From Bactericera cockerelli (Eukaryota > Arthropoda > Insecta > Hemiptera > Triozidae), in NCBI GenBank assembly GCA_024516035.1, contig JAMCCL010000104.1:1-64000 (forward strand): 64,000 nt of DNA. The letters are read 5' to 3'. Positions within the stretch are counted from its first letter, which is position 1, and every line of letters begins with the position of its first letter. Below the pieces are notes generated by a model that worked only from the letters and a program-made list of their open reading frames with translations, had not been told where the DNA came from and searched no databases. This document shows, one piece after another, positions 1 to 64,000 of this stretch. The translations under genes were made by a program, and so were the position numbers.

Positions 1-262
1 ACACTTGAAAAAAACCCAAAGTTGTTCAGGAGGTTATGAAACGTCTAGCAATATGAAAAAATGAAATCGGAGCAAAAATATTTATCTTTATTTTTTACAA
101 AAACGAACAAAATACTTCCGATTTCTAATATTAGAAATTTTAGGAAGTAAAATGTTGTTGTTGTTGTAGCCAGCTTTTTTTTACTTAAATAAAATGTATT
201 TAAAAACGTTCAATTGAAATATTTTCTTCGCTGTCACTACTCTCTTTTCCAATGATCAATGC

Positions 263-541
263 CATGTAGCCAGCATGTTGTAGCCAGCTTGGCTACAGCT
301 GGAGGGGTGAGTGATGGTCTCCAGCCAACTTTATTTCAAAGTTGGCTCGTCCTGAACCACATATTTCTATGTGCGATCAACCATCATGAGGACTCGGACT
401 TTTCTTTATAAGCCATTAAACCCTTAGGAAACTGCAAGCTAGCCTGGCTCGTAAGGGTTGGCTAGTCTGTTCTCTGTTTATAGTCCTCTAGCGGGACACT
501 GGTCTTCTCCCTGTTTAACGTCCCCCAGTCAGACTAAGGAA
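263..541 (+). repeat. Dispersed repeat family X (GTAGCCAGCTTGGCTAC end)
   Basis: Begins near the palindromic GTAGCCAGCTTGGCTAC and runs to CCCCCAGTCAGACTA. Other copies: 35184-35424 (minus, near full length), 17146-17335 (plus, diverged), 23270-23450 and 23945-24125 (minus). Its end shares the CCCCAGCCAGACT motif with the VNTR-bearing element family described below. Confidence 0.75.
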
Positions 542-561
542 GTAAATTAGTTCTCACTTAC

Positions 562-754
562 CATCATCATACATTTCATTGGCCAAGTACACCTCAGCTC
601 TATCACACAGCACGTTGGGCTCCTTGAACAGACCCAGAGCCTCATTGCAAGCTGCCATAGCCTCTTCACTCTCGTCGGCATGAAGATGGCAGTGGCAGAG
701 TTTCTCATTGGCCAGATAGGAGATCATCGGCTCGTCGCTTTCTGTCCTATGGAT
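562..754 (-). CDS. DNAJC3: DNAJC3 exon 7: TPR region, last exon in window
   Basis: 64 codons plus one base from IHRTESDEPMISYLANEKLC to VYLANEMYDD. Acceptor CTCTTCAG|ATCC, donor GATGATG|GTAAGT. The next exon is outside the window to the left. Confidence 0.92.
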
Positions 755-3700
755 CTGAAGAGGAAGGAAAATAAATCAATACCCCAATCAATACCCTAAA
801 GGGTGTAATAAAAGGGGGAGACTCATCAAAAAAAAGGGGGGGGGGGGGTACAGCACATTACTTACTCATCCGCGCCCCTTACTCTCCCGCGCACACGGAG
901 CTTTGAAAAAATGGGCACGTATTTCGCGATATATACATATTTATATCTACTCACCGACTTGGCGTGTCTCACGCAGTCCGCCCAGTCCTGGTCTCGTATG
1001 GCCTCCTCTATGTGAACCAGCAGCTTGTCTACCTTCTTCACCTTCTTGTAGTGGGGGAAGCACTCCTTAACTACTCATTTTTCCTCACGAGGTATGTGTT
1101 AAGTTCACACTTTCGTGATAGCGAGTGCTTCACCACTGATTTCTAACTGTAACCTAAATTTGAAAAGAAATTTTTTGTCGGCTCCGGGACTCGAACATGG
1201 GTCTGGCAACTCTCTTCCACCCAACCCAATCAATAAATCAATACCCTAAAGGGTGTAATAAAAGGGGGGAGACTCATAAAAAAAAGGGGGGGGGTAAAGT
1301 ACAGCACATTACTTACTCATCCGCGCCCCTTACTCTCCCGCGCACACGGAGCTTTGAAAAAATGGGCACATATTTCGCGATATATACATATTTCTATCTA
1401 CTCACCGACTTGGCGTGTCTCACGCAGTCCGCCCAGTCCTGGTCTCGTATCGCCTCCTCTATGTGGACCAGCAGCTTGTCTACCTTCTTCACCTTCTTGT
1501 AGTGGGGGAAGCACTCCTTGTGTTCCGGGTCCAGCTTCAGACACTCTCGGATTTCCCTGGAAAATTTAAATAAATTTATAACATCGTTTTATTTTAAAAG
1601 GAAAAAAAAAAAATATATTATAAAATTGAGAGAAAAAAAAAAATGATAAAATAGATTGAAAAATAAATAAATAAATAAAGAAGAAAAAATACTAATGTCC
1701 TAACTAAAAAAAAAAAACATCGTTTTATTAAAAAACAAGCATTTATTTTAGATGTTATAATACCATTGGACGAAAACTTGAACAAAGCATATGTTGAGAA
1801 GAGAAGGAAATATGAAGATCTCAAGTATCAAATGAGTCAAATGTATGGTTTTAGCACTGTTCAAGTAGTTCCTTTTATCATCAGTATTCAGTACAAATGG
1901 CTTGGTGCACAAACTAAATAACCAAGGACTGAAAGATTGTGGTCTGAAATCATCTGTTAAATTAATCGAACTCTGTCAAAAATCAGTAATACTATCAACT
2001 ACCAATATCATCCGGAAACGCCTCAATTTGTAGTCCTCACTTATTTACATCTTGTTTTTTATAACCGATGTATATTTATGTAACCTCAATAAAGAGTGAA
2101 ATATTAATAATATTTTCACAGTAAATACTCATATTTTATAAGGATGTAATTTTATTACTGGAAAAAAGGAAAAGTTAAAATTGGTTTCTGAAAATGTGAA
2201 TTCTAGAATCATAGATTCTCGAATGACCATTCTATTCGTTGACTGAAAGAAACTTGGAACATTACAAAATTCTTCTCATTCGAGTTTTTTTTCTAGTACA
2301 TTGTCCCGGCAGCTCAGTGGTAAAGGCGGCACTCTGTGAATCCAATGATTCCAGAGGTCGTGAGTTCGAAACCCAGCCGGAACATGACAAACGAACCTCC
2401 CATTTGGGATTTTTACCACACAATAATAATGTCCTGGGCTTAATTCTGGAATACAATAGGATGATAATGTTCATAAAACTAATTCTTATAAGTAAGTACA
2501 TATCCCCGTTTTCTTCACAGTTTTTAACTCTGAAGACGGGTATACCTTCCAATTATTTTTTATTGTAATAATTTATCTTTGTCAAATAAATGGAAATGTT
2601 GTTAAAAAAAAAGATAAATATTATATGCAGACATTGATAAATACTTGTATAGATTTTTTTTATGTGTGAATAGTAAGTGTATTCACTGTAGATTGATAGT
2701 GATACTGTAAAACACATCAGAACGCTTACCTCAGAGAGTCCTCCACATGAGCTACCCGGTACTCAGCTTCAGGTAGCTGATGGTGTGGTCTAGGCTTACC
2801 TCAGAGAGTCCTCCACATGAGCCACCCGGTACTCAGCTTCAGGTAGCTGATGGTGTGGTCTAGGCTTACCTCAGAGAGTCCTCCACATGAGCCACCCGGT
2901 ACTTAGCTTCAGGAAGCTGATGGTGTGGTCTAGGCTTACCTCAGAGAGTCCTCCACATGAGCCACCCGGTACTCAGCTTACTCAGCTTCAGGTAGCTGAT
3001 GGTGTGGTCTAGGCTTACCTCAGAGAGTCCTCCACATGAGCCACCCGGTACTCAGCTTCAGGTAGCCGATGGTGTGGTCTAGGCTTACCTCAGAGAGTCC
3101 TCCACATGAGCCACCCGGTACTCAGCTTCAGGTAGCTGATGGTGTGGTCTAGGCTTACCTCAGAGAGTCCTCCACATGAGCCACCCGGTACTCAGCTTCA
3201 GGTAGCTGATGGTGTGGTCTAGGCTTACCTCAGAGAGTCCTCCACATGAGCCACCCGGTACTCAGCTTCAGGTAGCTGATGGTGTGGTCTAGGCTTACCT
3301 CAGAGAGTCCTCCACATGAGCCACCCGGTACTCAGCTTCAGGTAGCTGATGGTGTGGTCTAGGCTTACCTCAGAGAGTCCTCCACATGAGCCACCCGGTA
3401 CTCAGCTTCAGGTAGCTGATGGTGTGGTCTAGGCTTACCTCAGAGAGTCCTCCACATGAGCCACCCGGTACTCAGCTTCAGGTAGCTGATGGTGTGGTCT
3501 AGGCTTACCTCAGAGAGTCCTCCACATGAGCCACCCGGTACTCAGCTTCAGGTAGCTGATGGTGTGGTCTAGGCTTACCTCAGAGAGTCCTCCACATGAG
3601 CCACCCGGTACTCAGCTTCAGGTAGCTGATGGTGTGGTCTAGGCTTACCTCAGAGAGTCCTCCACATGAGCCACCCGGTAGTGCAGCTTACTCAGCTTCA

Positions 3701-6700
3701 GGTAGCCGATGGTGTGGTCTAGGCTTACTCAGAGAGTCCTCCACATGAGCCACCGGTACTCAGCTTCAGGTAGCTGATGGTGTGGTCTAGGCTTACCTCA
3801 GAGAGTCCTCCACATGAGCCACCCGGTACTCAGCTTCAGGTAGCTGATGGTGTGGTCTAGGCTTACCTCAGAGAGTCCTCCACATGAGCCACCCGTACTC
3901 AGCTTCAGGTAGCCGATGGTGGGTCTAGGCTTACCTCAGAGAGTCCTCCACATGAGCCACCCGGTACTCAGCTTCAGGTGCTGATGGTGTGGTCTAGGCT
4001 TACCTCAGAGAGTCCTCCACATGAGCCACCGGTAGTGAGCTTACTCAGCTTCAGGTACTGATGGTGTGGTCTAGGCTTACCTCAGAGAGTCTCCACATGA
4101 GCCACCCGGTAGTGCAGCTTACTCAGCTTCAGGTAGCTGATGGTGTGGTCTAGGCTTACCTCAGAGAGTCCTCCACATGAGCCACCCGGTAGTGCAGCTT
4201 ACTCAGCTTCAGGTAGCTGATGGTGTGGTCTAGCTTACCTCAGAGAGTCCTCCACATGAGCCACCGGTAGTGTAGCTTACTCAGCTTCAGGTAGCCGATG
4301 TGTGGTCTAGGCTTACCTCAGAGAGTCCTCCACATGAGCCACCCGTACTCAGCTTACTCAGCTTCAGGTAGCTGATGGTGTGGTTAGGCTTACCTCAGAG
4401 AGTCCTCCACATGAGCCACCCGGTACTCAGCTTCAGGTAGCTGATGGTGTGGTCTAGGCTTACCTCAGAGAGTCCTCCACATGACACCCGGTACTCAGCT
4501 TACTCAGCTTCAGGTAGCCGATGGTGTGGTCTAGGCTTACCTCAGAGAGTCCTCCACATGAGCCACCCGTACTCAGCTTCAGGTAGCTGATGGTGTGGTC
4601 TAGGCTTACCTCAGAGAGTCCTCCACATGAGCCACCCGGTACTCAGCTTCAGGTAGCTGATGGTGTGGTCTAGGCTTACCTCAGAGAGTCCTCCACATGA
4701 GCCACCCGGTACTCAGCTTCAGTAGCAGATGTGTGGTCTAGGCTTACCTCAGAGAGTCCTCCACATGAGCCACCCGGTACTCAGCTTCAGGTAGCTGATG
4801 GTGTGTCTAGGCTTACCTCAGAGAGTCCTCCACATGAGCCACCCGTACTCAGCTTCAGGTAGCAGATGGTGTGGTCTAGGCTTACCTCAGAGAGTCCTCC
4901 ACATGAGCCACCCGGTACTCAGCTTCAGGTAGCTGATGGTGTGGTCTAGGCTTACCTCAGAGAGTCCTCCACATGAGCCACCCGGTACTCAGCTTCAGGT
5001 AGCTGATGGTGTGGTCTAGGCTTACCTCAGAGAGTCCTCCACATGAGCCACCCGGTACTCAGCTTCAGGTAGCTGATGGTGTGGTCTAGGCTTACCTCAG
5101 AGAGTCCTCCACATGAGCCACCCGGTACTCAGCTTCAGGTAGCTGATGGTGTGGTCTAGCTTACCTCAGAGAGTCCTCCACATGAGCCACCGTATGCAGC
5201 TTACTCAGCTTCAGTAGCCGATGGTGTGGTCTAGGCTTACCTCAGAGAGTCCTCCACATGAGCCACCCGGTACTCAGCTTCAGGTAGCTGATGGTGTGGT
5301 CTAGCTTACCTCAGAGAGTCCTCCACATGAGCCACCCGGTACTCAGCTTCAGGTAGCTGATGGTGTGGTCTAGGCTTACCTCAGAGAGTCCTCCACATGA
5401 GCCACCCGTACTCAGCTTCAGGTAGCCGATGGTGTGGTCTAGGCTTACCTCAGAGAGTCCTCCACATGAGCCACCCGGTACTCAGCTTCAGGTAGCTGAT
5501 GGTGTGGTCTAGGCTTACCTCAGAGAGTCCTCCACATGAGCCACCCGGTAGTGTAGCTTACTCAGCTTCAGGTAGCCGATGGTGTGGTCTAGGCTTACCT
5601 CAGAGAGTCCTCCACATGAGCCACCCGGTACTCAGCTTCAGGTAGCTGATGGTGGGTCTAGGCTTACCTCAGAGAGTCCTCCACATGAGCCACCCGGTAC
5701 TCAGCTTCAGGTAGCAGATGGTGTGGTCTAGGCTTACCTCAGAGAGTCCTCCACATGAGCCACCCGGTACTCAGCTTCAGGTAGCTGATGGTGTGGTCTA
5801 GGCTTACCTCAGAGAGTCCTCCACATGAGCCACCCGGTACTCAGCTTCAGGTAGCAGATGGTGTGGTCTAGGCTTACCTCAGAGAGTCCTCCACATGAGC
5901 CACCCGGTACTCAGCTTCAGGTAGCGATGGTGTGGTCTAGGCTTACCTCAGAGAGTCCTCCACATGAGCCACCCGGTAGTGCAGCTTACTCAGCTTCAGG
6001 TAGCGATGGTGTGGTCTAGGATTACCTCAGAGAGTCCTCCACATGAGCCACCCGGTACTCAGCTTCAGGTAGCAGATGGTGTGGTCTAGGCTTACCTCAG
6101 AGAGTCCTCCACATGAGCCACCCGGTAGTGCAGCTTACTCAGCTTCAGGTAGCAGATGGTGTGGTCTAGGCTTACCTCAGAGAGTCCTCCACATGAGCCA
6201 CCCGGTACTCAGCTTCAGGTAGCTGATGGTGTGGTCTAGGCTTACCTCAGAGAGTCCTTCACATGAGCCACCCGGTAGTGCAGCTTACTCACTTCAGGTA
6301 GCCGATGGTGTGGTCTAGGCTTACCTCAGAGAGTCCTCCACATGAGCCACCCGGTAGTCAGCTTCAGGTTGCTGATGGTGTGGTCTAGGCTTACCTCAGA
6401 GAGTCCTCCACATGAGCCACCCGGTACTCAGCTTCAGGTAGCTGATGGTGTGGTCTAGGCTTACCTCAGAGAGTCCTCCACATGAGCCACCCGGTACTCA
6501 GCTTCAGGTAGCTGATGGTGTGGTCTAGGCTTACCTCAGAGAGTCCTCCACATGAGCCACCCGGTACTCAGCTTCAGGTAGCTGATGGTGTGGTCTAGGC
6601 TTACCTCCGAGAGTCCTCCACATGAGCCACCCGGTACTCAGCTTCAGGTAGCCGATGGTGTGGTCTAGGCTTACCTCAGAGAGTCCTCCACATGAGCCAC

Positions 6701-9700
6701 CCGGTAGTGCAGCTACTCAGCTTCAGGTAGCTGATGGTGTGGTCTAGGCTTACCTCAGAGAGTCCTCCACATGAGCCACCCGGTAGTGCAGCTTACCAGC
6801 TTCAGGTAGCCGATGGTGTGGTCTAGGCTTACCTCAGAGAGTCCTCCACATGAGCCACCCGGTACTCAGCTTCAGGTTGCTGATGGTGTGGTCTAGGCTT
6901 ACCTCAGAGAGTCCTCCACATGAGCCACCCGGTACTCAGCTTCAGGTAGCTGATGGTGTGGTCTAGGCTTACCTCAGAGAGTCCTCCACATGAGCCACCC
7001 GGTACTCAGCTTCAGGTAGCCGATGGTGTGGTCTAGGCTTACCTCAGAGAGTCCTCCACATGAGCCACCGGTAGTGCAGCTTACTCAGCTTCAGGTAGCG
7101 ATGGTGTGGTCTAGGCTTACCTCAGAGAGTCCTCCACATGAGCCACCCGGTACTCAGCTTCAGGTAGCTGAGTGTGGTCTAGGCTTACCTCAGAGAGTCC
7201 TCCACATGAGCCACCCGCGTACTCAGCTTCAGGTAGCCGTGGTGTGGTCTAGGCTTACCTCAGAGAGTCCTCCACATGAGCCACCCGGTTGAGCTTACTC
7301 AGCTTCAGGTAGCTGATGGTGTGGTCTAGGCTTACCTCAGAGAGTCCTCCACATGAGCCACCCGGTAGTGCAGCTTACTCAGCTTCAGGTAGCTGATGGT
7401 GTGGTCTAGGCTTACCTCAGAGAGTCCTCCACATGAGCCACCCGGTATGCAGCTCTCAGCTTCAGGTAGCGATGGTGTGGTCTAGGCTTACCTCAGAGAG
7501 TCCTCCACATGAGCCACCCGGTATGCCTACCAGCTTCAGGTAGCAGATGGTGTGGTCTAGGCTTACCTCAGAGAGTCCTCCACATGAGCCACCCGGTACT
7601 CAGCTTCAGGTAGCCGATGGTGTGGTCTAGCTTACCTCAGAGAGTCCTCCACATGAGCCACCCGGTACTCAGCTTCAGGTAGCTGATGGTGTGGTCTAGG
7701 CTTACCTCAGAGAGTCCTCCACATGAGCCACCCGGTAGTGCAGCTACTCAGCTTCAGGTAGCAGATGGGTGGTCTAGGCTTACCTCAGAGAGTCCTCCAC
7801 ATGAGCCACCCGGTAGTGCAGCTTACTCAGCTTCAGGTAGCAGATGGTGTGGTCTAGGCTTACCTCAGAGAGTCCTCCACATGAGCCACCCGGTACTCAG
7901 CTTCAGGTAGCCGATGGTGTGGTCTAGGCTTACCTCAGAGAGTCCTCCACATGAGCCACCCGGTACTCAGCTTCAGGTAGCTGATGGTGTGGTCTAGGCT
8001 TACCTCAGAGAGTCCTCCACATGAGCCACCGCATGGCTACTCAGCTTCAGGTAGCTGATGGTGTGGTCTAGGCTTACCTCAAGAGTCCTCCACATGAGCC
8101 ACCCGGTACTCAGCTTCAGGTAGCTAATGGTGTGGTCTAGGCTTACCTCAGAGAGTCCTCCACATGAGCCACCCGGTAGTGCAGCTTATCAGCTTCAGGT
8201 AGCTGATGGTGGTCTAGGCTTACCTCAGAGAGTCCTCCACATGAGCCACCCGGTACTCAGCTTCAGGTAGCTGATGGTGTGGTCTAGGCTTACCTCAGAG
8301 AGTCCTCCACATGAGCCACCCGGTACTCAGCTTCAGGTAGCGATGGTGGGTCTAGCTTACCTCAGAGAGTCCTCCACATGAGCCACCCGGTACTCAGCTT
8401 CAGGTAGCTGATGGTGTGGTCTAGGCTTACCTCAGAGAGTCCTCCACATGAGCCACCCGTGTACTCAGCTTCAGGTAGTGATGTGGGTCTAGCTTACCTC
8501 AGAGAGTCCTCCACATGAGCCACCCGTACTCAGCTTCAGTAGTGATGGTGTGGTCTAGGCTTACCTCAGAGAGTCCTCCACATGAGCCACCCGGTACTCA
8601 GCTTCAGGTAGCGATGGTGTGGTCTAGGCTTACCTCAAAGTCCTCCACATGACCACCCGTACTCAGCTTCAGGTGCGATGGTGTGGTCTAGGCTTACCTC
8701 AGAGAGTCCTCACATGAGCACCGGTACTCAGCTTCAGTAGCTGAGGTGTGGTCTAGGCTTACCTCAGAGAGTCCTCAATGAGCCACCCGGTACTCAGCTT
8801 CAGGTAGCGATGGTGTGGTCTAGGCTTACCTCAGAGAGTCCTCACATAGCACCGGTATCAGCTTTCACTTCAGGTAGCGATGGTGGTCTAGCTTACCTCA
8901 GAGAGTCCTCCACATGAGCCACCGGTACCAGCTTCAGGTAGCTGATGGTGTGTCTAGGCTTACCTCAGAGAGTCCTCAATGAGCCACCGGTAGTGAGCTT
9001 ACTCGCTTCAGGTAGCCGTGGTGTGGTCTAGGCTTACCTCAGAGAGTCCTCCACATGAGCCACCGGTATAGCTTACTCGCTTCAGGTAGCTGATGGTGTG
9101 TCTAGGCTTACTCAGAGAGTCCCCACATGAGCCACCCGGTACTCAGCTTCAGGTAGCTGATGGTGTGGTCTAGCTACTCAAGAGTCCTCACATGAGCACC
9201 CGGTATCGCTTACCAGCTTCAGGTAGCGATGGTGTGTCTAGGCTTACCTCAGAGAGTCCTCCACAGAGCCACCCGGTACTCAGCTTCAGGTAGCGATGGT
9301 GTGGTCTAGGCTTACCTCAGAGAGTCCTCACATGACACCCGGTACTCAGCTTCAGGTACGATGGTGTGGTCTAGCTTACCTCAGAGAGTCTCCACATGAG
9401 CCACCGTACTCACTTCAGTAGCGATGGTGTGGTCTAGCTTACCTCAGAGAGTCCTCCACATGAGCCACCCGGTACTCAGCTTCAGGTAGCAATGTGTGTC
9501 TAGGCTTACCTCAGAGAGTCCTCCACATGAGCACCGGGTACTCAGCTTCAGTAGCAGATGGGTGTCTAGGCTTACCTCAGAGAGTCCTCCACATGACCAC
9601 CCGGTACTCAGCTTCAGGTAGCGATGTGTGTCTAGGCTTACCTCAGAGAGTCCTCCACATGAGCCACCCGGTCCTCCACATGAGCCACCCGGTACTCAGC

Positions 9701-12700
9701 TTCAGGTAGCTGATGGTGTGGTCTAGGCTTACCTCAGAGAGTCCTCCACATGAGCCACCCGGGACTTACTCAGCTTCAGGTAGCTGATGGTGTGGTCTAG
9801 GCTTACCTCAGAGAGTCCTCCACATGAGCCACCCGTAGTGCAGCTTACTCAGCTTCAGGTAGCTGATGGTGTGGTCTAGGCTTACCTCAGAGAGTCCTCC
9901 ACATGAGCCACCCGGTAGTGCAGCTTTCAGCTTCAGGTAGCTGATGGTGTGGTCTAGGATTACCTCAGAGAGTCCTCCACATGAGCCACCCGGTACTCAG
10001 CTTCAGGTAGCTGATGGTGTGGTCTAGGCTTACCTCAGAGAGTCCTCCACATGAACCACCCGGTACTCAGCTTCAGGTAGCTGATGGTGTGTGATGGTGT
10101 GGTCTAGGCTTACCTCAGAGAGTCCTCCACATGAGCCACCCGGTACTCAGCTTCAGGTAGCTGATGGTGTGGTCTAGGCTTACCTCAGAGAGTCCTCCAC
10201 ATGAACCACCCGGTACTCAGCTTCAGGTAGCTGATGGTGTGTGATGGTGTGGTCTAGGCTTACCTCAGAGAGTCCTCCACATGAGCCACCCGGTACTCAG
10301 CTTCAGGTAGCTGATGGTGTGGTCTAGGCTTACCTCAGAGAGTCCTCCACATGAACCACCCGGTACTCAGCTTCAGGTAGCTGATGGTGTGTGATGGTGT
10401 GGTCTAGGCTTACCTCAGAGAGTCCTCCACATGAGCCACCCGGTAGTGCAGCTTACTCAGCTTCAGGTAGCCGATCGTGTGGTCCGACGTCAACTTGGTT
10501 GTGGATCTCAAGTCCAAAATGGCCGACTGAACATCGCCCATCATTTCGTGACAGTTCGAGCGGAGCTCCCGAAATTCCGAGGACCAGGGACAGTTCTGCG
10601 AATAATAATAATAATAATTCCGTGTCCGTCAGATAGGTATTGACACCTAAATAACGGTGGTGAGAGGATTATATGGACGCCCAGATCCACTGTCTAGGCT
10701 CCTTTCATGTCCATTGATTCTATTTTGGTTTTAACGTCCTGACTTGAGGTAGACAGGACGAGGGTTTCACCCTCCATTCGCTGGGAATCGTACCAGCTAC
10801 CCACATTAACCTCACCCAGCCTGGGTAGGGCCGGAATCGCCAGCCTCACATGTTGGGAGGGGACAGAATTTTTTGTGCGAAAAGTCTGCCAATAAGAAAC
10901 TTATTTATTTAAGAAAGTTATTTTACTATAATTATTTGCCAGCCTTCGTGGCGTGACGGTTGTGACTACTGCCCGTCGTGCAGAGATTCCGAGTTCGATT
11001 CGCGGTTGGGGCAGACTTTTCGACGAAAATTCTTTAACCCTCCAAACACGTGAACGTGGCATTTCCGGTCCTGGGTGAGGTTAATGTGGGTAGCTGGTAC
11101 GATTCCCAGCGAATGGAGGGTAAAACCCTCGTCCTGACTACTTCAAATCAGGACGTAACTCGGAATTGGAATCAACTGGTCACAATAGATCTAAATAGAG
11201 GTCTGTGTGATAGTTGGTGCTTCTCTTGTGGAACTCCAACCAGTCTATAATATTAATAATAATCTCTCTATTTTACCAGTCTATAATATTAATAATAATC
11301 TCTCTATTTTAATTCAAGTGTCAACTGGTTAAGACACTATTCTGGGAATCCAGGGGGCGTAGGGATCCGTTGGTTCGAGTCCCACCTAATGCATAAATTT
11401 GCCTCATTAACTTGAGTATAAGACCACATAATAATAAGACTCTGAGGGTTAGGTGGTAGAAAATGCTTTAAGCATTAACCTCGCCCAGTGGTTACCTTCC
11501 ACTGAACAGTTTTATTATTATATTTAGCATTAATTGGTGTTTCTTGTGACAAAATGACGCTAGACTTAGGTTATAGGAGATGTATTGTTTGTAATATTAT
11601 TATTGTACAAATAAATAAAAGTATTCAATTCAATTCAAACTAATAGTTTTATTTTTTGTGTTAATCACTTTCGCGATACCTCAACTACTCAAATTTGCTT
11701 TACAAAATCCACGCTGAAACCTCGACTGTCCAAGACCGGACCGACCTCCAGGTTACAAGTCCTCCGCCTTATCAATTAAGCTACTGAGGTCGGTATGACA
11801 ATCAACTGTCATACCTGTCATAGCGATTAGCTCAGTGGTTAAGCACCCGCTTGCCATGCGGAAGGTCCCGGGTTCGATCCCCCGTGCCGACAAAAATTTG
11901 TATTCTTAATTTGTTTACAATTGTTTGTAAGGGATACCTTCCGGTACGCTCGTGTTGACCCAGCACCTAAATGGGAAGTATTGTGTCGCTTCTCGCCCAT
12001 TAGAGGGGAGGCATACTACGGGATGGGCAGGCTACAACACAGACCACAAGCGTCTACAGTAGCTCCTGTTTCACGGCTACGAAATAAAAAAGGCTGTGAA
12101 ACACTCATCTTTATATGTAAAAAAACTGTCTTAGCACTGAGCTAATTTTACAATGAAATATTCATAATATATAACTGTAAAATTATATATTATGTATAAA
12201 ATTATATACTTGTCTATATCATAAGTCTATGAATTAGTCCACATGACAATGAATCTTTGTCTCATATTATGAATATATATATGAGAATATATCATTGTTA
12301 CATGGATGTCGAACAAGTTGAAGCTACTTTTACCTCAATGAGAAAGTCGAGGTGTCGGATGGCCTCAGGGTAGTCTGCCATGGAGTGGTAGTGAAGGGCG
12401 TACACCTTGTAGCTCTCTAGCTGGGGCAGTTGCTGGTACATGTTGTAAGCCTCGGTAGTGAAAGGGTCATCTGAGCCATCTGCCTATAATCAGAAGTGGA
12501 GACGAGTTTAATAATAATAATAAAGAAACAATACAGAATTTCGTCTATATGAAAATTTATCTAAGTCGTATTTTTCTTTCTAACTAAAAAAAATTTCCTG
12601 GTTAGGTTTTTTCCAAATATTTCCATTTCATTCCAAGGTCATTCGTGAAAGAAAAATGCGTTTGGTTACTTTTAAAGATAAACAATGGACTTAAGTATAA

Positions 12701-15700
12701 AAGAACTGGAAGCAAGAATTTTTTACTTCCACTTTGGTTAACTTTGGAAGTGGAAATTTTTCCTCTTCCAAAAGAAAAATGACTTGCTTCTAGTTTGGTT
12801 CATTTTATTCCCGTTTGGTTAACTTTGGTTAGAAAGAAAAATATGGCACTAGTTTTAAGTATAAGTATTGCTTTATTTAGACTGTCAGCGCAAGACAGGT
12901 AGTCCCATCATATCAACAGGTTAACAAAGCACCTCTTCATTAGGTAGGTAGGATACTAGGTACATACGAGTATAAGTACCTTTTCATATTTTTCTTATTC
13001 AATATTATCGCCTTTTTTTTTCGCCTTTTTTATACTGCCCGATAAGGACTATTAAAGTCCCATTATTACAGCAGTAAGCCCAAGACATATTATTATGTGG
13101 TAAAAATCCCAAATGGGAGGATAACTTGTCATGTCCCGGCTGGGTTTCGAACCCACGACCTCTGGAACTTCTGGATTCACAGAGTGCCGCCTTTACCACT
13201 GAGCTACCGGGACAGACAATATTATGCATTGTTCGTTGAGTAGTTAATGCGCTACGATCAGTTTTAAAAACTAAATCTCAGAGACAAATGTTAAGATGGT
13301 GCACTGGTAGTTAAGTGGTTAACGCGCTAGTCTGGTAATCCAGGTAGCGTAGGGATTCGTTGGTTCGAATCCCACCCAGTGCATGAATTTTTCCTCATTA
13401 ATTTGAGTTTGTAACCACATAATAATAAGACTCGCAGGGCTAGGTGGTAGAAATGCTTTGAGCATTAACCTTGCCTGGTACCAGGCGAGATAATAATTGC
13501 AGATTGCAGGGTTGAAAACCCTGCAACCAGGTCAGATAATAATAATAGTCCATTTGTGTCACCTGCATGCAATGGCTAGCTAACTAACTCACTCGATCAC
13601 GGTGACTATTTTGTGTTATGAATACTTACAACAACTGCCAGATCCTTCTTGGCTTCTTCAAATTCACCCTGTTTAAACAGCACTATTGCTCTCTGATGAC
13701 GTGCCTGCAAAAGTAAATAAAAGTTGAATAGATTAATTATAAAATATTACGCGATTAGCTCAGAGCGCGCGATTAGCTCAGTGGTAAAGCACTCGCTTGC
13801 CATGCAGAAAGTCCTGGGTTCGATCCCCAGTGCCAACAAAAATTTGTATTCTTAATTTGGTTACAATTGTTTGTAAGGGATACCTTCCGGTGCGCTCGTG
13901 TTGACCCAGCACCTAAATGGGAAGTATTGTGTCACTTCTCGTGGGGAGGCATCAGAGGGGAGGCATACTACGGGATGGGCAGGCTACAACACAGACCACA
14001 AGCGTCTACAGTAGCTCATGTTTCATGGCTACAGAGTAAAAAAGGCTGTGAAACACTCCTCATTTTTTAAATTACTTCCGGATTTTTAATTTTAGATTCC
14101 TTTGGAAGTAATAAAAATGTTTTAATTGGTGCCATAATACAAACTATCTGTAGTGGCTATCATAATATTACATGTAGGCATGGCATTTTTATTTCTTCAT
14201 TTTACAATTATTATTTATATTTAGAATATGAACCAACCTCAGTAGCTTGATTGATAAGGTAGCGTACTTGTGACTGGAGGTCAGTGGTTCGAGTCCTAAG
14301 TTTGGTAAAGATTTAGCAAAGCAAGTTTGAGTAATTGTGATATCACATCGTGATTAACACAAATATATTACCAATTTGGAGTATAAGATAATGTGTGAGT
14401 TGCTAATAAATCTGAAATTAGTACTGAGCTTATAAAGCCTTCCCACTGGAGGTTTGTTACGCGATGTTATAAATTAAAAATCCAATTGTTATTTATAAAA
14501 GTTATCATATTTGTGTTAAATTGACCGGGACTTGAACCACCAACCTCCATATTACAAATTTGCCAGTGTTATTTAAAAAATATTGTTAAATAGTTTGTTG
14601 AATATTGGATTCTTTCCGTTAATAAAAGTGCCTTTGAGCACCATTACCAAAAAGTGCAAGTGACAGTTAGTTTTACTTTAATATCTACATTTTAAAATTT
14701 AAATTTTAAAATATAGATGCCCTAAACCTCAAATTTATTGAACAGTATTTTTTCCATATAGGAAAACAGACTGGAAACTACCTTGACATATCAAAATGTT
14801 AACAGCTTAATAACACAATACTGTTTTTTTTTCTTTTTCTTTTAAAAACTAATTAAAAAGTAGGGAATGAAACTTACACTCTTGAAGTCTGGCTTCAACT
14901 GAAGAACTTTATCAAAATCTATGAGAGCAAATTTGGCTTTCCCCAACGCCAAATACACTGTCCCTCTTTTGAAATAGGTGAGGTAATTTTCTGGATCCCC
15001 CTCTACAGCAGCATGATAGTGAGATAAAGCATCCTGAAGCATGCCCCGTGATAGAAAGTCTTTACCTAGTTCCAAATGTTTCTCAACATCATCAGCTTTT
15101 GAGCTTGCAACACCTGGAAGAAAATAAGTGAGCATGAGTAATTGAGTTTGAGGAGAATTCTTTGTTGTTGTTGTTGTAGTGACAATAGAAATTTATAGAT
15201 CTCATTAATCTTAAGTTTCACCAAGATTCCACAAGCTATTAGATTAACAAACATTTCCAGGCAAATTTAGTTAATAATAATAATAAATGCCCGCAGCACG
15301 GGTGTATATTTACGAGCCTAGCTCTATTTACAAACAGAAAACAAATAACATGAATATATCACATAAAAAAGGTTCAAAAACAATCATATCACAGTTACAT
15401 AAAAAAAAATCAAGTGAAGTTAAAAAAAAAAAAAAATCAAGTGAAGTTAAAACCAGCACTGACATTTGCTGCCCTCATCATCCTATTTAATGGAGCATTG
15501 TACATGTAGTTTGTGGCACATGTTGCAACGTGAAATGTGTTGCTCCTCCTAAGTCTCCTGTGGCAGCCTAATGTAACAGAGGCAAGCAGCTCGGGACAAT
15601 CCACGGAACCCATTACAAGATGATGCAGGAACCTATCATCAGCACGGATGCGGCGCTCCTTAAGCCCTTCAACATTAACCTGGCACAGTGGAAAACGGAA

Positions 15701-18352
15701 CTTGAAATACCAGAGAAATCTCTTCTGTACTCTTCCCAGCATATGGTCGTATATATGGTAGTGAGGTGACCATATAGGGCATGCGTATTCTAAAAGAGAA
15801 CGGACAAGAGATACATACAGAAGTCTGAATGAGTGGGAGGAGAGACCTACAGAATTTCGGAAGACATATCCTAACAACCGGTGTGAGCGCATGCAAAGAT
15901 TTGAAATGTGCGATGAAAAAGAAAGCTTGCTATCAAAAAGAACACCCAGGTCTTTGATGAGGTCGACGTGATTGAGCGGCTGGGAATTGATGTGATACTG
16001 ATATTGCACAACCTCTTTACGTCTAGAAAAATAAATGAAAGCGCATTTGTGAAGAGTTAGTTGCAAGCCATTGAAATTTAACCAACGAAAAAAATTATCT
16101 AAATCCTGCTGTAATAAAGCGCAGTCCCTAATGTTTGAGATTGATCTGTACAACTTGACGTCGTCAGCATACATTTGAAACGAAGAATTGCAGATAGCAT
16201 CAGGAAGATCATTGAAGAAAAGGCTGAAGAGAAGAGGACCAGAGTGGCTACCCTGACCCACTCCAGAAGTGACATCAATTGACGAAGACAAGAAATTACC
16301 AATCCTGACGCACTGCGTACAACCACTGAGAGCACTGGCCAACCAAACCAAGAAACCCTCACCGATGCCATATGATCTCAATTTGGCTATAAGAAAACTG
16401 GTATTGACCCTATCAAATGCCTTAGCAACATCAGTGTAAACCGAATGAACATCGTTTCCAGCCTGAAAAGAAGAAAGAATGTCTTGCTGATAACATAGCA
16501 AATTGGTCGTGGTGGACCTTTTAGCTGTAAAACCATGTTGCTGATTAGAAACGAAATGTCGGCATGCAAAAGAAAGTTTGGAAGAAACAAGCTTATCTAA
16601 AACCTTCGGGATAGCAGACTGAATACAAACACCCCTATAGTTAGAAATATTGGATCTATCACCAGACTTATGAATCGGATATACAAAACTAGATTTCCAA
16701 GAAGAAGGGAATTTTCCATATGATAGAGATTTGTTGAAGAGAATGGACAATGGAGTGGCTAAACATGAGGCACATTTTTTCAGAACATACGGAGGAACAT
16801 TGTCTGGACCTGAAGAAAATTTAGAAGGTAAGGCAGACAAAGCCTTAAAAACCTCAGTGGAAGAAAAAGAACAACCATTGAAATCTAAACAGTCCAGCAA
16901 TGAATAATCCGGGATCTGAGCATCTGATGTTATGTAAGCACTAGAAAATGATTTAGCAAACAAGTTTGCAGACTCCTGTCCACTACAACTAGTTTCGTTG
17001 TCCAGAAACATATTTTTTGGGAAGCTGTCAGTTTTTTGGGTCATGTTGGCAAATTTCCAGAAGAACCGGGGGTTGGATTTAAGACTTCTGTCCGATTTCT
17101 CCATGTACTCCTTGTAGCACTTCGTGTTCAGAAAACAGCACCACTAATATAGTTGGCTTGTCCTGAACCACACATGTGCAATCAACCAAAATAATAAAAT
17201 GCCATTCTTTATAAATTATTAAAACCTTGAGGAAACTGCAAGTTATCTTGGCCTGTTAGGGTGGCTGGCCTGTATTCTATTATAGTTATCTAGCAAGGTC
17301 TTCTCCCTGTTTAATTTCTCCCAAATAGACTCATTACCCATTTTTTTTTATAAACATTTTTTCTTCTCTAGGAAATTAATTTTTTTGTTCACTTAAGTGA
17401 TATTAAGGGCAAAATTAATACACATTTAGTAACACCACTAATATGCTACGTCTTGGATTGCATACTGTCTTAGATGGGGAAAACCAATGCTAAGAAATGA
17501 ATTTTTTTTTCAATATGTTCATTTTTGACATCCAAGTATTATGATATTTTATAATTTTATACATATTATTTTACTATGGATTATATTACATATTTAAAAC
17601 CTTTGTGGTGCTAAGTCTAGATTTTGTGTAACATATTTGATGGAGAAAACTGATGCTAAGTCGTGACTTAAGATCTTGATTTTGTCTATTAATTTCACCC
17701 TTAGTCTAGGAATAAAGGAATTATCTTTTCTACTTTGAAGTAGAAAATAGTTTTTATGTCTTAAAACTGTTGCATCAGCTTTTCTCTCAGAAAATCTTGA
17801 ATCATTTGATTAAGTGAATAATAAATAAATGACACTACAGTTGTTTTGCCCTTGGGCTGTGGAGTGAATCCAGATGAGAAAACTTGGGACCTATAGCCTG
17901 GGTATCTAGTTCATAACTTGTACCCTCACTTAATTCTACTTCATCATCAAATTTGTGAAATTTCATCAACTTTTTCTACCCTAGATCCAGATTTGTCTCT
18001 AGATCTATCAGTGATAATTTCAAATACACATTAATTGATTTTTCATACCAGTTTTCAATCATTGCCTAGATGGGAATCTTTATTAACTTATACCTACCTA
18101 TAAGCAGAGCAGTTAAAAAAAAAAAAAATATGGAACCATAAACTAGTTCACATATTTTAACTAGCTTTAACTGTGTCTCATTAGAAGCGCAGAAAGTTCA
18201 AGAGACTTAGATAAGTCATCATTTCCTTATCAGTCGTTATCATTCTTATCAAACTGATAACAGATCATCTTACCTGAGATCACTGTGTCTATGGCAAACA
18301 GAACCATCCATGTTGAGCAAATTTTAACTGGTGACTGCCAATTATCGATCAT
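562..18352 (-). CDS. DNAJC3: DNAJC3 (P58IPK)-like ER co-chaperone, exons 1-7 of a longer gene (gene-level entry)
   Basis: Seven coding exons read on the minus strand: 18274-18352, 14878-15113, 13630-13704, 12334-12483, 10414-10595, 1406-1556 and 562-754. Joined they give about 355 codons without a stop, and all junctions are GT-AG with matching phase. The family is an ER-lumenal TPR protein that binds unfolded clients and works with BiP through a C-terminal J domain in the unfolded-protein response. Visible support: a hydrophobic N-terminal segment, tandem TPR helices, the conserved NCPW start of a TPR block, and the order of TPR units as in animal DNAJC3. The human protein is about 504 residues, so the missing part, including the J domain, should lie left of position 562. 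Introns carry SINEs, a LINE and a 7.7 kb donor array. Identification is from remembered family similarity and is strong. Confidence 0.93.
789..1068 (-). pseudogene. Partial tandem copy of DNAJC3 exon 6 with its donor
   Basis: A ~280-bp direct repeat of 1239-1519. It keeps the 3' two thirds of exon 6 (955-1068, from KECFPHYK to CVRHAKS) and the GTGAGTAG donor but lacks the exon start and acceptor. Within the coding part only two substitutions are evident and both are synonymous (GTC/GTT, GCG/GCC), suggesting a young copy. Confidence 0.88.
1406..1556 (-). CDS. DNAJC3: DNAJC3 exon 6: TPR region
   Basis: One base plus 50 codons encoding EIRECLKLDPEHKECFPHYK, then KVKKVDKLLVHIEEAI and RDQDWADCVRHAKS. 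Acceptor TTTTCCAG|GGAAAT completes the AGG codon begun in exon 5; donor AAGTCG|GTGAGT is phase 0. A partial copy of this exon with the same donor lies about 450 bp downstream. Confidence 0.93.
1751..1921 (+). pseudogene. C-terminal fragment of a retroelement polyprotein
   Basis: An open stretch to a TAA encodes PLDENLNKAYVEKRRKYEDL and later STVQVVPFIISIQYKWLG. The pattern KRRKYEDL...VQVVP.II resembles the C-terminal endonuclease-like end of some non-LTR retrotransposon proteins. It has no start and no other domain, so it is a relic. Family assignment is from memory and tentative. Confidence 0.5.
2302..2470 (+). repeat. tRNA-derived SINE family A
   Basis: Head TGTCCCGGCAGCTCAGTGG with a B-box-like GAGTTCGAAACCC, then the family tail with CCCATTTGGGATTTTTACC. 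Other family A copies are listed separately; the tRNA head is followed by a conserved non-tRNA body, so this is not a tRNA gene. Confidence 0.85.
2725..10490 (-). repeat. Tandem array of DNAJC3 exon 5 3' end plus splice donor, ~108 copies
   Basis: Period is 70 bp (first two units start 70 bp apart at 2725 and 2795) with an alternative 80-bp form that retains GTGCAGCTTA, the sequence present in the real exon. Each unit on the minus strand holds GACCACACxATC, CTACCTGAAGCTGAG, CGGGTGGCTCATGTGG, AGGACTCTCTGAG and the donor GTAAGC, then CCTA joining to the next unit. The edge nearest exon 5 is continuous with the exon; the far edge (2725) passes into unique intron. About 7.77 kb at ~71 bp gives roughly 108 units. 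A 149-bp higher-order unit occurs three times at about 10050-10400. Units at 8.3-9.7 kb carry many one-base gaps. Confidence 0.97.
10414..10595 (-). CDS. DNAJC3: DNAJC3 exon 5: TPR region, parent of the 7.7 kb array
   Basis: 60 codons plus two bases, beginning NCPWSSEFRELRSNCHEM and ending with TPR residues YLKLSKLHYRVAHVEDSL. Acceptor ATTCGCAG|AACTG, donor CTCTGAG|GTAAGC. The last ~50 bp and the donor are the template for the tandem array that starts at the exon edge and fills the downstream intron. Only this donor gives an open frame: reading past it meets TAA at once (CTG AGG TAA). Confidence 0.93.
10609..10870 (-). repeat. tRNA-derived SINE family E tail half, minus orientation
   Basis: Contains the family E body: antisense of CACGGACACGGAATTATT end, the GGACATGAAAGGAGCC segment and GTGGGTAGCTGGTACGATTC. 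It lies head to head with the plus-strand copy at 10938, forming an inverted pair in the DNAJC3 intron. Confidence 0.85.
10938..11165 (+). repeat. tRNA-derived SINE family E
   Basis: Head GCCAGCCTTCGTGGCGTGAC, B-box-like GAGTTCGATTCGCGG, then GGGGCAGACTTTTCGA and the shared body GTGGGTAGCTGGTACGATTC. Truncated before the family tail. Confidence 0.85.
11317..11520 (+). repeat. tRNA-derived SINE family D
   Basis: tRNA-like head with GTTAAGACACTATTCTGG and GGTTCGAGTCCCACC, then the family body AATAATAAGACTCTGAGGG and GCTTTAAGCATTAACCTCG, ending in a TTATTA tail. Confidence 0.85.
11665..11800 (-). repeat. tRNA-derived SINE family B
   Basis: Antisense copy with the family end TTAATCACTTTCGCGATA, the body ACTCAAATTTGCTTTAC and the tRNA-like head ending CTACTGAGGTCGGT. 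Confidence 0.8.
11821..12107 (+). repeat. tRNA-derived SINE family C
   Basis: Head GCGATTAGCTCAGTGGTTAA with B box GGGTTCGATCCCC, body AAGGGATACCTTCCGGTACG, CTCGCCCATTAGAGGGGAGG and end GGCTGTGAAACACTC. Full-length reference copy for the family in this window. Confidence 0.88.
12334..12483 (-). CDS. DNAJC3: DNAJC3 exon 4: TPR region
   Basis: Exactly 50 codons from ADGSDDPFTT to AIRHLDFLIE. The acceptor chosen is ATTATAG|GCAGATG; the AG four bases downstream would put a stop in the frame, so the upstream AG is required. Donor ATTGAG|GTAAAA is phase 0. Confidence 0.9.
12565..12846. mobile_element. MITE-like element with ~16-bp terminal inverted repeats
   Basis: Left end TATTTTTCTTTCTAAC and right end GTTAGAAAGAAAAATA are perfect reverse complements, enclosing ~280 bp with internal TGGAAGTGGAAATTTTTCC symmetry. 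A related internal segment is seen at 57100-57190. No coding potential. Confidence 0.6.
13006..13217 (-). repeat. tRNA-derived SINE family A, near full length
   Basis: Antisense copy ending in the head GAGCTACCGGGACAGAC, with TGGGTTTCGAACCCACGACC as the B box region and AATATTATCGCC at the tail. Confidence 0.88.
13299..13490 (+). repeat. tRNA-derived SINE family D
   Basis: Head GTGCACTGGTAGTTAAGTGG, B box GGTTCGAATCCCACC, body AATAATAAGACTCGCAGGG and GCTTTGAGCATTAACCTTG. Confidence 0.87.
13630..13704 (-). CDS. DNAJC3: DNAJC3 exon 3: short TPR exon
   Basis: A 75-bp exon of 25 codons encoding ARHQRAIVLFKQGEFEEAKK and then DLAVV, a TPR helix pair. Acceptor TTTGCAG|GCACG, donor GTTGTT|GTAAGT, both phase 0. 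Confidence 0.9.
13766..14062 (+). repeat. tRNA-derived SINE family C
   Basis: Head GCGATTAGCTCAGTGGTAAA preceded by a partial second head (GCGATTAGCTCAGAGC at 13751), B box GGGTTCGATCCCC and the full family body to GGCTGTGAAACACTCC. Confidence 0.87.
14237..14568. repeat. Two SINE family B pieces, opposite orientation
   Basis: A plus-strand copy at about 14237-14365 (ACCTCAGTAGCTTGATTGAT, GTGGTTCGAGTCC) and a minus fragment at about 14500-14568 (GGGACTTGAACCACCAACC). They are separated by unique-looking sequence and could pair in RNA. Confidence 0.7.
14878..15113 (-). CDS. DNAJC3: DNAJC3 exon 2: first TPR units
   Basis: Acceptor TTCCAG|GTGTTG and donor AGAGT|GTAAGT. The exon encodes DVEKHLELGKDFLSRG, then a TPR with DALSHYHAAVEGDP and YFKRGTVYLALGKAKFAL, ending LQLKPDFKS. 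These are the hallmark first two TPRs of the P58IPK family. Phase 0 at its 3' end fits exon 3. Confidence 0.93.
15437..17104 (-). pseudogene. 5'-truncated non-LTR retrotransposon, jockey-like reverse transcriptase
   Basis: A 555-codon open frame holding a reverse transcriptase: catalytic DVAKAFD near residue 225, GVGQGSHSGPLLFSLFFNDL, and the active-site box MYADDVKLY near residue 315, followed by thumb-region SFSSHISNL and the C-terminal RRSNTFHV. The N-terminal residues look like the linker between endonuclease and RT, and no endonuclease domain is present, so the element is 5' truncated. It sits in DNAJC3 intron 1 in the same orientation. The frame is intact, which implies a fairly young insertion. 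The 3' flank contains two copies of a TCAAGTGAAGTTAAAA block. Confidence 0.93.
17406..17704. mobile_element. Diverged Harbinger-type MITE
   Basis: Ends GGGCAAAATTAATACAC and TCTATTAATTTCACCCTTA resemble the GGGCGGAATTAATAGAC ends of the better copies at 32388 and 56438. Internal similarity includes GTGACTTAAG and TTTTCCC-like pieces. Older than the other copies. Confidence 0.5.
17705..18273. other. No feature recognised
   Basis: AT-rich part of DNAJC3 intron 1. I see no coding frame and no recognisable repeat apart from an A-run at about 18115-18128. Confidence 0.6.
18274..18352 (-). CDS. DNAJC3: DNAJC3 exon 1: start codon and signal sequence
   Basis: Encodes 26 codons plus one base, starting MIDNWQSPVK and containing the hydrophobic stretch TWMVLFAIDTVISG, a plausible ER signal peptide. 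The donor is TCAG|GTAAGA. The one-base overhang joins exon 2 to give GVASSKADD, the expected start of the mature TPR region. No in-frame upstream ATG was preferred because this one directly precedes the hydrophobic segment. Confidence 0.85.
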
Positions 18353-18666
18353 TTTGACTCCAGGACAGTCCTTTCTTTCTTGAGACTCATAAAATACTGA
18401 GAGATGTTGCTTTATGTTCTAGAAAAACGAATAAAAGCTCAGAAAATGTAGAGATAAAATGAAGTGATATCTTTTGAGGTTCTGATAATTTGAAGTAAAC
18501 ACTTTTCTTGTTGTTGCAAGTCAGATTTGCCGTGGAGACTTCTGATTGGTCTATTTGAAAATTTTGAATTGATATCGATGTTTCATCTTGGAATAATCGA
18601 TTTTTTTTAGGTATGCACATTGCATAACTATTATCATCTGAGAGGCGTTTTATATAATTAAAATAG

Positions 18667-18815
18667 ACCGACCTCGGTGGCTAGATCGATAAGGCGGCGG
18701 ACTTGTAATCTGGAGGTCGGTGGTTCAAGTCCCGGTTTCAGCGTAGATTTAGTAGAGCGAGTTTGAGGGAAGTAACAGTTATATTTTATGACATAACATT
18801 TAAACATGACATTAT
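18667..18815 (+). repeat. tRNA-derived SINE family B
   Basis: Head GACCGACCTCGGTGGCTAGA, B box GGTTCAAGTCCCGG, then CAGCGTAGATTTAGTAGAGC. Located upstream of the DNAJC3 start codon, between DNAJC3 and WDR54. Confidence 0.85.
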
Positions 18816-19139
18816 GAGTTAAAATAAAAGGCTCGCACCGAGAGGTCCGGGGCGCTCGCGTGAAAATTCAACAATTATTATTATTTTGAGTTTTAAAACG
18901 ATGGACAAAATTTTAACCATTGTATTTTTGATAAAAATAATACATAATTTCTACTATAGGTACACCGTACACCACATTAAATTCTTATGTTTGAGCCTCA
19001 CACCAGTAATCTTTCCTCACTCTCATAGATTATAATCTGCAAATCTCCCTTTCAACTGCTAGCTCAATACAGTCATGCTGAATGTTTTGAAGTCTGTAGA
19101 TTGTAGAATCACGCTAACTCAAAATTCAAGGGACAGAAG

Positions 19140-19395
19140 CGTCGTTTCGAGTTAACGAGAGTTTCGAGTTGACGAGAGTTTCGATTTAAAGAGAGTTTCG
19201 AGTTGACGTGAGTTTCGATTTAAAGAGAGTTTCGAGTTGACGTGAGTTTCGATTTAAAGAGAGTTTCGAGTTGACGTGAGTTTCGATTTAAAGAGAGTTT
19301 CGAGTTGACGTGAGTTTCGATTTAAAGAGAGTTTCGAGTTGACGTGAGTTTCGATTTAACGAGAGTTTCGAGTTGACGTGAGTTTCGATTTAATA
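19140..19395. repeat. 34-bp tandem repeat
   Basis: Alternating 17-bp half units GTTTCGAGTTGACGTGA and GTTTCGATTTAAAGAGA form a 34-bp period repeated about seven times, in the DNAJC3-WDR54 intergenic region. Confidence 0.93.
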
Positions 19396-19985
19396 TTTTG
19401 AATGTTCTTATAAACCTAGAGTTGGTATTTTTTGTACAAAAACCTACACACACAACAAAAAAATAGGGCTAAACTCATGTTTTTAAAGAGTTTCTAAATG
19501 AATAAATAAATAAATGTTCATTTTAACTTTATCTTGTTTCAAATCTCAAATCAGGAGTTGAAACCAAATAGATTGTCGATATTTGATCGCAACTTGACGT
19601 TTGAAAGGAAGATTTTGGGATTTTGAGAGTAAAGGGCTTTCCGGAATGAGGCATTTATTTTTATACACTCGTACAATAGACAACTAGATAGGTACAAAAA
19701 AATGGTGTACCATAAAACACGTAAGTATCGTTGTATACAATAGTATAGTATCAATTTATAATCGGTACACTAGGATTGCCAGATAGGTACCTAATATCGA
19801 GAAAAAGGAAAAAAACAGGAAGATAAAATAAATATTTTATTGTTTATTTAATATTTTGAATCTTATAAACCTAAAGTTGGTATTATTTGTACAAAAACCT
19901 ACAAAAAAAAAAAAATAGGGCTAAACTTATGTTCATTTTAACTTTATCTTGTTTCAAATCTCAAATCAGGACGTTGAAACCAAAT
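19393..19985. repeat. Direct duplication of ~150 bp
   Basis: 19393-19565 and 19847-19982 share AATATTTTGAAT, CTAGAGTTGGTATT/CTAAAGTTGGTATT, AAAAATAGGGCTAAACT and TTTCAAATCTCAAATCAGGA, separated by about 280 bp of sequence without a recognised feature. Confidence 0.8.
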
Positions 19986-20120
19986 AGAATCAATGGACAT
20001 GAAAGGAGCCTTGACATTTGATGTGGGCGTCCATATAATCCTCTCACCACCGTGACATACACATACACCTATTCACGGTGGTGACCTATCTCAAGGACAC
20101 GGAATTATAATCCTGTTTCA
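19985..20120 (+). repeat. SINE family E tail fragment
   Basis: Starts ATCAATGGACATGAAAGGAG and ends CAAGGACACGGAATTATAAT, the 3' part of family E. Confidence 0.8.
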
Positions 20121-20136
20121 TAATCCGGCCCTAAAT

Positions 20137-21260
20137 TTTGAAGCAGTGCACCAGGTTGGTGTGGGTACTAGGGTCTAGGGTCCAGGGTATAGGCCCAGGG
20201 TCGTCGTTGTGGCCACCTACCAAGTCTTGAAGCAGTGCACCAGGTTGGTGTGGGTACTAGGGTCTAGGGTCCAGAGTCTAGGGTCCAGGCTCCTCGTTGT
20301 GACCACCTACTAAGTCTTGAAGCAGTGCACCAGGTTGGTGTGGGTACTAGGGTCTAGGGTCCAGGGTATAGGCCCAGGCTCCTCGTTGTGGCCACCTACT
20401 AAGTCTTGAAGCAATGCACCAGGTTGGTGTGGGTACTAGGGTCTAGGGTCTAGGGTCCAGGGTCCTCGTTGTGGCCACCTACTAAGTCTTGAAGCAGTGC
20501 ACCAGGTTGGTGTGGGTACTAGAGGGTCTAGGGTCCAGGATATAGGGTCTAGGGTCCAGGGTAAGTATAGGCCCAGGGTCCTAGTTGTGGCCACCTACTA
20601 AGTCTTGAAGCAGTGCACCAGGTTGGTGTGGGTACTATAGGGTCTAGGGTCCAGGGTATAGGCCCAGGGTCTTCGTTGGGGCCACCTACTAAGTCTTGAA
20701 GCAGTGCACCAGGTTGGTGTGGGTACTAGGGTCTAGGGTCCAGGGCCCAGGGTCCTCGTTGTGACCACCTACTAAGTCTTGAAGCAGTGCACCAGGTTGG
20801 TGTGGGTACTATAGGGTCTAGGGTCCAGGGTATAGTTACCATACGTTTATTTATTTATTTTCTTTATAAAGAAACATTTTATACAAAGGTACTTCTCCTA
20901 AGCTTTGAAGAGCTTCTAAGAGAGGGTCCTAGGTCCAGGGTCCTCGTTGTGGCCACCTACTAAGTCTTGAAGCAGTGCACCAGGTTGGTGTGGGTACTAG
21001 GGTCTAGGGTCCAGGGTATAGGCCCAGGGTCCTCGTTGTGGCCACCTACTAAGTCTTGAAGCAGTGCACCAGGTTGGTGTGGGTACTAGGGTCTAGGGTC
21101 CAGGGTATAGGCCCAGGGTCCTCGTTGTGGCCACCTACTAAGTCTTGAAGCAGTGCACCAGGTTGGTGTGGGTACTAGGGTCTAGGGTCCAGGGTATAGG
21201 CCCAGGGTCCTCGTTGTGGCCACCTACTAAGTCTTGAAGCAGTGCACCAGGTTGGTGTCG
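20137..21260 (-). repeat. Tandem array of the WDR54 coding end and 3' UTR, ~12 copies of ~89 bp
   Basis: Each unit has CTTGAAGCAGTGCACCAGG, antisense of the last codons (TNLVHCFK) and the stop of WDR54, followed by GGGTCTAGGGTCCAGGGT variants. Starts of CTTGAAGCAGTG lie near 20226, 20317, 20406, 20488, 20608, 20696, 20779, 20968, 21055, 21144 and the gene's own at 21233. About 90 bp at 20836-20930 is a foreign insert also present at 62110-62182. Confidence 0.95.
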
Positions 21261-21358
21261 TAGGCAGAGACACAGAAAGCGGTGCCGGCGTGGTTGAGGA
21301 ATCTGCCCCCCACCAACATCTGGTCCTTCATCTGAGAGCTGCTCACCAGGTTGATCTC
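21227..21358 (-). CDS. WDR54: WDR54 exon 5 with stop codon
   Basis: Acceptor CTCTTCCAG|GAGATC. Encodes EINLVSSSQMKDQMLVGGRF, LNHAGTAFCVSAYDTNLVHC and FKT, then TAG at 21227-21229. FCVSAYD matches the family's terminal FAVTGYD segment. The 3' UTR runs into the 89-bp array. Confidence 0.92.
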   Translation of the reverse strand, partial: EINLVSSSQMKDQMLVGGRFLNHAGTAFCVSAYDTNLVHCFKT

Positions 21359-24300
21359 CTGGAAGAGATATTCATTATTTTTTTATTCATTGTCTGTCCC
21401 GGTAGCTCAGTGGTAAAGGCGGCACTCTGTGAATCCACAGGTTCCAGAGGTCGTGGGTTCGAAACCCAGCCGGGACATGGCGAGTTATCCTCCCATTTGG
21501 GATTTTTACCACAGAATAATATGTCTTGGGCTTACTGCTGAAATAATGGGACTTTAATAGTCCTAATCGGGCAGTATAAATAAGGCGATATTATTATTAT
21601 TTAGTATTTTTTATCATCTTTGTGTAAATTAAATTCCTGATATCATTATGTAACCTAGAGGTCGGTGGTTCAAGTCTCAGGTTCTGCAAAGATTTTTTTT
21701 TTTTTTTTTTAAAGTTTCCATTTATTTATTATGTACATTAACGTCTTCAACAAACAATGAGGATATACCCACCTTCAAAAGATAAAAAATCTTGTGCTGA
21801 AGGTGGGGAGTTTGAGTAGTTGTGAAAATCTCGAAAGTGATTAACACAAATATGATACCTTTCATTTTTAATTCGGGCCTAAACCTCTCTCCGGTTACGG
21901 AGACACTCTCCAATCTCTCCATAGTCCACACTCACCGTCACGTTGTTATTCTTGCACACCCGCCACACTTTCACAAACGAGTCCTCGGACACCGTCAGGA
22001 GACTGTCGCCTCCAATGGCCACATCCATAGCTGTGATGTACCGCGCATGCGCGGCCGTTTCCGTGAGGAGCCGAACGTTCGTGCAAGATCGGGTGCCATC
22101 GTGCGTGTAGTTGATTTTCGACGAGTCGTAGATTCGAATGTGGCCCGATCCGTAGGCGGCCGCTAGCCAGTCTTTCCAAAGATACATGCTCGTTACTGCC
22201 GAACTGGGGGGGGGAAAAAATATGGCCGAAAATGTAAGCTAATCGCCCCGCCCACTAGCAGACTGTCTGTGGATTAAGATATTAATTTAGCAACCATTTG
22301 AACCGCTTCCCAGCAGCTCCTGAGAGTTTTGTAAAGATCTTAATCTTTTGAAACTTTTCAACAGCTTCTGATGACCCACATACCCCAAAGTGTCCACCAT
22401 AGTAATCTGCAGAAGCTCTGTCCTGGGTAGAAGACATTCGATAGTCTATGGAGGCAATGACAATGACCCACTTACCCCAAAGTATCCACCATAGTAATCT
22501 GCAGAAGCTCTGTCCTGGGTAGAGGACAGTCGATAGTCTATGGAGGCAATGATAATGACCCACTTACCCCAGAGTATCCACCATGGCAATCTGCAGCAGC
22601 TCTGAGACACTCGATAGTGTATGGCGGCAATGATAATGACCCACTTACCCCAAAGTATCCACCATAGTAATCTGCAGAAGCTCTGTCCTCGGCAGAGGAC
22701 AGTCGATAGTCTGTGGAGGCAATGATGATTTTTTTTTTTTTGTTTAATTTAATTTATTTATTTATTTTTAAGTGCAATACAAAACAGATGTATGTCAATT
22801 ACAATGAAATTTGACATACACCCAATTACATTATAATACATTATAAAATGATGACCCACTTACCCCAAAGTATCCACCATGGCAATCTGCAGCAGCTCTG
22901 TCCCGTTGAAGTACCAGAGGCAGATGACGCCGCTGTCGTCTGCCGAGGCTAGGCGATAGTCTATGGAGGCAATGTCGGTGATCGCGTCCATGTGGCCCTC
23001 CTTGCGGTCCATGAAGGAGAGACAGGTCTCGTCATCCAGGACCCCGAACACGCGGAGAACACCTGCGCTGTTTCCTGGAAACCATCACAAAACAATAGAA
23101 TCATTATCAACATCTAAAGACATTGTCTCGCTCATCATTATCATCAGTTGGTAGCTTCCTCGTATCCGAATATATGAGGAAGCTACCAACTCGTATCTAG
23201 ATGATATCTTGAATGACATTCTGTCATTCAAGGCTGGAGATCATCACTTCCTCAGCTGTAGAAATTGTCTCGCTAAAGGACTATAAATAGAGAACAGCTA
23301 ACCCTAACAAACCTGGCTAGCTTGCAGTTTCGCAAGAGTATGGCTTAAGAAGAAAAAGCCCAAGTTCAAAACGGGCCAAACTTTTCAACTTATGTTGGCA
23401 GGAGACCATCACTTGCCCCAGCTGTAGCCAAGCTAGTTATAATAATAACAAAAGGATTGTCTTGTCGTGATAGCCAAAATGTCCCTAACAAATACCATTT
23501 TCTTGAAATTATTATTAAATCCTGTTGGGAATCGAACTGGTACAAAGCAAATCACTGTTAAGGGTGCCTATCTCTTTCACAAACGTCTACTTCTCTCCTA
23601 TAATAATCTACACTCCTTCAGGGACCGTACCACCTTCTTAGCGGCGCATAGTACTTCATTGTTCGATCGAACCACCTTCTTACCGGCACACAGGACTTCA
23701 CTATTCGATCGAACCACCTTCTTACCAGCACACAGTACTTCACTGTTCGATCGAACCACCTTCTTACCGGCACACAGAACTTCACTGTTCGATCGAACCA
23801 CCTTCTTACCGGCACACAGTACTTCACTGTTTGAATGAACCACCTTCTTACCGGCACACAGCACTTCACTGTTCGATCGAACCACCTTCTTACCGGCACA
23901 CAGTACTTCACTGTTCACCATCACTTCCTCAGCTATAGACATTGTCTCGCCAAAGGACTATAAACAGAGAGCAGCTAACCCTAACAAACCTGGCTAGCTT
24001 GCAGTTTCCCAAGAGTTTAATGGCTTAAGAAGGAAAAGCCCAAGTTCAGAACGAGCCAAACTTTTCAATTTATATTGGCAGGAGACCATCACTTGCCCCA
24101 GCTGTAGCTAAGCTAGTTATAATAATAACAAAAGGATTGTCTTGTCGTGCTAGCCAAAATGTCTCTAACAAACACCATTCTCTTGAAATTATTATTAAAT
24201 CCTTTTGGGAATCAAACTGGTATCAAGCAATTCACTGTTAAGCGTGCTTATGTCTTTCACAAACGTCTACTTCTCTCCTATAATAATCTATACTCCTTCA

Positions 24301-26115
24301 GGGACCGTACCACCTTCTTACCGGCACACAGAACTTCACTGTTCGATCGAACCACCTTCTTACCGGCACACAGCACTTCACTGTTCGATCGAACCACCTT
24401 CTTACCGGCACACAGTACTTCACTGTTCAGCGTGGCTATCCCTTTCACGAACGTGTACTCCTCGTCTGGTCCATCAGTGCAGGGGTGATGGAACAGCAGA
24501 TCCACACCATCTCTGTCGTAGATGTGTAGACCCAGTGTGGACCCTACCACTAAGACCACTTCAAATCCAAGGTCACACCATAACACCTGAAAAATAAAAG
24601 AATAACAGCGTTGAATGCACCGGTTCTCATAGGACCGAAGTTAAGGAACGTCCAAATCTTTTGAAATGGATATACCCATACCCATCTTGTTACTATCTAT
24701 AATTAACCAGCAGTTAACCCGTGCTTCGCCACGATGGTTGAGTGGGATTTACCCACAAAAATCTATGGAACGGTTTGGACTTTTGCAAAATCCTTTCTTA
24801 TTGCACGTATTCAGTATGCAAGGAATGTTGTGTCAAAATTTCAGCTCGCTAGGTATTACGGTTTGGGCTGTAGAGCGATGATCAGTCAGTCAGTCAGTGA
24901 CTTTGGCATTTATATATTAAGATTATAACCTCTGTTTCGTATTAATATAGGCCGGTTGGCTGGTGCTACTTGACGAGCGCTCGCCTCCTGCGGCGAGCTT
25001 GATAATTATGTGGAGGAATGACTCAGCACTTCTATTACTGTCTTTATTTGGAGGGTAATAATTGACAAGGCCCCCAGAACCAAGCCAATGCTGGTCTACT
25101 CTTTGTTTGTAACCTCCCAGCCAGACTTCTGGTCTCGTCCCTGTTTATAGTCCCCCAGCCAGACTGCTGGTCTCCTCCCTGTTTATAGTCCCGCAGCCAG
25201 ACTGCTAGTCTCCTCCCTGTTTATAGCCTCCCAGCCAGACTGCTGGTCTCTTCCCTGTTTATAGTCCCGCAGCCAGACTACTGGTCTTGTCCCTGTTTGT
25301 GTTTATAGTCCCCCAGCCAGACTGCTGGTCGTCTCCCTGTTTATAGTCCCTCAGCTAGACTATAATTATCACTAGCTTGAAAATAAATGAATGGAAACTT
25401 AAATAAAGAAAAAGCATGCTAAATATCAATCTATCAAGATTAGCAACATCTTTTTAGCCTTTGCTGTTAAAACTCTGGGGCCCTGGTCACTGGAAACACA
25501 GCATTTCGTAAAGAAGGTTGGCGATAAACTATCTCGTTTAAATGGCGATCAATGTTCCAAATGCTTCTTAATCCAAAAAATATCAATCGCCATTCAACGA
25601 GGAAATGCTGTGAGCATTATGGGCACTATCCCTGATGGCTTGCGTTTCGAAGAGCTGTTTTATATTTAAATAAATACAAAAGTTTCAATTATTAAAAAAA
25701 AAAATAGAGTAACACTTACCTGCCATGAAGTAATGATATTTTTCGGTTCCAGGTGCGGTTAGCTCTTTGAGAAGGTGGGTTTTTAGTGGGTGGAAATCCC
25801 ACACCCCAAGTCAGGATGACCTGGGTGTCTTTGAAAGATTTTTTCCTGCCTTCAACCAAAAAAAAAAAAAAAAAAAACACTTACCTGCATAACCTCACAC
25901 AGAACGTTATTATTATTGTGACAGGTAATGTAGCGGGGCCGCGTTTTGTCGGTGTCGGCCACGGGGATGATGTTGATGTTGTTCTGGTGCACCACGGCGA
26001 GGCTGGTGGCGGCCCCGCTGCCCTTGGCCTTCGCGCTGGTGCGGTTGACGGCCAGGTTGTTGCAGAGGGCCGAAGCGGTGGCCGAAAGAAGGAGGGTGGT
26101 CTCCCGTTCAAACAT
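21227..26115 (-). CDS. WDR54: WDR54-like WD-repeat protein, complete (gene-level entry)
   Basis: Five minus-strand exons: 25885-26115, 24406-24586, 22864-23074, 21936-22203 and 21227-21358. They total 1023 bp, 340 codons plus TAG, against about 334 residues for human WDR54. The N-terminus MFERETTLLLSATASALCNN aligns with the family's start and its ALCNNL motif. Further family features are TYGS-like TLGLHIYDRDG, TADDSG-like SADDSGVICLWYF, the block AAAYGSGHIRIYD and AHARYITAMD. The protein is a small WD40-type propeller; its cellular role is poorly established, so I assign none. Three of its exons carry tandem copies of their 3' ends in the adjoining intron or UTR. Confidence 0.92.
21395..21600 (+). 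repeat. tRNA-derived SINE family A, full length
   Basis: TGTCCCGGTAGCTCAGTGGT head, GGGTTCGAAACCC B box, tail GGGCAGTATAAATAAGGCGA. Lies in WDR54 intron 4 in antisense orientation to the gene. Confidence 0.92.
21650..21862. repeat. SINE family B copy interrupted by a T-rich insert
   Basis: GGTCGGTGGTTCAAGTCTCA at the left and GAGTTTGAGTAGTTGTGA to AACACAAATATGATACC at the right belong to family B. The middle (about 21690-21818) is a poly-T-led insert with CATCTTC-like AACGTCTTCAACAAACAATG, also found at 63485-63620. Confidence 0.75.
21936..22203 (-). CDS. WDR54: WDR54 exon 4
   Basis: Starts in a C-rich tract acceptor CCCCCAG|TTCGG and ends GTGACG|GTGAGT. Encodes SAVTSMYLWKDWLAAAYGSG, HIRIYDSSKINYTHDG and TVSEDSFVKVWRVC, with a clear WD-type repeat end (VKVWRV). 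The frame stays open past the donor, but joining here to exon 5 matches the family's C-terminus. Confidence 0.9.
22204..22364. other. Part of WDR54 intron 3 with no recognised repeat
   Basis: Sequence between the exon 4 acceptor and the first array unit; nothing identified. Confidence 0.6.
22365..22730 (-). repeat. Four ~91-bp tandem copies of WDR54 exon 3 3' end with donor
   Basis: Units begin near 22371, 22466, 22556 (81 bp) and 22637. Each holds antisense ATTGCCTCCATAGACTATCG, a shortened middle and ATGGTGGATACTTTGGGGTA donor. Relative to the exon the middle is deleted, which brings a CTCTACCCAG acceptor-like site next to GACAGAGCT in units 1 and 2, and a weaker one in unit 4; unit 3 lacks it. 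Confidence 0.92.
22731..22851 (-). mobile_element. Short poly(A)-tailed retrotransposed insert in the array
   Basis: A T-run on the plus strand opens ~115 bp of AT-rich sequence, flanked by AATGATGA on both sides (before the T-run and at about 22846-22855). This looks like a target-site duplication around a LINE-type tail in minus orientation. Confidence 0.65.
22864..23074 (-). CDS. WDR54: WDR54 exon 3, parent of the ~91-bp array
   Basis: Acceptor GTTTCCAG|GAAAC, donor CTTTGGG|GTAAGT. Encodes GNSAGVLRVFGVLDDETC, a WD-like IASIDYRLASADDSGVICLW and TELLQIAMVDTLG. Phases fit exons 2 and 4. Confidence 0.92.
23243..24440 (-). repeat. ~680-bp nested duplication carrying two 42-bp arrays
   Basis: 23243-23925 and 23931-24440 are similar over the family X piece, GGATTGTCTTGTCGTG, CTCTAACAAACACCATT, and TCTCCTATAATAATCTA, each ending in a 42-bp array. 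The distal array (about 23634-23925) has seven units and the proximal one has three including the exon. Each unit encodes NSEVLCAGKKVVRS with donor CCG|GTAAG; the first distal unit has lost it (GCTAAG). Confidence 0.93.
24406..24586 (-). CDS. WDR54: WDR54 exon 2, parent of the 42-bp array
   Basis: 60 codons plus one base, VLWCDLGFEVVLVVGSTLGL to TLNSEVLCA. Acceptor TTTTTCAG|GTGTTA, donor TGTGCCG|GTAAGA. Identical donors follow 42 and 84 bp downstream (24362-24363 and 24320-24321). Confidence 0.9.
24660..24930 (+). repeat. Dispersed repeat with CCCGTGCTTCGCC start and TATATATTAAGAT end
   Basis: Contains AACCCGTGCTTCGCCACG, a short CAGTCAGTCAGTCAGTGA run and TTTATATATTAAGAT at the right end. 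The same layout (GCTTCGCC start, short tandem run, TTTATAGATATAGAT end) occurs at 37541-38766 with very different interior. Confidence 0.6.
24958..25372 (+). repeat. VNTR-bearing dispersed element, family V
   Basis: Has GTGGAGGAATGACTCAGCAC, GGCCCCCAGAACCAAGCCAA and then about seven copies of a ~37-bp unit (CCCCAGCCAGACTGCTGGTC). Family copies in the window differ in unit number. Confidence 0.88.
25373..25884. other. WDR54 intron 1, no recognised feature
   Basis: AT-rich, with a decoy-like CACTTACCTGCCATGAAG at 25714 resembling the exon 1 donor context, and a 20-base A-run at 25858-25877 directly beside the exon 1 donor. Confidence 0.5.
25885..26115 (-). CDS. WDR54: WDR54 exon 1
   Basis: 77 codons from MFERETTLLL to NNVLCEVMQ. 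An in-frame ATG further upstream (26181) exists, but homology to family N-termini starts at this one. Donor ATGCAG|GTAAGT, phase 0. The start codon region has an inverted copy at 26162-26189. Confidence 0.9.
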
Positions 26116-26161
26116 TGTCAGTGACTCTGTGCGGGGAGTAAAAAACATCATAAAAAAATAC

Positions 26162-26216
26162 ATGTTTGAACGGGAGACCACTCTCCTTCAACGGGAGACC
26201 ACCCTCCTTCTTCTTA
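26162..26216 (+). repeat. Inverted copy of the WDR54 start-codon region
   Basis: 26162-26189 is the reverse complement of 26088-26115 with one mismatch in 28, covering the ATG and the first nine codons. A second partial copy follows at 26190-26216. The spacer to the gene's own ATG is about 46 bp. Confidence 0.93.
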
Positions 26217-26379
26217 GAAGCTTTTATCATTAGCTTAGGAAAAGAACCTTTGTAAAAATCCAATATTGTTAATAAATAAATAAAATATTTAAAATGTTAA
26301 AAAAAATGTTTAAAAAAAAATAAGATAAAAAGATAAGATACCCATTTGTATCAATCTTCAGTCCTACGTATTATGATCT

Positions 26380-27090
26380 GGTGCACTGGTAGTCAAGTGG
26401 TTAAAGCGCTAGTCTGGTAATCCAGATAGTGTAGAGATCCGTTGGTTCGAATCCATCTTTCTCGGAAAAAATACAATAAAGTTATCATATTTGTGTTAAT
26501 CACAATCGTGATGTCACAACTACTCAAACTCGCTCTACGAAATCTAAACTGAAACCGGGACTTGAACCACCGATCTCCAAGTTACAAGTCCGCCGCCTTA
26601 TCGATCAAGCTACTCTGTGGGTAGTAAAAAACATCATATAAAAAATACATACATTTTGAGGATACTCATTTGTATCTTCAGTTCTACATTATTATTAATT
26701 TAAAAAAAAGTTATCATATTTGTGTTAATCCCTTTCGTGAGATATCACAACTACTCAAACTCGCTTTACTAAATCCACGCTGAAACCGCGACTTGAACCA
26801 CCGACCTCCAGGTTACAAGTCCGCCGCCTTATCGATCAAGCTACTCTGTGGGGAGTAAAAAACATCATATAAAAAATACATACATTTTGAGGATACTCGT
26901 TTGTATCTTCAGTTCTACATTATTATTATAAAAAAAAGTTATCATATTTGTGTTAATCCCTTTCGTGAGATATCACAACTACTCAAACTCGCTTTACTAA
27001 ATCCACGCTGAAACCGCGACTTGAACCACCGACCTCCAGGTTACAAGTCCGCCGCCCTATCGATTAAGCTACTGAGGTCGGTCTTATCAG
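26380..27090 (-). repeat. Tandem SINE family B copies with duplicated WDR54 5' flank
   Basis: Three minus-oriented family B copies end near 26620, 26850 and 27085. Two ~228-bp units each join a family B copy to CTCTGTGGGGAGTAAAAAAC, which matches the sequence just upstream of the WDR54 start (GTGCGGGGAGTAAAAAACAT, 26129). A family D head fragment (GTGCACTGGTAGTCAAGTGG) is at 26381. Confidence 0.85.
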
Positions 27091-27590
27091 GCTGAATGTT
27101 ACTTATTTTGACGCGAATGTCAGAAGACGCATCTAACTTTCAAGTCGATCAAGCTACTGAGGTCGGTTGAAAAAAAATACTATACAACTCATTAAAGACT
27201 ACAACTTTTATGTTGAACCTACAAAATAGTTCAAAAATTGACATAAAATAGGTAATTAGGTATGACGATGTTTAATCATGAAAAGTTCACGATTTGAAAG
27301 AAAAAACCTATTTCAATTTACCTACATTTTTATGACCAAAAAATATGGAATGTGAATTACAACAACAAAAAATATCTTTCAAGATTTTTCTTCTAGTAAT
27401 ACACACGAAAATGTTAATCTCAAAAAATAAATAATTATGTGGAAAAAGTAAACTTTAAAAATCGTCACTGTCGAAGCACACACTTATGAAGGACCTTTGG
27501 AGCAGACTGAATTATAAATGAAAATTTCACAGCGAGGAGAAATTGAGTGGGGAAAATGAAATGCATTAAATGAATACTGGGCCAATACAA
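27091..27590. other. No feature recognised
   Basis: AT-rich intergenic DNA with no convincing coding frame or repeat. Confidence 0.6.
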
Positions 27591-27742
27591 GAACAAGAGG
27601 TAGGAGGACAGGGGGATAAAAGAAAAGGAGGAGAGGAAGAGAAGATGAAGGAAGGAAAAGAGAAGAAGAGGATGAGAGAAGAGAGAAAATAAAGAGAGAG
27701 GGAAAGAGATAGACAAATGAGAAGAGAAGTTTAGTGAGAGGT

Positions 27743-27803
<61 letters not shown>

Positions 27804-28091
27804 AGAGAAAAAGAATAAGAAAGAGAGTAAGAAAGAGAAATAAAGAGAGAGAAAAAGGAAAGAGAAAGAAAGAGGAAGAAAGAAAGGGAAATACAGAGAA
27901 AGAGAAAGAAAAATAAAGAGATAAAGAAAGAGAAAGGGAAATAAAGAGAAAGAGAAATGGAAATAAAGAGGAAGAGAGAAACATAGTAGAAGAGGAGACG
28001 TTGGAAAGACAGAGAAGTGGTAGTCCAAATCATGGAACAGGGAGAGAAAAAACGGACAAAGGATTTATGAAAGAGATATTAATATATTATG

Positions 28092-28153
<62 letters not shown>

Positions 28154-28200
28154 AAAGAGGGGAGTGAGGGGTTAGGAAAGAAGTACTCAAGAAAGGAGGG
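27590..28200. repeat. GA-rich microsatellite tract
   Basis: Purine-rich plus strand with long (GA)n runs at 27743-27800 and 28097-28149. Open frames here are Ser/Leu/Phe-rich or Arg/Glu-rich products of the repeat. Confidence 0.95.
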
Positions 28201-28900
28201 AGGAAAATGTTTTGTCCTTCCATGGAAGATCGATAGAGTTTGTATACATTCGGTATCCTAGCAACGCCTTATCAAATAGATAAGTCTAGAGCCACTGAGA
28301 TCATAATATATCTAGAGCTGATATAAAAAATACGAAGGGCCTTGAGAAATAAAGAAACTGACCTTTGCAGAATTATTTGATGAAATTTTGAATGAATTTT
28401 TTTTTACAGGTTTGTTTTTGATCCCTATCAATTTATTTTTACATCAAAGTTTGGGATTCATTCATAGGGATTCAGGAACTTTATTGTCTTGTACAATAGC
28501 ATTTACAGAAAGAAATTACCACAATTCCTGAATCCCCCAGTTCTTGGAGGTTAAAGCAGTTATGATATCACAAAAGCAACTGCACCCGAGTGACGGCCTG
28601 AGGCATGGCCCTATATTTATTTTTCCTAACCTTACTCTACACCATGAGGCATTGCCGCACACCGCACATTGTTTTGGGCCGGAACTCAGTGCCACAGATT
28701 CTTGGAGCTTATAACAGTTATTTTGACATCAGAAAAGTATCAAGTGGCTCAAGTGCGAGAGAAGTGGACATCAAATATGATCTTCCTTACCTTTATCCCA
28801 TATTAGCTTGGGGTTGGCATTGTTTAACCTCATGGTTGAGGTTGGTAGGGTGGAGCCGTTTTTTACGACTGGATGACCTTCTTAACGCCAACGATTCTAC
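28201..28900. other. No gene recognised; SINE E-like tail near right end
   Basis: Mostly unassigned. From about 28795 (CCCATATTAGCTTGGGGTTG, CATGGTTGAGGTTGG) it is antisense to the tail seen in the family E copy at 60940-61018. Confidence 0.55.
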
Positions 28901-29133
28901 ACATTTGTTTTTAACGTCCTGATCAGGACGGGGGTGTTACACACCATTCGCTAAGAATCGTACCAGCTAACTATATTAACCTCACCCAGCCTGGGTAGAG
29001 GCGGAAATGCCAGCCTCACTTGTCTGTAGGGAACAGAATTTTCTTCGAAATGTCTGCCCCGACCGGGGATAGAACTCGGTATCTCTGGACTATGGGCAGA
29101 ACTCACAACCGTTACGCCACGGAGGCTGGCTGA
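28795..29133 (-). repeat. tRNA-derived SINE family E, minus
   Basis: Contains antisense GGCTGGGTGAGGTTAATATA, GGGGCAGACATTTCGAAG and head CGTTACGCCACGGAGGCTGG, with the long tail described above. Confidence 0.85.
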
Positions 29134-29385
29134 ATTGCACATCCACTAAGAATTACTATTTTTTGGTGGAAGTGACAAACACATTTTTTACAATGCCTCC
29201 ATCTACAATCTACATGAATGATTTTGAATACAAATTAGTCCAAATTAATTATGTATCTTTCGCACATTGCATATTCAAAAAAATAACAGGCGTCCATTCA
29301 AACATTAATAATAAATGGTTGTAAATAATATCAATTTTTGATGAAATACCTGATGATTTTTGATGAAATAATCAGCTCATCACTA

Positions 29386-31195
29386 TTTTTTTTTTTTTTT
29401 TATTATAATTGAGCCTAAGCGGGTACAAGTCCACTTTGGCCAGTCTTTATTTATTTTTGATAGTACAAGAACAATAAAATTTAAATCAAATTACAATATT
29501 GTTTTTTAAAATAAATCTATAAAAACTCTTAAACTGTTTTGAAGTTGTCTCCATACATAAAAAGTCTACATTAATAGGAAATGTTTTTACAAATGGTAGA
29601 ATTTCACTGTAAAACTCATTCATACCTCTCATTTTCTCACACGCTAGCATCACATGATTCAACTCACCCATTTCACCGCACTCACACTCATCAGTTTCAC
29701 TCATACCCATTCTATTCAAATACACAGGATACCGTGCATGCTTACATCTTATTCGCGATAAAGTCACAATTATTCTTCTATTCATTCGTCTTGTTATCCA
29801 CGTACTTGTAAGTATCTTCTCATTCAACATCTTAAACTGGACTCCGGTGATTTCACTCTTCTTGTCATACCACTGCTGAAACTTTCTTCTCATTAATTCA
29901 TTCACTTCTCGCATCTTCATTCCAGAATCTTTCTTCACTTCATAGTCATCTCCACTCTCCAATGCTCTCCTTGCTTCTTCATCAGCTTTTTCATTCCCCA
30001 CTATTCCTTCATGTCCAGGTATCCATAGCATAAGTATTTGGTTTTCTCTCTCTATCAAACTTTTGTAATATCGCTTAATTTCCATGACAATAGTGTTATT
30101 CATGTTCTTCCATTTTGTTGAGCTCAAGGACGCAATGACGCTTTTTGAATCTGTTGCAACTACAACATCAGTGCCAGTGTACTCTTGATAATACATGAGT
30201 TTTAGAGCCTCTAGTACTCCTAACGCCTCAACACACCATGAGCTAGTAACCTCATTTATTTTGTATCTTAGGACTTCTCCTGTTAGCTCGTTATACACTG
30301 AAAATGCACTCCTCTTCTGCTCCTTATCCACCGATCCATCTGTGTAAATAAACACGTGTGCTTCACTTTGTTCTTTGAATTTAAGAAAAATTTCATTTAG
30401 CCCTGGTTGATTTTTTTGGAATTCTCCCTCGTTACATCTGATATGATAATATATCTCTTCTAATTGGTTTTCAAAGTATGGGGCTTTTTCCATGGTCTGC
30501 ATGTTTTGGTCTGTTCTAAGTTTCTGATAGACAATACTCAAGATAGGTCTTCTCTTCCGCCTCCAAAATACCTCTCTAAGGTGTGGTCTTAAGTTTTCAA
30601 GGTATTGGTGTATAGGTAGGTTCAGGTATTGTTTTCTACTCACATAATACTTAAAGGTAACTAGCTGTCTTCTTATGTGCAAGGGTAACTCTAATGTCTC
30701 AAAATTAATGATTTGTTTTGGTGTTGATTGGAGATGATTCATGACTATTCGCAGCGCTCGATATTGAAGCACGTCAATCTTCTGAAGTCGAGTGTTACTT
30801 GCTGTGCTTACTAGCATTCCACTGTAATCAAAGTGCGCTCTCACCAGGCACCTATAAATATTGAGCAGCACCAAAGGATGTGCTCCCCACGATACGCCAC
30901 TGATCATTCTCATTAGATTGATACCCTTTTGTACCTTATTCTGTATGTGATCTATTTCACTTTGCCATGTAGATTTTTCGTCAAACCAGGCTCCGAGAAA
31001 CTTTACTTTTTTAACAACTTTCACTGTACATTGGTCTATCTTAATTCTGGGACTCCATCTTACCCTGTGTCTTGTAAATATACATATGTTACTTTTACTT
31101 GGTGATATTTTAATTTGTAGTTCCAATAACATATTTGTTAGTAAGTTGAGTCTGATTTGGAGTCTTCTTTGTGCAATGCTTAGTGTAGAACCAGT
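29386..31195 (-). mobile_element. 5'-truncated I/jockey-type LINE with poly(A) and 11-bp target-site duplication
   Basis: GCTCATCACTA occurs at 29375-29385 and 31196-31206, directly flanking the element. A T-run at 29386-29400 on the plus strand is the poly(A) tail of a minus-strand insertion. The 1810-bp body starts just downstream of the RT active site. Confidence 0.93.
29486..31195 (-). pseudogene. LINE ORF2 C-terminal half: RT thumb plus RNase H
   Basis: The open frame (it extends into flanking DNA to 31213) encodes the end of the RT palm/thumb (SKSNICIFTR, KVKFLGAWFDEKSTW) and an RNase H domain. The four acidic residues are visible: YTDGSVD, the E of CVEALGVLEAL, VATDSKSV and NEKADEEA, plus WIPGHEG. 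A Cys-rich end (DECECGEMGELNHVMLAC) follows. The YADD box is missing through 5' truncation, so it cannot retrotranspose itself. Confidence 0.92.
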
Positions 31196-31433
31196 GCTCA
31201 TCACTAAAGACAATTGAAACCAAAATCTTATAAGGAACGTTTCTCCCAGGATTTACCTACTTTTAAACTGTACGCTTAGGTCACAATTACATTGACAGTG
31301 GAAAATCTCATTTGAGCGCGCGATTAGCTGAGTAGTTAAGCCTGTTTCATGGCTACGAAATATCAAATATTATAACAGTCTGTGAAATACGCATCCTTTT
31401 TTTTACACACCTTTAAATTTTGACTATTTTAGG

Positions 31434-31541
31434 TCCCTTTAACATTAGGTCAACATCCCTTTAACTTTAGGTCAACATCCCTTTAACATTAGGTCAACAT
31501 CCCTTTAACATTAGGTCAACATCCCTTTAACATTAGGTCAT
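31434..31541. repeat. 22-bp tandem repeat, five units
   Basis: CCCTTTAACATTAGGTCAAC is repeated at a 22-bp period with one variant (AACTTTAGG). Confidence 0.95.
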
Positions 31542-32387
31542 TCAAGGTCTTTACCCTCCATTCGCTGGAAACTCACAAATGAGCTACTAAAATTAACCTT
31601 ACCGAGCTTGCATAAGGCCGGAAATAGACAGTATCACGGGGGTTCGAATTTGAATGTTCACCCATCCAAGTACTAGCCTCGCTGGACGTTGCTTAACTTC
31701 AGTGATAGAACGAGAACTGGTGTATTCAACGTGGCCTCGACGCTGACCTTACGAATTGTTTCGTATTGGTAGAGACAGAGACATTCATAAGACTATTGTT
31801 ATTAAATACACAAAGGGTTGGATGGAAGAGACTGCCATAGGCAATAACCCCGCCCTTTATAGTTAGGACATTATTATATGTGTACCTATATTTAGTAATC
31901 CTTTTTTCCTTTTTATTGTTTCAATTGTTTTCATTTTTTATAATAATTATTTGTATTGCACATAATTATATCTTTTCATATCTAATAAGGTATTAAATAA
32001 TAATAATAATAGGTAATAATAATGATAATAATCGTCTTCTTTTTTCTTCGTTTTTTACTCTGTCGTATCCCGCTTAAGCAGGGTTAACATTGTTCAACCT
32101 CATAGTTGAGGTTGGTTGGTTTTGGCACATTTCTTAACGTCAACGATTCTATTTGATTTAACGTCCTGGATTAGGACGGGGGTTTTACCCTCTATTCGCT
32201 AGGAATCGTACCAGCTACCCACATTAACCACACCCACAAATAATAAATATCATAAAAGAGACTCATTCTCCGGACTATCATAATTAATATTCTATTCATA
32301 CAAGAACATGACTGCATTCTCTTATTGGAAATACCGTTCACTATGCAATAACTGCCTAATCTAATAATTCAAAAATACCTAGGGCGA
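31542..32387. repeat. Mixed repeat fragments
   Basis: Includes a repeat with GGGTTGGATGGAAGAGACTG at 31815 (also at 32815 and, inverted, near 55100 and 1213) and a SINE E-like piece at about 32085-32228 (CAACCTCATAGTTGAGGTTG, GGAATCGTACCAGCTACCCA). No gene seen. Confidence 0.6.
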
Positions 32388-32516
32388 AATTAATAGACTA
32401 ATTCTATATCACAAGTCACTGCTAAGCGTCGGTTTTCCCTATCCTACACAGTACGCAATCCGTGACTTAGGACCACGGAGGTATTACAAAAACCTCTATT
32501 AATTCCGCCCCTAATG
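32388..32516. mobile_element. Harbinger-type MITE, compact copy
   Basis: Ends GGGCGAAATTAATAGAC and TCTATTAATTCCGCCC are inverted repeats flanked by CTA on both sides, fitting the 3-bp target duplication of PIF/Harbinger elements. About 125 bp, no coding capacity. Confidence 0.75.
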
Positions 32517-33044
32517 TCTTTATATTTAGGTATTTTATTAAGGTATTTTTGCCTAAATATAAAACAGTCGCAAATACATATTTTGCAACCCGTCTGTGTC
32601 AAAAAAAAAAAAAAAAAAAACCGGTGATGACCGACATGACATGGTCCTCTTCAGTGGATGGCGTCCCCAAATTCGGTGCCGCCGATTTCAGGCCCCGAAA
32701 CGATATCCAGCAATGCCTCATTCTGTAGAGTAGGGCTAGGAAAAAAAAAAAAAAAAAGGCCATGACCTGCGTGCAGCCCCCTAACTTATCTTACCCATGT
32801 TCTCACAACACCAAGTTGGGTTGGGTGGAAAAGATTACCATAGGCAATCATCGCGCGCTTATTTGCTCTCATCAGCAGGTAATAGTTCTGATTATTATCC
32901 ATGCTATCACATGTCATAATTAGCTGTATATTAGAAGTATACTCTTTTTTAACTTTTAATTTAACGTTGTGTACGTACATTTTTGTATATCATATTCATA
33001 ATAAAACTACTTATTATTATATAGGACTCGTAACCTATGGGTCA

Positions 33045-33242
33045 ATGGTTCGAGTCCCGCACATTTTACATTTTCCACCATTAAAAAAAACGGTAAGTGT
33101 GCCCCGAAACCGTCTTCGCATTACTTCAGGACACTTTACCTCCACATTCATGCCAACACAGAAACGGAAAAACTTTGTTAAAATTTCTCGCTCCGGCCGG
33201 GATTTGAACCCGCAACCTCCGTGACAGTAACCAACCACCTAA
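33045..33242 (-). repeat. tRNA-derived SINE family F
   Basis: Antisense of GGGTTCAAATCCCGGCCGG, a GAGAAATTTTAACAAAG segment, CCGTTTCTG and TGGCATGAATGTGGAGGT. Related to the plus copies at 35768, 46340 and 54360. Confidence 0.7.
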
Positions 33243-33277
33243 TCTTAGCTAAGATGTACGTGAGACAGTGAAGAGCT

Positions 33278-33278
<1 letters not shown>

Positions 33279-33352
<74 letters not shown>
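33279..33352. repeat. (GA)n microsatellite
   Basis: About 70 bp of uninterrupted GAGAGA. Confidence 0.98.
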
Positions 33353-33354
<2 letters not shown>

Positions 33355-33687
33355 GTGAATGATCTGGTCTAAAGAGGATACCTATAAGTCCAAACCAAGA
33401 TCTTCAGGTGACCTACACATGGTGTGCAAGAAAACGGTTGACCTAGCATGACCTATATTCGTGAATAGCCTAACTGGTAATTATTGCTGCCTAAAACATA
33501 CGTTTCGTTTATTTTTGTGGTAATTACATACTTAAAAAAACATAAAATTAAATAAATCGCCTTACTTAAAACATTCCACTCTCGGGACCCGAACCATCGA
33601 CCTTTAGTTTACGTGTCTATCGCCTTGTGGATCGAGCTACGGAATATACATAATTATATGAGTCTTTCACATTATATTTTCATTCAG

Positions 33688-34021
33688 TAGTTTGATCGAT
33701 AAAGCGGCGAACTTGTAACCTCGAGGTCGGTGGTTCGAGTCCCGGTTTCAGCGTAGTAAATTTAGTAAAGGGATATTGAGTAATTGTGATATCACGAAAG
33801 TGATTAACACAAGTGTGATAACTCCTTTTTCATTCGGTAGCCATGAAATAACTATGAAATAAAATCTTCCCATTCCATTCTGTCCCGGTAGCTCAGCGGG
33901 ACGAAGGACGTATATTATGTGGTCTAATCAAGATAGTAACTTAAAGTGTCCCGGCTTGGTTTCAAACCGCGACCTCTGGATTACCAGCCCGACGGCTTGA
34001 CCACTAAACTACCGGGACAGA
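33688..34021. repeat. SINE family B copy followed by a chimeric SINE A-like element
   Basis: 33688-33825 is family B, plus (AGTTTGATCGATAAAGCGGC, GGTTCGAGTCCCGG). 33881-34021 starts with the plus-strand head TGTCCCGGTAGCTCAGCGGG and ends with the antisense head ACTAAACTACCGGGACAG, so two heads face each other around a short body. Confidence 0.75.
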
Positions 34022-34043
34022 CTATATTGAAGGATTCTGGGCA

Positions 34044-34400
34044 TCGTTCCAGAAAACTTTCTCACTCTCAGAATCCCCAAATCTCCATTTCAACTGATTG
34101 GGTTATTTGAACTAGATTTGACGGGTGAAAGAGAAATTTGGAGATTATGAGAGTGAGAGTGCTTTCCAGAAACACACTCTTTTTTTTAATGAATATTTAT
34201 TTAAAGAGAGGTCTGTAACATTCAGAGTCCTTGCCCCGAAACACTCTTAACTTTCATAATATCCAAATATCCCTTTCAACTGTCTCACAACGCACGCTGA
34301 TTGGTTATTTTGAACGGAATATCAAATCAAAGTGCGTTGCGTGACGGGTAAAACAGAGATCCAGAGATTATGAGAGTTTCTGGAACGAGGGCCTAGTCCC
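34044..34400. mobile_element. Two MITE copies of the TTCCAGAAA inverted-repeat family
   Basis: Copy 1 about 34044-34170: GTTCCAGAAAACTTTCTCAC / GTGAGAGTGCTTTCCAGAAA. Copy 2 about 34235-34400: CCGAAACACTCTTAAC / GAGAGTTTCTGGAACG. Both have internal AAATCTCCNTTTCAACTG symmetry. A third, split copy is at 47700-48213. Confidence 0.75.
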
Positions 34401-34747
34401 ATGCAAATACAGCTCTTGAGTGCTATAGTTTTTTTTTTAAAACGTAACTACATAAATATTCTACATCATTTCACATACAGGCGGACAACTGAACTGCTAC
34501 TAGATGTATTGTGAAAAATTACTGTGTTTTCACATGCCACCACTTTACTTTACTCATATACTGATTGTTCGTCAATGTTTAATTGTTTATCTGTTTTGAA
34601 GCGCAAGATCTGTTTCCAAAGCCATGAGTCATCCCTCACCAGCTCATTAGAAGAACGAGCTACGTGCTTGTAACCTAGAATAAAATGTGTTACGTTGTAG
34701 GTTTATGTATGTACAATCTACATTCATTAGTTTTGTGTATCATCATA
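34401..34747. other. No feature recognised
   Basis: AT-rich intergenic DNA without recognised repeats. Confidence 0.6.
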
Positions 34748-34908
34748 GGGTGGCGTCATCGTGAACGATGGTAGCCAGACAGTGGAGGAATGACTCAGCA
34801 CTTCTACCACTGTCTTTGCAAGAAGGCTAATAATTGACAAGGGCCCCCAGAACCAAGCCAATGCTGGTCTACTCCCTGTTTATAGTCCCCCAGCCAGACC
34901 AGCCAGTT
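34748..34908 (+). repeat. VNTR-bearing family V element, short form
   Basis: GGTGGCGTCATCGTGAACGA through GGCCCCCAGAACCAAGCCAA with a single CCCCAGCCAGACC unit. Confidence 0.88.
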
Positions 34909-35004
34909 TTGTGTATAACATTACCAATTTCCGACCCTACCCATGCTCGTTGAGGTTAATAAAACATTACATTTCAAAGGTGGTGGTGCTTTACATTACA
35001 TTTC

Positions 35005-35160
35005 AAATGGAGCCAGTTAATGTGGGTAGCTGGTACGATTCCCAGCCAATGCAGGGTAGAACCCCCGTCCTAATTAGGACGTCGAAACCGAATACAATCG
35101 CTCGTGTTAGGAAGAGCATCCAGTCATTATAAACGTGCTCCACCCTACCAACCTCAACCA
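35005..35160 (+). repeat. SINE family E body fragment
   Basis: AATGTGGGTAGCTGGTACGA to GTTAGGAAGAGCATCCAG and CTACCAACCTCAACC; head missing. Confidence 0.8.
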
Positions 35161-35183
35161 AAAACAATTATTACCATAATTAG

Positions 35184-35424
35184 TCTGGCTGGGGGACGTA
35201 AAACAGGGAGAAGGCCAGTGTCTCACTAGAGGACAACCCTTACAAGCCAGACTAGCTTGCAGTTTCCTGAGGGTTTAATGGCTTATAAAGAAAAGTTCAA
35301 GTCCTCATGATGGTTGATCGCACATAGAAATATGTGGTTCAGGACGAGCCAACTTTGAAATAAAGTTGGCTGGAGACCATCATTCACCCCTCCAGCTGTA
35401 GCCAAGCTGGCTACAACAACAACA
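35184..35424 (-). repeat. Family X repeat, near full-length minus copy
   Basis: Runs from AGTCTGGCTGGGGGACGTA to GTAGCCAAGCTGGCTACAAC. Best copy for defining the family. Confidence 0.8.
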
Positions 35425-35512
35425 TAAATAATTATTCTCGACATTGTTTCGTAATCCAAATCATTCATGATAGCAGCTTTCTCACAGCCACTACTAGTGG
35501 CTTTGTCACATC

Positions 35513-35905
35513 CACTATACTGCCCGAAGTCCAGAGGTCTCGAGTTCGACTTCCGGTTGGGCAGACTTTTCGAAGAAAACTCTGTTCCCTCGAAACGCGT
35601 GAGACTGGCATTTCCGGCCTTACCCAGGTTGGGTGAGGTTAATGTGCTGGTTTGTGATTTTCCAGCGGTGTAAAACTCCTGTTACAAATCATTTAATGAT
35701 TTTTAAGAAAAAACGATAATAATAATAATAACAAGCCCATGAAACCAACCTAATTTTACTAAAAGTGGCTTAGTGGTTAAGAGAATTGGTTGTTGGACCG
35801 GGTTTGGGTCGGAGCGGAAAATTCAGACCGAGTTTTTCGTTCCCGGAATGGCATGGATGTAAAGGTGCTCTAAAGTAATGTGAAAGGGCACATGTTGTTA
35901 ATAAA
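35513..35905 (+). repeat. SINE E fragment followed by SINE F
   Basis: 35513-35660 is family E (ACTGCCCGAAGTCCAGAGG, GGGCAGACTTTTCGAAG). 35768-35905 is family F (GGCTTAGTGGTTAAGAG, GAGTTTTTCGTTCCCGGAAT, GGCATGGATGTAAAGGT). Confidence 0.75.
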
Positions 35906-36002
35906 GCCCCATTTAGATGATTTTTGACAGATAAAAAATGCTTTTGCCTCACACTATTTGAACTTAGTTTAGATTTGGTTGGTGGTTCTATTTTTTAAGA
36001 TG

Positions 36003-36072
36003 ACTGTTTCATGGCCTTTTTTATTTCGTAGCCATGAAACAGAAGCTACTGTGGACGATTGTGGTCTGTGTT
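36003..36072 (-). repeat. SINE family C, left part of a split copy
   Basis: CTGTTTCATGGC to GTGGTCTGTGTT matches the antisense 3' part of family C and stops exactly where the large element at 36073 begins. It resumes at 42834. Confidence 0.88.
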
Positions 36073-36253
36073 CCCCCTAAACAAAAAAGATACTTTTAGC
36101 ACGATACTATCGTACTTAAAAAATATTCAGGTATTCTGTAGCGCATGTGCTAAGCACGTTATTATCACAATATTAGCAGGATTATATTACGCTAATAGCA
36201 TGGCTATGACCGCTCTTTTCGTGCTATTATCCCATTTTTGGGTATAATAGCGC

Positions 36254-36812
36254 GCGTGCTATTATCACGTTATTAGCGCACTATTATACCCAAGCACTAG
36301 TTGATCTGCTATTGTTACGCTAAAAGCCTTCTAATATTACTACTTTTATACTACTTTTAGCAGATGCTAAAATTACGCTTAATGTATGCTATTATCACGT
36401 AATGTATGAGCGTGCTATTATCACGTTTTTAGCGCACTATTATACCCAAGCACTAGTTGATCTGCTATTGTTACGCTAAAAGCCTTCTAATATTACTACT
36501 TTTAGCAGATGCTAAAATTACGCTTAATGTATGCTATTATCACGTAATGTATGAGCGTGCTATTATCACGTTTTTAGCGCACTATTATACCCAAGCACTA
36601 GTTGATCTGCTATTGTTACGCTAAAAGCCTTCTAATATTACTACTTTTAGCAGATGCTAAAATTACGCTTAATGTATGCTATTATCACGTAATGTATGAG
36701 CGTGCTATTATCACGTTTTTAGCGCAATATTATACCCAAGCACTAGTTGATCTGCTATTGTTACGCTAAAAGCCTTCTAATATTACTACTTTTAGCAGCA
36801 TTTTATTCCACG
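36254..36812. repeat. 145-bp subterminal tandem repeat, about four units
   Basis: Unit starts near 36254, 36410, 36555 and 36700, each with GCGTGCTATTATCACG, ACCCAAGCACTAGTTGATC and CTACTTTTAGCAGATGC. The first unit carries an extra 11 bp. Part of the left end of the 6.76 kb element. Confidence 0.93.
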
Positions 36813-36904
36813 ATACTATACTGGCGCTTTTAGCATAATTTTAGCTTCTCATGAAGAATGCTAAAAGCACGCTACTCTAGCACGTTTTTAGCAGATCATT
36901 ATCA

Positions 36905-37112
36905 TGATAAACTAATGGGATTTTCTTTAGTAATTTATTTTTCTTCCTTAAAACTTTTCTTTTTTACAAAGTTTTACTCCAAGAATGCTACTCCATTTTT
37001 AGTTACTCGAGTAACTACAAATGGGGTAGCATTCTTGGAGTAAAAGAATGTACAAAAAAAAGTTTCAAGGAAGAAAAATAAATTACTAAAGAGAATCCCA
37101 TTAATTAGTTTG
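36905..37112. repeat. Foldback with ~90-bp arms centred on ACTCGAGT
   Basis: AATGGGATTTTCTTTAGTAA pairs with TTACTAAAGAGAATCCCATT, and CTCCAAGAATGCTACTCCAT with the mirrored GGGGTAGCATTCTTGGAG. Lies inside the 6.76 kb element. Confidence 0.92.
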
Positions 37113-37540
37113 TATATTATATATGCTTTTCTGAAGTATTTTTTTTTTTTTTTTTTTCTTCATCCCATGTAGTTTTTACTTTCCTTATCCTATAGAAAGG
37201 AAAGTAATGGAATCACTAATACCTGTATTTGGGGGGGGGGGGGTCCCTTGGATTAACTTTTTTATTATTCACCCTAGACGGGGATTGTGACATATCAAAT
37301 CCAACGATTTTCAGGTGCTGATTACGAATTTTACATTGATTTTTACCTAAATGTTACCGTTGAGTCACCAGTGGTTGAATTTGACCTTTTTCAAGTGATG
37401 AGCTTTCCTGGTGTCACACCAGATTTTTTAGATTATTTCCACCATTTCTATGAATTTGAGCTCTAGTATAGTGCAATACAAACTCACAGACGTATTAAAG
37501 CACCGCAGGCGACATTTTTTAGAAGCTCATTTATGTAAAA

Positions 37541-37830
37541 CTAGCGGGTTACACCCGCCGCTTCGCCAGCCCATCAAACACACACAACCACACACATCAC
37601 ACCACACACCCACACACACACACCACACACACACCACCCCCCCACCCCACCACCCCACACACACCCACACCCAACACACACACACACCACCACACACACC
37701 ACACACCCACACACCACACACACACCCACACACACACCACACCCACACACACACCACACCACACACACCACCACACCACACACCACACCACACCACACAC
37801 ACACCACACACACACACACACACACCACAA

Positions 37831-37861
<31 letters not shown>

Positions 37862-38035
37862 CCACATACACACACCACACCACACACACACACAACACAC
37901 ATCACACACACCACCCCACACACCACACACAACACACAACACACACACACACCACACACACAACACACACACACACACCCACACACACACACACACACAC
38001 ACCAACACACAACACACACACACCACACCACACAC

Positions 38036-38069
<34 letters not shown>

Positions 38070-38766
38070 ACACACACACACACACACACACCACACCACA
38101 CCACACACACACAACACATGCATACACACCACACACACAACACACACACACCACACACACACACACACACACCACACACACTCACACACACACAAAATGT
38201 CATTTAGGTTTGAAAAAAAACCTGAATATTTTTTGTCGCCCATCTATTTTCTGTTCTTCCCCGGCGTAGCTCAAGAATGGCTCATCAGAATTTCGCGATC
38301 AATGTGTCAAATGAAAGCCTAAACCCTTGCCTAAAACTTTCTCGCTTTGAGTTGATAGGTCGTCACTTCAAATTTCGAGAAAAAATGTCATTTAGGTCAA
38401 AAAACGTGAATATTTTACATGTTACCCATCCATTTTCTTACCTTACCCGGCGTAGCTCAAGAACGGCTCATCAAAAATTTGCGGTCGATATGTCAATTTA
38501 AAGCTCAAACCCTTGCCTAAAACTTTCTCGCTTTGAGTTGATATCATTTATGTCAAAAAACGTGAATTTTTTTTGCGTCACCCATCCATTTTTTTCCTTA
38601 CTCATTGTAGCTTAACCTTAGGGAGATATAACCTAGCCTAGAAGAATTCCCTGATCCAAGCGGACCTTTGTTCAAAATTTCAGGTTTCTCGGTCAAACGG
38701 TGTGGATTTGTATAAAGAACATACATACATACATACACACAGACAGCTTTCTTTTATAGATATAGA
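37541..38766 (+). repeat. Dispersed repeat with internal (CA)n expansion
   Basis: Starts CTAGCGGGTTACACCCGC with GCTTCGCC and ends TTCTTTTATAGATATAGATG after an ACATACATACATACATACAC run. The interior has two ~150-bp direct repeats (GGCGTAGCTCAAGAATGGCT at 38263; GGCGTAGCTCAAGAACGGCT at 38450). 37575-38197 is a CA/CAC tract whose long His/Thr or Cys/Val frames are artefacts of the repeat. Confidence 0.75.
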
Positions 38767-38867
38767 TGTCCATCTTGATTTAAACCATTTATGATGTGAC
38801 TTTCAGACCTGAATACACTAAAATTTACATATCGGAATACTGTTTGAATTTCAAAGCCAAATAAAGA

Positions 38868-38932
38868 ATTCATCAATAAAAGTGTCTGAGTTTGGGACTC
38901 TAATATCAGAGACACTTTTATTGATAAAATAT
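38868..38932. repeat. Short perfect hairpin
   Basis: TCAATAAAAGTGTCTGAG and the later CAGAGACACTTTTATTGA form a stem with one offset, loop about 20 bp. Confidence 0.85.
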
Positions 38933-40417
38933 GTAAAGAAATAATAAAACATAGTATTTTTTAAAGTAATGCGAATTTGATTTATTTAAAGAACTAATTT
39001 AATAAAATCAAAACAAAACAGTAGGTAAAATATTTCAAATCAGGTACAATTGAACACACTTTTTAAATTAATCATTGCTAGTGTTTTAAAATCTAATTAA
39101 ATGTATGTGATACTGAGGAGACCAATAACTATAGCTCATGGGTAATAAATGTGTACCATAAGAAACAATATAATATGGCTATTCTTATTACCTTCAAAAG
39201 CATGTAAGGATGAAAAACACTTTGTGTTAAAACTAACCACTATGCCTGATTTTACTTGAATGTTTTGAAGCATTACAAGGTTCTCCATTACTTATTTCTA
39301 AAACATCTTCCCAGAATCAGGCTGGGTTGGAATGGAATCTTTGGATACCATATTGATTAATAATAGCAACAGATTTTAAAATTACTAGGGGTAAAGTATT
39401 GATTTCCTACCAAGCATTGATAAAAAAATTAATAAGAAAGGAAAAAATTAATTCAGATAGTAACAATTTTAGCAAAAATTATGTTTTAAAGCTTATCTTA
39501 TGGTAAACAATTCAATCAAAATGTATAAGACAGCTTAGAAATTAATCTGTTTACTTTTAGGATAGTCCTGTAAATTGCATTAAAAAGACAATTCTTAGTA
39601 ATAAAGATAATGCTTATTTTTAACTAATACTGATGATAATCAAATCTGTTCTTTGGTATGATTTGTTAGTAGGTACTATGAAAGTATACAGATGAATTAA
39701 AAATTGAGTTGAGTTGTGTTCTCATAAACACAAGTCTATTTAGTTGTTACTATAAGTCTCATTCAAGGTGTAGGAACTCGTAACAAATACAGAATATTCA
39801 AAATAATATTCTGCAGAATATTGAAAATAACAAATTTAATACAACTCTTCTCTCATTATCTTCACTGGCTCCCTTATCACCACACTTCACATTTTGCTAT
39901 CTCTCTTTTACTTTTTCTCCTTTTGCTTCTCCCTTTCCCGGGGCCACTTGATGCCTGATGATGGGTTCTTCACTTACAAAAAAACACCGTGTTTTTCGAA
40001 AAATGTTAGTTCCAAAGGATTCTTCAAGATAGCGCCAGTAGAGTTTTGCTCTCGCGAAACGGAGTTGGCGTATTTTTTGTGATATACGCCAAAGGTAGAA
40101 AAAAAGTAAAAGCGCCAAAATTTAAAAATTCAAGAACATAAACAGAAAGCATAAAAACAAGAAAAGCTAATGTACCCGAAGCTACCAACGTCTTGAAATT
40201 TTTATCGAAATTTCTACAGGGTACGGCAAAATATTTTAACTCTTATTGCTGAAGTTACCAAAGAGGTACTAATAATACATACCTCAGTCACAAGATTTTT
40301 TTAACTAAGATGTTTTTTTCTCGCAGAGTAAATATAATCCCACTACTAGCAGAAGTCATTTGCGTTCTATTTTTATGATATAAATTTTTAAATCAATTTT
40401 GTAATTTTTATAAACTT
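38933..40417. other. Interior of the 6.76 kb element, no gene recognised
   Basis: AT-rich. 39890-40080 has short overlapping frames on both strands with no family resemblance I can name. Confidence 0.6.
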
Positions 40418-40668
40418 ACACGCGCACTAAAACTTTTTTTATTATTGTTGCAAATACAATTGACTGTAATTTAAGGCAAAATAACTCGATTATAATCTAA
40501 CGGCACGCAGTCAGATCCGACATTGAAGGAACCAAAAGGTCTGTTGTAATCGTCTGTCGTAATCTTATTTCCTTCAATGTCGGATATGACTGCATGCCGC
40601 CATCTATAACATTCAATATTATTTGCAACAAGAATATAAAAAGTTTTAGGGCGCGCGTAACTTAGTAA
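40418..40668. mobile_element. Foldback MITE-like element
   Basis: Outer arms ACACGCGCACTAAAACTTTT and AAAAGTTTTAGGGCGCGCGT, inner arms CGACATTGAAGGAA and TTCCTTCAATGTCG. About 250 bp, imperfect palindrome. A stray TGACTGCGTCCCGCC end is at 40890. Confidence 0.85.
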
Positions 40669-40714
40669 TAATTACAAAAAAAAATATTTTACAAATAGTA
40701 TACAATTATATAAT

Positions 40715-40818
40715 AATAATTCCGTGTCCGTGAGATAGGTATTGATACCTAAATCACGGTGGTGAGAGGATTATATGGACGCCCAAATCCAATGTCTAGG
40801 CTCCTTTCATGTCCATAG
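40715..40818 (-). repeat. SINE family E tail fragment
   Basis: TTCCGTGTCCGTGAGATAGG to GGCTCCTTTCATGTCCAT, the 3' end of family E in minus orientation. Confidence 0.85.
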
Positions 40819-42420
40819 TATACAATTGATCACAAGCTAGATTACGACAGACCTTGGTTCCTTGACATTCGTATATAATATATATATGACTGCGTCCCGC
40901 CAGGTTTAAAGCAATAATCTTTTAGGGCGATCCGAATTTCGTTGAAACAAAATTCGATTTCGATGATTTTAAATTTATGCACAAAAATAGACCAAGTGCC
41001 ATGCGCGATCTCCAAAACATTAATCTCAGCGACTTCACTTTACCTCATCGCCCTCATCGGCAAGTTAACAGATGAAGAAATATAAAAAAAATGAAGCTGG
41101 GAAGCAATGACTGTAGTAAAGTAAAAGAGAAAAAGGGATAGTTTAATGAGAATTAAAAATGAATTATTCTAGAGAATTTTTCGTAAATAATGTTTATGGT
41201 TGTTTGTTGAACCCTGTTGAATAATTAAATTCGTTGTTTATTTCTATAGAGTAAAGATTATTATATTTAATTATTTGACAAATGATCAAACACCAAATAC
41301 GCCTCAATTTCACATAATGAAGGTTTTTTTTTTTAATTACCGCCACAATTTTGTTTATATTCTTGCCAATCCCTGATTTTGCAAAAAGTAAGCGTATTTC
41401 GAGCGAAACGCTGATTTTGAGGTTAGGTGGTTCGTGTTTTTGGTAAAAGTGAAGAATCGACTGTGAGACTAGTTGCCTTTGGCGCATTGGTTTTTATTTA
41501 GTTTAAGTTCTCTAATTAGTAATTTAAGATAAATGTGAAACACATACTTTGTATATTATTATTCACAATAAACATTTGATTGATTGAAATAACCTTCAGA
41601 AGGGATTGACGTATGAAATAAAGATTGTAAGAAAAATCAAGGGAAACATATCAATTTTATTTAAATTTTTTGGTTAAAAACCACTTCACAAAAGCCTAGA
41701 GATCTCATCTAATGTAAATCAAACCTAATAACTAAAATTATAAGATCAAAATGAAAATAAAGTAAATTATTTCTGGACAGGCAATGATTGCTACTTATTG
41801 AATCTGGAATGGAGTTTTAAGCTGCTGGAAAAGCTGGAGAATTCAGTTTTCTGGCTTCTATGTGTTGAAGTTCAAGCTTTCTTGTTGGATATGGATACTT
41901 ATGAGACTCAAGCTGCACCGTTGCTCCTTCCTCAAACAGTGAGGCAGTAGGACTTCTTGGATTAGATTTAGCAAGTGGTTGAATTTTTTATCACCTCAAT
42001 GTAGTCTGACAATGATTGTATTCAATCAGCAACTTCAATAGAATTAGACTTCCTGTTGGGGTTTCCAGGATAATGCTAATTAGTTTGATCACAGCAAGAT
42101 GAATGAAAGTTCTCAATTATAGTACAATGCCTTGAATTGTGGGCAGGTAATTTCCACTTGGTAGGTACTTTGTAAGTTCTGTCAACTTTTTGTTTGTTTT
42201 ATTAGAGCAAATATTTAAATCTTACCACTTTAAATCCAAGGAGGTTATTTCATGAAGTCAGGTTTGAGGTATAACAGGGCCAAATAATTTATGTTTTCAA
42301 CTTAGGAAAAACGATAATATCAAGAGAATAAATAGAATTTTAGATTTTTTAGTTTTCACAAAAGCAAAAGAAACAATTATTTTACAGATCAGTAATGAAC
42401 CGAAAAATGGCGTCTTACGT
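40819..42420. other. Interior of the 6.76 kb element, no gene recognised
   Basis: AT-rich. The longest frame (41194-41487, minus, 97 codons) has no motif I recognise and begins in low-complexity DNA; I do not call it a gene. Confidence 0.6.
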
Positions 42421-42439
42421 TTATAGGCGATATTATGTC

Positions 42440-42660
42440 ACTACCGCTTCAATAGCGTCGAAGCGCTAAAATACCGGTAAAATAGCGCTAAAAGACAGCA
42501 TAATAGCATGATAATAGCACGTGCTAATACTACCTAAATAGTATCGGTATTTTATTACTTGCGCTAAAACAGCGCTAAAAGACAGCATAATAGCATGATA
42601 ATAGCACGTGCTAATAGTACCTAAATAGTATCGGTATTTTATTACTTAAATATTAGCCTC
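42440..42660. repeat. Right subterminal repeat of the 6.76 kb element
   Basis: Two direct copies (about 42482 and 42556) of GCGCTAAAAGACAGCATAAT followed by AGCATGATAATAGCACGTGC and CTAAATAGTATCGG. Confidence 0.92.
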
Positions 42661-42833
42661 TTTTATTGGTATTTTATATCTTATAAAAGAGGGTATTTTA
42701 GACTGCTATGGTCTACTTATAGCATGCTGTTAGCAGTATAAAAGACATACTACTAATAGAGGTATTTTATTCCAAATATAATATCCTGCTAAAAGAGCTA
42801 GCGCTAATATATAATTAGCCATTGTTTAAGGGG

Positions 42834-42905
42834 TTGTAGCTTGCTCATCCGGTAGTATACCTCCCCTCTGATGGGCGAGAAGTGACACAATACTTCCCAT
42901 TTAGG
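42834..42905 (-). repeat. SINE family C, right part of the split copy
   Basis: TTGTAGCTTGCTCATCCGG to AATACTTCCCATTTAGG continues the SINE interrupted at 36072. Confidence 0.88.
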
Positions 42906-43059
42906 TTCTTAAAAGAAACAAGCCTATGAAACCAAGCCAATGTTACTAATAAACAGGTGATCAACAGGTGTGTCTAGAGTTCCTAACGTCTATATTCCAC
43001 GCGATATCCTACCTCTACCTGCTCCGATACACCATCGCTGAGTGACGTCACAAAGTACC

Positions 43060-43540
43060 GCTAACCGCTATAAGACTCTCTAGTCTCCATTTCTCTTTCG
43101 CTACAAGAACATCCATATCTCTTTCTCTCTATATCTCTTTATCACTATCTCTCTCTATATATAGTTCTCTCTCTATCTAACTCTCTTTCGCTACAAGAAC
43201 ATTCATATCTCTCTCTCTCTATCTCTCTCTTTACCTCTCTTTCTTTCTTTCTCTCTGTCTCTTCTCATCTCTTTCTCTTTACCTCTCTTTCGCTACAAGA
43301 ACATTAAAAACTCTCTCTTTATTTCTTACTCCTTCTCTCTTTCGCTACAGGAGCATCTCTCTCTATAATTATATATTTCTCTCTCCATATCTCTTTCGCT
43401 ACAAGAATATCCATATATTATATCTCTCTCTATAGCTGTCTTCTCTCTTTCTCTATCTCTCTCTATTTCTCTCTCTATCTTTTTCGCTACAGGAACATCT
43501 CTCTCTATCTCTCTCTCTCTCTGAGATCCACTTCAGCTAT
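43060..43540. repeat. CT-rich tract with repeated TCTTTCGCTACAAGAACAT
   Basis: At least seven copies of TTTCGCTACAAGAACAT or GCTACAGGAACAT spaced by CTCTCTAT runs. Confidence 0.92.
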
Positions 43541-44333
43541 CATCTGATTCACAAAAAAAAGAAACATTCCAACCTACTCCAGGTATCTCTCAGGTATCTC
43601 CTTCTCTTTTCAGTCGAGAGGTTGGGGATTTCAGTTCGAGTCTCACTCAAGATACCGAAGTTCCAGTTAGAAATCAGTCGGTGATTACGTGTCCTTGAGC
43701 AAGTTCGAGAATTCAGGATAAATATTTTCAGTAAAAATTTTTGCTAACGTTTTAATTAATTTTACTTATTTTTGGCATTGGTAGGCAAAGCCATTCCATA
43801 CAGCCATTAATTATTTTAGTTAACAAGTCATTTTTTTCAAAGAGTGTTTACTTTTAAAGTTGTTTGAGAGATTGATTTGAAATAGAAATTTTGAAATTTT
43901 AAGTTGAGTGGAAAAAATTCTATCTAGAAGTAAATTCATACTAGGTAAACCTACATATATGGATTTGTAATAGATTTAAAAAATAATATATAAATACATT
44001 GGTATAGTGGCAAGGTATTCACATAGAAAATATATATCGCTATTACTTAAATTCTAATAAAAAAATCAATATTATCTAAAATTTATTTAAAAAAACAATA
44101 CTTCCTATTTTCTTTTATTTTATTTTAAAACAGATTTATATTAAAACACAACACTTCCCATTTTCTAATATTAGATAATAATTATCGGAAGTTCAATATA
44201 CCGGAAACATTATACTGTTTTTTCTGTTTTTTTTTTCCTTCTGTTTTTCATTTTCTGTTTATACTGACTGATTAAAGGCACCTTTTATATTTATGTCCCT
44301 GCTCTAAAACAAATATCTCAACATCCGTCCAGA
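43541..44333. other. Region upstream of the secreted-protein gene
   Basis: AT-rich. A TATA-like TTTTATATTTATG lies at about 44284-44296, some 40-50 bp before the start codon, and could be the core promoter. ACTTCC...GGAAGT palindrome at about 44152-44193. Confidence 0.4.
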
Positions 44334-44547
44334 ATGAAAATCCCAACAATTCTCGTTTGTCTGATGTGCGTCTGTTCCTACGCCTCTGGGGACGCCAATG
44401 AGGAGACCAACCCTTTTCTGGAGGCCGCCAACGCTCTGTTGCAGGAGGGAATGCAAGGAGGCGGGGCGGAGGGAGGAGCCAGTGGCTATGGAGGCGTGGC
44501 CTCGGGGATGTTTGGCCTGTTACAGACCGTGATGGCTAGTCAAGGAG
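44334..44547 (+). CDS. Secreted protein exon 1 (signal peptide)
   Basis: 71 codons plus one base. Signal peptide then EETNPFLEAANALLQEG and the Gly-rich GGAEGGASGYGGVASG, ending LLQTVMASQG. Donor AAGGAG|GTGAGA. The following intron is 10.2 kb. Confidence 0.85.
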
Positions 44548-47500
44548 GTGAGAATCACACTTTTTTACATTTTTTCTTTCTTAACAAGTTGATCGCCAAC
44601 GCTATAGAGTTATATTTCCTCAGGGGCCCAAATGACAAAGTGAACAACTACCCGTCAGGTGAATATGCCTGACGGGGACAGCTGGGAAAGGTTAGTGTCA
44701 GGTGAATTCACCTGACGTATATAGGCATTATCATTGACGGAGAATGCCGTAGGCATTATCACCACCCTTGATCAGGCTTTGTTTATATTTATTTCTAAAT
44801 TGTTACCATGTACATTGTATATAAAATATGTAAATAAAGCTTGATCCAAATGTTTATAAATAAAAAACAAAAAAATAAAAAAAGACGTGGCGATCAACGT
44901 GTTAAGATGAGTGTTTTACAGCACTTTTTATTTCGTAGCCATAAAACAGAAGTTGCTGTAGAGGTTTTTGGTTTAGTTGTAACTTGGCCATCCCGTAGTA
45001 TGTCTCCCCTCTGATGGGCGAGAAGTGACACAGTACTTCCCATTCAGGTGCTGAGTCAACACGAGTGCACCGGAAGGTATCCCTTACAAACAACTGTAAC
45101 CAAGTTTAGAATACAAAAATGTCGGCTCGGGGGTTCGAACCCGGGACCTTCCGCATGGAAAGCTCGGGCTTCACCAAAGAGCAATTCGTGCGCTAATATG
45201 AACAGTACAGTGAGGGAACTGGATATAATAAATAAATAAAATAGCCTTTATTGAACAAATAATTTACAAAAAACATTTGAAACAGTATTACAATATACAA
45301 ATAGAAAAATTGTTCTCAGCCATGAAATTGTTTTTTTAGGGACAAAAGATTAGTATATAGACTTTTTCTTTCTATTCAACTGCTCCCTTTTTTTCTCTCT
45401 AATTTTTCGTTGTTACCAATTTCTTCATGCTGGCTGAAGGCCTCCAAAAGGCTAACGCCTTTTGGGATATTTTTTTTTTTTTTTTTTTTTTTTTCAATAC
45501 TTAAATATAACAATATTAAAAATAAAATAAAATTATACATAAAATCAGTAAATGAGAATATTAGAAATATCCAGTGAGAATTTTTTCTATATAATATTTT
45601 TAATATCAGTTTATAAGTGACATGGGTTTCTATACAAACAATCTTTTTCCCTCCTCTCTTACTATCTTCCATCTGTCTCTATTCTTTGCTATTTCTCTCC
45701 AGTTTGACCCTAATAATACTTTACGAACCTCCGTAGCTTGATCGATAAAGCGGCGGACTTGAAATGTTTCATGTAATCTGTAGTTCGATGGTTCAAGTCC
45801 CGGTTTCATCGTAGATTTACAAAAGCTAATTCAAGTAGTTGTGATATCACAAAAGTGATAACACAAACTTTTCACTGTGTTTAAAATAACTTTCAATTTT
45901 AAATAACCTTTTTACAAGAGAAATCTAGATATATTAGGAAAGAACTTCGGTTACTTGAGTTTTCTTCTATCCAGGATCGACCCGAAAAAAATTCTATCTG
46001 TCCCGTCAGCTCAGTGGTCAAGGCGTATGTCTGGTAATCCAGAGGTCATGGGTTCGAAACCCAGCCGGGACTTAACAAGTTATCTTCCCATTTGGCATGT
46101 TGAATATACAATAATACGTCTGGGACTTATTGCTTTAGTAATGGGACTGATTAATCCTAATCAGGCAGCATAAATAAGGCAATATTATTATTTAAATATT
46201 TATATTGCCTCTCAGGCCCCAACTTCCAAAGTACAAAGCCGAAAAAAATCGGATCCCGCCGCGATTAGAACCCGGGTCACCTGGACTGAAAGCCGAGCGT
46301 GCTACCGCTAGGCCAAGGTGACTATTAAGGAAGAAACCACTGAGCTGACCTCTGTGGCAAGATCATTGGTTCCTGATGGTTGCGGGTTCGAAACCCGGAC
46401 GGAGCGGAAAATCCTAACCGAGATTTTCCGTTTCCGGAACGGTATGGATGTAAAGGTAAAAGGATAAAATAATGCGGAAGAGTTTCCGGGACACAACATC
46501 ATCATCATCTTAGGGTGGCGTCATCGTGAACAATGGTAGCCAGACAGTGGGGGAATGACTCAGCACTTCTACCACTGTCTTTACAAGGAGGCTAATATAT
46601 GACAAGGGTCCCCATCAGAACCAAGCCAATGCTGGTCGACTCCCTGTTTATAGTCCCCCAGCCAGACTGCTGGTCTACTCCCTGTGTATAGTCCCCCAGC
46701 CAGACTGCTGGTCTACTCCTTGTTATAGTGCCCCAGCCAGACTGCTGGTCTACTCCCTGTTTATAGTCCTCCTACCAGACTGCTGGTCTACTCCCTGTTT
46801 ATAGACCCCAGCCAGACTGCTGGTCTACTCCTTTTCATAGTGCCCCAGCCAGACTGCTGGTCTACTCCCTGTTTATAGTCCCCCAGCCAGACTGCTGGTC
46901 TACTCCCTGTGTATAGTCCCCCAGCCAGACTGTTGGTCTACTCCCTGTGTATAGTCCCCCAGCCAGACTGCTGTTCTACTCCCTGTGTAAGTGTGTATAG
47001 TCCCCCAGCCAGACTGCTGGTCTACTTCCTGTTTATAGTCCCCCAGCCAGACACAACTACCTTTAAAAAAAAATAAGAAAAGAAGTGAGACAGTTATTAT
47101 GAGAACTACAAAAGCCAGTAGTTTCCGGTATGTGAGTTGGTCCGATTAACATTCTTTCACTCTACCCTAAAATGGACCTACCTCTATCTGACCTTGAAAT
47201 TCCTCGACCCCATGACACCTGCCTTATCTAAGATCAAATATGTGTATGACATGACCAATGCCGACCCCAAGTAGGTTTGGGAAAAGGCAAAGTCAAAGAA
47301 GAAGAATTTTAGTGTCTGTAAAGTATGGCTGGCGGACTATAAATAGGGAGTAGACCAGCATTGGCTTGGTTCTGGGGGCCCTTGTCAATTATTAGCCTCC
47401 TTGTACTGACAGTGGTAGAAGTGCTGAGTCATTCCTCCACTGTCTGGCTACCATGGTTTACGATGACGCAACCCTATGATGATGAAAAAAGGACCTTCGC

Positions 47501-50500
47501 GTATAATTTGGTTAATAGGTAGGTACTACCATAGTTGTTCACTATACGTACCTCCCGCACAGGTACTTAAACTAGTGGTTAAGTCTGGTAAAAATAGAAT
47601 TTTCTGGTAAAATAGAATTTAAAGCTACTGGTTTACTGGTAAAATAGAAATTAAAGCTAAAATTATAATTAGGTAATTAAATGTTGATTGAGTGGTGAAC
47701 AGTGGCCCATTCCAGAAATTCTCTCCACTCTCAAAATCCGCGAATCTCCTTTTTAACCGTCACACAACGCACTCTGATTGGTTATTGCGTTCAAATGAAC
47801 CAATCAAAGTGCGTTTGTGTGACGGTTGAAAGGGAGATTTGGATATTTTAATAAGCTATTTTAAGAATTATTGTATGTATTGAAATAAAACTTATCACAG
47901 ATGTTATACCCGGGACCCTGGGGTAGAGCCATAAGCTATAATTTTGTATATTGGATAGAGTGGATACATTCCAATTAGCTAGGAAAATATTGGGAATTCT
48001 TTTTTAAGATTTACCCAATTTCAGTAGCTGGATCGATAAGGCGGCGGACTTGTGGGTATCCTGGACCTTGGTGGTTCAAGTCCCAGTTTGACGTGCATTT
48101 AGTAAAGCGAGTTTGAGTAGTTGTGATATCTCGAAAGCGATTAACACAAATATGATAACTTTTTCATTTCATTTTGGAGATTATGAGAGTGGAGAGTGTT
48201 TCTGGAACGGGCCACAGGTCATATGCAAATTTGTTTGATTAGGGCGAGATTATTTATTTATAGTTCAAACACTGTAACAAGTACAAACAGTCACACACCT
48301 TTGTAGGCGCTTAGCTAACAAATAATGTTCTCAAAATCCATCTACCTGCATTTATAATAATAACACTCCTTAGTGGAAGGTAACCACCAGGCGAGGTTAA
48401 TGCTCGAATCAAAGCATTTTCTTCCACCTAACCCTCAGAGTCTTATTATTATCTGGTCTTATACTCAAATTAATGAGGAAAAATTCATGCACTGGGTGGG
48501 ATTCCAACCAACGGATTCCTACGCTACCTGGATTACCAGAGTAGCGCGTTAACCACTTGACTACCAGTGCACTAGTATATTATATGTCGGACTGTAGGTG
48601 CAAATGAGTGTACTCAAAATGTATGCACTTTTTTTTATAATATATGTAACTATGTAATAATAATAATATAATATCGCCTTATTTATAATGCCCGATTAGG
48701 GCTATTAAGCCCCATTATTCCAGCAGTAAGACCAAGACGTATTATTATGTGGTAAAAACCCAAATGGGAGGATAACCTGTCATGTCCCGGCTGGGTTTCG
48801 AACCCGCGACCTCTGGAACCCCTGAATTCACGGAGTGCCGCCTTTAAAACTGAGCTACCGGGACAGACCATGTACTGTATGAGTATGTATGTACGAGTGT
48901 CCTCAAAATGTATGTACTGTAATGTACAACTGTACACGTACCTATGTATGTACTCGTATCTACTTGTACATAATGTATGTTCTCAAAACCAGATCTTGCA
49001 GGCTTCTCGCCTGCTGTGCCAAGTGAGTCGGATACCACTGGTAGCTTGGTCCTAACGGTACCCTGGTTATACCGAGGCGACCATAGCTACATGAGTCCCG
49101 GTCATACATCATAGTATCCTATGATCAGAGTAGTCACCGTGGCAGAGTGAGTTAGCGCGCTAGGCATTGCACGCATGGTGACCTGGGCTCGATCCCCAGC
49201 GGGGCAGGAATTTTTCTGCTCTGTACTTGGATGTTCGGGGTCCACTCATACCTCGAGAGGAAAAATGAGTCGTTACTTGTATGAGTAACGATCAGTGGAG
49301 GCATTACCAGAGAAAAAAAAAATAATGTAATAGAATTCTAAAAGTACAGGAGGCTATTAGTAATGCTGCGCTACCCACAAAAATTGTGAACAGGCGTTTT
49401 GCTTCACCACAAATAAAATCATACATAGCATTCTATGATCAGTTAAGTCACTGTGGCTGGGTGGAGTTTTTTTTTTATACAAATTTCAGTCTGTCCTGGA
49501 ACTTTTTAACACATTATTTCAGTTCAGGCATAAAGTCAATAGGGCATAGTTACAATACATAATCTGGTTGGGGGACTATAAACAGGGAGTAGACCAGCAG
49601 TCTGGCTGGGGGACTATAAACTGGGAGTAGACCAGCAGTCTGGCTGAGGGACTATAAAGAGAGAGTAGACCAGCATTGGCTTGGTTCTGGGGACCCTTGT
49701 CAATTATTAGCCTTCTTGTAAAGACAGTGGTAGAAGTGCTGAGTCATTCCTCCACTATTTGGCAACTATCGTTCACGATGACGCACTCCTCCGATGATGA
49801 TGATGCATATGTACGTCTTTAAAAAATACAAAAAAAATTGGAGGGATCCTTACGGTCTAGACAAATGGACATCGCTCAAGACCCAAAATGCAGTCTCTGT
49901 AATGTGGCCTCAGAGACAGCGAAACACATTCTCTGTGAATGTGGAGCAGCCTCACACGCTCGACTGAAACACCACTCAAGGCTGATTCTAACACCTAAAG
50001 ATGTTAGTGAAATCAGTCCTAAGAGAATCAAGCTTTACAGCTTTGATCTAAGGAGATAAAGGTAGAGTTTACTACTATTTATTTGGTAGTCTACCACTCT
50101 TTGTTTTTTGTGAGAACCAGTGAATGTTGCTGTAGAAACAGGCCATGTCAGAAATCGCGAGTAGAACGAAATAGAAGAAAGTATAAAGATAGATTTAGAT
50201 AGACTATAACGTAATAGAATAATATGTATAATGCCAGCCTCCGTGGCGTAACAGTTGTGACTACTGCCCGTAGTCCAGAGATCCTAAGTTCGATTCCCGG
50301 TTGGAGCAGACTTTTCGCACAGAAAATTCTGTTCCCTCCGAACATGTGAGGCTGGCAATGCCGGCCCTACCCAGGCTGGGTGAGGTTAATGTGGGTAGCT
50401 GGTACGATTCCCAGCGAATGGAGGGTAAAACCGCCGTCCTGTCTACCTCAAGTTAGGACGTTAAAACCGAATAGAATCAATGGACATGAAAGGAGCCTAA

Positions 50501-53500
50501 ACATTGGATCTGGGCGTCCATATAATCCTCTCACCACCGTGATTTAGGTACGAGTATCAATACCGCACGGACACGGAATTATTATTATATGTATATGTAT
50601 AATAGATTAAATAGAATAGTGACTCAACGAGAAGTAGTTGTGACAGAGCTAGTAAGCAGTAGACTGACGTGGCAGTTTACCTGATGTAGGCCACTAGGCT
50701 TGCACGGGAATAGACCTGGGTTCGATCTCCACGAGCGGAGAACTTTCTCTGCTCTGTACTTGGATATACGGGCTCCAGGCATATACCACTCAAGTTTTCT
50801 TGCGTTTTGCTTGATAGAATTAGATATTTCTAACGGTATGTGTGGTTACAGTTTTAACAACTGTTTGTCAGATATTTACCGTAGTAAATAGAGCATAATT
50901 TTACGTTATGTGGTTTATGAATAAAAACAATAGGAATCGAAAATATGTACATACGTAACTACATACTCGTACATTATATATTATGTACATACATTTATAT
51001 TATGACTTGGACAAGAACAGTAAAATTGTGATGCTCTGTTCAACAAATCAACATACATACAATGACATACATTTGAGCGTGGAAGGTCGCTTGCCATGCG
51101 GAAGGTCCCGGGTTTGATCCCCCGTCCCAACAAAAATTTGTATTCGTAATTTGGTTACAATTATTTGTAAGGGATACCTTCCGGTGCGCTCGTGTTGACC
51201 CAGCACCTATAATTGGGAAGTATTGTGTCACTTCTCGCCCATCAGAGGGGAGGCATACGCATACTACGGGATGGGCAGGCTACAACACAGACCACAAGCG
51301 TCTACAGTAGCTCCTGTTTCATAACTGCGAAATAAAAAAGGCTGAGAAACACTCATTAAAAAAATTACTATTCAAACTCGAACCAACGTGATGCTGACAA
51401 TGCCCAGCCCAACTCAGGCTGGTTGAGGTTAATTTGAGTAGCTAGGTTTGTGAGTATCAAGTGAAAGAAGGGTAAGACCTCCCTCGTGATAGGACCATGC
51501 AGTTGAAAGCGACGTAAAAAAATGCTGACTATTCCCGGCTACCCTCAGGCTGATTGAGGTTAATTTGAGTAGCTGATGAGTTGTGAGTTTCCGGCGAATG
51601 GAGGATAAAACCACCGTCGTGATATGACCATGCAGTAGAAAGAAAGCTACGTTAAAAAAAACAACAAGAATCATCTGTAATGATCGGAACCGATGGACCA
51701 ATTCAAGAAGAGTCTAAACCCCCAAAAACACCACTTCGTGGTTAAAAAAAGAAGAACGCCTCACTCAAAAGAATGATTATAATTAGCTAAAAATAAATGA
51801 TATCAAATTGAGAACACCTTACCACCTCTCTTTCTGTATCTCTGCACTCCTCTCTGAATTTATTCCTCTTATGTTTATCTTTCTTTATCCTTTCTAGGGG
51901 TCATCCCAAACTTGATTTCTCTTTAAATTTACTTGTTGCACGGCAATAAAAAATGGCGGTCGGAGTATGATTTTTCTGAACTTATTTGATTTGAATCGAA
52001 AAAATTACACCGCGACCGCCTTTTTTATTGCCGTGCAACAAGTAAATTTAAAGAGAAATCAAGTTTGGGATGACCCCTAGAAAGGATAAAGAAAGATAAA
52101 CATAAGAGGAATAAATTCAGAGAGGAGTGCAGAGATACAGAAAGAGAGGTGGTAAGGTGTTCTCAATTTGATATCATTTATTTTTAGCTAATTATAATCA
52201 TTCTTTTGAGTGAGGCGTTCTTCTTTTTTTAACCACGAAGTGGTGTTTTTGGGGGGATATCAGTTCTTTTTGTACGGAAATATAGGTTCATACACTACTG
52301 AAACATTATGAATAACAAAAGTAAATAAGCTGGGAAAATGTGAATGTACCAAGTTGCCTTTTTTTAAGATATAGTTTTAACAGTACGTATTTAATTTTTC
52401 TAAGGTCAATATGTATTTGGATCACAGATTTGGCCACCTGAGTCCCCAAAGTGAGTAAATAATACATAAATTTTCAATGCAAGATCTTTTGATTCTATAC
52501 TCAACGTTTTCGGGGGTTGACACAGGCTGTGTTAATAAACAAAATATGCGTTATTGGAGTGACAACAACCCTAGGGAACTTCATGAAAACTCCCTCCATG
52601 CAGATCGAGTTACAGTTTGGTGTGCAATGTCAAACTCCCGCTGTACTGCTACGATACACTTATTTTTCGAAAAATAACTCCACGCAATAAGCTTTCTGTT
52701 GCTTTGATAAAATCATTTTGACAATAGAGCTAAATTGAATCGAAAAAATTAGTAGTTTTTGCATCTTCTAACTTTGTTTGAACTTGTCTAATTAGAAGTG
52801 CGGCTTCACACTAAACGATTCAAAATGAGACATAACCGCGCCGCACCCTGTATTTTATCTCCATCCAACCATGATTGTCCAAAATCAATCTCGTAATGAA
52901 GCCACAGGTCATTGCCTAATTCCGCAGGGTAATGGGGTCGTCATGAAGATCAAATATAAAGATCGGAAAAACAAAACAACGTTAAGCCCAAATTGAAAAT
53001 ATAGAGCTAAAAAATTTCGTCCCTGCCAGGATTCGAACCCATGCTGACTGGGTTGCAGGTCGAGTACGCTACCAATAGACAAAGTTATCTTCTATTGAAA
53101 CGGACGGAAAATGAACTAACTAAATTAAAACTTGGAAACTTAAACATTAAAATTTTGCAGTGAGAGAGCGAGGTCATCTCGAAAAATACATACTGGCCAA
53201 GATCTGACCACTAAGCTAAGGATTCGAAGGTACCTACCCGCCAAAGAAAATGAAAAGGCCACCAGGTGCCACCCAGTGGACCGGATGAAGGAATAAAATC
53301 AATAAATTTGGTATCTGCTCATCAAGATCTTTCATTTGATACCACTTAAGATTAGTATTATCCTTCAATTCCCGATTTGGGCTCCCAAAACCCGAGGCCG
53401 CCCAAATGGGCCGCCCGCTTATAATTTAGAATTTTTTTTTGGTCCGGGCTCATCTCCATTATATCTTGATCACTTTAGACACCTCACTTAATCTTCAGTG

Positions 53501-56500
53501 CCAAGTTAAAGACACGAAGTCGGGTCTCAAATGATCCGTATGAAAAAAAAACAGAAAAAAAAAAAAAAAAAAAATTATGAATCTTTTCATGTCTTTCACG
53601 ATTGTTGGGGGGTCTCGAAAATAGGGGTCCCGGTGACCTAGGAAGTCAAACAAAAAGTCAAATCAACTTAGTTTTCAACGTAGAGCCCATTTCTGCAATA
53701 AAAATCGCGATTTTTGAAATTCATGTTGCACTTTTCGCTGGCTGAAAGTACATGAAATGCATGGGAACTATGTTTTGCGTAACCTTACACTCTGCCGGGA
53801 TGTCTCTTTCTTTGTATAGGCGTTCTTCACACCTCGGCCGAGGTGTTTGATCTCTAAAATAATGAACAAATTAACGTTGGAAATTCATGCAAATACTTCA
53901 GGAGAATCATAACCTGACACAACTACGAGTATATACCTAGGAGGTCGGTGGTTCAAGTCCCAATTTCGGTAACTAATATAATGTGCCTTGTCTTATTTAT
54001 ACTACCCGATTAGAACTAAGTACTTGAGTAGTCCCATTAATACAGCAGTAAGCCCAAGACGTATTATTACGTCAAAATCCCAAATGAGAGGATAACTTGT
54101 CATGCCCCGGCTGCGTTTCGAACACACGACCTATGGTTTCACAGAGTGCCGCCTTTACCACTGAGCTACTGGGACAGACATAATTATAATTACCAAGGTG
54201 ACTAACACAAAGTGGTGAGATCATAATTTGTCTTGTACCGGCCAGGTTTCGTTCGCGCGACCTCTGTATTACAAGTCAGACGCCTTGACCACTGAGCTAC
54301 CGGGACGTCTGAACTTATTATTATTTTTATATAATAAAATTATATACATATAATATTCGTGCCGACCTTAATGTCTCAGTGATTAAGAGCATTAGTTGCT
54401 GACCCGGAGGTTGCTGGTCCGAATCCCGGTCGGAGACGGAAATTCTGAACGAGTTTTTCCGTTTCCGGAATGGCATGGATGTAAAGGTAAAGTAACCTGA
54501 AGAAATGCGAAAAGGGGTTCCGGGGCACAATAATCTTTTTTTTAATTATTTTTTTTTTTACATTTTTTTTAGTTTTTTTTTTTTTTTTTTTTACAATTTT
54601 TGTGGCTCTCTCCCCATGGAATACTTCAAAGGATTTACTCACCTTCTTTTTTCTTCTCCCAGGTTTTAGTTTTTTTTTTTACAATTTTTGTGGCTCTCTC
54701 CCTAAGGAATACCTACTTCTAGGGGTTTACTCACCTTCTTTTTTCTTCCCCCAGGTAAAAGCAGTGGAGGAGGTGGCGCGGAGCTCCTGGGCTCTCTAGC
54801 CAGCGCTCTTCTCAACCAGGGAGCCAGTGGCGGCTCGGGAGGGTCTGGGTTCGATCCCCAGATTATCGGCCAACTTGTGTCCCTGTTTGCGGCCACCCAG
54901 AACTCCGGCCAAGATGGCTCCCAGGGCCGCAAGAGCAGTGGTAAGTTTCGAGGCCTGCGACTGTAATTGAGAACTCACGGGGGGTTTTTTTTTTTTTTTT
55001 TTAAAGCTTTATTAGGTAGAACACAATGAAATATAAAGAAAAACAAAAAGATTAAACAAATATACAAGAAGGAAAAAAAAGAGAGAAATGTCCTACCTAA
55101 AGGGCGGGGTTATTCTCTTCCACCCAACCCAAATCAGGATTTTGGGTTTGACGACAGTATGCCAGGTCCAATTATAGGAAATCAGAGCATATTTTTTTAA
55201 TTACAAAAAGGGATACGCACAATACCTACTTCTGTTATCTAATTTCTAACTTATTATTCTTTATTATTATTTCTTCTTCTTGTTTTTTACGATGGATGTG
55301 TGGAATAACAAGGAGAGATAGGGTGAGAAATGAGCGCACTAGGGGTACATTAAAAGTAGGACCCCTGGCAAAGAAAATACAAGAGAGTAGGCTGAGATGG
55401 TTTGGACATATAGAGCGAAGAGACGAAAACTATGTGAGTAAGAGAATACAGGAACTTCAAATAGACGGTAAAAGAAAGAGAGGAAGACGAAGACCAAAGA
55501 TGAGATGGAGAGACAAAGTTGAAGAAGACCTAAGAGAGAAAAACTGGAGAAAAGAGGACGCACAAAATAGAAAGATATGGAAGGAAATGATTCATGGAAC
55601 AAATGCCGACCCCAAGTAGGTTTGGGAAAAGGCAAAGTGAAAGAAGAAGAAGAAGAAGATTATTATTTCTTGTTTAATTCTAGTCCCTTTCTTGAAAAGG
55701 GTTGTTTAATTCTAGTCCCTTTCTTGAAAAACATGGTAAATACTTACCTACATATGAAAAGAAAAACAAATAACAAAATTAAGCTTTATCTACAAAAAAA
55801 CCAATAGGTACATAAATAAAACTAAATTATTTTTTTACAAAATTACTATGGACCTCTCAAGTAAAACAAATGTTTTAACCTCTCCATATTATTTCAATTT
55901 GTTTTCCAGGCAGTGGCGGAGAGTGGGACGGTCTACTGGACTTGGCCACCAATTTCATATCAGGGGCGGCGCAGGACCAAAACGGGGGCGGCTCCAATGG
56001 GGTGGGGGCGGACGCCCTTCTTAATCTACTGCCCATTATGATGAACTCACTGTCTGGTGAGTGAAAGAGAAGAAAAGAGAAAAGAAAAGTCGAGGTAGAT
56101 ATCAGAACACAATAGAATAGAACAATAGATTATTGAAGTGAAGAAAAGAAAATAGAAGAGAAAAGGAAGGATGACAAATTTTCGACGAATACAATACTTT
56201 CCTTATTATAGGATAAGGAAATTAAAAAAATATAAGAGGAAAGAGGAGAATAGACTATAATACGAAACGAAAAGAGATGAGGAAAAGAACAGGTGAAAAT
56301 AGAAAATGGCGGACACCATGCTAATAGCATATGTTGTCCGCCATTTTCTATTAAGGAAGAGCTTTACTTAAAATGCAGAGAGACCATTGGGAATCCTTCA
56401 TATATCATTTTATTGTTTTCAAATTTATGGTAACTTTTAGGGCGGAATTAATAGACAACATCAATAACAGACTTAAGTCGTTGGTAGGTGTCGATTTTCC

Positions 56501-59500
56501 CTATCTTACACAATACTACCATTCTTCTTATAGAATTTAATGTTTATGACATGTTTATAATTTGTATAAAGGTATTGTACCGTCAATAAATGTACCCGTA
56601 CACCGGGCATTATTATTATTATTATTATACGCAATCCGTGACTTAGCGCCACAGAGGTATCACAAAAACGTCTATTAATTCCGCCCTTAGTTTCTATTCC
56701 TCATCCCCCTCCCCCATGCCCCCCCCCCCCAGGAGGCCACAACCACCACGAGGACCCTCGTCTGGACAACTCCAAGGAGCATGCGCAGCACGAGACCGCC
56801 TCCTCCTTCCTCCCCCCCTTCCTGTCCAATCTCTACGAGTACTTCCTCGCCGCGAAGAATTCCGAGTTTGGCCGAACGCTCTACGAAAGTTCGGGCCTCA
56901 GCGGTCTCCTGGAGACGTTCACCGATCCGGCAACGGGGCTGTTCAAGGTGGACGCGATTTTCAACTCGCTCCAGAACGCCCGGTTTAGGAAACGCTGGAT
57001 CGCCAGCTGTACGAGCTTTGTGGCCCAGTTTATGAAGCACTTGTCCGAGCCAAACACACAGATGAGGTAAGCTTAGCCGTGTTTTCTTTTGGGTATTTTT
57101 TTTTTGTCCAGGTTCAGTATTTCCAAATAATTTCCATTTTCTTCCAAGTTTAGCTTCCCCAGCACTATTCGTTGGGAAGCTAAACTTGAAAGCCGCTACA
57201 ACATCAGCAAACTAATCTATTCCACCCTTATCAGGCCGTCTATCGCGGTTACTGAGTAGTCAAAGGGTATGACTGGTAATCCAAAGTCGCGGGTTCGAAA
57301 CCCAGTCGAAAAAAACACAATAAAGAGGGAAAAAAATTGATAAATATTTAAAAACATAATTATTAACTAAAGGGCGGGGCAATCGCTTCTTATTAGAGTT
57401 TGTGACCACATAATAATAAGACTCTGAGGGTTATTAGGTGGTAGAAAATGCTTTGAGCATTAACCTCGTCTGGTGGTTACCTTCCACTAAAGAGTGTTAT
57501 TATTATAAGCGATATTATCTATATATTAATGATGTTAGTTAATGTTAGTTAAAAGTTAACATATTTGTGTTAATCACAATCGCGATGTAACAACTACTCA
57601 AACTACTACTACTACTTGGGTTACAATCTTACGATTGGTTGGCCGCAACATTTATGAGTCTTTTCCACATTTCTCGGTTTTGAGCAATTGTCTTTAATTC
57701 GTTATAGCTCTTGCATTTCATGTCGGTGATAATGTCATCTATGTACTCTTTCCTTGGTCTTCCTCTAGTTGATTTTCCTTCTATCATTCCTTCCATCACT
57801 GTCAGCAGCATGCCTTCATGACGTAGATTGTGCCCTATCCATTTATTCCTTCTCTTAGTTATTACATTCATTATCTGTCTCTTTTCATTTATTCTTTCTA
57901 GAACTTCTTCATTTGTAACTCTATCCATCCAAACAGAGAGTCTAAGAAAGCAAAAGAACTACACCTAGAAGAAAAATGTATGGATATAAATGAAAAACTA
58001 CAGCAAGGAAAATTTGAATCAGCATATAAAGAAGCCAAAAACTTCTTTAATGATCATAAGAAAATGAAAAATAATAACACCATAGAAGATGAAAATGGAA
58101 AACTCATATTTGACAATAACAAAATAGCAGCAAGATGGCAACAATACCTAGAAGATTTATATGATGGAAAAAGAATATACAATGATGATGAAATACTAGA
58201 TAATGGACTTGATGATGAAGACAATGGTGACTCTATCTTAAGATCAGAATTTGATAACGCTCTAGAAAAACTTAAAGAAAAGAAAGCACCTGGAATTGAT
58301 AATATTCCCACAGAACTCATTAAAGCTACCGGTGCTGGTACAAAAGATAGTTTATACAAAATGGTTTGTGATATGTATGAATATGGTGAACTTCCATCCG
58401 ATTTCACTAGATGTAAGATTTGTGTACTGCCCAAGAAAAATGGAACAACAAAATGTAATGAACATCGAACTCTCAGCCTAATATCTCACACCTCTAAAAT
58501 ACTTGCCAACATAATACTAGGTCGAGCTGAAATGAAAATTGAAGCAATGTTATCTGACGACCAGTTTGGTTTCAGGAGAGGGAGAGGGACTCGCGATGCA
58601 ATCTTAACTTTACGACTAATAATGGAAAAACAATTGAGAAAAAACAAGGACACATACATCGCATTCATAGATCTAGAAAAAGCGTTTGACAAGGTTGAAT
58701 GGAAAACACTGTTTGAAATACTAAAGAAAATTGGAATAAAATACAAAGATCGAAGAACAATATGGAATTTATACAGAAATGAGACCGCAGTATTTGAATG
58801 TGGTGATTGTGTAGCAGAAGCAGATATCCGTCAAGGAGTGAGGCAAGGTTGCTGTATGTCTGCAATGCTGTTCAACTGCTACATTCAAAGAGCTCTGGAC
58901 AAAATGAGAGAAATAATGGAGATGTGGCCTGGAATCAAAGTGAATGGACAAAAAATAGATATGATAAGGTATGCAGATGATATTGCACTTACTGCTGCAT
59001 CTGAAGAAGAATTAATAGCTGGCATTGTATGTATGAGCAACATCCTAAGTGAAGAATACAACATGAAAATCAACAAGCAGAAAACAAAAATAATGGTAAT
59101 AAGTAAAGAAGAAAAAACAACAAACATCCGATTAGAAAATACTGAACTGAAACAAGTGAAAGAATTCACCTACCTTGGAAGCAAGATAACACCAGATGGA
59201 AAATCCAGAAGAGAAATAAGAAACAGAATACAACTAGCAAAGATGGCATTTAATAAAAAGAGCAAAATCCTACAATCAACAAATATAAACATAGAACTAA
59301 GAAAGAACCTCACTAAAACCTTTGTATGGAGTATACTTTTATATGGGTGCGAGACCTGGACAATCAGTGAAGAAAACAAGAAGAATCTAGAAGCTTTCGA
59401 ACTATGGTGTTATAGAAAAATACTCAAACTAGCTTTACTAAATTTACGCTGAAACCTATAGCAAGCGAGTGCATACTTTTCGTTGTTTTTAAAAATCCAT

Positions 59501-62500
59501 TTGTTCTCTTTAAGTCTTTCATATTGTAATTTTTCATGTAAATGTTTTTTTTTTGTTGTTGTAATTTGCAAACAGGATTCTTTCCGTTAATACAAGCCCG
59601 TTTACCGGGATTATATTATTATTATTAACCACTGAGCAATCACCTTATCCCGCTCCCCGCAGGTACCTCTCGACGGCCCAAATGCTGGGCAACAACGTCC
59701 TGCAGTCCCAGGGCTATCCCAGCTCGGCCCTCCTCGACTCTAATCGGCCCACCGAATCCACCATCACGGTGGTCAATGCGGTGCTCAAGAGGCAGTTCGG
59801 CATGAAGGTCGACTCGGCCGCTTACATTCGGCCGGCCGTGAAATATTTGAAGGTGAGAGATTTTTTTGTTGTTGTTGTAAACAATTTGTTTATTTTAAAT
59901 AAAAAAACACTGCCAATTATGGACACAATACTTCCTCGTGATTGTTTCACATTGTATCTATCTAACGAGTGGCGTCATCGTGAACGATGGTAGCCAGACA
60001 GTGGAGGAATGAGTCAGCACTTCTACCAGTGTCTTTGCAAGGAGGCTAATAATTGACAAGGGCCCCCAGAACCAAGTCAATGCTGGTCTACTCCCTGTTT
60101 ATAGTCCCCCAGCCAGACTACTGGTCTACTCCCTGTTTATAGTCCCCCAGCTAGACTCCCTTCGCATTGTATACAAGTGCCAATTTTGAGATTTTATACT
60201 AAATCACTTGTATCTCCAAAACCGCTTAACCGATTTTCTTTAAAAACGGACACAATACTTCCGATTTGTAATATTAAAAATTTCTTGGAAGTAATAAAAC
60301 AACTTTTATTTTTATTTTTTCAAGAGTCTGTAAGACTTGGACCTGCATTAATGAACAACGCTAAAGCGGACACTGTTAATATTAATAATAACACTCTTTA
60401 GTGGAAGGTTAACACCAGGCGAGGATGCTCAAAGCATTTTCTACCACCTAACCCTCAGAGTCTTATTGTTAAGTGGTTACAAACTCAAATGAATGAGGAA
60501 AAAATTATGCACTGGGTGGGATTTGAACCAACGCGTTGGTTGCAACGGATCACTTCGCTACCTTGGATTACCAGACTGGCGCCTTAACCACTTGACTACC
60601 ACAGCACAGTACCTGACTACCAGTGAAAAAAAACTCATTCTCTTTATTGCCGTACATCGTTTATAGCCTCCGTGGCGTAATGGTTGTGACTACTGCCCGT
60701 AGTCCAGAGATCCCGAGTTCGATCCCCGGTTGGAGCAGACTTTTCGAAGAAAATTCTGTTCCCTCCAAACACGTGAGGCTGGCATTTCCGGTCCTACCCA
60801 GGCTGGGTGAGGTTGATGTGGGTAGCTGGTACGATTCCCAGCGAATGGAAGGTAACACCCTCGTCTAGATGAGGACGTTAAAACGAAATAGAATCGTTGG
60901 CGTTAGGAAGGGCATCCAGCCATAAAAAAAGTGCTTCACCCTACCAACCCCAACCATGAGGTTGAACAATGCCGACCCCAAAAGCAACATAAGCTAATAT
61001 GGGCTAAAGGCAAGGGAGATATATTTATATCGTTTCGGCCCTGAATTCGGCGCCACAGAAATAATGTATAGGGGTTGATTTTTTTTATATCAAAATCCTT
61101 TCAACCCGGTTTATTATCCTTTATCAGGAAAAAAAAAACCGGTTTAGTATCAGACCAGTTGTTTTTCTAAAAAGAACTACAATTCATGTTAAGTAGGTAT
61201 TCCTGCATTTCAAGATAGGGTAGTAAACTCTTGCTTTGATAAGAATTCTTTAGAATTCAGAGCCCTTAGATAGTCTCGCTCATTTTTCCTTGATAAGGAT
61301 TTACAATAATGGGTGCTAGTCATAAGAATGCGAACCAATTCATAACCTCCTGAGTAACTTTGGTTTTGTGTCTGTCTGTCGGTCTGTCTGGCACATTCCT
61401 TGTAACGCGCAAATCTCAGGAAGTACAGAACAAAATTTTGTACACATTAGGAGATGGTCCGTAGATGGATGGTCCCATTTTAAATTCATCAACTTCGCAC
61501 TAGCGGTTCTGGGTGAAAGAGAAGCGGTTCTGCGCCTGACCACCAACTTTTTACTTAACACGGTCATATCTCGTGAACGGTACAATCGTATTAGCGTTTT
61601 CAGTGTATTTATAATACAGTTTGGTTTAGCTCTGATATTTAAGAAAATTAAATTTTTTGAACCAATAAGTAAAAGAATAAGGTCCATATAGTCTCAAATA
61701 TAACTAAAATATTATGTCTTTAGACTAAAAAATAACTAAAATATGTTATATAGTTTAAAATATAACTAAAATGTGTTATATAGTCTAAAATACCTATAAC
61801 TAAAATATGTATTTAGACTAAAAAATAACTAAAATATGTTATGTAGTCTAAAATATAAATAAAATCGTATAGTCTAAAATATAACTAAAATATGTATTTA
61901 GACTAAAAAATAACTAAAATTTGTTATATAGTCTAAAATATAACTAAAATGTGTTATATAGTCTAAAATACCTATAACTAAAATATGTATTTAGACTAAA
62001 AAATAACTCAAATATGTTATATACTCATAGCCTAAAATATGTATTTAGACTAAAAAAAAAAAAACTAAAATATGTTATGTAAATAATATACATAATACTA
62101 ATAATAATTTATTTATTTATTTTCTTTATAAAGAAACATTTATACAAAGGTACTTCTCCTAAGCTTTGAAGAGCTTCTAAAACAAACTAAAATTTGTTTC
62201 ATCCTCCCAGGACGTATTCAAGATCGTGCAAGACAAGGGGCTGATCCACAGTGACCTCACCGAGAAGGACATAGAATCGCGCCTGTCCACAGTCCTCGAC
62301 ACGGAGATCCTGGAACCGGTCCTGAGACTATACAGGGTGTACCAGTTCACCAAGAAATATAAGGGGTGTGACCGACAGCTCCTGTGCACGCTGAATAACA
62401 AGAACGAGGCGGGACTCAAACCCACGTCCACACGGTTGTCAAGGTAACATTTGTTTATTTATTCATTAATATTATTATTCAACACTTTATTGGTAAACTA

Positions 62501-63402
62501 CAGTCATGATCAAGCAAAACGCCAGTTTTGCAACGGCAAACATTTTTCGAAACGTCAAACAATTGTTTTAAACTTGCCAAGATTTTTTAGCGTTGTTAAA
62601 AAGCAGAAAAATGGGAAATATCATGTCCAATCGTCAGCTTGATTCCTGTACTTGAGACTTTTTTGTAGGCAGATAATATCCACAGTTTACAAGAATTTGG
62701 CCTTCATTTAGACTAAAAAATAAATCAATGAGGTTGAACAATACAGACCCCAAGTAGGTTTGAGAAAAAGCAAAATGAAAGAAGAAGAAGATGTACAATG
62801 TAGTTCTATTATTCCAGAAGTAAGCCCAAGACGTATTATTATGTGGTAAAAATCCCAAATGGAAGCATAACTTGTTGTCCCGGCTGTGGGTTTCGATGTT
62901 CTTGTTATGTCCTTGTTATGTCCCCGCGACTTCTGGAATCTCTGGAATCTCTGGATTCACAGAGTGCCGCTTTTACCACTGTGCTACCGGGACAGATAAT
63001 AATAATAATAATTGCTAAGGCTTGTAACCTGGAGGTAGGTGATTCGAATCCCAAGTTTGACTGTGAAATCACGGGACTGATTAACACAACTATGTTAAGT
63101 TTATTATTATTATAGAATTTTTTATAGATACCGACCTCAGTAGCTTGATCGATAAGGCGGCGGACTTGTTACCTGGATGTCGGTGGTTCAAGTCCCAGTT
63201 TCAGTAAAGATTTAGTAAAGCGAGTTTGAGAAGATGTGACATCGCGAAAGTGATTAACACAGATATGATAATTAACTTTTCATTATTATAGAATTCAATT
63301 TATTTCTATTTCAGTTTGGTTGGGGCCTGGTTCATGTCAGGGTACACTGGCACTCCCTACTGGAAGCTGTACAACGCCGTAACGGATCCACACAACTGTC
63401 TG
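44334..63402 (+). CDS. Secreted Gly/Ser-rich protein with helical C-terminus, exons 1-7, 3' end outside window (gene-level entry)
   Basis: Plus-strand exons 44334-44547, 54755-54940, 55910-56056, 56733-57066, 59663-59852, 62211-62443 and 63315-63402 join to 464 codons with no stop, so the gene continues to the right. Residues 1-19 (MKIPTILVCLMCVCSYASG) form a signal peptide. Residues ~20-185 repeat a theme of short hydrophobic helices (LLGSLASALLNQG, LLDLATNFISGAA, ALLNLLPIMMNSL) linked by Gly/Ser/Gln stretches. Residues ~186-464 are a compact-looking region with SSFLPPFLSNLYEYFL, two Cys pairs and SGYTGTPYWKLYNAVTDP. Exons are much richer in G+C than the introns. I do not recognise a named family; an extracellular role is inferred only from the signal peptide. 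Confidence 0.88.
44905..45190 (-). repeat. tRNA-derived SINE family C, minus
   Basis: From AGTGTTTTACAGCAC through AGTATGTCTCCCCTCTGATG and GGTATCCCTTACAAACAA to GGTTCGAACCCGGGACC and a damaged head. Confidence 0.85.
45225..45500 (-). mobile_element. LINE-type 3' tail, minus
   Basis: TAGCCTTTATTGAACAAATA near 45242 and a ~24-base T-run at 45470-45494. TGGCTGAAGGCCTCCAAAAGG and GCTAACGCCTTTTGGG form a small stem. No coding part. Confidence 0.4.
45727..45870 (+). repeat. tRNA-derived SINE family B
   Basis: CCTCCGTAGCTTGATCGATA, GGTTCAAGTCCCGG, GTTGTGATATCACAAAAGTG. Confidence 0.83.
45999..46500. repeat. Cluster of three tRNA-derived SINEs (A, H, F)
   Basis: 45999-46196 family A, plus (GGGTTCGAAACCC, GGCAGCATAAATAAGGC). 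46245-46322 a different tRNA-like head, minus (GATTAGAACCCGGGTCACC, TGCTACCGCTAGGCCAAGG), called H. 46340-46500 family F, plus (TGCGGGTTCGAAACCCGG, CGTTTCCGGAACGGTATGG). Confidence 0.83.
46511..47053 (+). repeat. VNTR-bearing family V element, expanded copy
   Basis: Same left part as the 34748 copy, then about eleven ~37-bp units CCCCAGCCAGACTGCTGGTC with CCTGTTTATAGT or CCTGTGTATAGT variants. Confidence 0.92.
47195..47482. repeat. RTE-type 3' tail next to an inverted family V copy
   Basis: 47195-47312 has AATGCCGACCCCAAGTAGG, TTTGGGAAAAGGCAAAG and ends AAGAAGAAG, like the coding copy at 55280-55665. 47327-47482 is family V in minus orientation with one unit. Confidence 0.75.
47700..48213. 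mobile_element. TTCCAGAAA-family MITE split by a SINE-containing insertion
   Basis: Left part 47700-47850 with GGCCCATTCCAGAAATTCTC and an internal palindrome (CGTCACACAACGCACTCTGA / TCAAAGTGCGTTTGTGTGAC). Right end GAGAGTGTTTCTGGAACGGG at 48193-48213. The interval holds a family B SINE at 48013-48170. Confidence 0.7.
48013..48170 (+). repeat. tRNA-derived SINE family B
   Basis: TTCAGTAGCTGGATCGATAA, GGTTCAAGTCCCAG, GAGTAGTTGTGATATCTCG. Confidence 0.85.
48365..48575 (-). repeat. tRNA-derived SINE family D
   Basis: CTTAGTGGAAGGTAACCACC to CCACTTGACTACCAGTGCAC, near full length. Confidence 0.88.
48671..48867 (-). repeat. tRNA-derived SINE family A
   Basis: ATATCGCCTTATTTATAATG tail and ACTGAGCTACCGGGACAGAC head. 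Confidence 0.88.
49127..49310 (+). repeat. tRNA-derived SINE family G
   Basis: AGTCACCGTGGCAGAGTGAG, GGGCTCGATCCCCAGCGGGG, CTCTGTACTTGGATGTTCGG and AACGATCAGTGGAGGCATTA. A second, partial copy is at 50640-50810, and a head-like remnant near 49440. Confidence 0.8.
49561..49802 (-). repeat. VNTR-bearing family V element, minus
   Basis: About three ~37-bp units (GTCTGGCTGGGGGACTATAA) then the family body ending CACGATGACGCACTCC. Confidence 0.88.
49838..50059 (+). pseudogene. C-terminal zinc-knuckle fragment of a non-LTR retrotransposon
   Basis: A 73-codon frame with CSLCNVASETAKHILCECG, fitting the Cys-x2-Cys-xn-His-x4-Cys motif found after the RT/RNase H of jockey/I-type elements. No RT sequence precedes it, so it is a 5'-truncated relic. 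Confidence 0.75.
50234..50588 (+). repeat. tRNA-derived SINE family E, full length
   Basis: GCCAGCCTCCGTGGCGTAAC head to CGGACACGGAATTATTATT end; best complete family E copy here. Confidence 0.92.
51085..51355 (+). repeat. tRNA-derived SINE family C lacking the A-box half
   Basis: Starts inside the head at GTCGCTTGCCATGCGGAAGG and continues to GGCTGAGAAACACTCATT. Confidence 0.87.
51365..51718. repeat. Diverged SINE E-like tandem pieces
   Basis: Two related segments, each with CAGGCTGxTTGAGGTTAATT and GAGTAGCT followed by a variant of the family E body. No tRNA-like head. Confidence 0.6.
51719..52256. mobile_element. Long foldback element, ~245-bp near-perfect arms
   Basis: Starts CCCCCAAAAACACCACTTCG and ends with the matching CGAAGTGGTGTTTTTGGGGG. 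Arms 51719 to about 51965 and about 52010-52256 match almost base for base, with a spacer near 45 bp. It lies in intron 1 of the plus-strand secreted-protein gene, so pre-mRNA would contain the hairpin. Confidence 0.95.
52477..52677 (+). pseudogene. mariner/Tc1-type transposase fragment
   Basis: A 66-codon frame includes GCVNKQNMRYWSDNNPRELH and ADRVTVWCAMS, matching the mariner transposase region around the second catalytic Asp (VNKQN.R.W...NP...E...H...VTVWC). The rest of the transposase is absent and the frame is closed soon after LFFEK. Confidence 0.85.
52680..53985. other. Mostly unassigned intron 1 sequence
   Basis: Contains one tRNA-like piece at 53012-53095, minus (GCCAGGATTCGAACCCATGC, CTACCAATAGACAAAG) and an A-run at about 53545-53575. 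A SINE B fragment (GAGGTCGGTGGTTCAAGTCC) is at 53940. No gene seen. Confidence 0.55.
53986..54535. repeat. Cluster of SINEs: A (minus), A-like (minus), F (plus)
   Basis: 53986-54178 family A; 54218-54307 a second A-type head (ACTGAGCTACCGGGACG); 54360-54535 family F (TTCCGTTTCCGGAATGGCAT). Confidence 0.83.
54580..54754 (+). repeat. Tandem duplication of the intron 1 3' end with its acceptor
   Basis: About 54588-54668 and 54672-54758 both contain ACAATTTTTGTGGCTCTCTC, GGAATAC, TTTACTCACCTTCTTTTTTC and end in CCAGGT. The upstream copy gives TCTCCCAG|GTTTTAG and the downstream copy TTCCCCCAG|GTAAAAG, the real acceptor. Confidence 0.92.
54755..54940 (+). CDS. Secreted protein exon 2
   Basis: 62 codons worth, KSSGGGGAELLGSLASALLN to SLFAATQNSGQDGSQGRKSS. 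Joins exon 1 through a split Gly codon; donor AGCAGTG|GTAAGT. Confidence 0.87.
55280..55665 (+). pseudogene. RTE-type LINE C-terminal fragment and 3' tail
   Basis: The frame 55296-55619 has RLRWFGHIERRDENYVSKRI, KRKRGRRRPKMRWRDKVEED and ends in a tail GCCGACCCCAAGTAGGTTTG with GAAGAAGAAGAAGAAG. WFGHI/GRRRPKMRW is typical of the C-terminus following RTE-type reverse transcriptases. RT is absent. Confidence 0.82.
55910..56056 (+). CDS. Secreted protein exon 3
   Basis: 49 codons worth, SGGEWDGLLDLATNFISGAA to LLNLLPIMMNSLS. Acceptor GTTTTCCAG|GCAG, donor TCTG|GTGAGT, split Gly codon on both sides. Confidence 0.87.
56300..56348. repeat. Small hairpin
   Basis: AAAATGGCGGACACCATGCT and the mirrored CATATGTTGTCCGCCATTTT form a ~14-bp perfect outer stem. 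Confidence 0.85.
56438..56694. mobile_element. Harbinger-type MITE with nested insert
   Basis: GGGCGGAATTAATAGAC and its exact inverse GTCTATTAATTCCGCCC, flanked by TTA on each side. Compared with the 32388 copy it is interrupted at about 56519-56630 by a piece ending in ACCGGGCATTATTATTATT. Confidence 0.87.
56733..57066 (+). CDS. Secreted protein exon 4
   Basis: One base of Gly plus GHNHHEDPRLDNSKEHAQHE, SSFLPPFLSNLYEYFLAAKN, SGLSGLLETFTDPATGLFKV and ASCTSFVAQFMKHLSE. Acceptor in a C-run, CCCCCCCAG|GAGG; donor ATGAG|GTAAGC. First exon of the non-repetitive C-terminal region. Confidence 0.88.
57395..57510 (+). repeat. SINE family D body fragment
   Basis: GTTTGTGACCACATAATAAT, GCTTTGAGCATTAACCTCG and CCTTCCACTAAAGAGTG; no head. 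Confidence 0.83.
57629..57928 (-). pseudogene. C-terminal segment of the same RTE-like element
   Basis: MDRVTNEEVLERINEKRQIM, RRNKWIGHNLRHEGMLLTVM, RGRPRKEYIDDIITDM and a stop. It continues the sequence lost after FELWCYRKILK at the end of the plus-strand frame. Confidence 0.9.
57980..59420 (+). pseudogene. RTE-like reverse transcriptase, inverted 5' segment
   Basis: The open frame (running to 59452 in flanking SINE) has KKAPGIDNIPTELIKA, FGFRRGRGTRDAI, catalytic AFIDLEKAFDKVEW, RQGVRQGCCMSAMLFNCYI, active site IRYADDIALTAAS and the LYGCETWTI segment near its end. All RT motifs are intact. The C-terminal part has been separated to the minus strand at 57629-57928. Confidence 0.93.
59663..59852 (+). 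CDS. Secreted protein exon 5
   Basis: YLSTAQMLGNNVLQSQGYPS, TESTITVVNAVLKRQFGMKV and SAAYIRPAVKYLK. Acceptor CCCCGCAG|GTACC completes the Arg codon; donor TTGAAG|GTGAGA, phase 0. Confidence 0.88.
59966..60160 (+). repeat. VNTR-bearing family V element
   Basis: GTGGCGTCATCGTGAACGAT and two to three CCCCAGCCAGACT units. Confidence 0.88.
60385..60612 (-). repeat. tRNA-derived SINE family D
   Basis: CTCTTTAGTGGAAGG to CCACTTGACTACCACAGCAC; short internal duplication around AACCAACGCGTTGGTTGC. Confidence 0.87.
60662..61018 (+). repeat. tRNA-derived SINE family E with an RTE-like tail
   Basis: Head AGCCTCCGTGGCGTAATGG, family body, then GGGCATCCAGCCAT and a tail AACAATGCCGACCCCAAAAG with GGGCTAAAGGCAAGGGAG. 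The tail resembles the 3' end of the RTE-type fragments at 47261 and 55602. Confidence 0.87.
61019..61690. other. Intron 5 DNA including a probable dispersed repeat
   Basis: 61360-61690 holds TGTCTGTCTGTCGGTCTGTC and then TTGTAACGCGCAAATCTCAG. Frames on both strands here look non-coding. Confidence 0.45.
61695..62085. repeat. AT-rich tandem repeat
   Basis: Interleaved units of AAAATATAACTAAAATATGT, TATATAGTCTAAAATATAAC and ATTTAGACTAAAAAATAAC, repeated about a dozen times. Confidence 0.93.
62110..62182. repeat. Dispersed ~75-bp piece shared with the WDR54 array
   Basis: TTTCTTTATAAAGAAACATT and CAAAGGTACTTCTCCTAAGC, TTTGAAGAGCTTCTAA, nearly identical to 20846-20922. It ends about 28 bp before the exon 6 acceptor. 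Confidence 0.92.
62211..62443 (+). CDS. Secreted protein exon 6
   Basis: 77 codons plus two bases: DVFKIVQDKGLIHSDLTEKD, LEPVLRLYRVYQFTKKYKG and DRQLLCTLNNKNEAGLKPTS. Acceptor CATCCTCCCAG|GAC, donor TCAAG|GTAACA. Confidence 0.88.
62728..62996. repeat. RTE-like tail piece and SINE family A (minus)
   Basis: 62728-62790: CAGACCCCAAGTAGGTTTG and AAGAAGAAGAAG. 62797-62996: family A with an internal duplication of GTCCTTGTTAT and TCTGGAATC. Confidence 0.8.
63126..63285 (+). repeat. tRNA-derived SINE family B
   Basis: ACCGACCTCAGTAGCTTGAT, GGTTCAAGTCCCAG, ATCGCGAAAGTGATTAACAC. Ends ~20 bp before the exon 7 polypyrimidine tract. Confidence 0.87.
63315..63402 (+). CDS. Secreted protein exon 7, last exon in window
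   Basis: SLVGAWFMSGYTGTPYWKLY and NAVTDPHNCL. Acceptor CTATTTCAG|TTTGG completes a Ser codon; donor TGTCTG|GTGAGT, phase 0. The frame continues beyond the window. Confidence 0.88.
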
Positions 63403-63484
63403 GTGAGTAGGCCCCATAATACATAGCTATCAATCTACATAATTATAATTAATATGAGCTGGTCTATATTGTGCTGATTTGAGA

Positions 63485-63620
63485 AAGTTTTTTTTTTTTC
63501 TTTTAAGTTTCCATGTATTTATATTTCACAAATAAACATCTTCAACAAATAATGAGGGTATACCCATACCCATACCCACCCACCTTCAAAAGATAAAAAA
63601 TCTTCTGCTGAAGATGGGGA
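63485..63620 (-). mobile_element. LINE-type tail, second copy of the 21690 insert
   Basis: T-run, AAGTTTCCATGTATTTAT, CATCTTCAACAAATAATGAG and CACCTTCAAAAGATAAAAAA. Confidence 0.65.
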
Positions 63621-63692
63621 GATATTAATAGGAGAATATGGGGAGATGATGGGGGGATCCGAGGTTTGCCATATCCATTTGTTTACACGATC

Positions 63693-63893
63693 AAGACGTG
63701 CACTGGTGGTAGTCAAAGTGGTAAAGGCGCTACTTCGATCCGTTGGTTCGAATCCCACCTAATGCATGAATTTTTCTTCTCTTTTTTGAGTTTGTGACCA
63801 CATTTTAATGAGACTCTTAGGTGGTAGAAAATGCTTTGACCATTAACCTCGCCTGGTGATTACCTTCCACTAAAGAGTGTTATTATTATTATT
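63693..63893 (+). repeat. tRNA-derived SINE family D
   Basis: GTGCACTGGTGGTAGTCAAA, GGTTCGAATCCCACC, TTACCTTCCACTAAAGAGTG. Confidence 0.87.
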
Positions 63894-64000
63894 AAGAGAC
63901 CATACACGAAACAAAGGGATTTGGTTAGAAACCCTTTAGTTATACCAGTAGGATAAATATAAATGGTCATTTCATTTAAGCAAGAAAACGTCATAACTCT

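Follow-up and report, generated by a model that had tools for sequence, protein, structure and literature searches.

Minisatellites that span exon-intron boundaries are known from amphioxus, where they are called mirages and are described gene by gene, their origin being called unclear in the sections consulted (PMC3087553). The genes concerned comprise Adh3, the globins BflGb6 and BflGb9, troponin C and PGBD5 (PMC3087553, PMC3902484), and a somatic instability was reported for the mirage of Adh3 (PMC3087553). For novel intron positions in Drosophila, a tandem duplication of exonic sequence or of sequence across an exon-intron boundary was described (PMC2891723, as far as consulted).

The window analyzed here, a stretch of 64,000 nucleotides from the psyllid Bactericera cockerelli, contains six local duplications at gene edges. 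It is part of an unplaced scaffold of 84 kb (C52), which is allelic to a contig of 30.7 Mb (C10). As in the amphioxus mirages, tandem minisatellite copies lie over an exon-intron boundary and carry splice signals (PMC3087553, PMC3902484). Such a boundary is spanned by the units of the four donor arrays, each of which includes GTAAG or GTGAG, but not by the array at the WDR54 stop codon or by the acceptor copy. The units determined in the window (70/80 bp, ~296 bp, 42 bp in two blocks, 92 bp, 89 bp and 91-92 bp) can be compared to those of amphioxus, which range from 10-72 bp in Adh3 to ~160 bp in the globins (PMC3087553, PMC3902484). In both animals the haplotypes differ in copy number, with 6 versus 3 copies in BflGb6 (PMC3087553, PMC3902484), and the same instability was observed between C52 and C10. 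Normal splicing was reported for the amphioxus mirages, while for the psyllid it is deduced from the protein (PMC3087553, PMC3902484). The statement of the original prediction that there is no standard feature class for these duplications is therefore incorrect, since such arrays are the mirages of amphioxus.

Nonetheless, several differences are apparent. The psyllid is a hemipteran insect with one array of ~100 copies, and it shows a motif excess on the donor side with no enrichment of acceptors, whereas the amphioxus globins show both sides (PMC3087553, PMC3902484). Furthermore, stop-codon and 3' UTR edges are copied as well, a feature absent from the amphioxus accounts as far as consulted (PMC3087553, PMC3902484). 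While the Drosophila case yields a new intron, none was seen at the psyllid arrays (PMC2891723), and the reading frames of WDR54 and DNAJC3 need no new intron at these points. No report of mirages in insects was found among the papers listed in a literature search that covered few subscription papers. A minisatellite whose units supply splice donors is reportedly known from one gene; compared to that case, several genes are involved in the psyllid and exon sequence lies within the unit. Altogether, the class itself is known, while the scale and the polarity towards the donor and stop side look new. A second, distant mirage lineage would make the birth, spread and tolerance of such arrays measurable, with donor versus acceptor, stop versus start and two diverged haplotypes as built-in controls. 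It also bears on intron lengthening, on new introns and exons from duplicated borders, and on how the spliceosome handles an intron with ~100 nearly identical donors.

Exon-edge duplications in the window and on its allele

All six predicted duplications are present at the places claimed, with unit sizes near those claimed (Table 1). That the copied unit spans an edge between coding and non-coding sequence holds true for five of them, namely the four splice donors of DNAJC3 exons 5 and 6 and WDR54 exons 2 and 3, and the WDR54 stop. It does not apply to the acceptor of the secreted-protein gene, for which exon 2 starts at 54755 and the copied unit is essentially intronic with at most 2 exonic bases; in the C10 allele this unit is a single copy. 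The copies are tandem as predicted except for DNAJC3 exon 6, where ~150-160 bp separate the two copies of C52 (starts 454 bp apart; 3 copies in the C10 allele). The assumed independence of the events was confirmed, as each repeat unit consists of its own gene's sequence.

Table 1. Positions of the exons and of the duplicated segments within the window.
Feature	Positions	Strand	Details
~296-bp duplication: 3' part of DNAJC3 exon 6, donor, intron start	774..1519	-	~1224-1519 and 774-1069
DNAJC3 exon 6	1406..1556	-	donor GT 1404-1405; sequence and structure alignment
70/80-bp array: DNAJC3 exon-5 end, donor, 9 bases past the exon edge	2724..10484	-	
DNAJC3 exon 5	10414..10595	-	donor GT 10412-10413; 3' end and donor are the source of the 70/80-bp array
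89-bp array over WDR54 stop and 3' UTR	20131..21258	-	stop TAG 21227-21229
92-bp array: WDR54 exon-3 end and donor	22371..22726	-	~140 bp downstream of the exon
WDR54 exon 3	22864..23074	-	donor GT 22862-22863; Cacopsylla WDR54 alignment
Second 42-bp block	23629..23916	-	~7 copies; within a larger duplication of the WDR54 exon-2 donor region
42-bp array at WDR54 exon-2 donor	24309..24428	-	3 copies, true exon end included
WDR54 exon 2	24406..24586	-	donor GT 24404-24405; Pfam WDR54 match of the joined protein; Cacopsylla alignment
91-92-bp duplication: polypyrimidine tract and AG before secreted-protein exon 2	54582..54756	+	2 copies

In several genes independently, short segments spanning the 3' edge of exons (exon end with donor) or of coding sequences (final codons with stop) underwent tandem duplication, and part of the arrays grew or shrank, so that the haplotypes differ. 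Five exon-edge arrays occur in both alleles with differing copy numbers; one unit search applied to all donor arrays gave 93 versus 15, 10 versus 5, 3 versus 6 and 2 versus 3 copies for C52 versus C10. The largest array, at DNAJC3 exon 5, extends across 7.7 kb and comprises 107 copies by one count and 93 by the stricter one, while its 15 copies on C10 lie at 20623060-20624178. For the array at WDR54 exon 3, ~4 copies were determined by TRF, compared to 3 (C52) and 6 (C10) in the stricter unit search, and the array over the WDR54 stop showed 11 copies in C52 versus 23 in C10. The 42-bp unit at WDR54 exon 2 consists of 22 exonic and 20 further bases, and its junction is a perfect palindrome of 12 bp. 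Perfect palindromes of 12 and 18 bp were found at 2 of 8 unit junctions, the other 6 being without palindrome. Among the 15 complex local-duplication families in the 84,000 bases of C52 examined, 5 span an exon 3' edge, more than expected by chance.

The WDR54 protein shares 82% identity with that of Cacopsylla melanoneura across the full length. Read with the first donors and the first stop, it aligns without extra residues at the two donor-array junctions and ends in the same C-terminus. This alignment indirectly supports that normal splicing is undisturbed at the WDR54 arrays and, at the level of the protein, suggests that the first donor is used. The joined DNAJC3 exons 5 and 6 align through their junction to the DNAJC3 structures 3ieg/2y4t. 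Besides the exon-edge arrays, the window contains an unrelated 38-bp unit dispersed at four places and a reverse transcriptase with its nearest relative in Diaphorina citri. Together with the WDR54 identity, the latter led to the rejection of amphioxus, which the mirage literature had suggested, as the source of the DNA.

Donor, acceptor, start and stop edges beyond the window

In 180 kb of C10, duplications spanned 5 of 25 donors, 1 of 27 acceptors (DNAJC3 exon 6), none of 4 start codons and 4-5 of 6 stop codons. Beyond the window allele, stop arrays were found in IQUB (56 bp x 11), in DNAJC3 (~50-bp units through the 3' UTR) and in three sulfotransferases, and a donor array at DNAJC3 exon 8. 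Duplications were present at 5-9% of random C10 positions and at 7-12% of GC-matched ones. At 30 bits, 13.5% of random positions in non-coding DNA had a local copy, compared to 17.9% of the GC-matched ones; at 60 bits the values were 8.7% (209/2400) and 12.4% (297/2400). These full controls score each copy of each array as background. Compared to them at 60 bits, donors and stops together (9/31) were enriched with p = 0.001 and, GC-matched, p = 0.011, and stops (4/6) with p = 0.0008 and 0.003. Donors alone were not significant against the full controls at 60 bits (p = 0.06; 0.19 GC-matched) or at 30 bits (p = 0.11 to 0.47), while against positions outside the exon-edge arrays they reached p = 0.01 and 0.03 (GC-matched) at 60 bits. 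Acceptors and start codons of this region showed no enrichment over random positions. On C10, stops are therefore clearly enriched, whereas donors alone are borderline.

The GC-matched control was added since the GC content has a few-fold effect on the duplication families. Outside exons, C10 showed 0.28, 0.31, 0.22 and 0.16 families per kb in four bins of GC from 0.35 to 0.55, only 4 families in ~69 kb below 0.35 and none in ~7 kb above 0.55. GC-richness as the sole cause was rejected, as its effect is a few-fold and the matched control weakens but does not abolish the result for donors plus stops. Two gene-family searches were uninformative: that for sulfotransferases listed six last-exon places, one of them with a tandem copy (C10:20748033), and missed shorter known copies of another gene, while the 134 matches listed for kinase exons, taken as a genome-wide sample, came without loci and gave no rate, domain matches being too coarse for copies of 20-60 bp.

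Since donors alone are not significant on C10, the case for donors is based chiefly on motif counts over the whole genome. The reversed motif served as control for these counts; it keeps the composition of the motif, whereas the GC of the unit around it is not matched. Tandem triplets of MAGGTRAG were counted 12353 times versus 1943 reversed, an excess that amounts to ~7-fold by loci in an eye count of the lists, because long arrays inflate the triplet matches. Counted singly, MAGGTRAG outnumbers its reverse by a factor of only 1.15 (96092 versus 83445). The strict donor CAGGTGAGT gave 2365 tandem triplets versus 56, and CAGGTAAGT in units of 70-100 bp gave 530 versus 8, which makes strict donor triplets 42 to 66 times as frequent as those of the reversed motif. 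For acceptors, YTTYCAGG triplets amounted to 679 versus 353, while the strict TTTTYCAGA lay below its control with 61 versus 141. Among 8 lax donor loci, one was of low complexity, one was not tandem-like and two had a common unit. At the motif level, the genome thus shows a large excess of tandem donor motifs and none of acceptor motifs, and by extrapolation from these counts the psyllid donor arrays may number in the hundreds. Arrays of U1 snRNA genes are an unlikely source of tandem CAGGTAAGT, as units of 39-100 bp are too short for a U1 gene, judged from general knowledge of its length.

Accordingly, the prediction that exon borders are favoured stands for donors and stops, which pooled exceed random positions, and for the genome-wide donor motifs, but fails for acceptors (1/27, with strict triplets below control) and starts (0/4). 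Its proposal of R-loops, replication slippage or templated repair near splice sites is not supported. As the stops of the region read carried duplications no less often than the donors, splice sites as such cannot be the whole cause.

Proposed origin and tolerance of the arrays

The arrays are probably mirage-type minisatellites, with copies being tolerated wherever splicing keeps to the first donor or translation to the first stop. With the upstream-most donor or first stop in use, the first copy would stay functional, and later copies would cost little because they would land in the intron or the 3' UTR. A copy over an acceptor or a start would lengthen the mRNA sequence and would be removed by selection. 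The first duplication could arise by break repair or template switching, which is proposed because two of the junctions are long perfect palindromes, as expected from fold-back synthesis; the arrays would then grow by unequal exchange. It is also possible, though doubtful, that in the psyllid an active process, perhaps linked to transcription or RNA processing, has a preference for the downstream edges of transcribed units (exon ends with donors, coding ends with stops) and turns them into tandem arrays, so that a considerable fraction of genes would each possess a fast-evolving exon-end minisatellite of their own. Such a process would continually lengthen introns and 3' UTRs and would provide material from which new exons and introns could form.

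Tolerance at exon and coding ends has to be weighed against an absence of any hotspot, in which duplications would occur at an equal rate anywhere in a repeat-rich genome, the exon cases being noticed since exons are recognisable and those inside coding sequence being purged by selection. The background of arrays at random positions is indeed high, acceptors do not exceed it and the donors by themselves fall short of significance in the full controls. However, the pooled donors and stops and the stops alone exceed controls that count every array copy, and the strict donor triplets exceed their reversed motif genome-wide, making this explanation rather unlikely.

Selection for a function, for example donor copies that recruit U1, suppress premature polyadenylation in long introns or store alternative exon ends, would fit the donor 8-mer in the 107 copies at DNAJC3 exon 5, whose conservation of 99.5% is exceeded by 4 of 63 windows. 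Five other tests, covering four arrays with one tested in both haplotypes, showed no special conservation of the donor or stop motif, with 29/82, 34/82, 8/35, 62/85 and 41/49 windows exceeding it. Since, in addition, stop-codon arrays do not suit a donor role and copy numbers vary widely between alleles, such a function is very unlikely. Even less probable is that exon ends are the target of a mobile or dispersed repeat. Although some unrelated arrays of the window are dispersed, as the 38-bp unit is, the exon-edge units are the local genes' own sequence; the 123 occurrences of the DNAJC3 exon-5 end among the matches listed all lie on C52 or at the allelic place of C10. Likewise, a genome search with the WDR54 region (40 of 3568 candidates scored) gave array matches only on C52 and C10 among 48 matches listed, the remaining ones being neighbouring repeats.

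Exon-end arrays can cause errors in gene models and in the scaffolding of psyllid assemblies, and as C52 is unplaced, repeats may have hindered its placement. An assembly error or unpurged duplication as the origin of the arrays is equally hard to credit, since the five exon-edge arrays are also present on the 30.7-Mb contig, with more of them beyond the window allele.

Exon-edge arrays and their two haplotypes

The original prediction of six tandem arrays, at DNAJC3 exons 5 and 6, WDR54 exons 2 and 3, the WDR54 stop/3' UTR and the exon 2 acceptor of the secreted-protein gene, was borne out by Tandem Repeats Finder and direct reading, and the exon edges of the window genes were verified by a second check against the sequence. 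Read in gene orientation, the donor units comprise the exon end, the donor and some bases beyond; that of WDR54 exon 2, for instance, has 22 exonic bases plus 20 more. The WDR54 stop unit contains the final codons and the stop together with 3' UTR sequence, and the secreted-gene acceptor unit consists of polypyrimidine tract, AG and at most 2 exonic bases. The units are local and independent. A stricter self-comparison (offset ≤1 kb, length ≥30 bp, low complexity removed) of 84,000 bases of the scaffold C52 (84,494 bp, the window being its bases 1-64000) gave 15 local-duplication families. Five of these are exon-edge arrays, with copies straddling a donor or stop; the poly-T-rich secreted-gene acceptor copy is absent from the 15.

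Judged by protein similarity, the genes carrying the arrays are real. For DNAJC3, the joined exons agree with solved structures of this protein, the best at E 3e-47; the joined WDR54 exons match Pfam WDR54 at 1.7e-37 over nearly the full length and the 339-aa WDR54 of Cacopsylla melanoneura with 82% identity. When WDR54 is read through its first donors to its first stop, the latter alignment crosses both donor-array junctions without insertion, and both proteins finish at the same residue. The nearest protein to the reverse transcriptase of the window is from Diaphorina citri (54% identity). These similarities make a psyllid the most likely source of the DNA.

The region around 20.62-20.70 Mb of C10, a 30.7-Mb contig, represents the other haplotype of the window, most long aligned pieces being about 88-97% identical. 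Strong divergence and many large insertions separate the two, and the assembly thus retains an unpurged alternative haplotype. Five arrays are common to both haplotypes, with unequal copy numbers.

Duplications at gene edges, with copy numbers from one unit search run on C52 and C10
Feature	Position	Copies, C52	Copies, C10
DNAJC3 exon 5 array		93	15
DNAJC3 exon 6 array		2	3
WDR54 exon 2 array		10	5
WDR54 exon 3 array		3	6
WDR54 stop array		11	23
Secreted-gene acceptor copy		2	1
IQUB stop, tandem copies	C10:20590383-20591007		
DNAJC3 stop, tandem copies	C10:20615860-20616260		
Sulfotransferase stop, tandem copies	C10:20720635-20720717		
Sulfotransferase stop, tandem copies	C10:20747824-20748168		
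Sulfotransferase stop, tandem copies	C10:20750647-20751278		
DNAJC3 exon 8 end, donor and intron start, second copy 179 bp downstream	C10:20618000-20618270		

Comparable tandem repeats across exon-intron boundaries, named mirages, are described for Adh3, globins, troponin C and PGBD5 of amphioxus (PMC3087553; PMC3902484). The four donor arrays share the sequence characteristics and the haplotype instability of mirages; the arrays described here stand apart in their lineage, their apparent scale, their polarity and in also taking in stop codons.

Gene edges against random positions

Typed motifs, some matched with mismatches, placed 62 gene edges in 180 kb of C10. Seven genes contributed 25 donors, 27 acceptors, 6 stops and 4 starts; DNAJC3 exons 1 and 3, the IQUB acceptors and the secreted-gene stop were left out. 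Duplications spanned 5 of 25 donors (DNAJC3 exons 5, 6 and 8; WDR54 exons 2 and 3), 1 of 27 acceptors (DNAJC3 exon 6) and none of the 4 starts. For the stops, the script found 5/6 at a copy score of 30 bits and 4/6 at 60 bits, while all six located stops (WDR54, IQUB, DNAJC3, three sulfotransferases) were spanned by visual count, one, whose copy has mismatches around the stop, being missed by the script. Within the region read, the duplications show a 3'-edge polarity.

C10 control positions with a local copy, and p values for edges at 60 bits
Control	30 bits	60 bits	Donors	Stops	Donors + stops
Random non-coding, all	324/2400	209/2400	0.06	8e-4	0.001
Random non-coding, outside exon-edge arrays	235/2293	123/2293	0.01	1e-4	3e-5
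GC-matched (0.35-0.60), all	429/2400	297/2400	0.19	0.003	0.011
GC-matched (0.35-0.60), outside exon-edge arrays	293/2240	162/2240	0.033	4e-4	3e-4

These controls are conservative, since each copy of each array enters as background. Stops are clearly enriched in this region, whereas the enrichment of donors is only suggestive. At 30 bits, stops were significant, as were the pooled edges (pooled p=0.0008-0.04), and donors alone reached significance in no comparison (p=0.11-0.47). Acceptors gave p=0.8-0.97 at 60 bits in every control comparison. The donor signal is partly ascertained because the two genes of the window were picked for their arrays; this does not apply to the DNAJC3 exon 8 donor or to the IQUB, DNAJC3 and sulfotransferase stops, all of which lie beyond the window. 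GC content does not fully explain the excess of gene edges over random DNA; transcription-coupled breakage might be its source, which is a guess.

Motif arrays across the genome

Motifs occurring three times in succession at 38-69-bp spacing were counted genome-wide against the pattern read backwards, a control which preserves motif composition and leaves the GC of the unit outside the motif free. The donor MAGGTRAG gave 12,353 triplets versus 1,943 reversed (a separate run of the reverse was concordant), CAGGTGAGT 2,365 versus 56, and CAGGTAAGT, at 70-100 bp spacing, 530 versus 8. As a single motif, MAGGTRAG was only 1.15-fold commoner than its reverse (96,092 versus 83,445), arrays included. 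The acceptor YTTYCAGG gave 679 versus 353 triplets, and some of its units may be donors because several listed ones contain CAGGT; TTTTYCAGA, which sidesteps this overlap, showed no excess (61 versus 141). Altogether, donor-motif arrays are in large excess genome-wide whereas acceptor-motif arrays are not, a position at real exon ends being established only for those within the region read. By visual count among the matches listed, the first 5.13 Mb of contig C1 held 8 lax-donor loci, compared to 26 loci of the control over 115 Mb or more; among the 8, two have a common unit, one is of low complexity and one is not tandem-like.

Proposed tolerance, possible origin and further repeats

We infer that the arrays are tolerated through a first-come rule. 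After duplication of a donor or stop, the first copy would stay in place and later copies would shift into the intron or 3' UTR, while duplication of an acceptor or start would add sequence to the message. A functional role of the copies is not supported by their sequence conservation: the donor is very well conserved among 107 copies of the DNAJC3 array, but in five other array tests donor or stop was no better conserved than its neighbours.

Fold-back synthesis in break repair would produce palindromic unit junctions. Perfect palindromes occur at the junctions of WDR54 exon 2 (12 bp) and one sulfotransferase stop (18 bp), two cases which give a hint of such repair, and are absent from six other unit junctions examined. 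Just upstream of the WDR54 start codon (window 26115), two inverted copies of a 21-bp stretch of its first codons lie at 26169-26210, possibly a remnant of fold-back synthesis.

Further repeats were observed apart from the gene edges. Arrays of a 38-bp minisatellite unit (TGCTGGTCTACTCCC...), varying in copy number, are scattered over several places in the window (25089-25361, 46630-47052, 49563-49675, 60083-60157) and occur in C10 as well. At C10:20703576-20703810, a 77-79-bp array has a coding-looking unit ending in CCG|GTAAAA, in surroundings without a recognised gene. Tandem repeats with 145- and 87-bp units (window 36254-36798 and 42478-42647) have, by eye, common GTGCTATTATCA-like stretches on opposite strands and perhaps belong to one repeat family.
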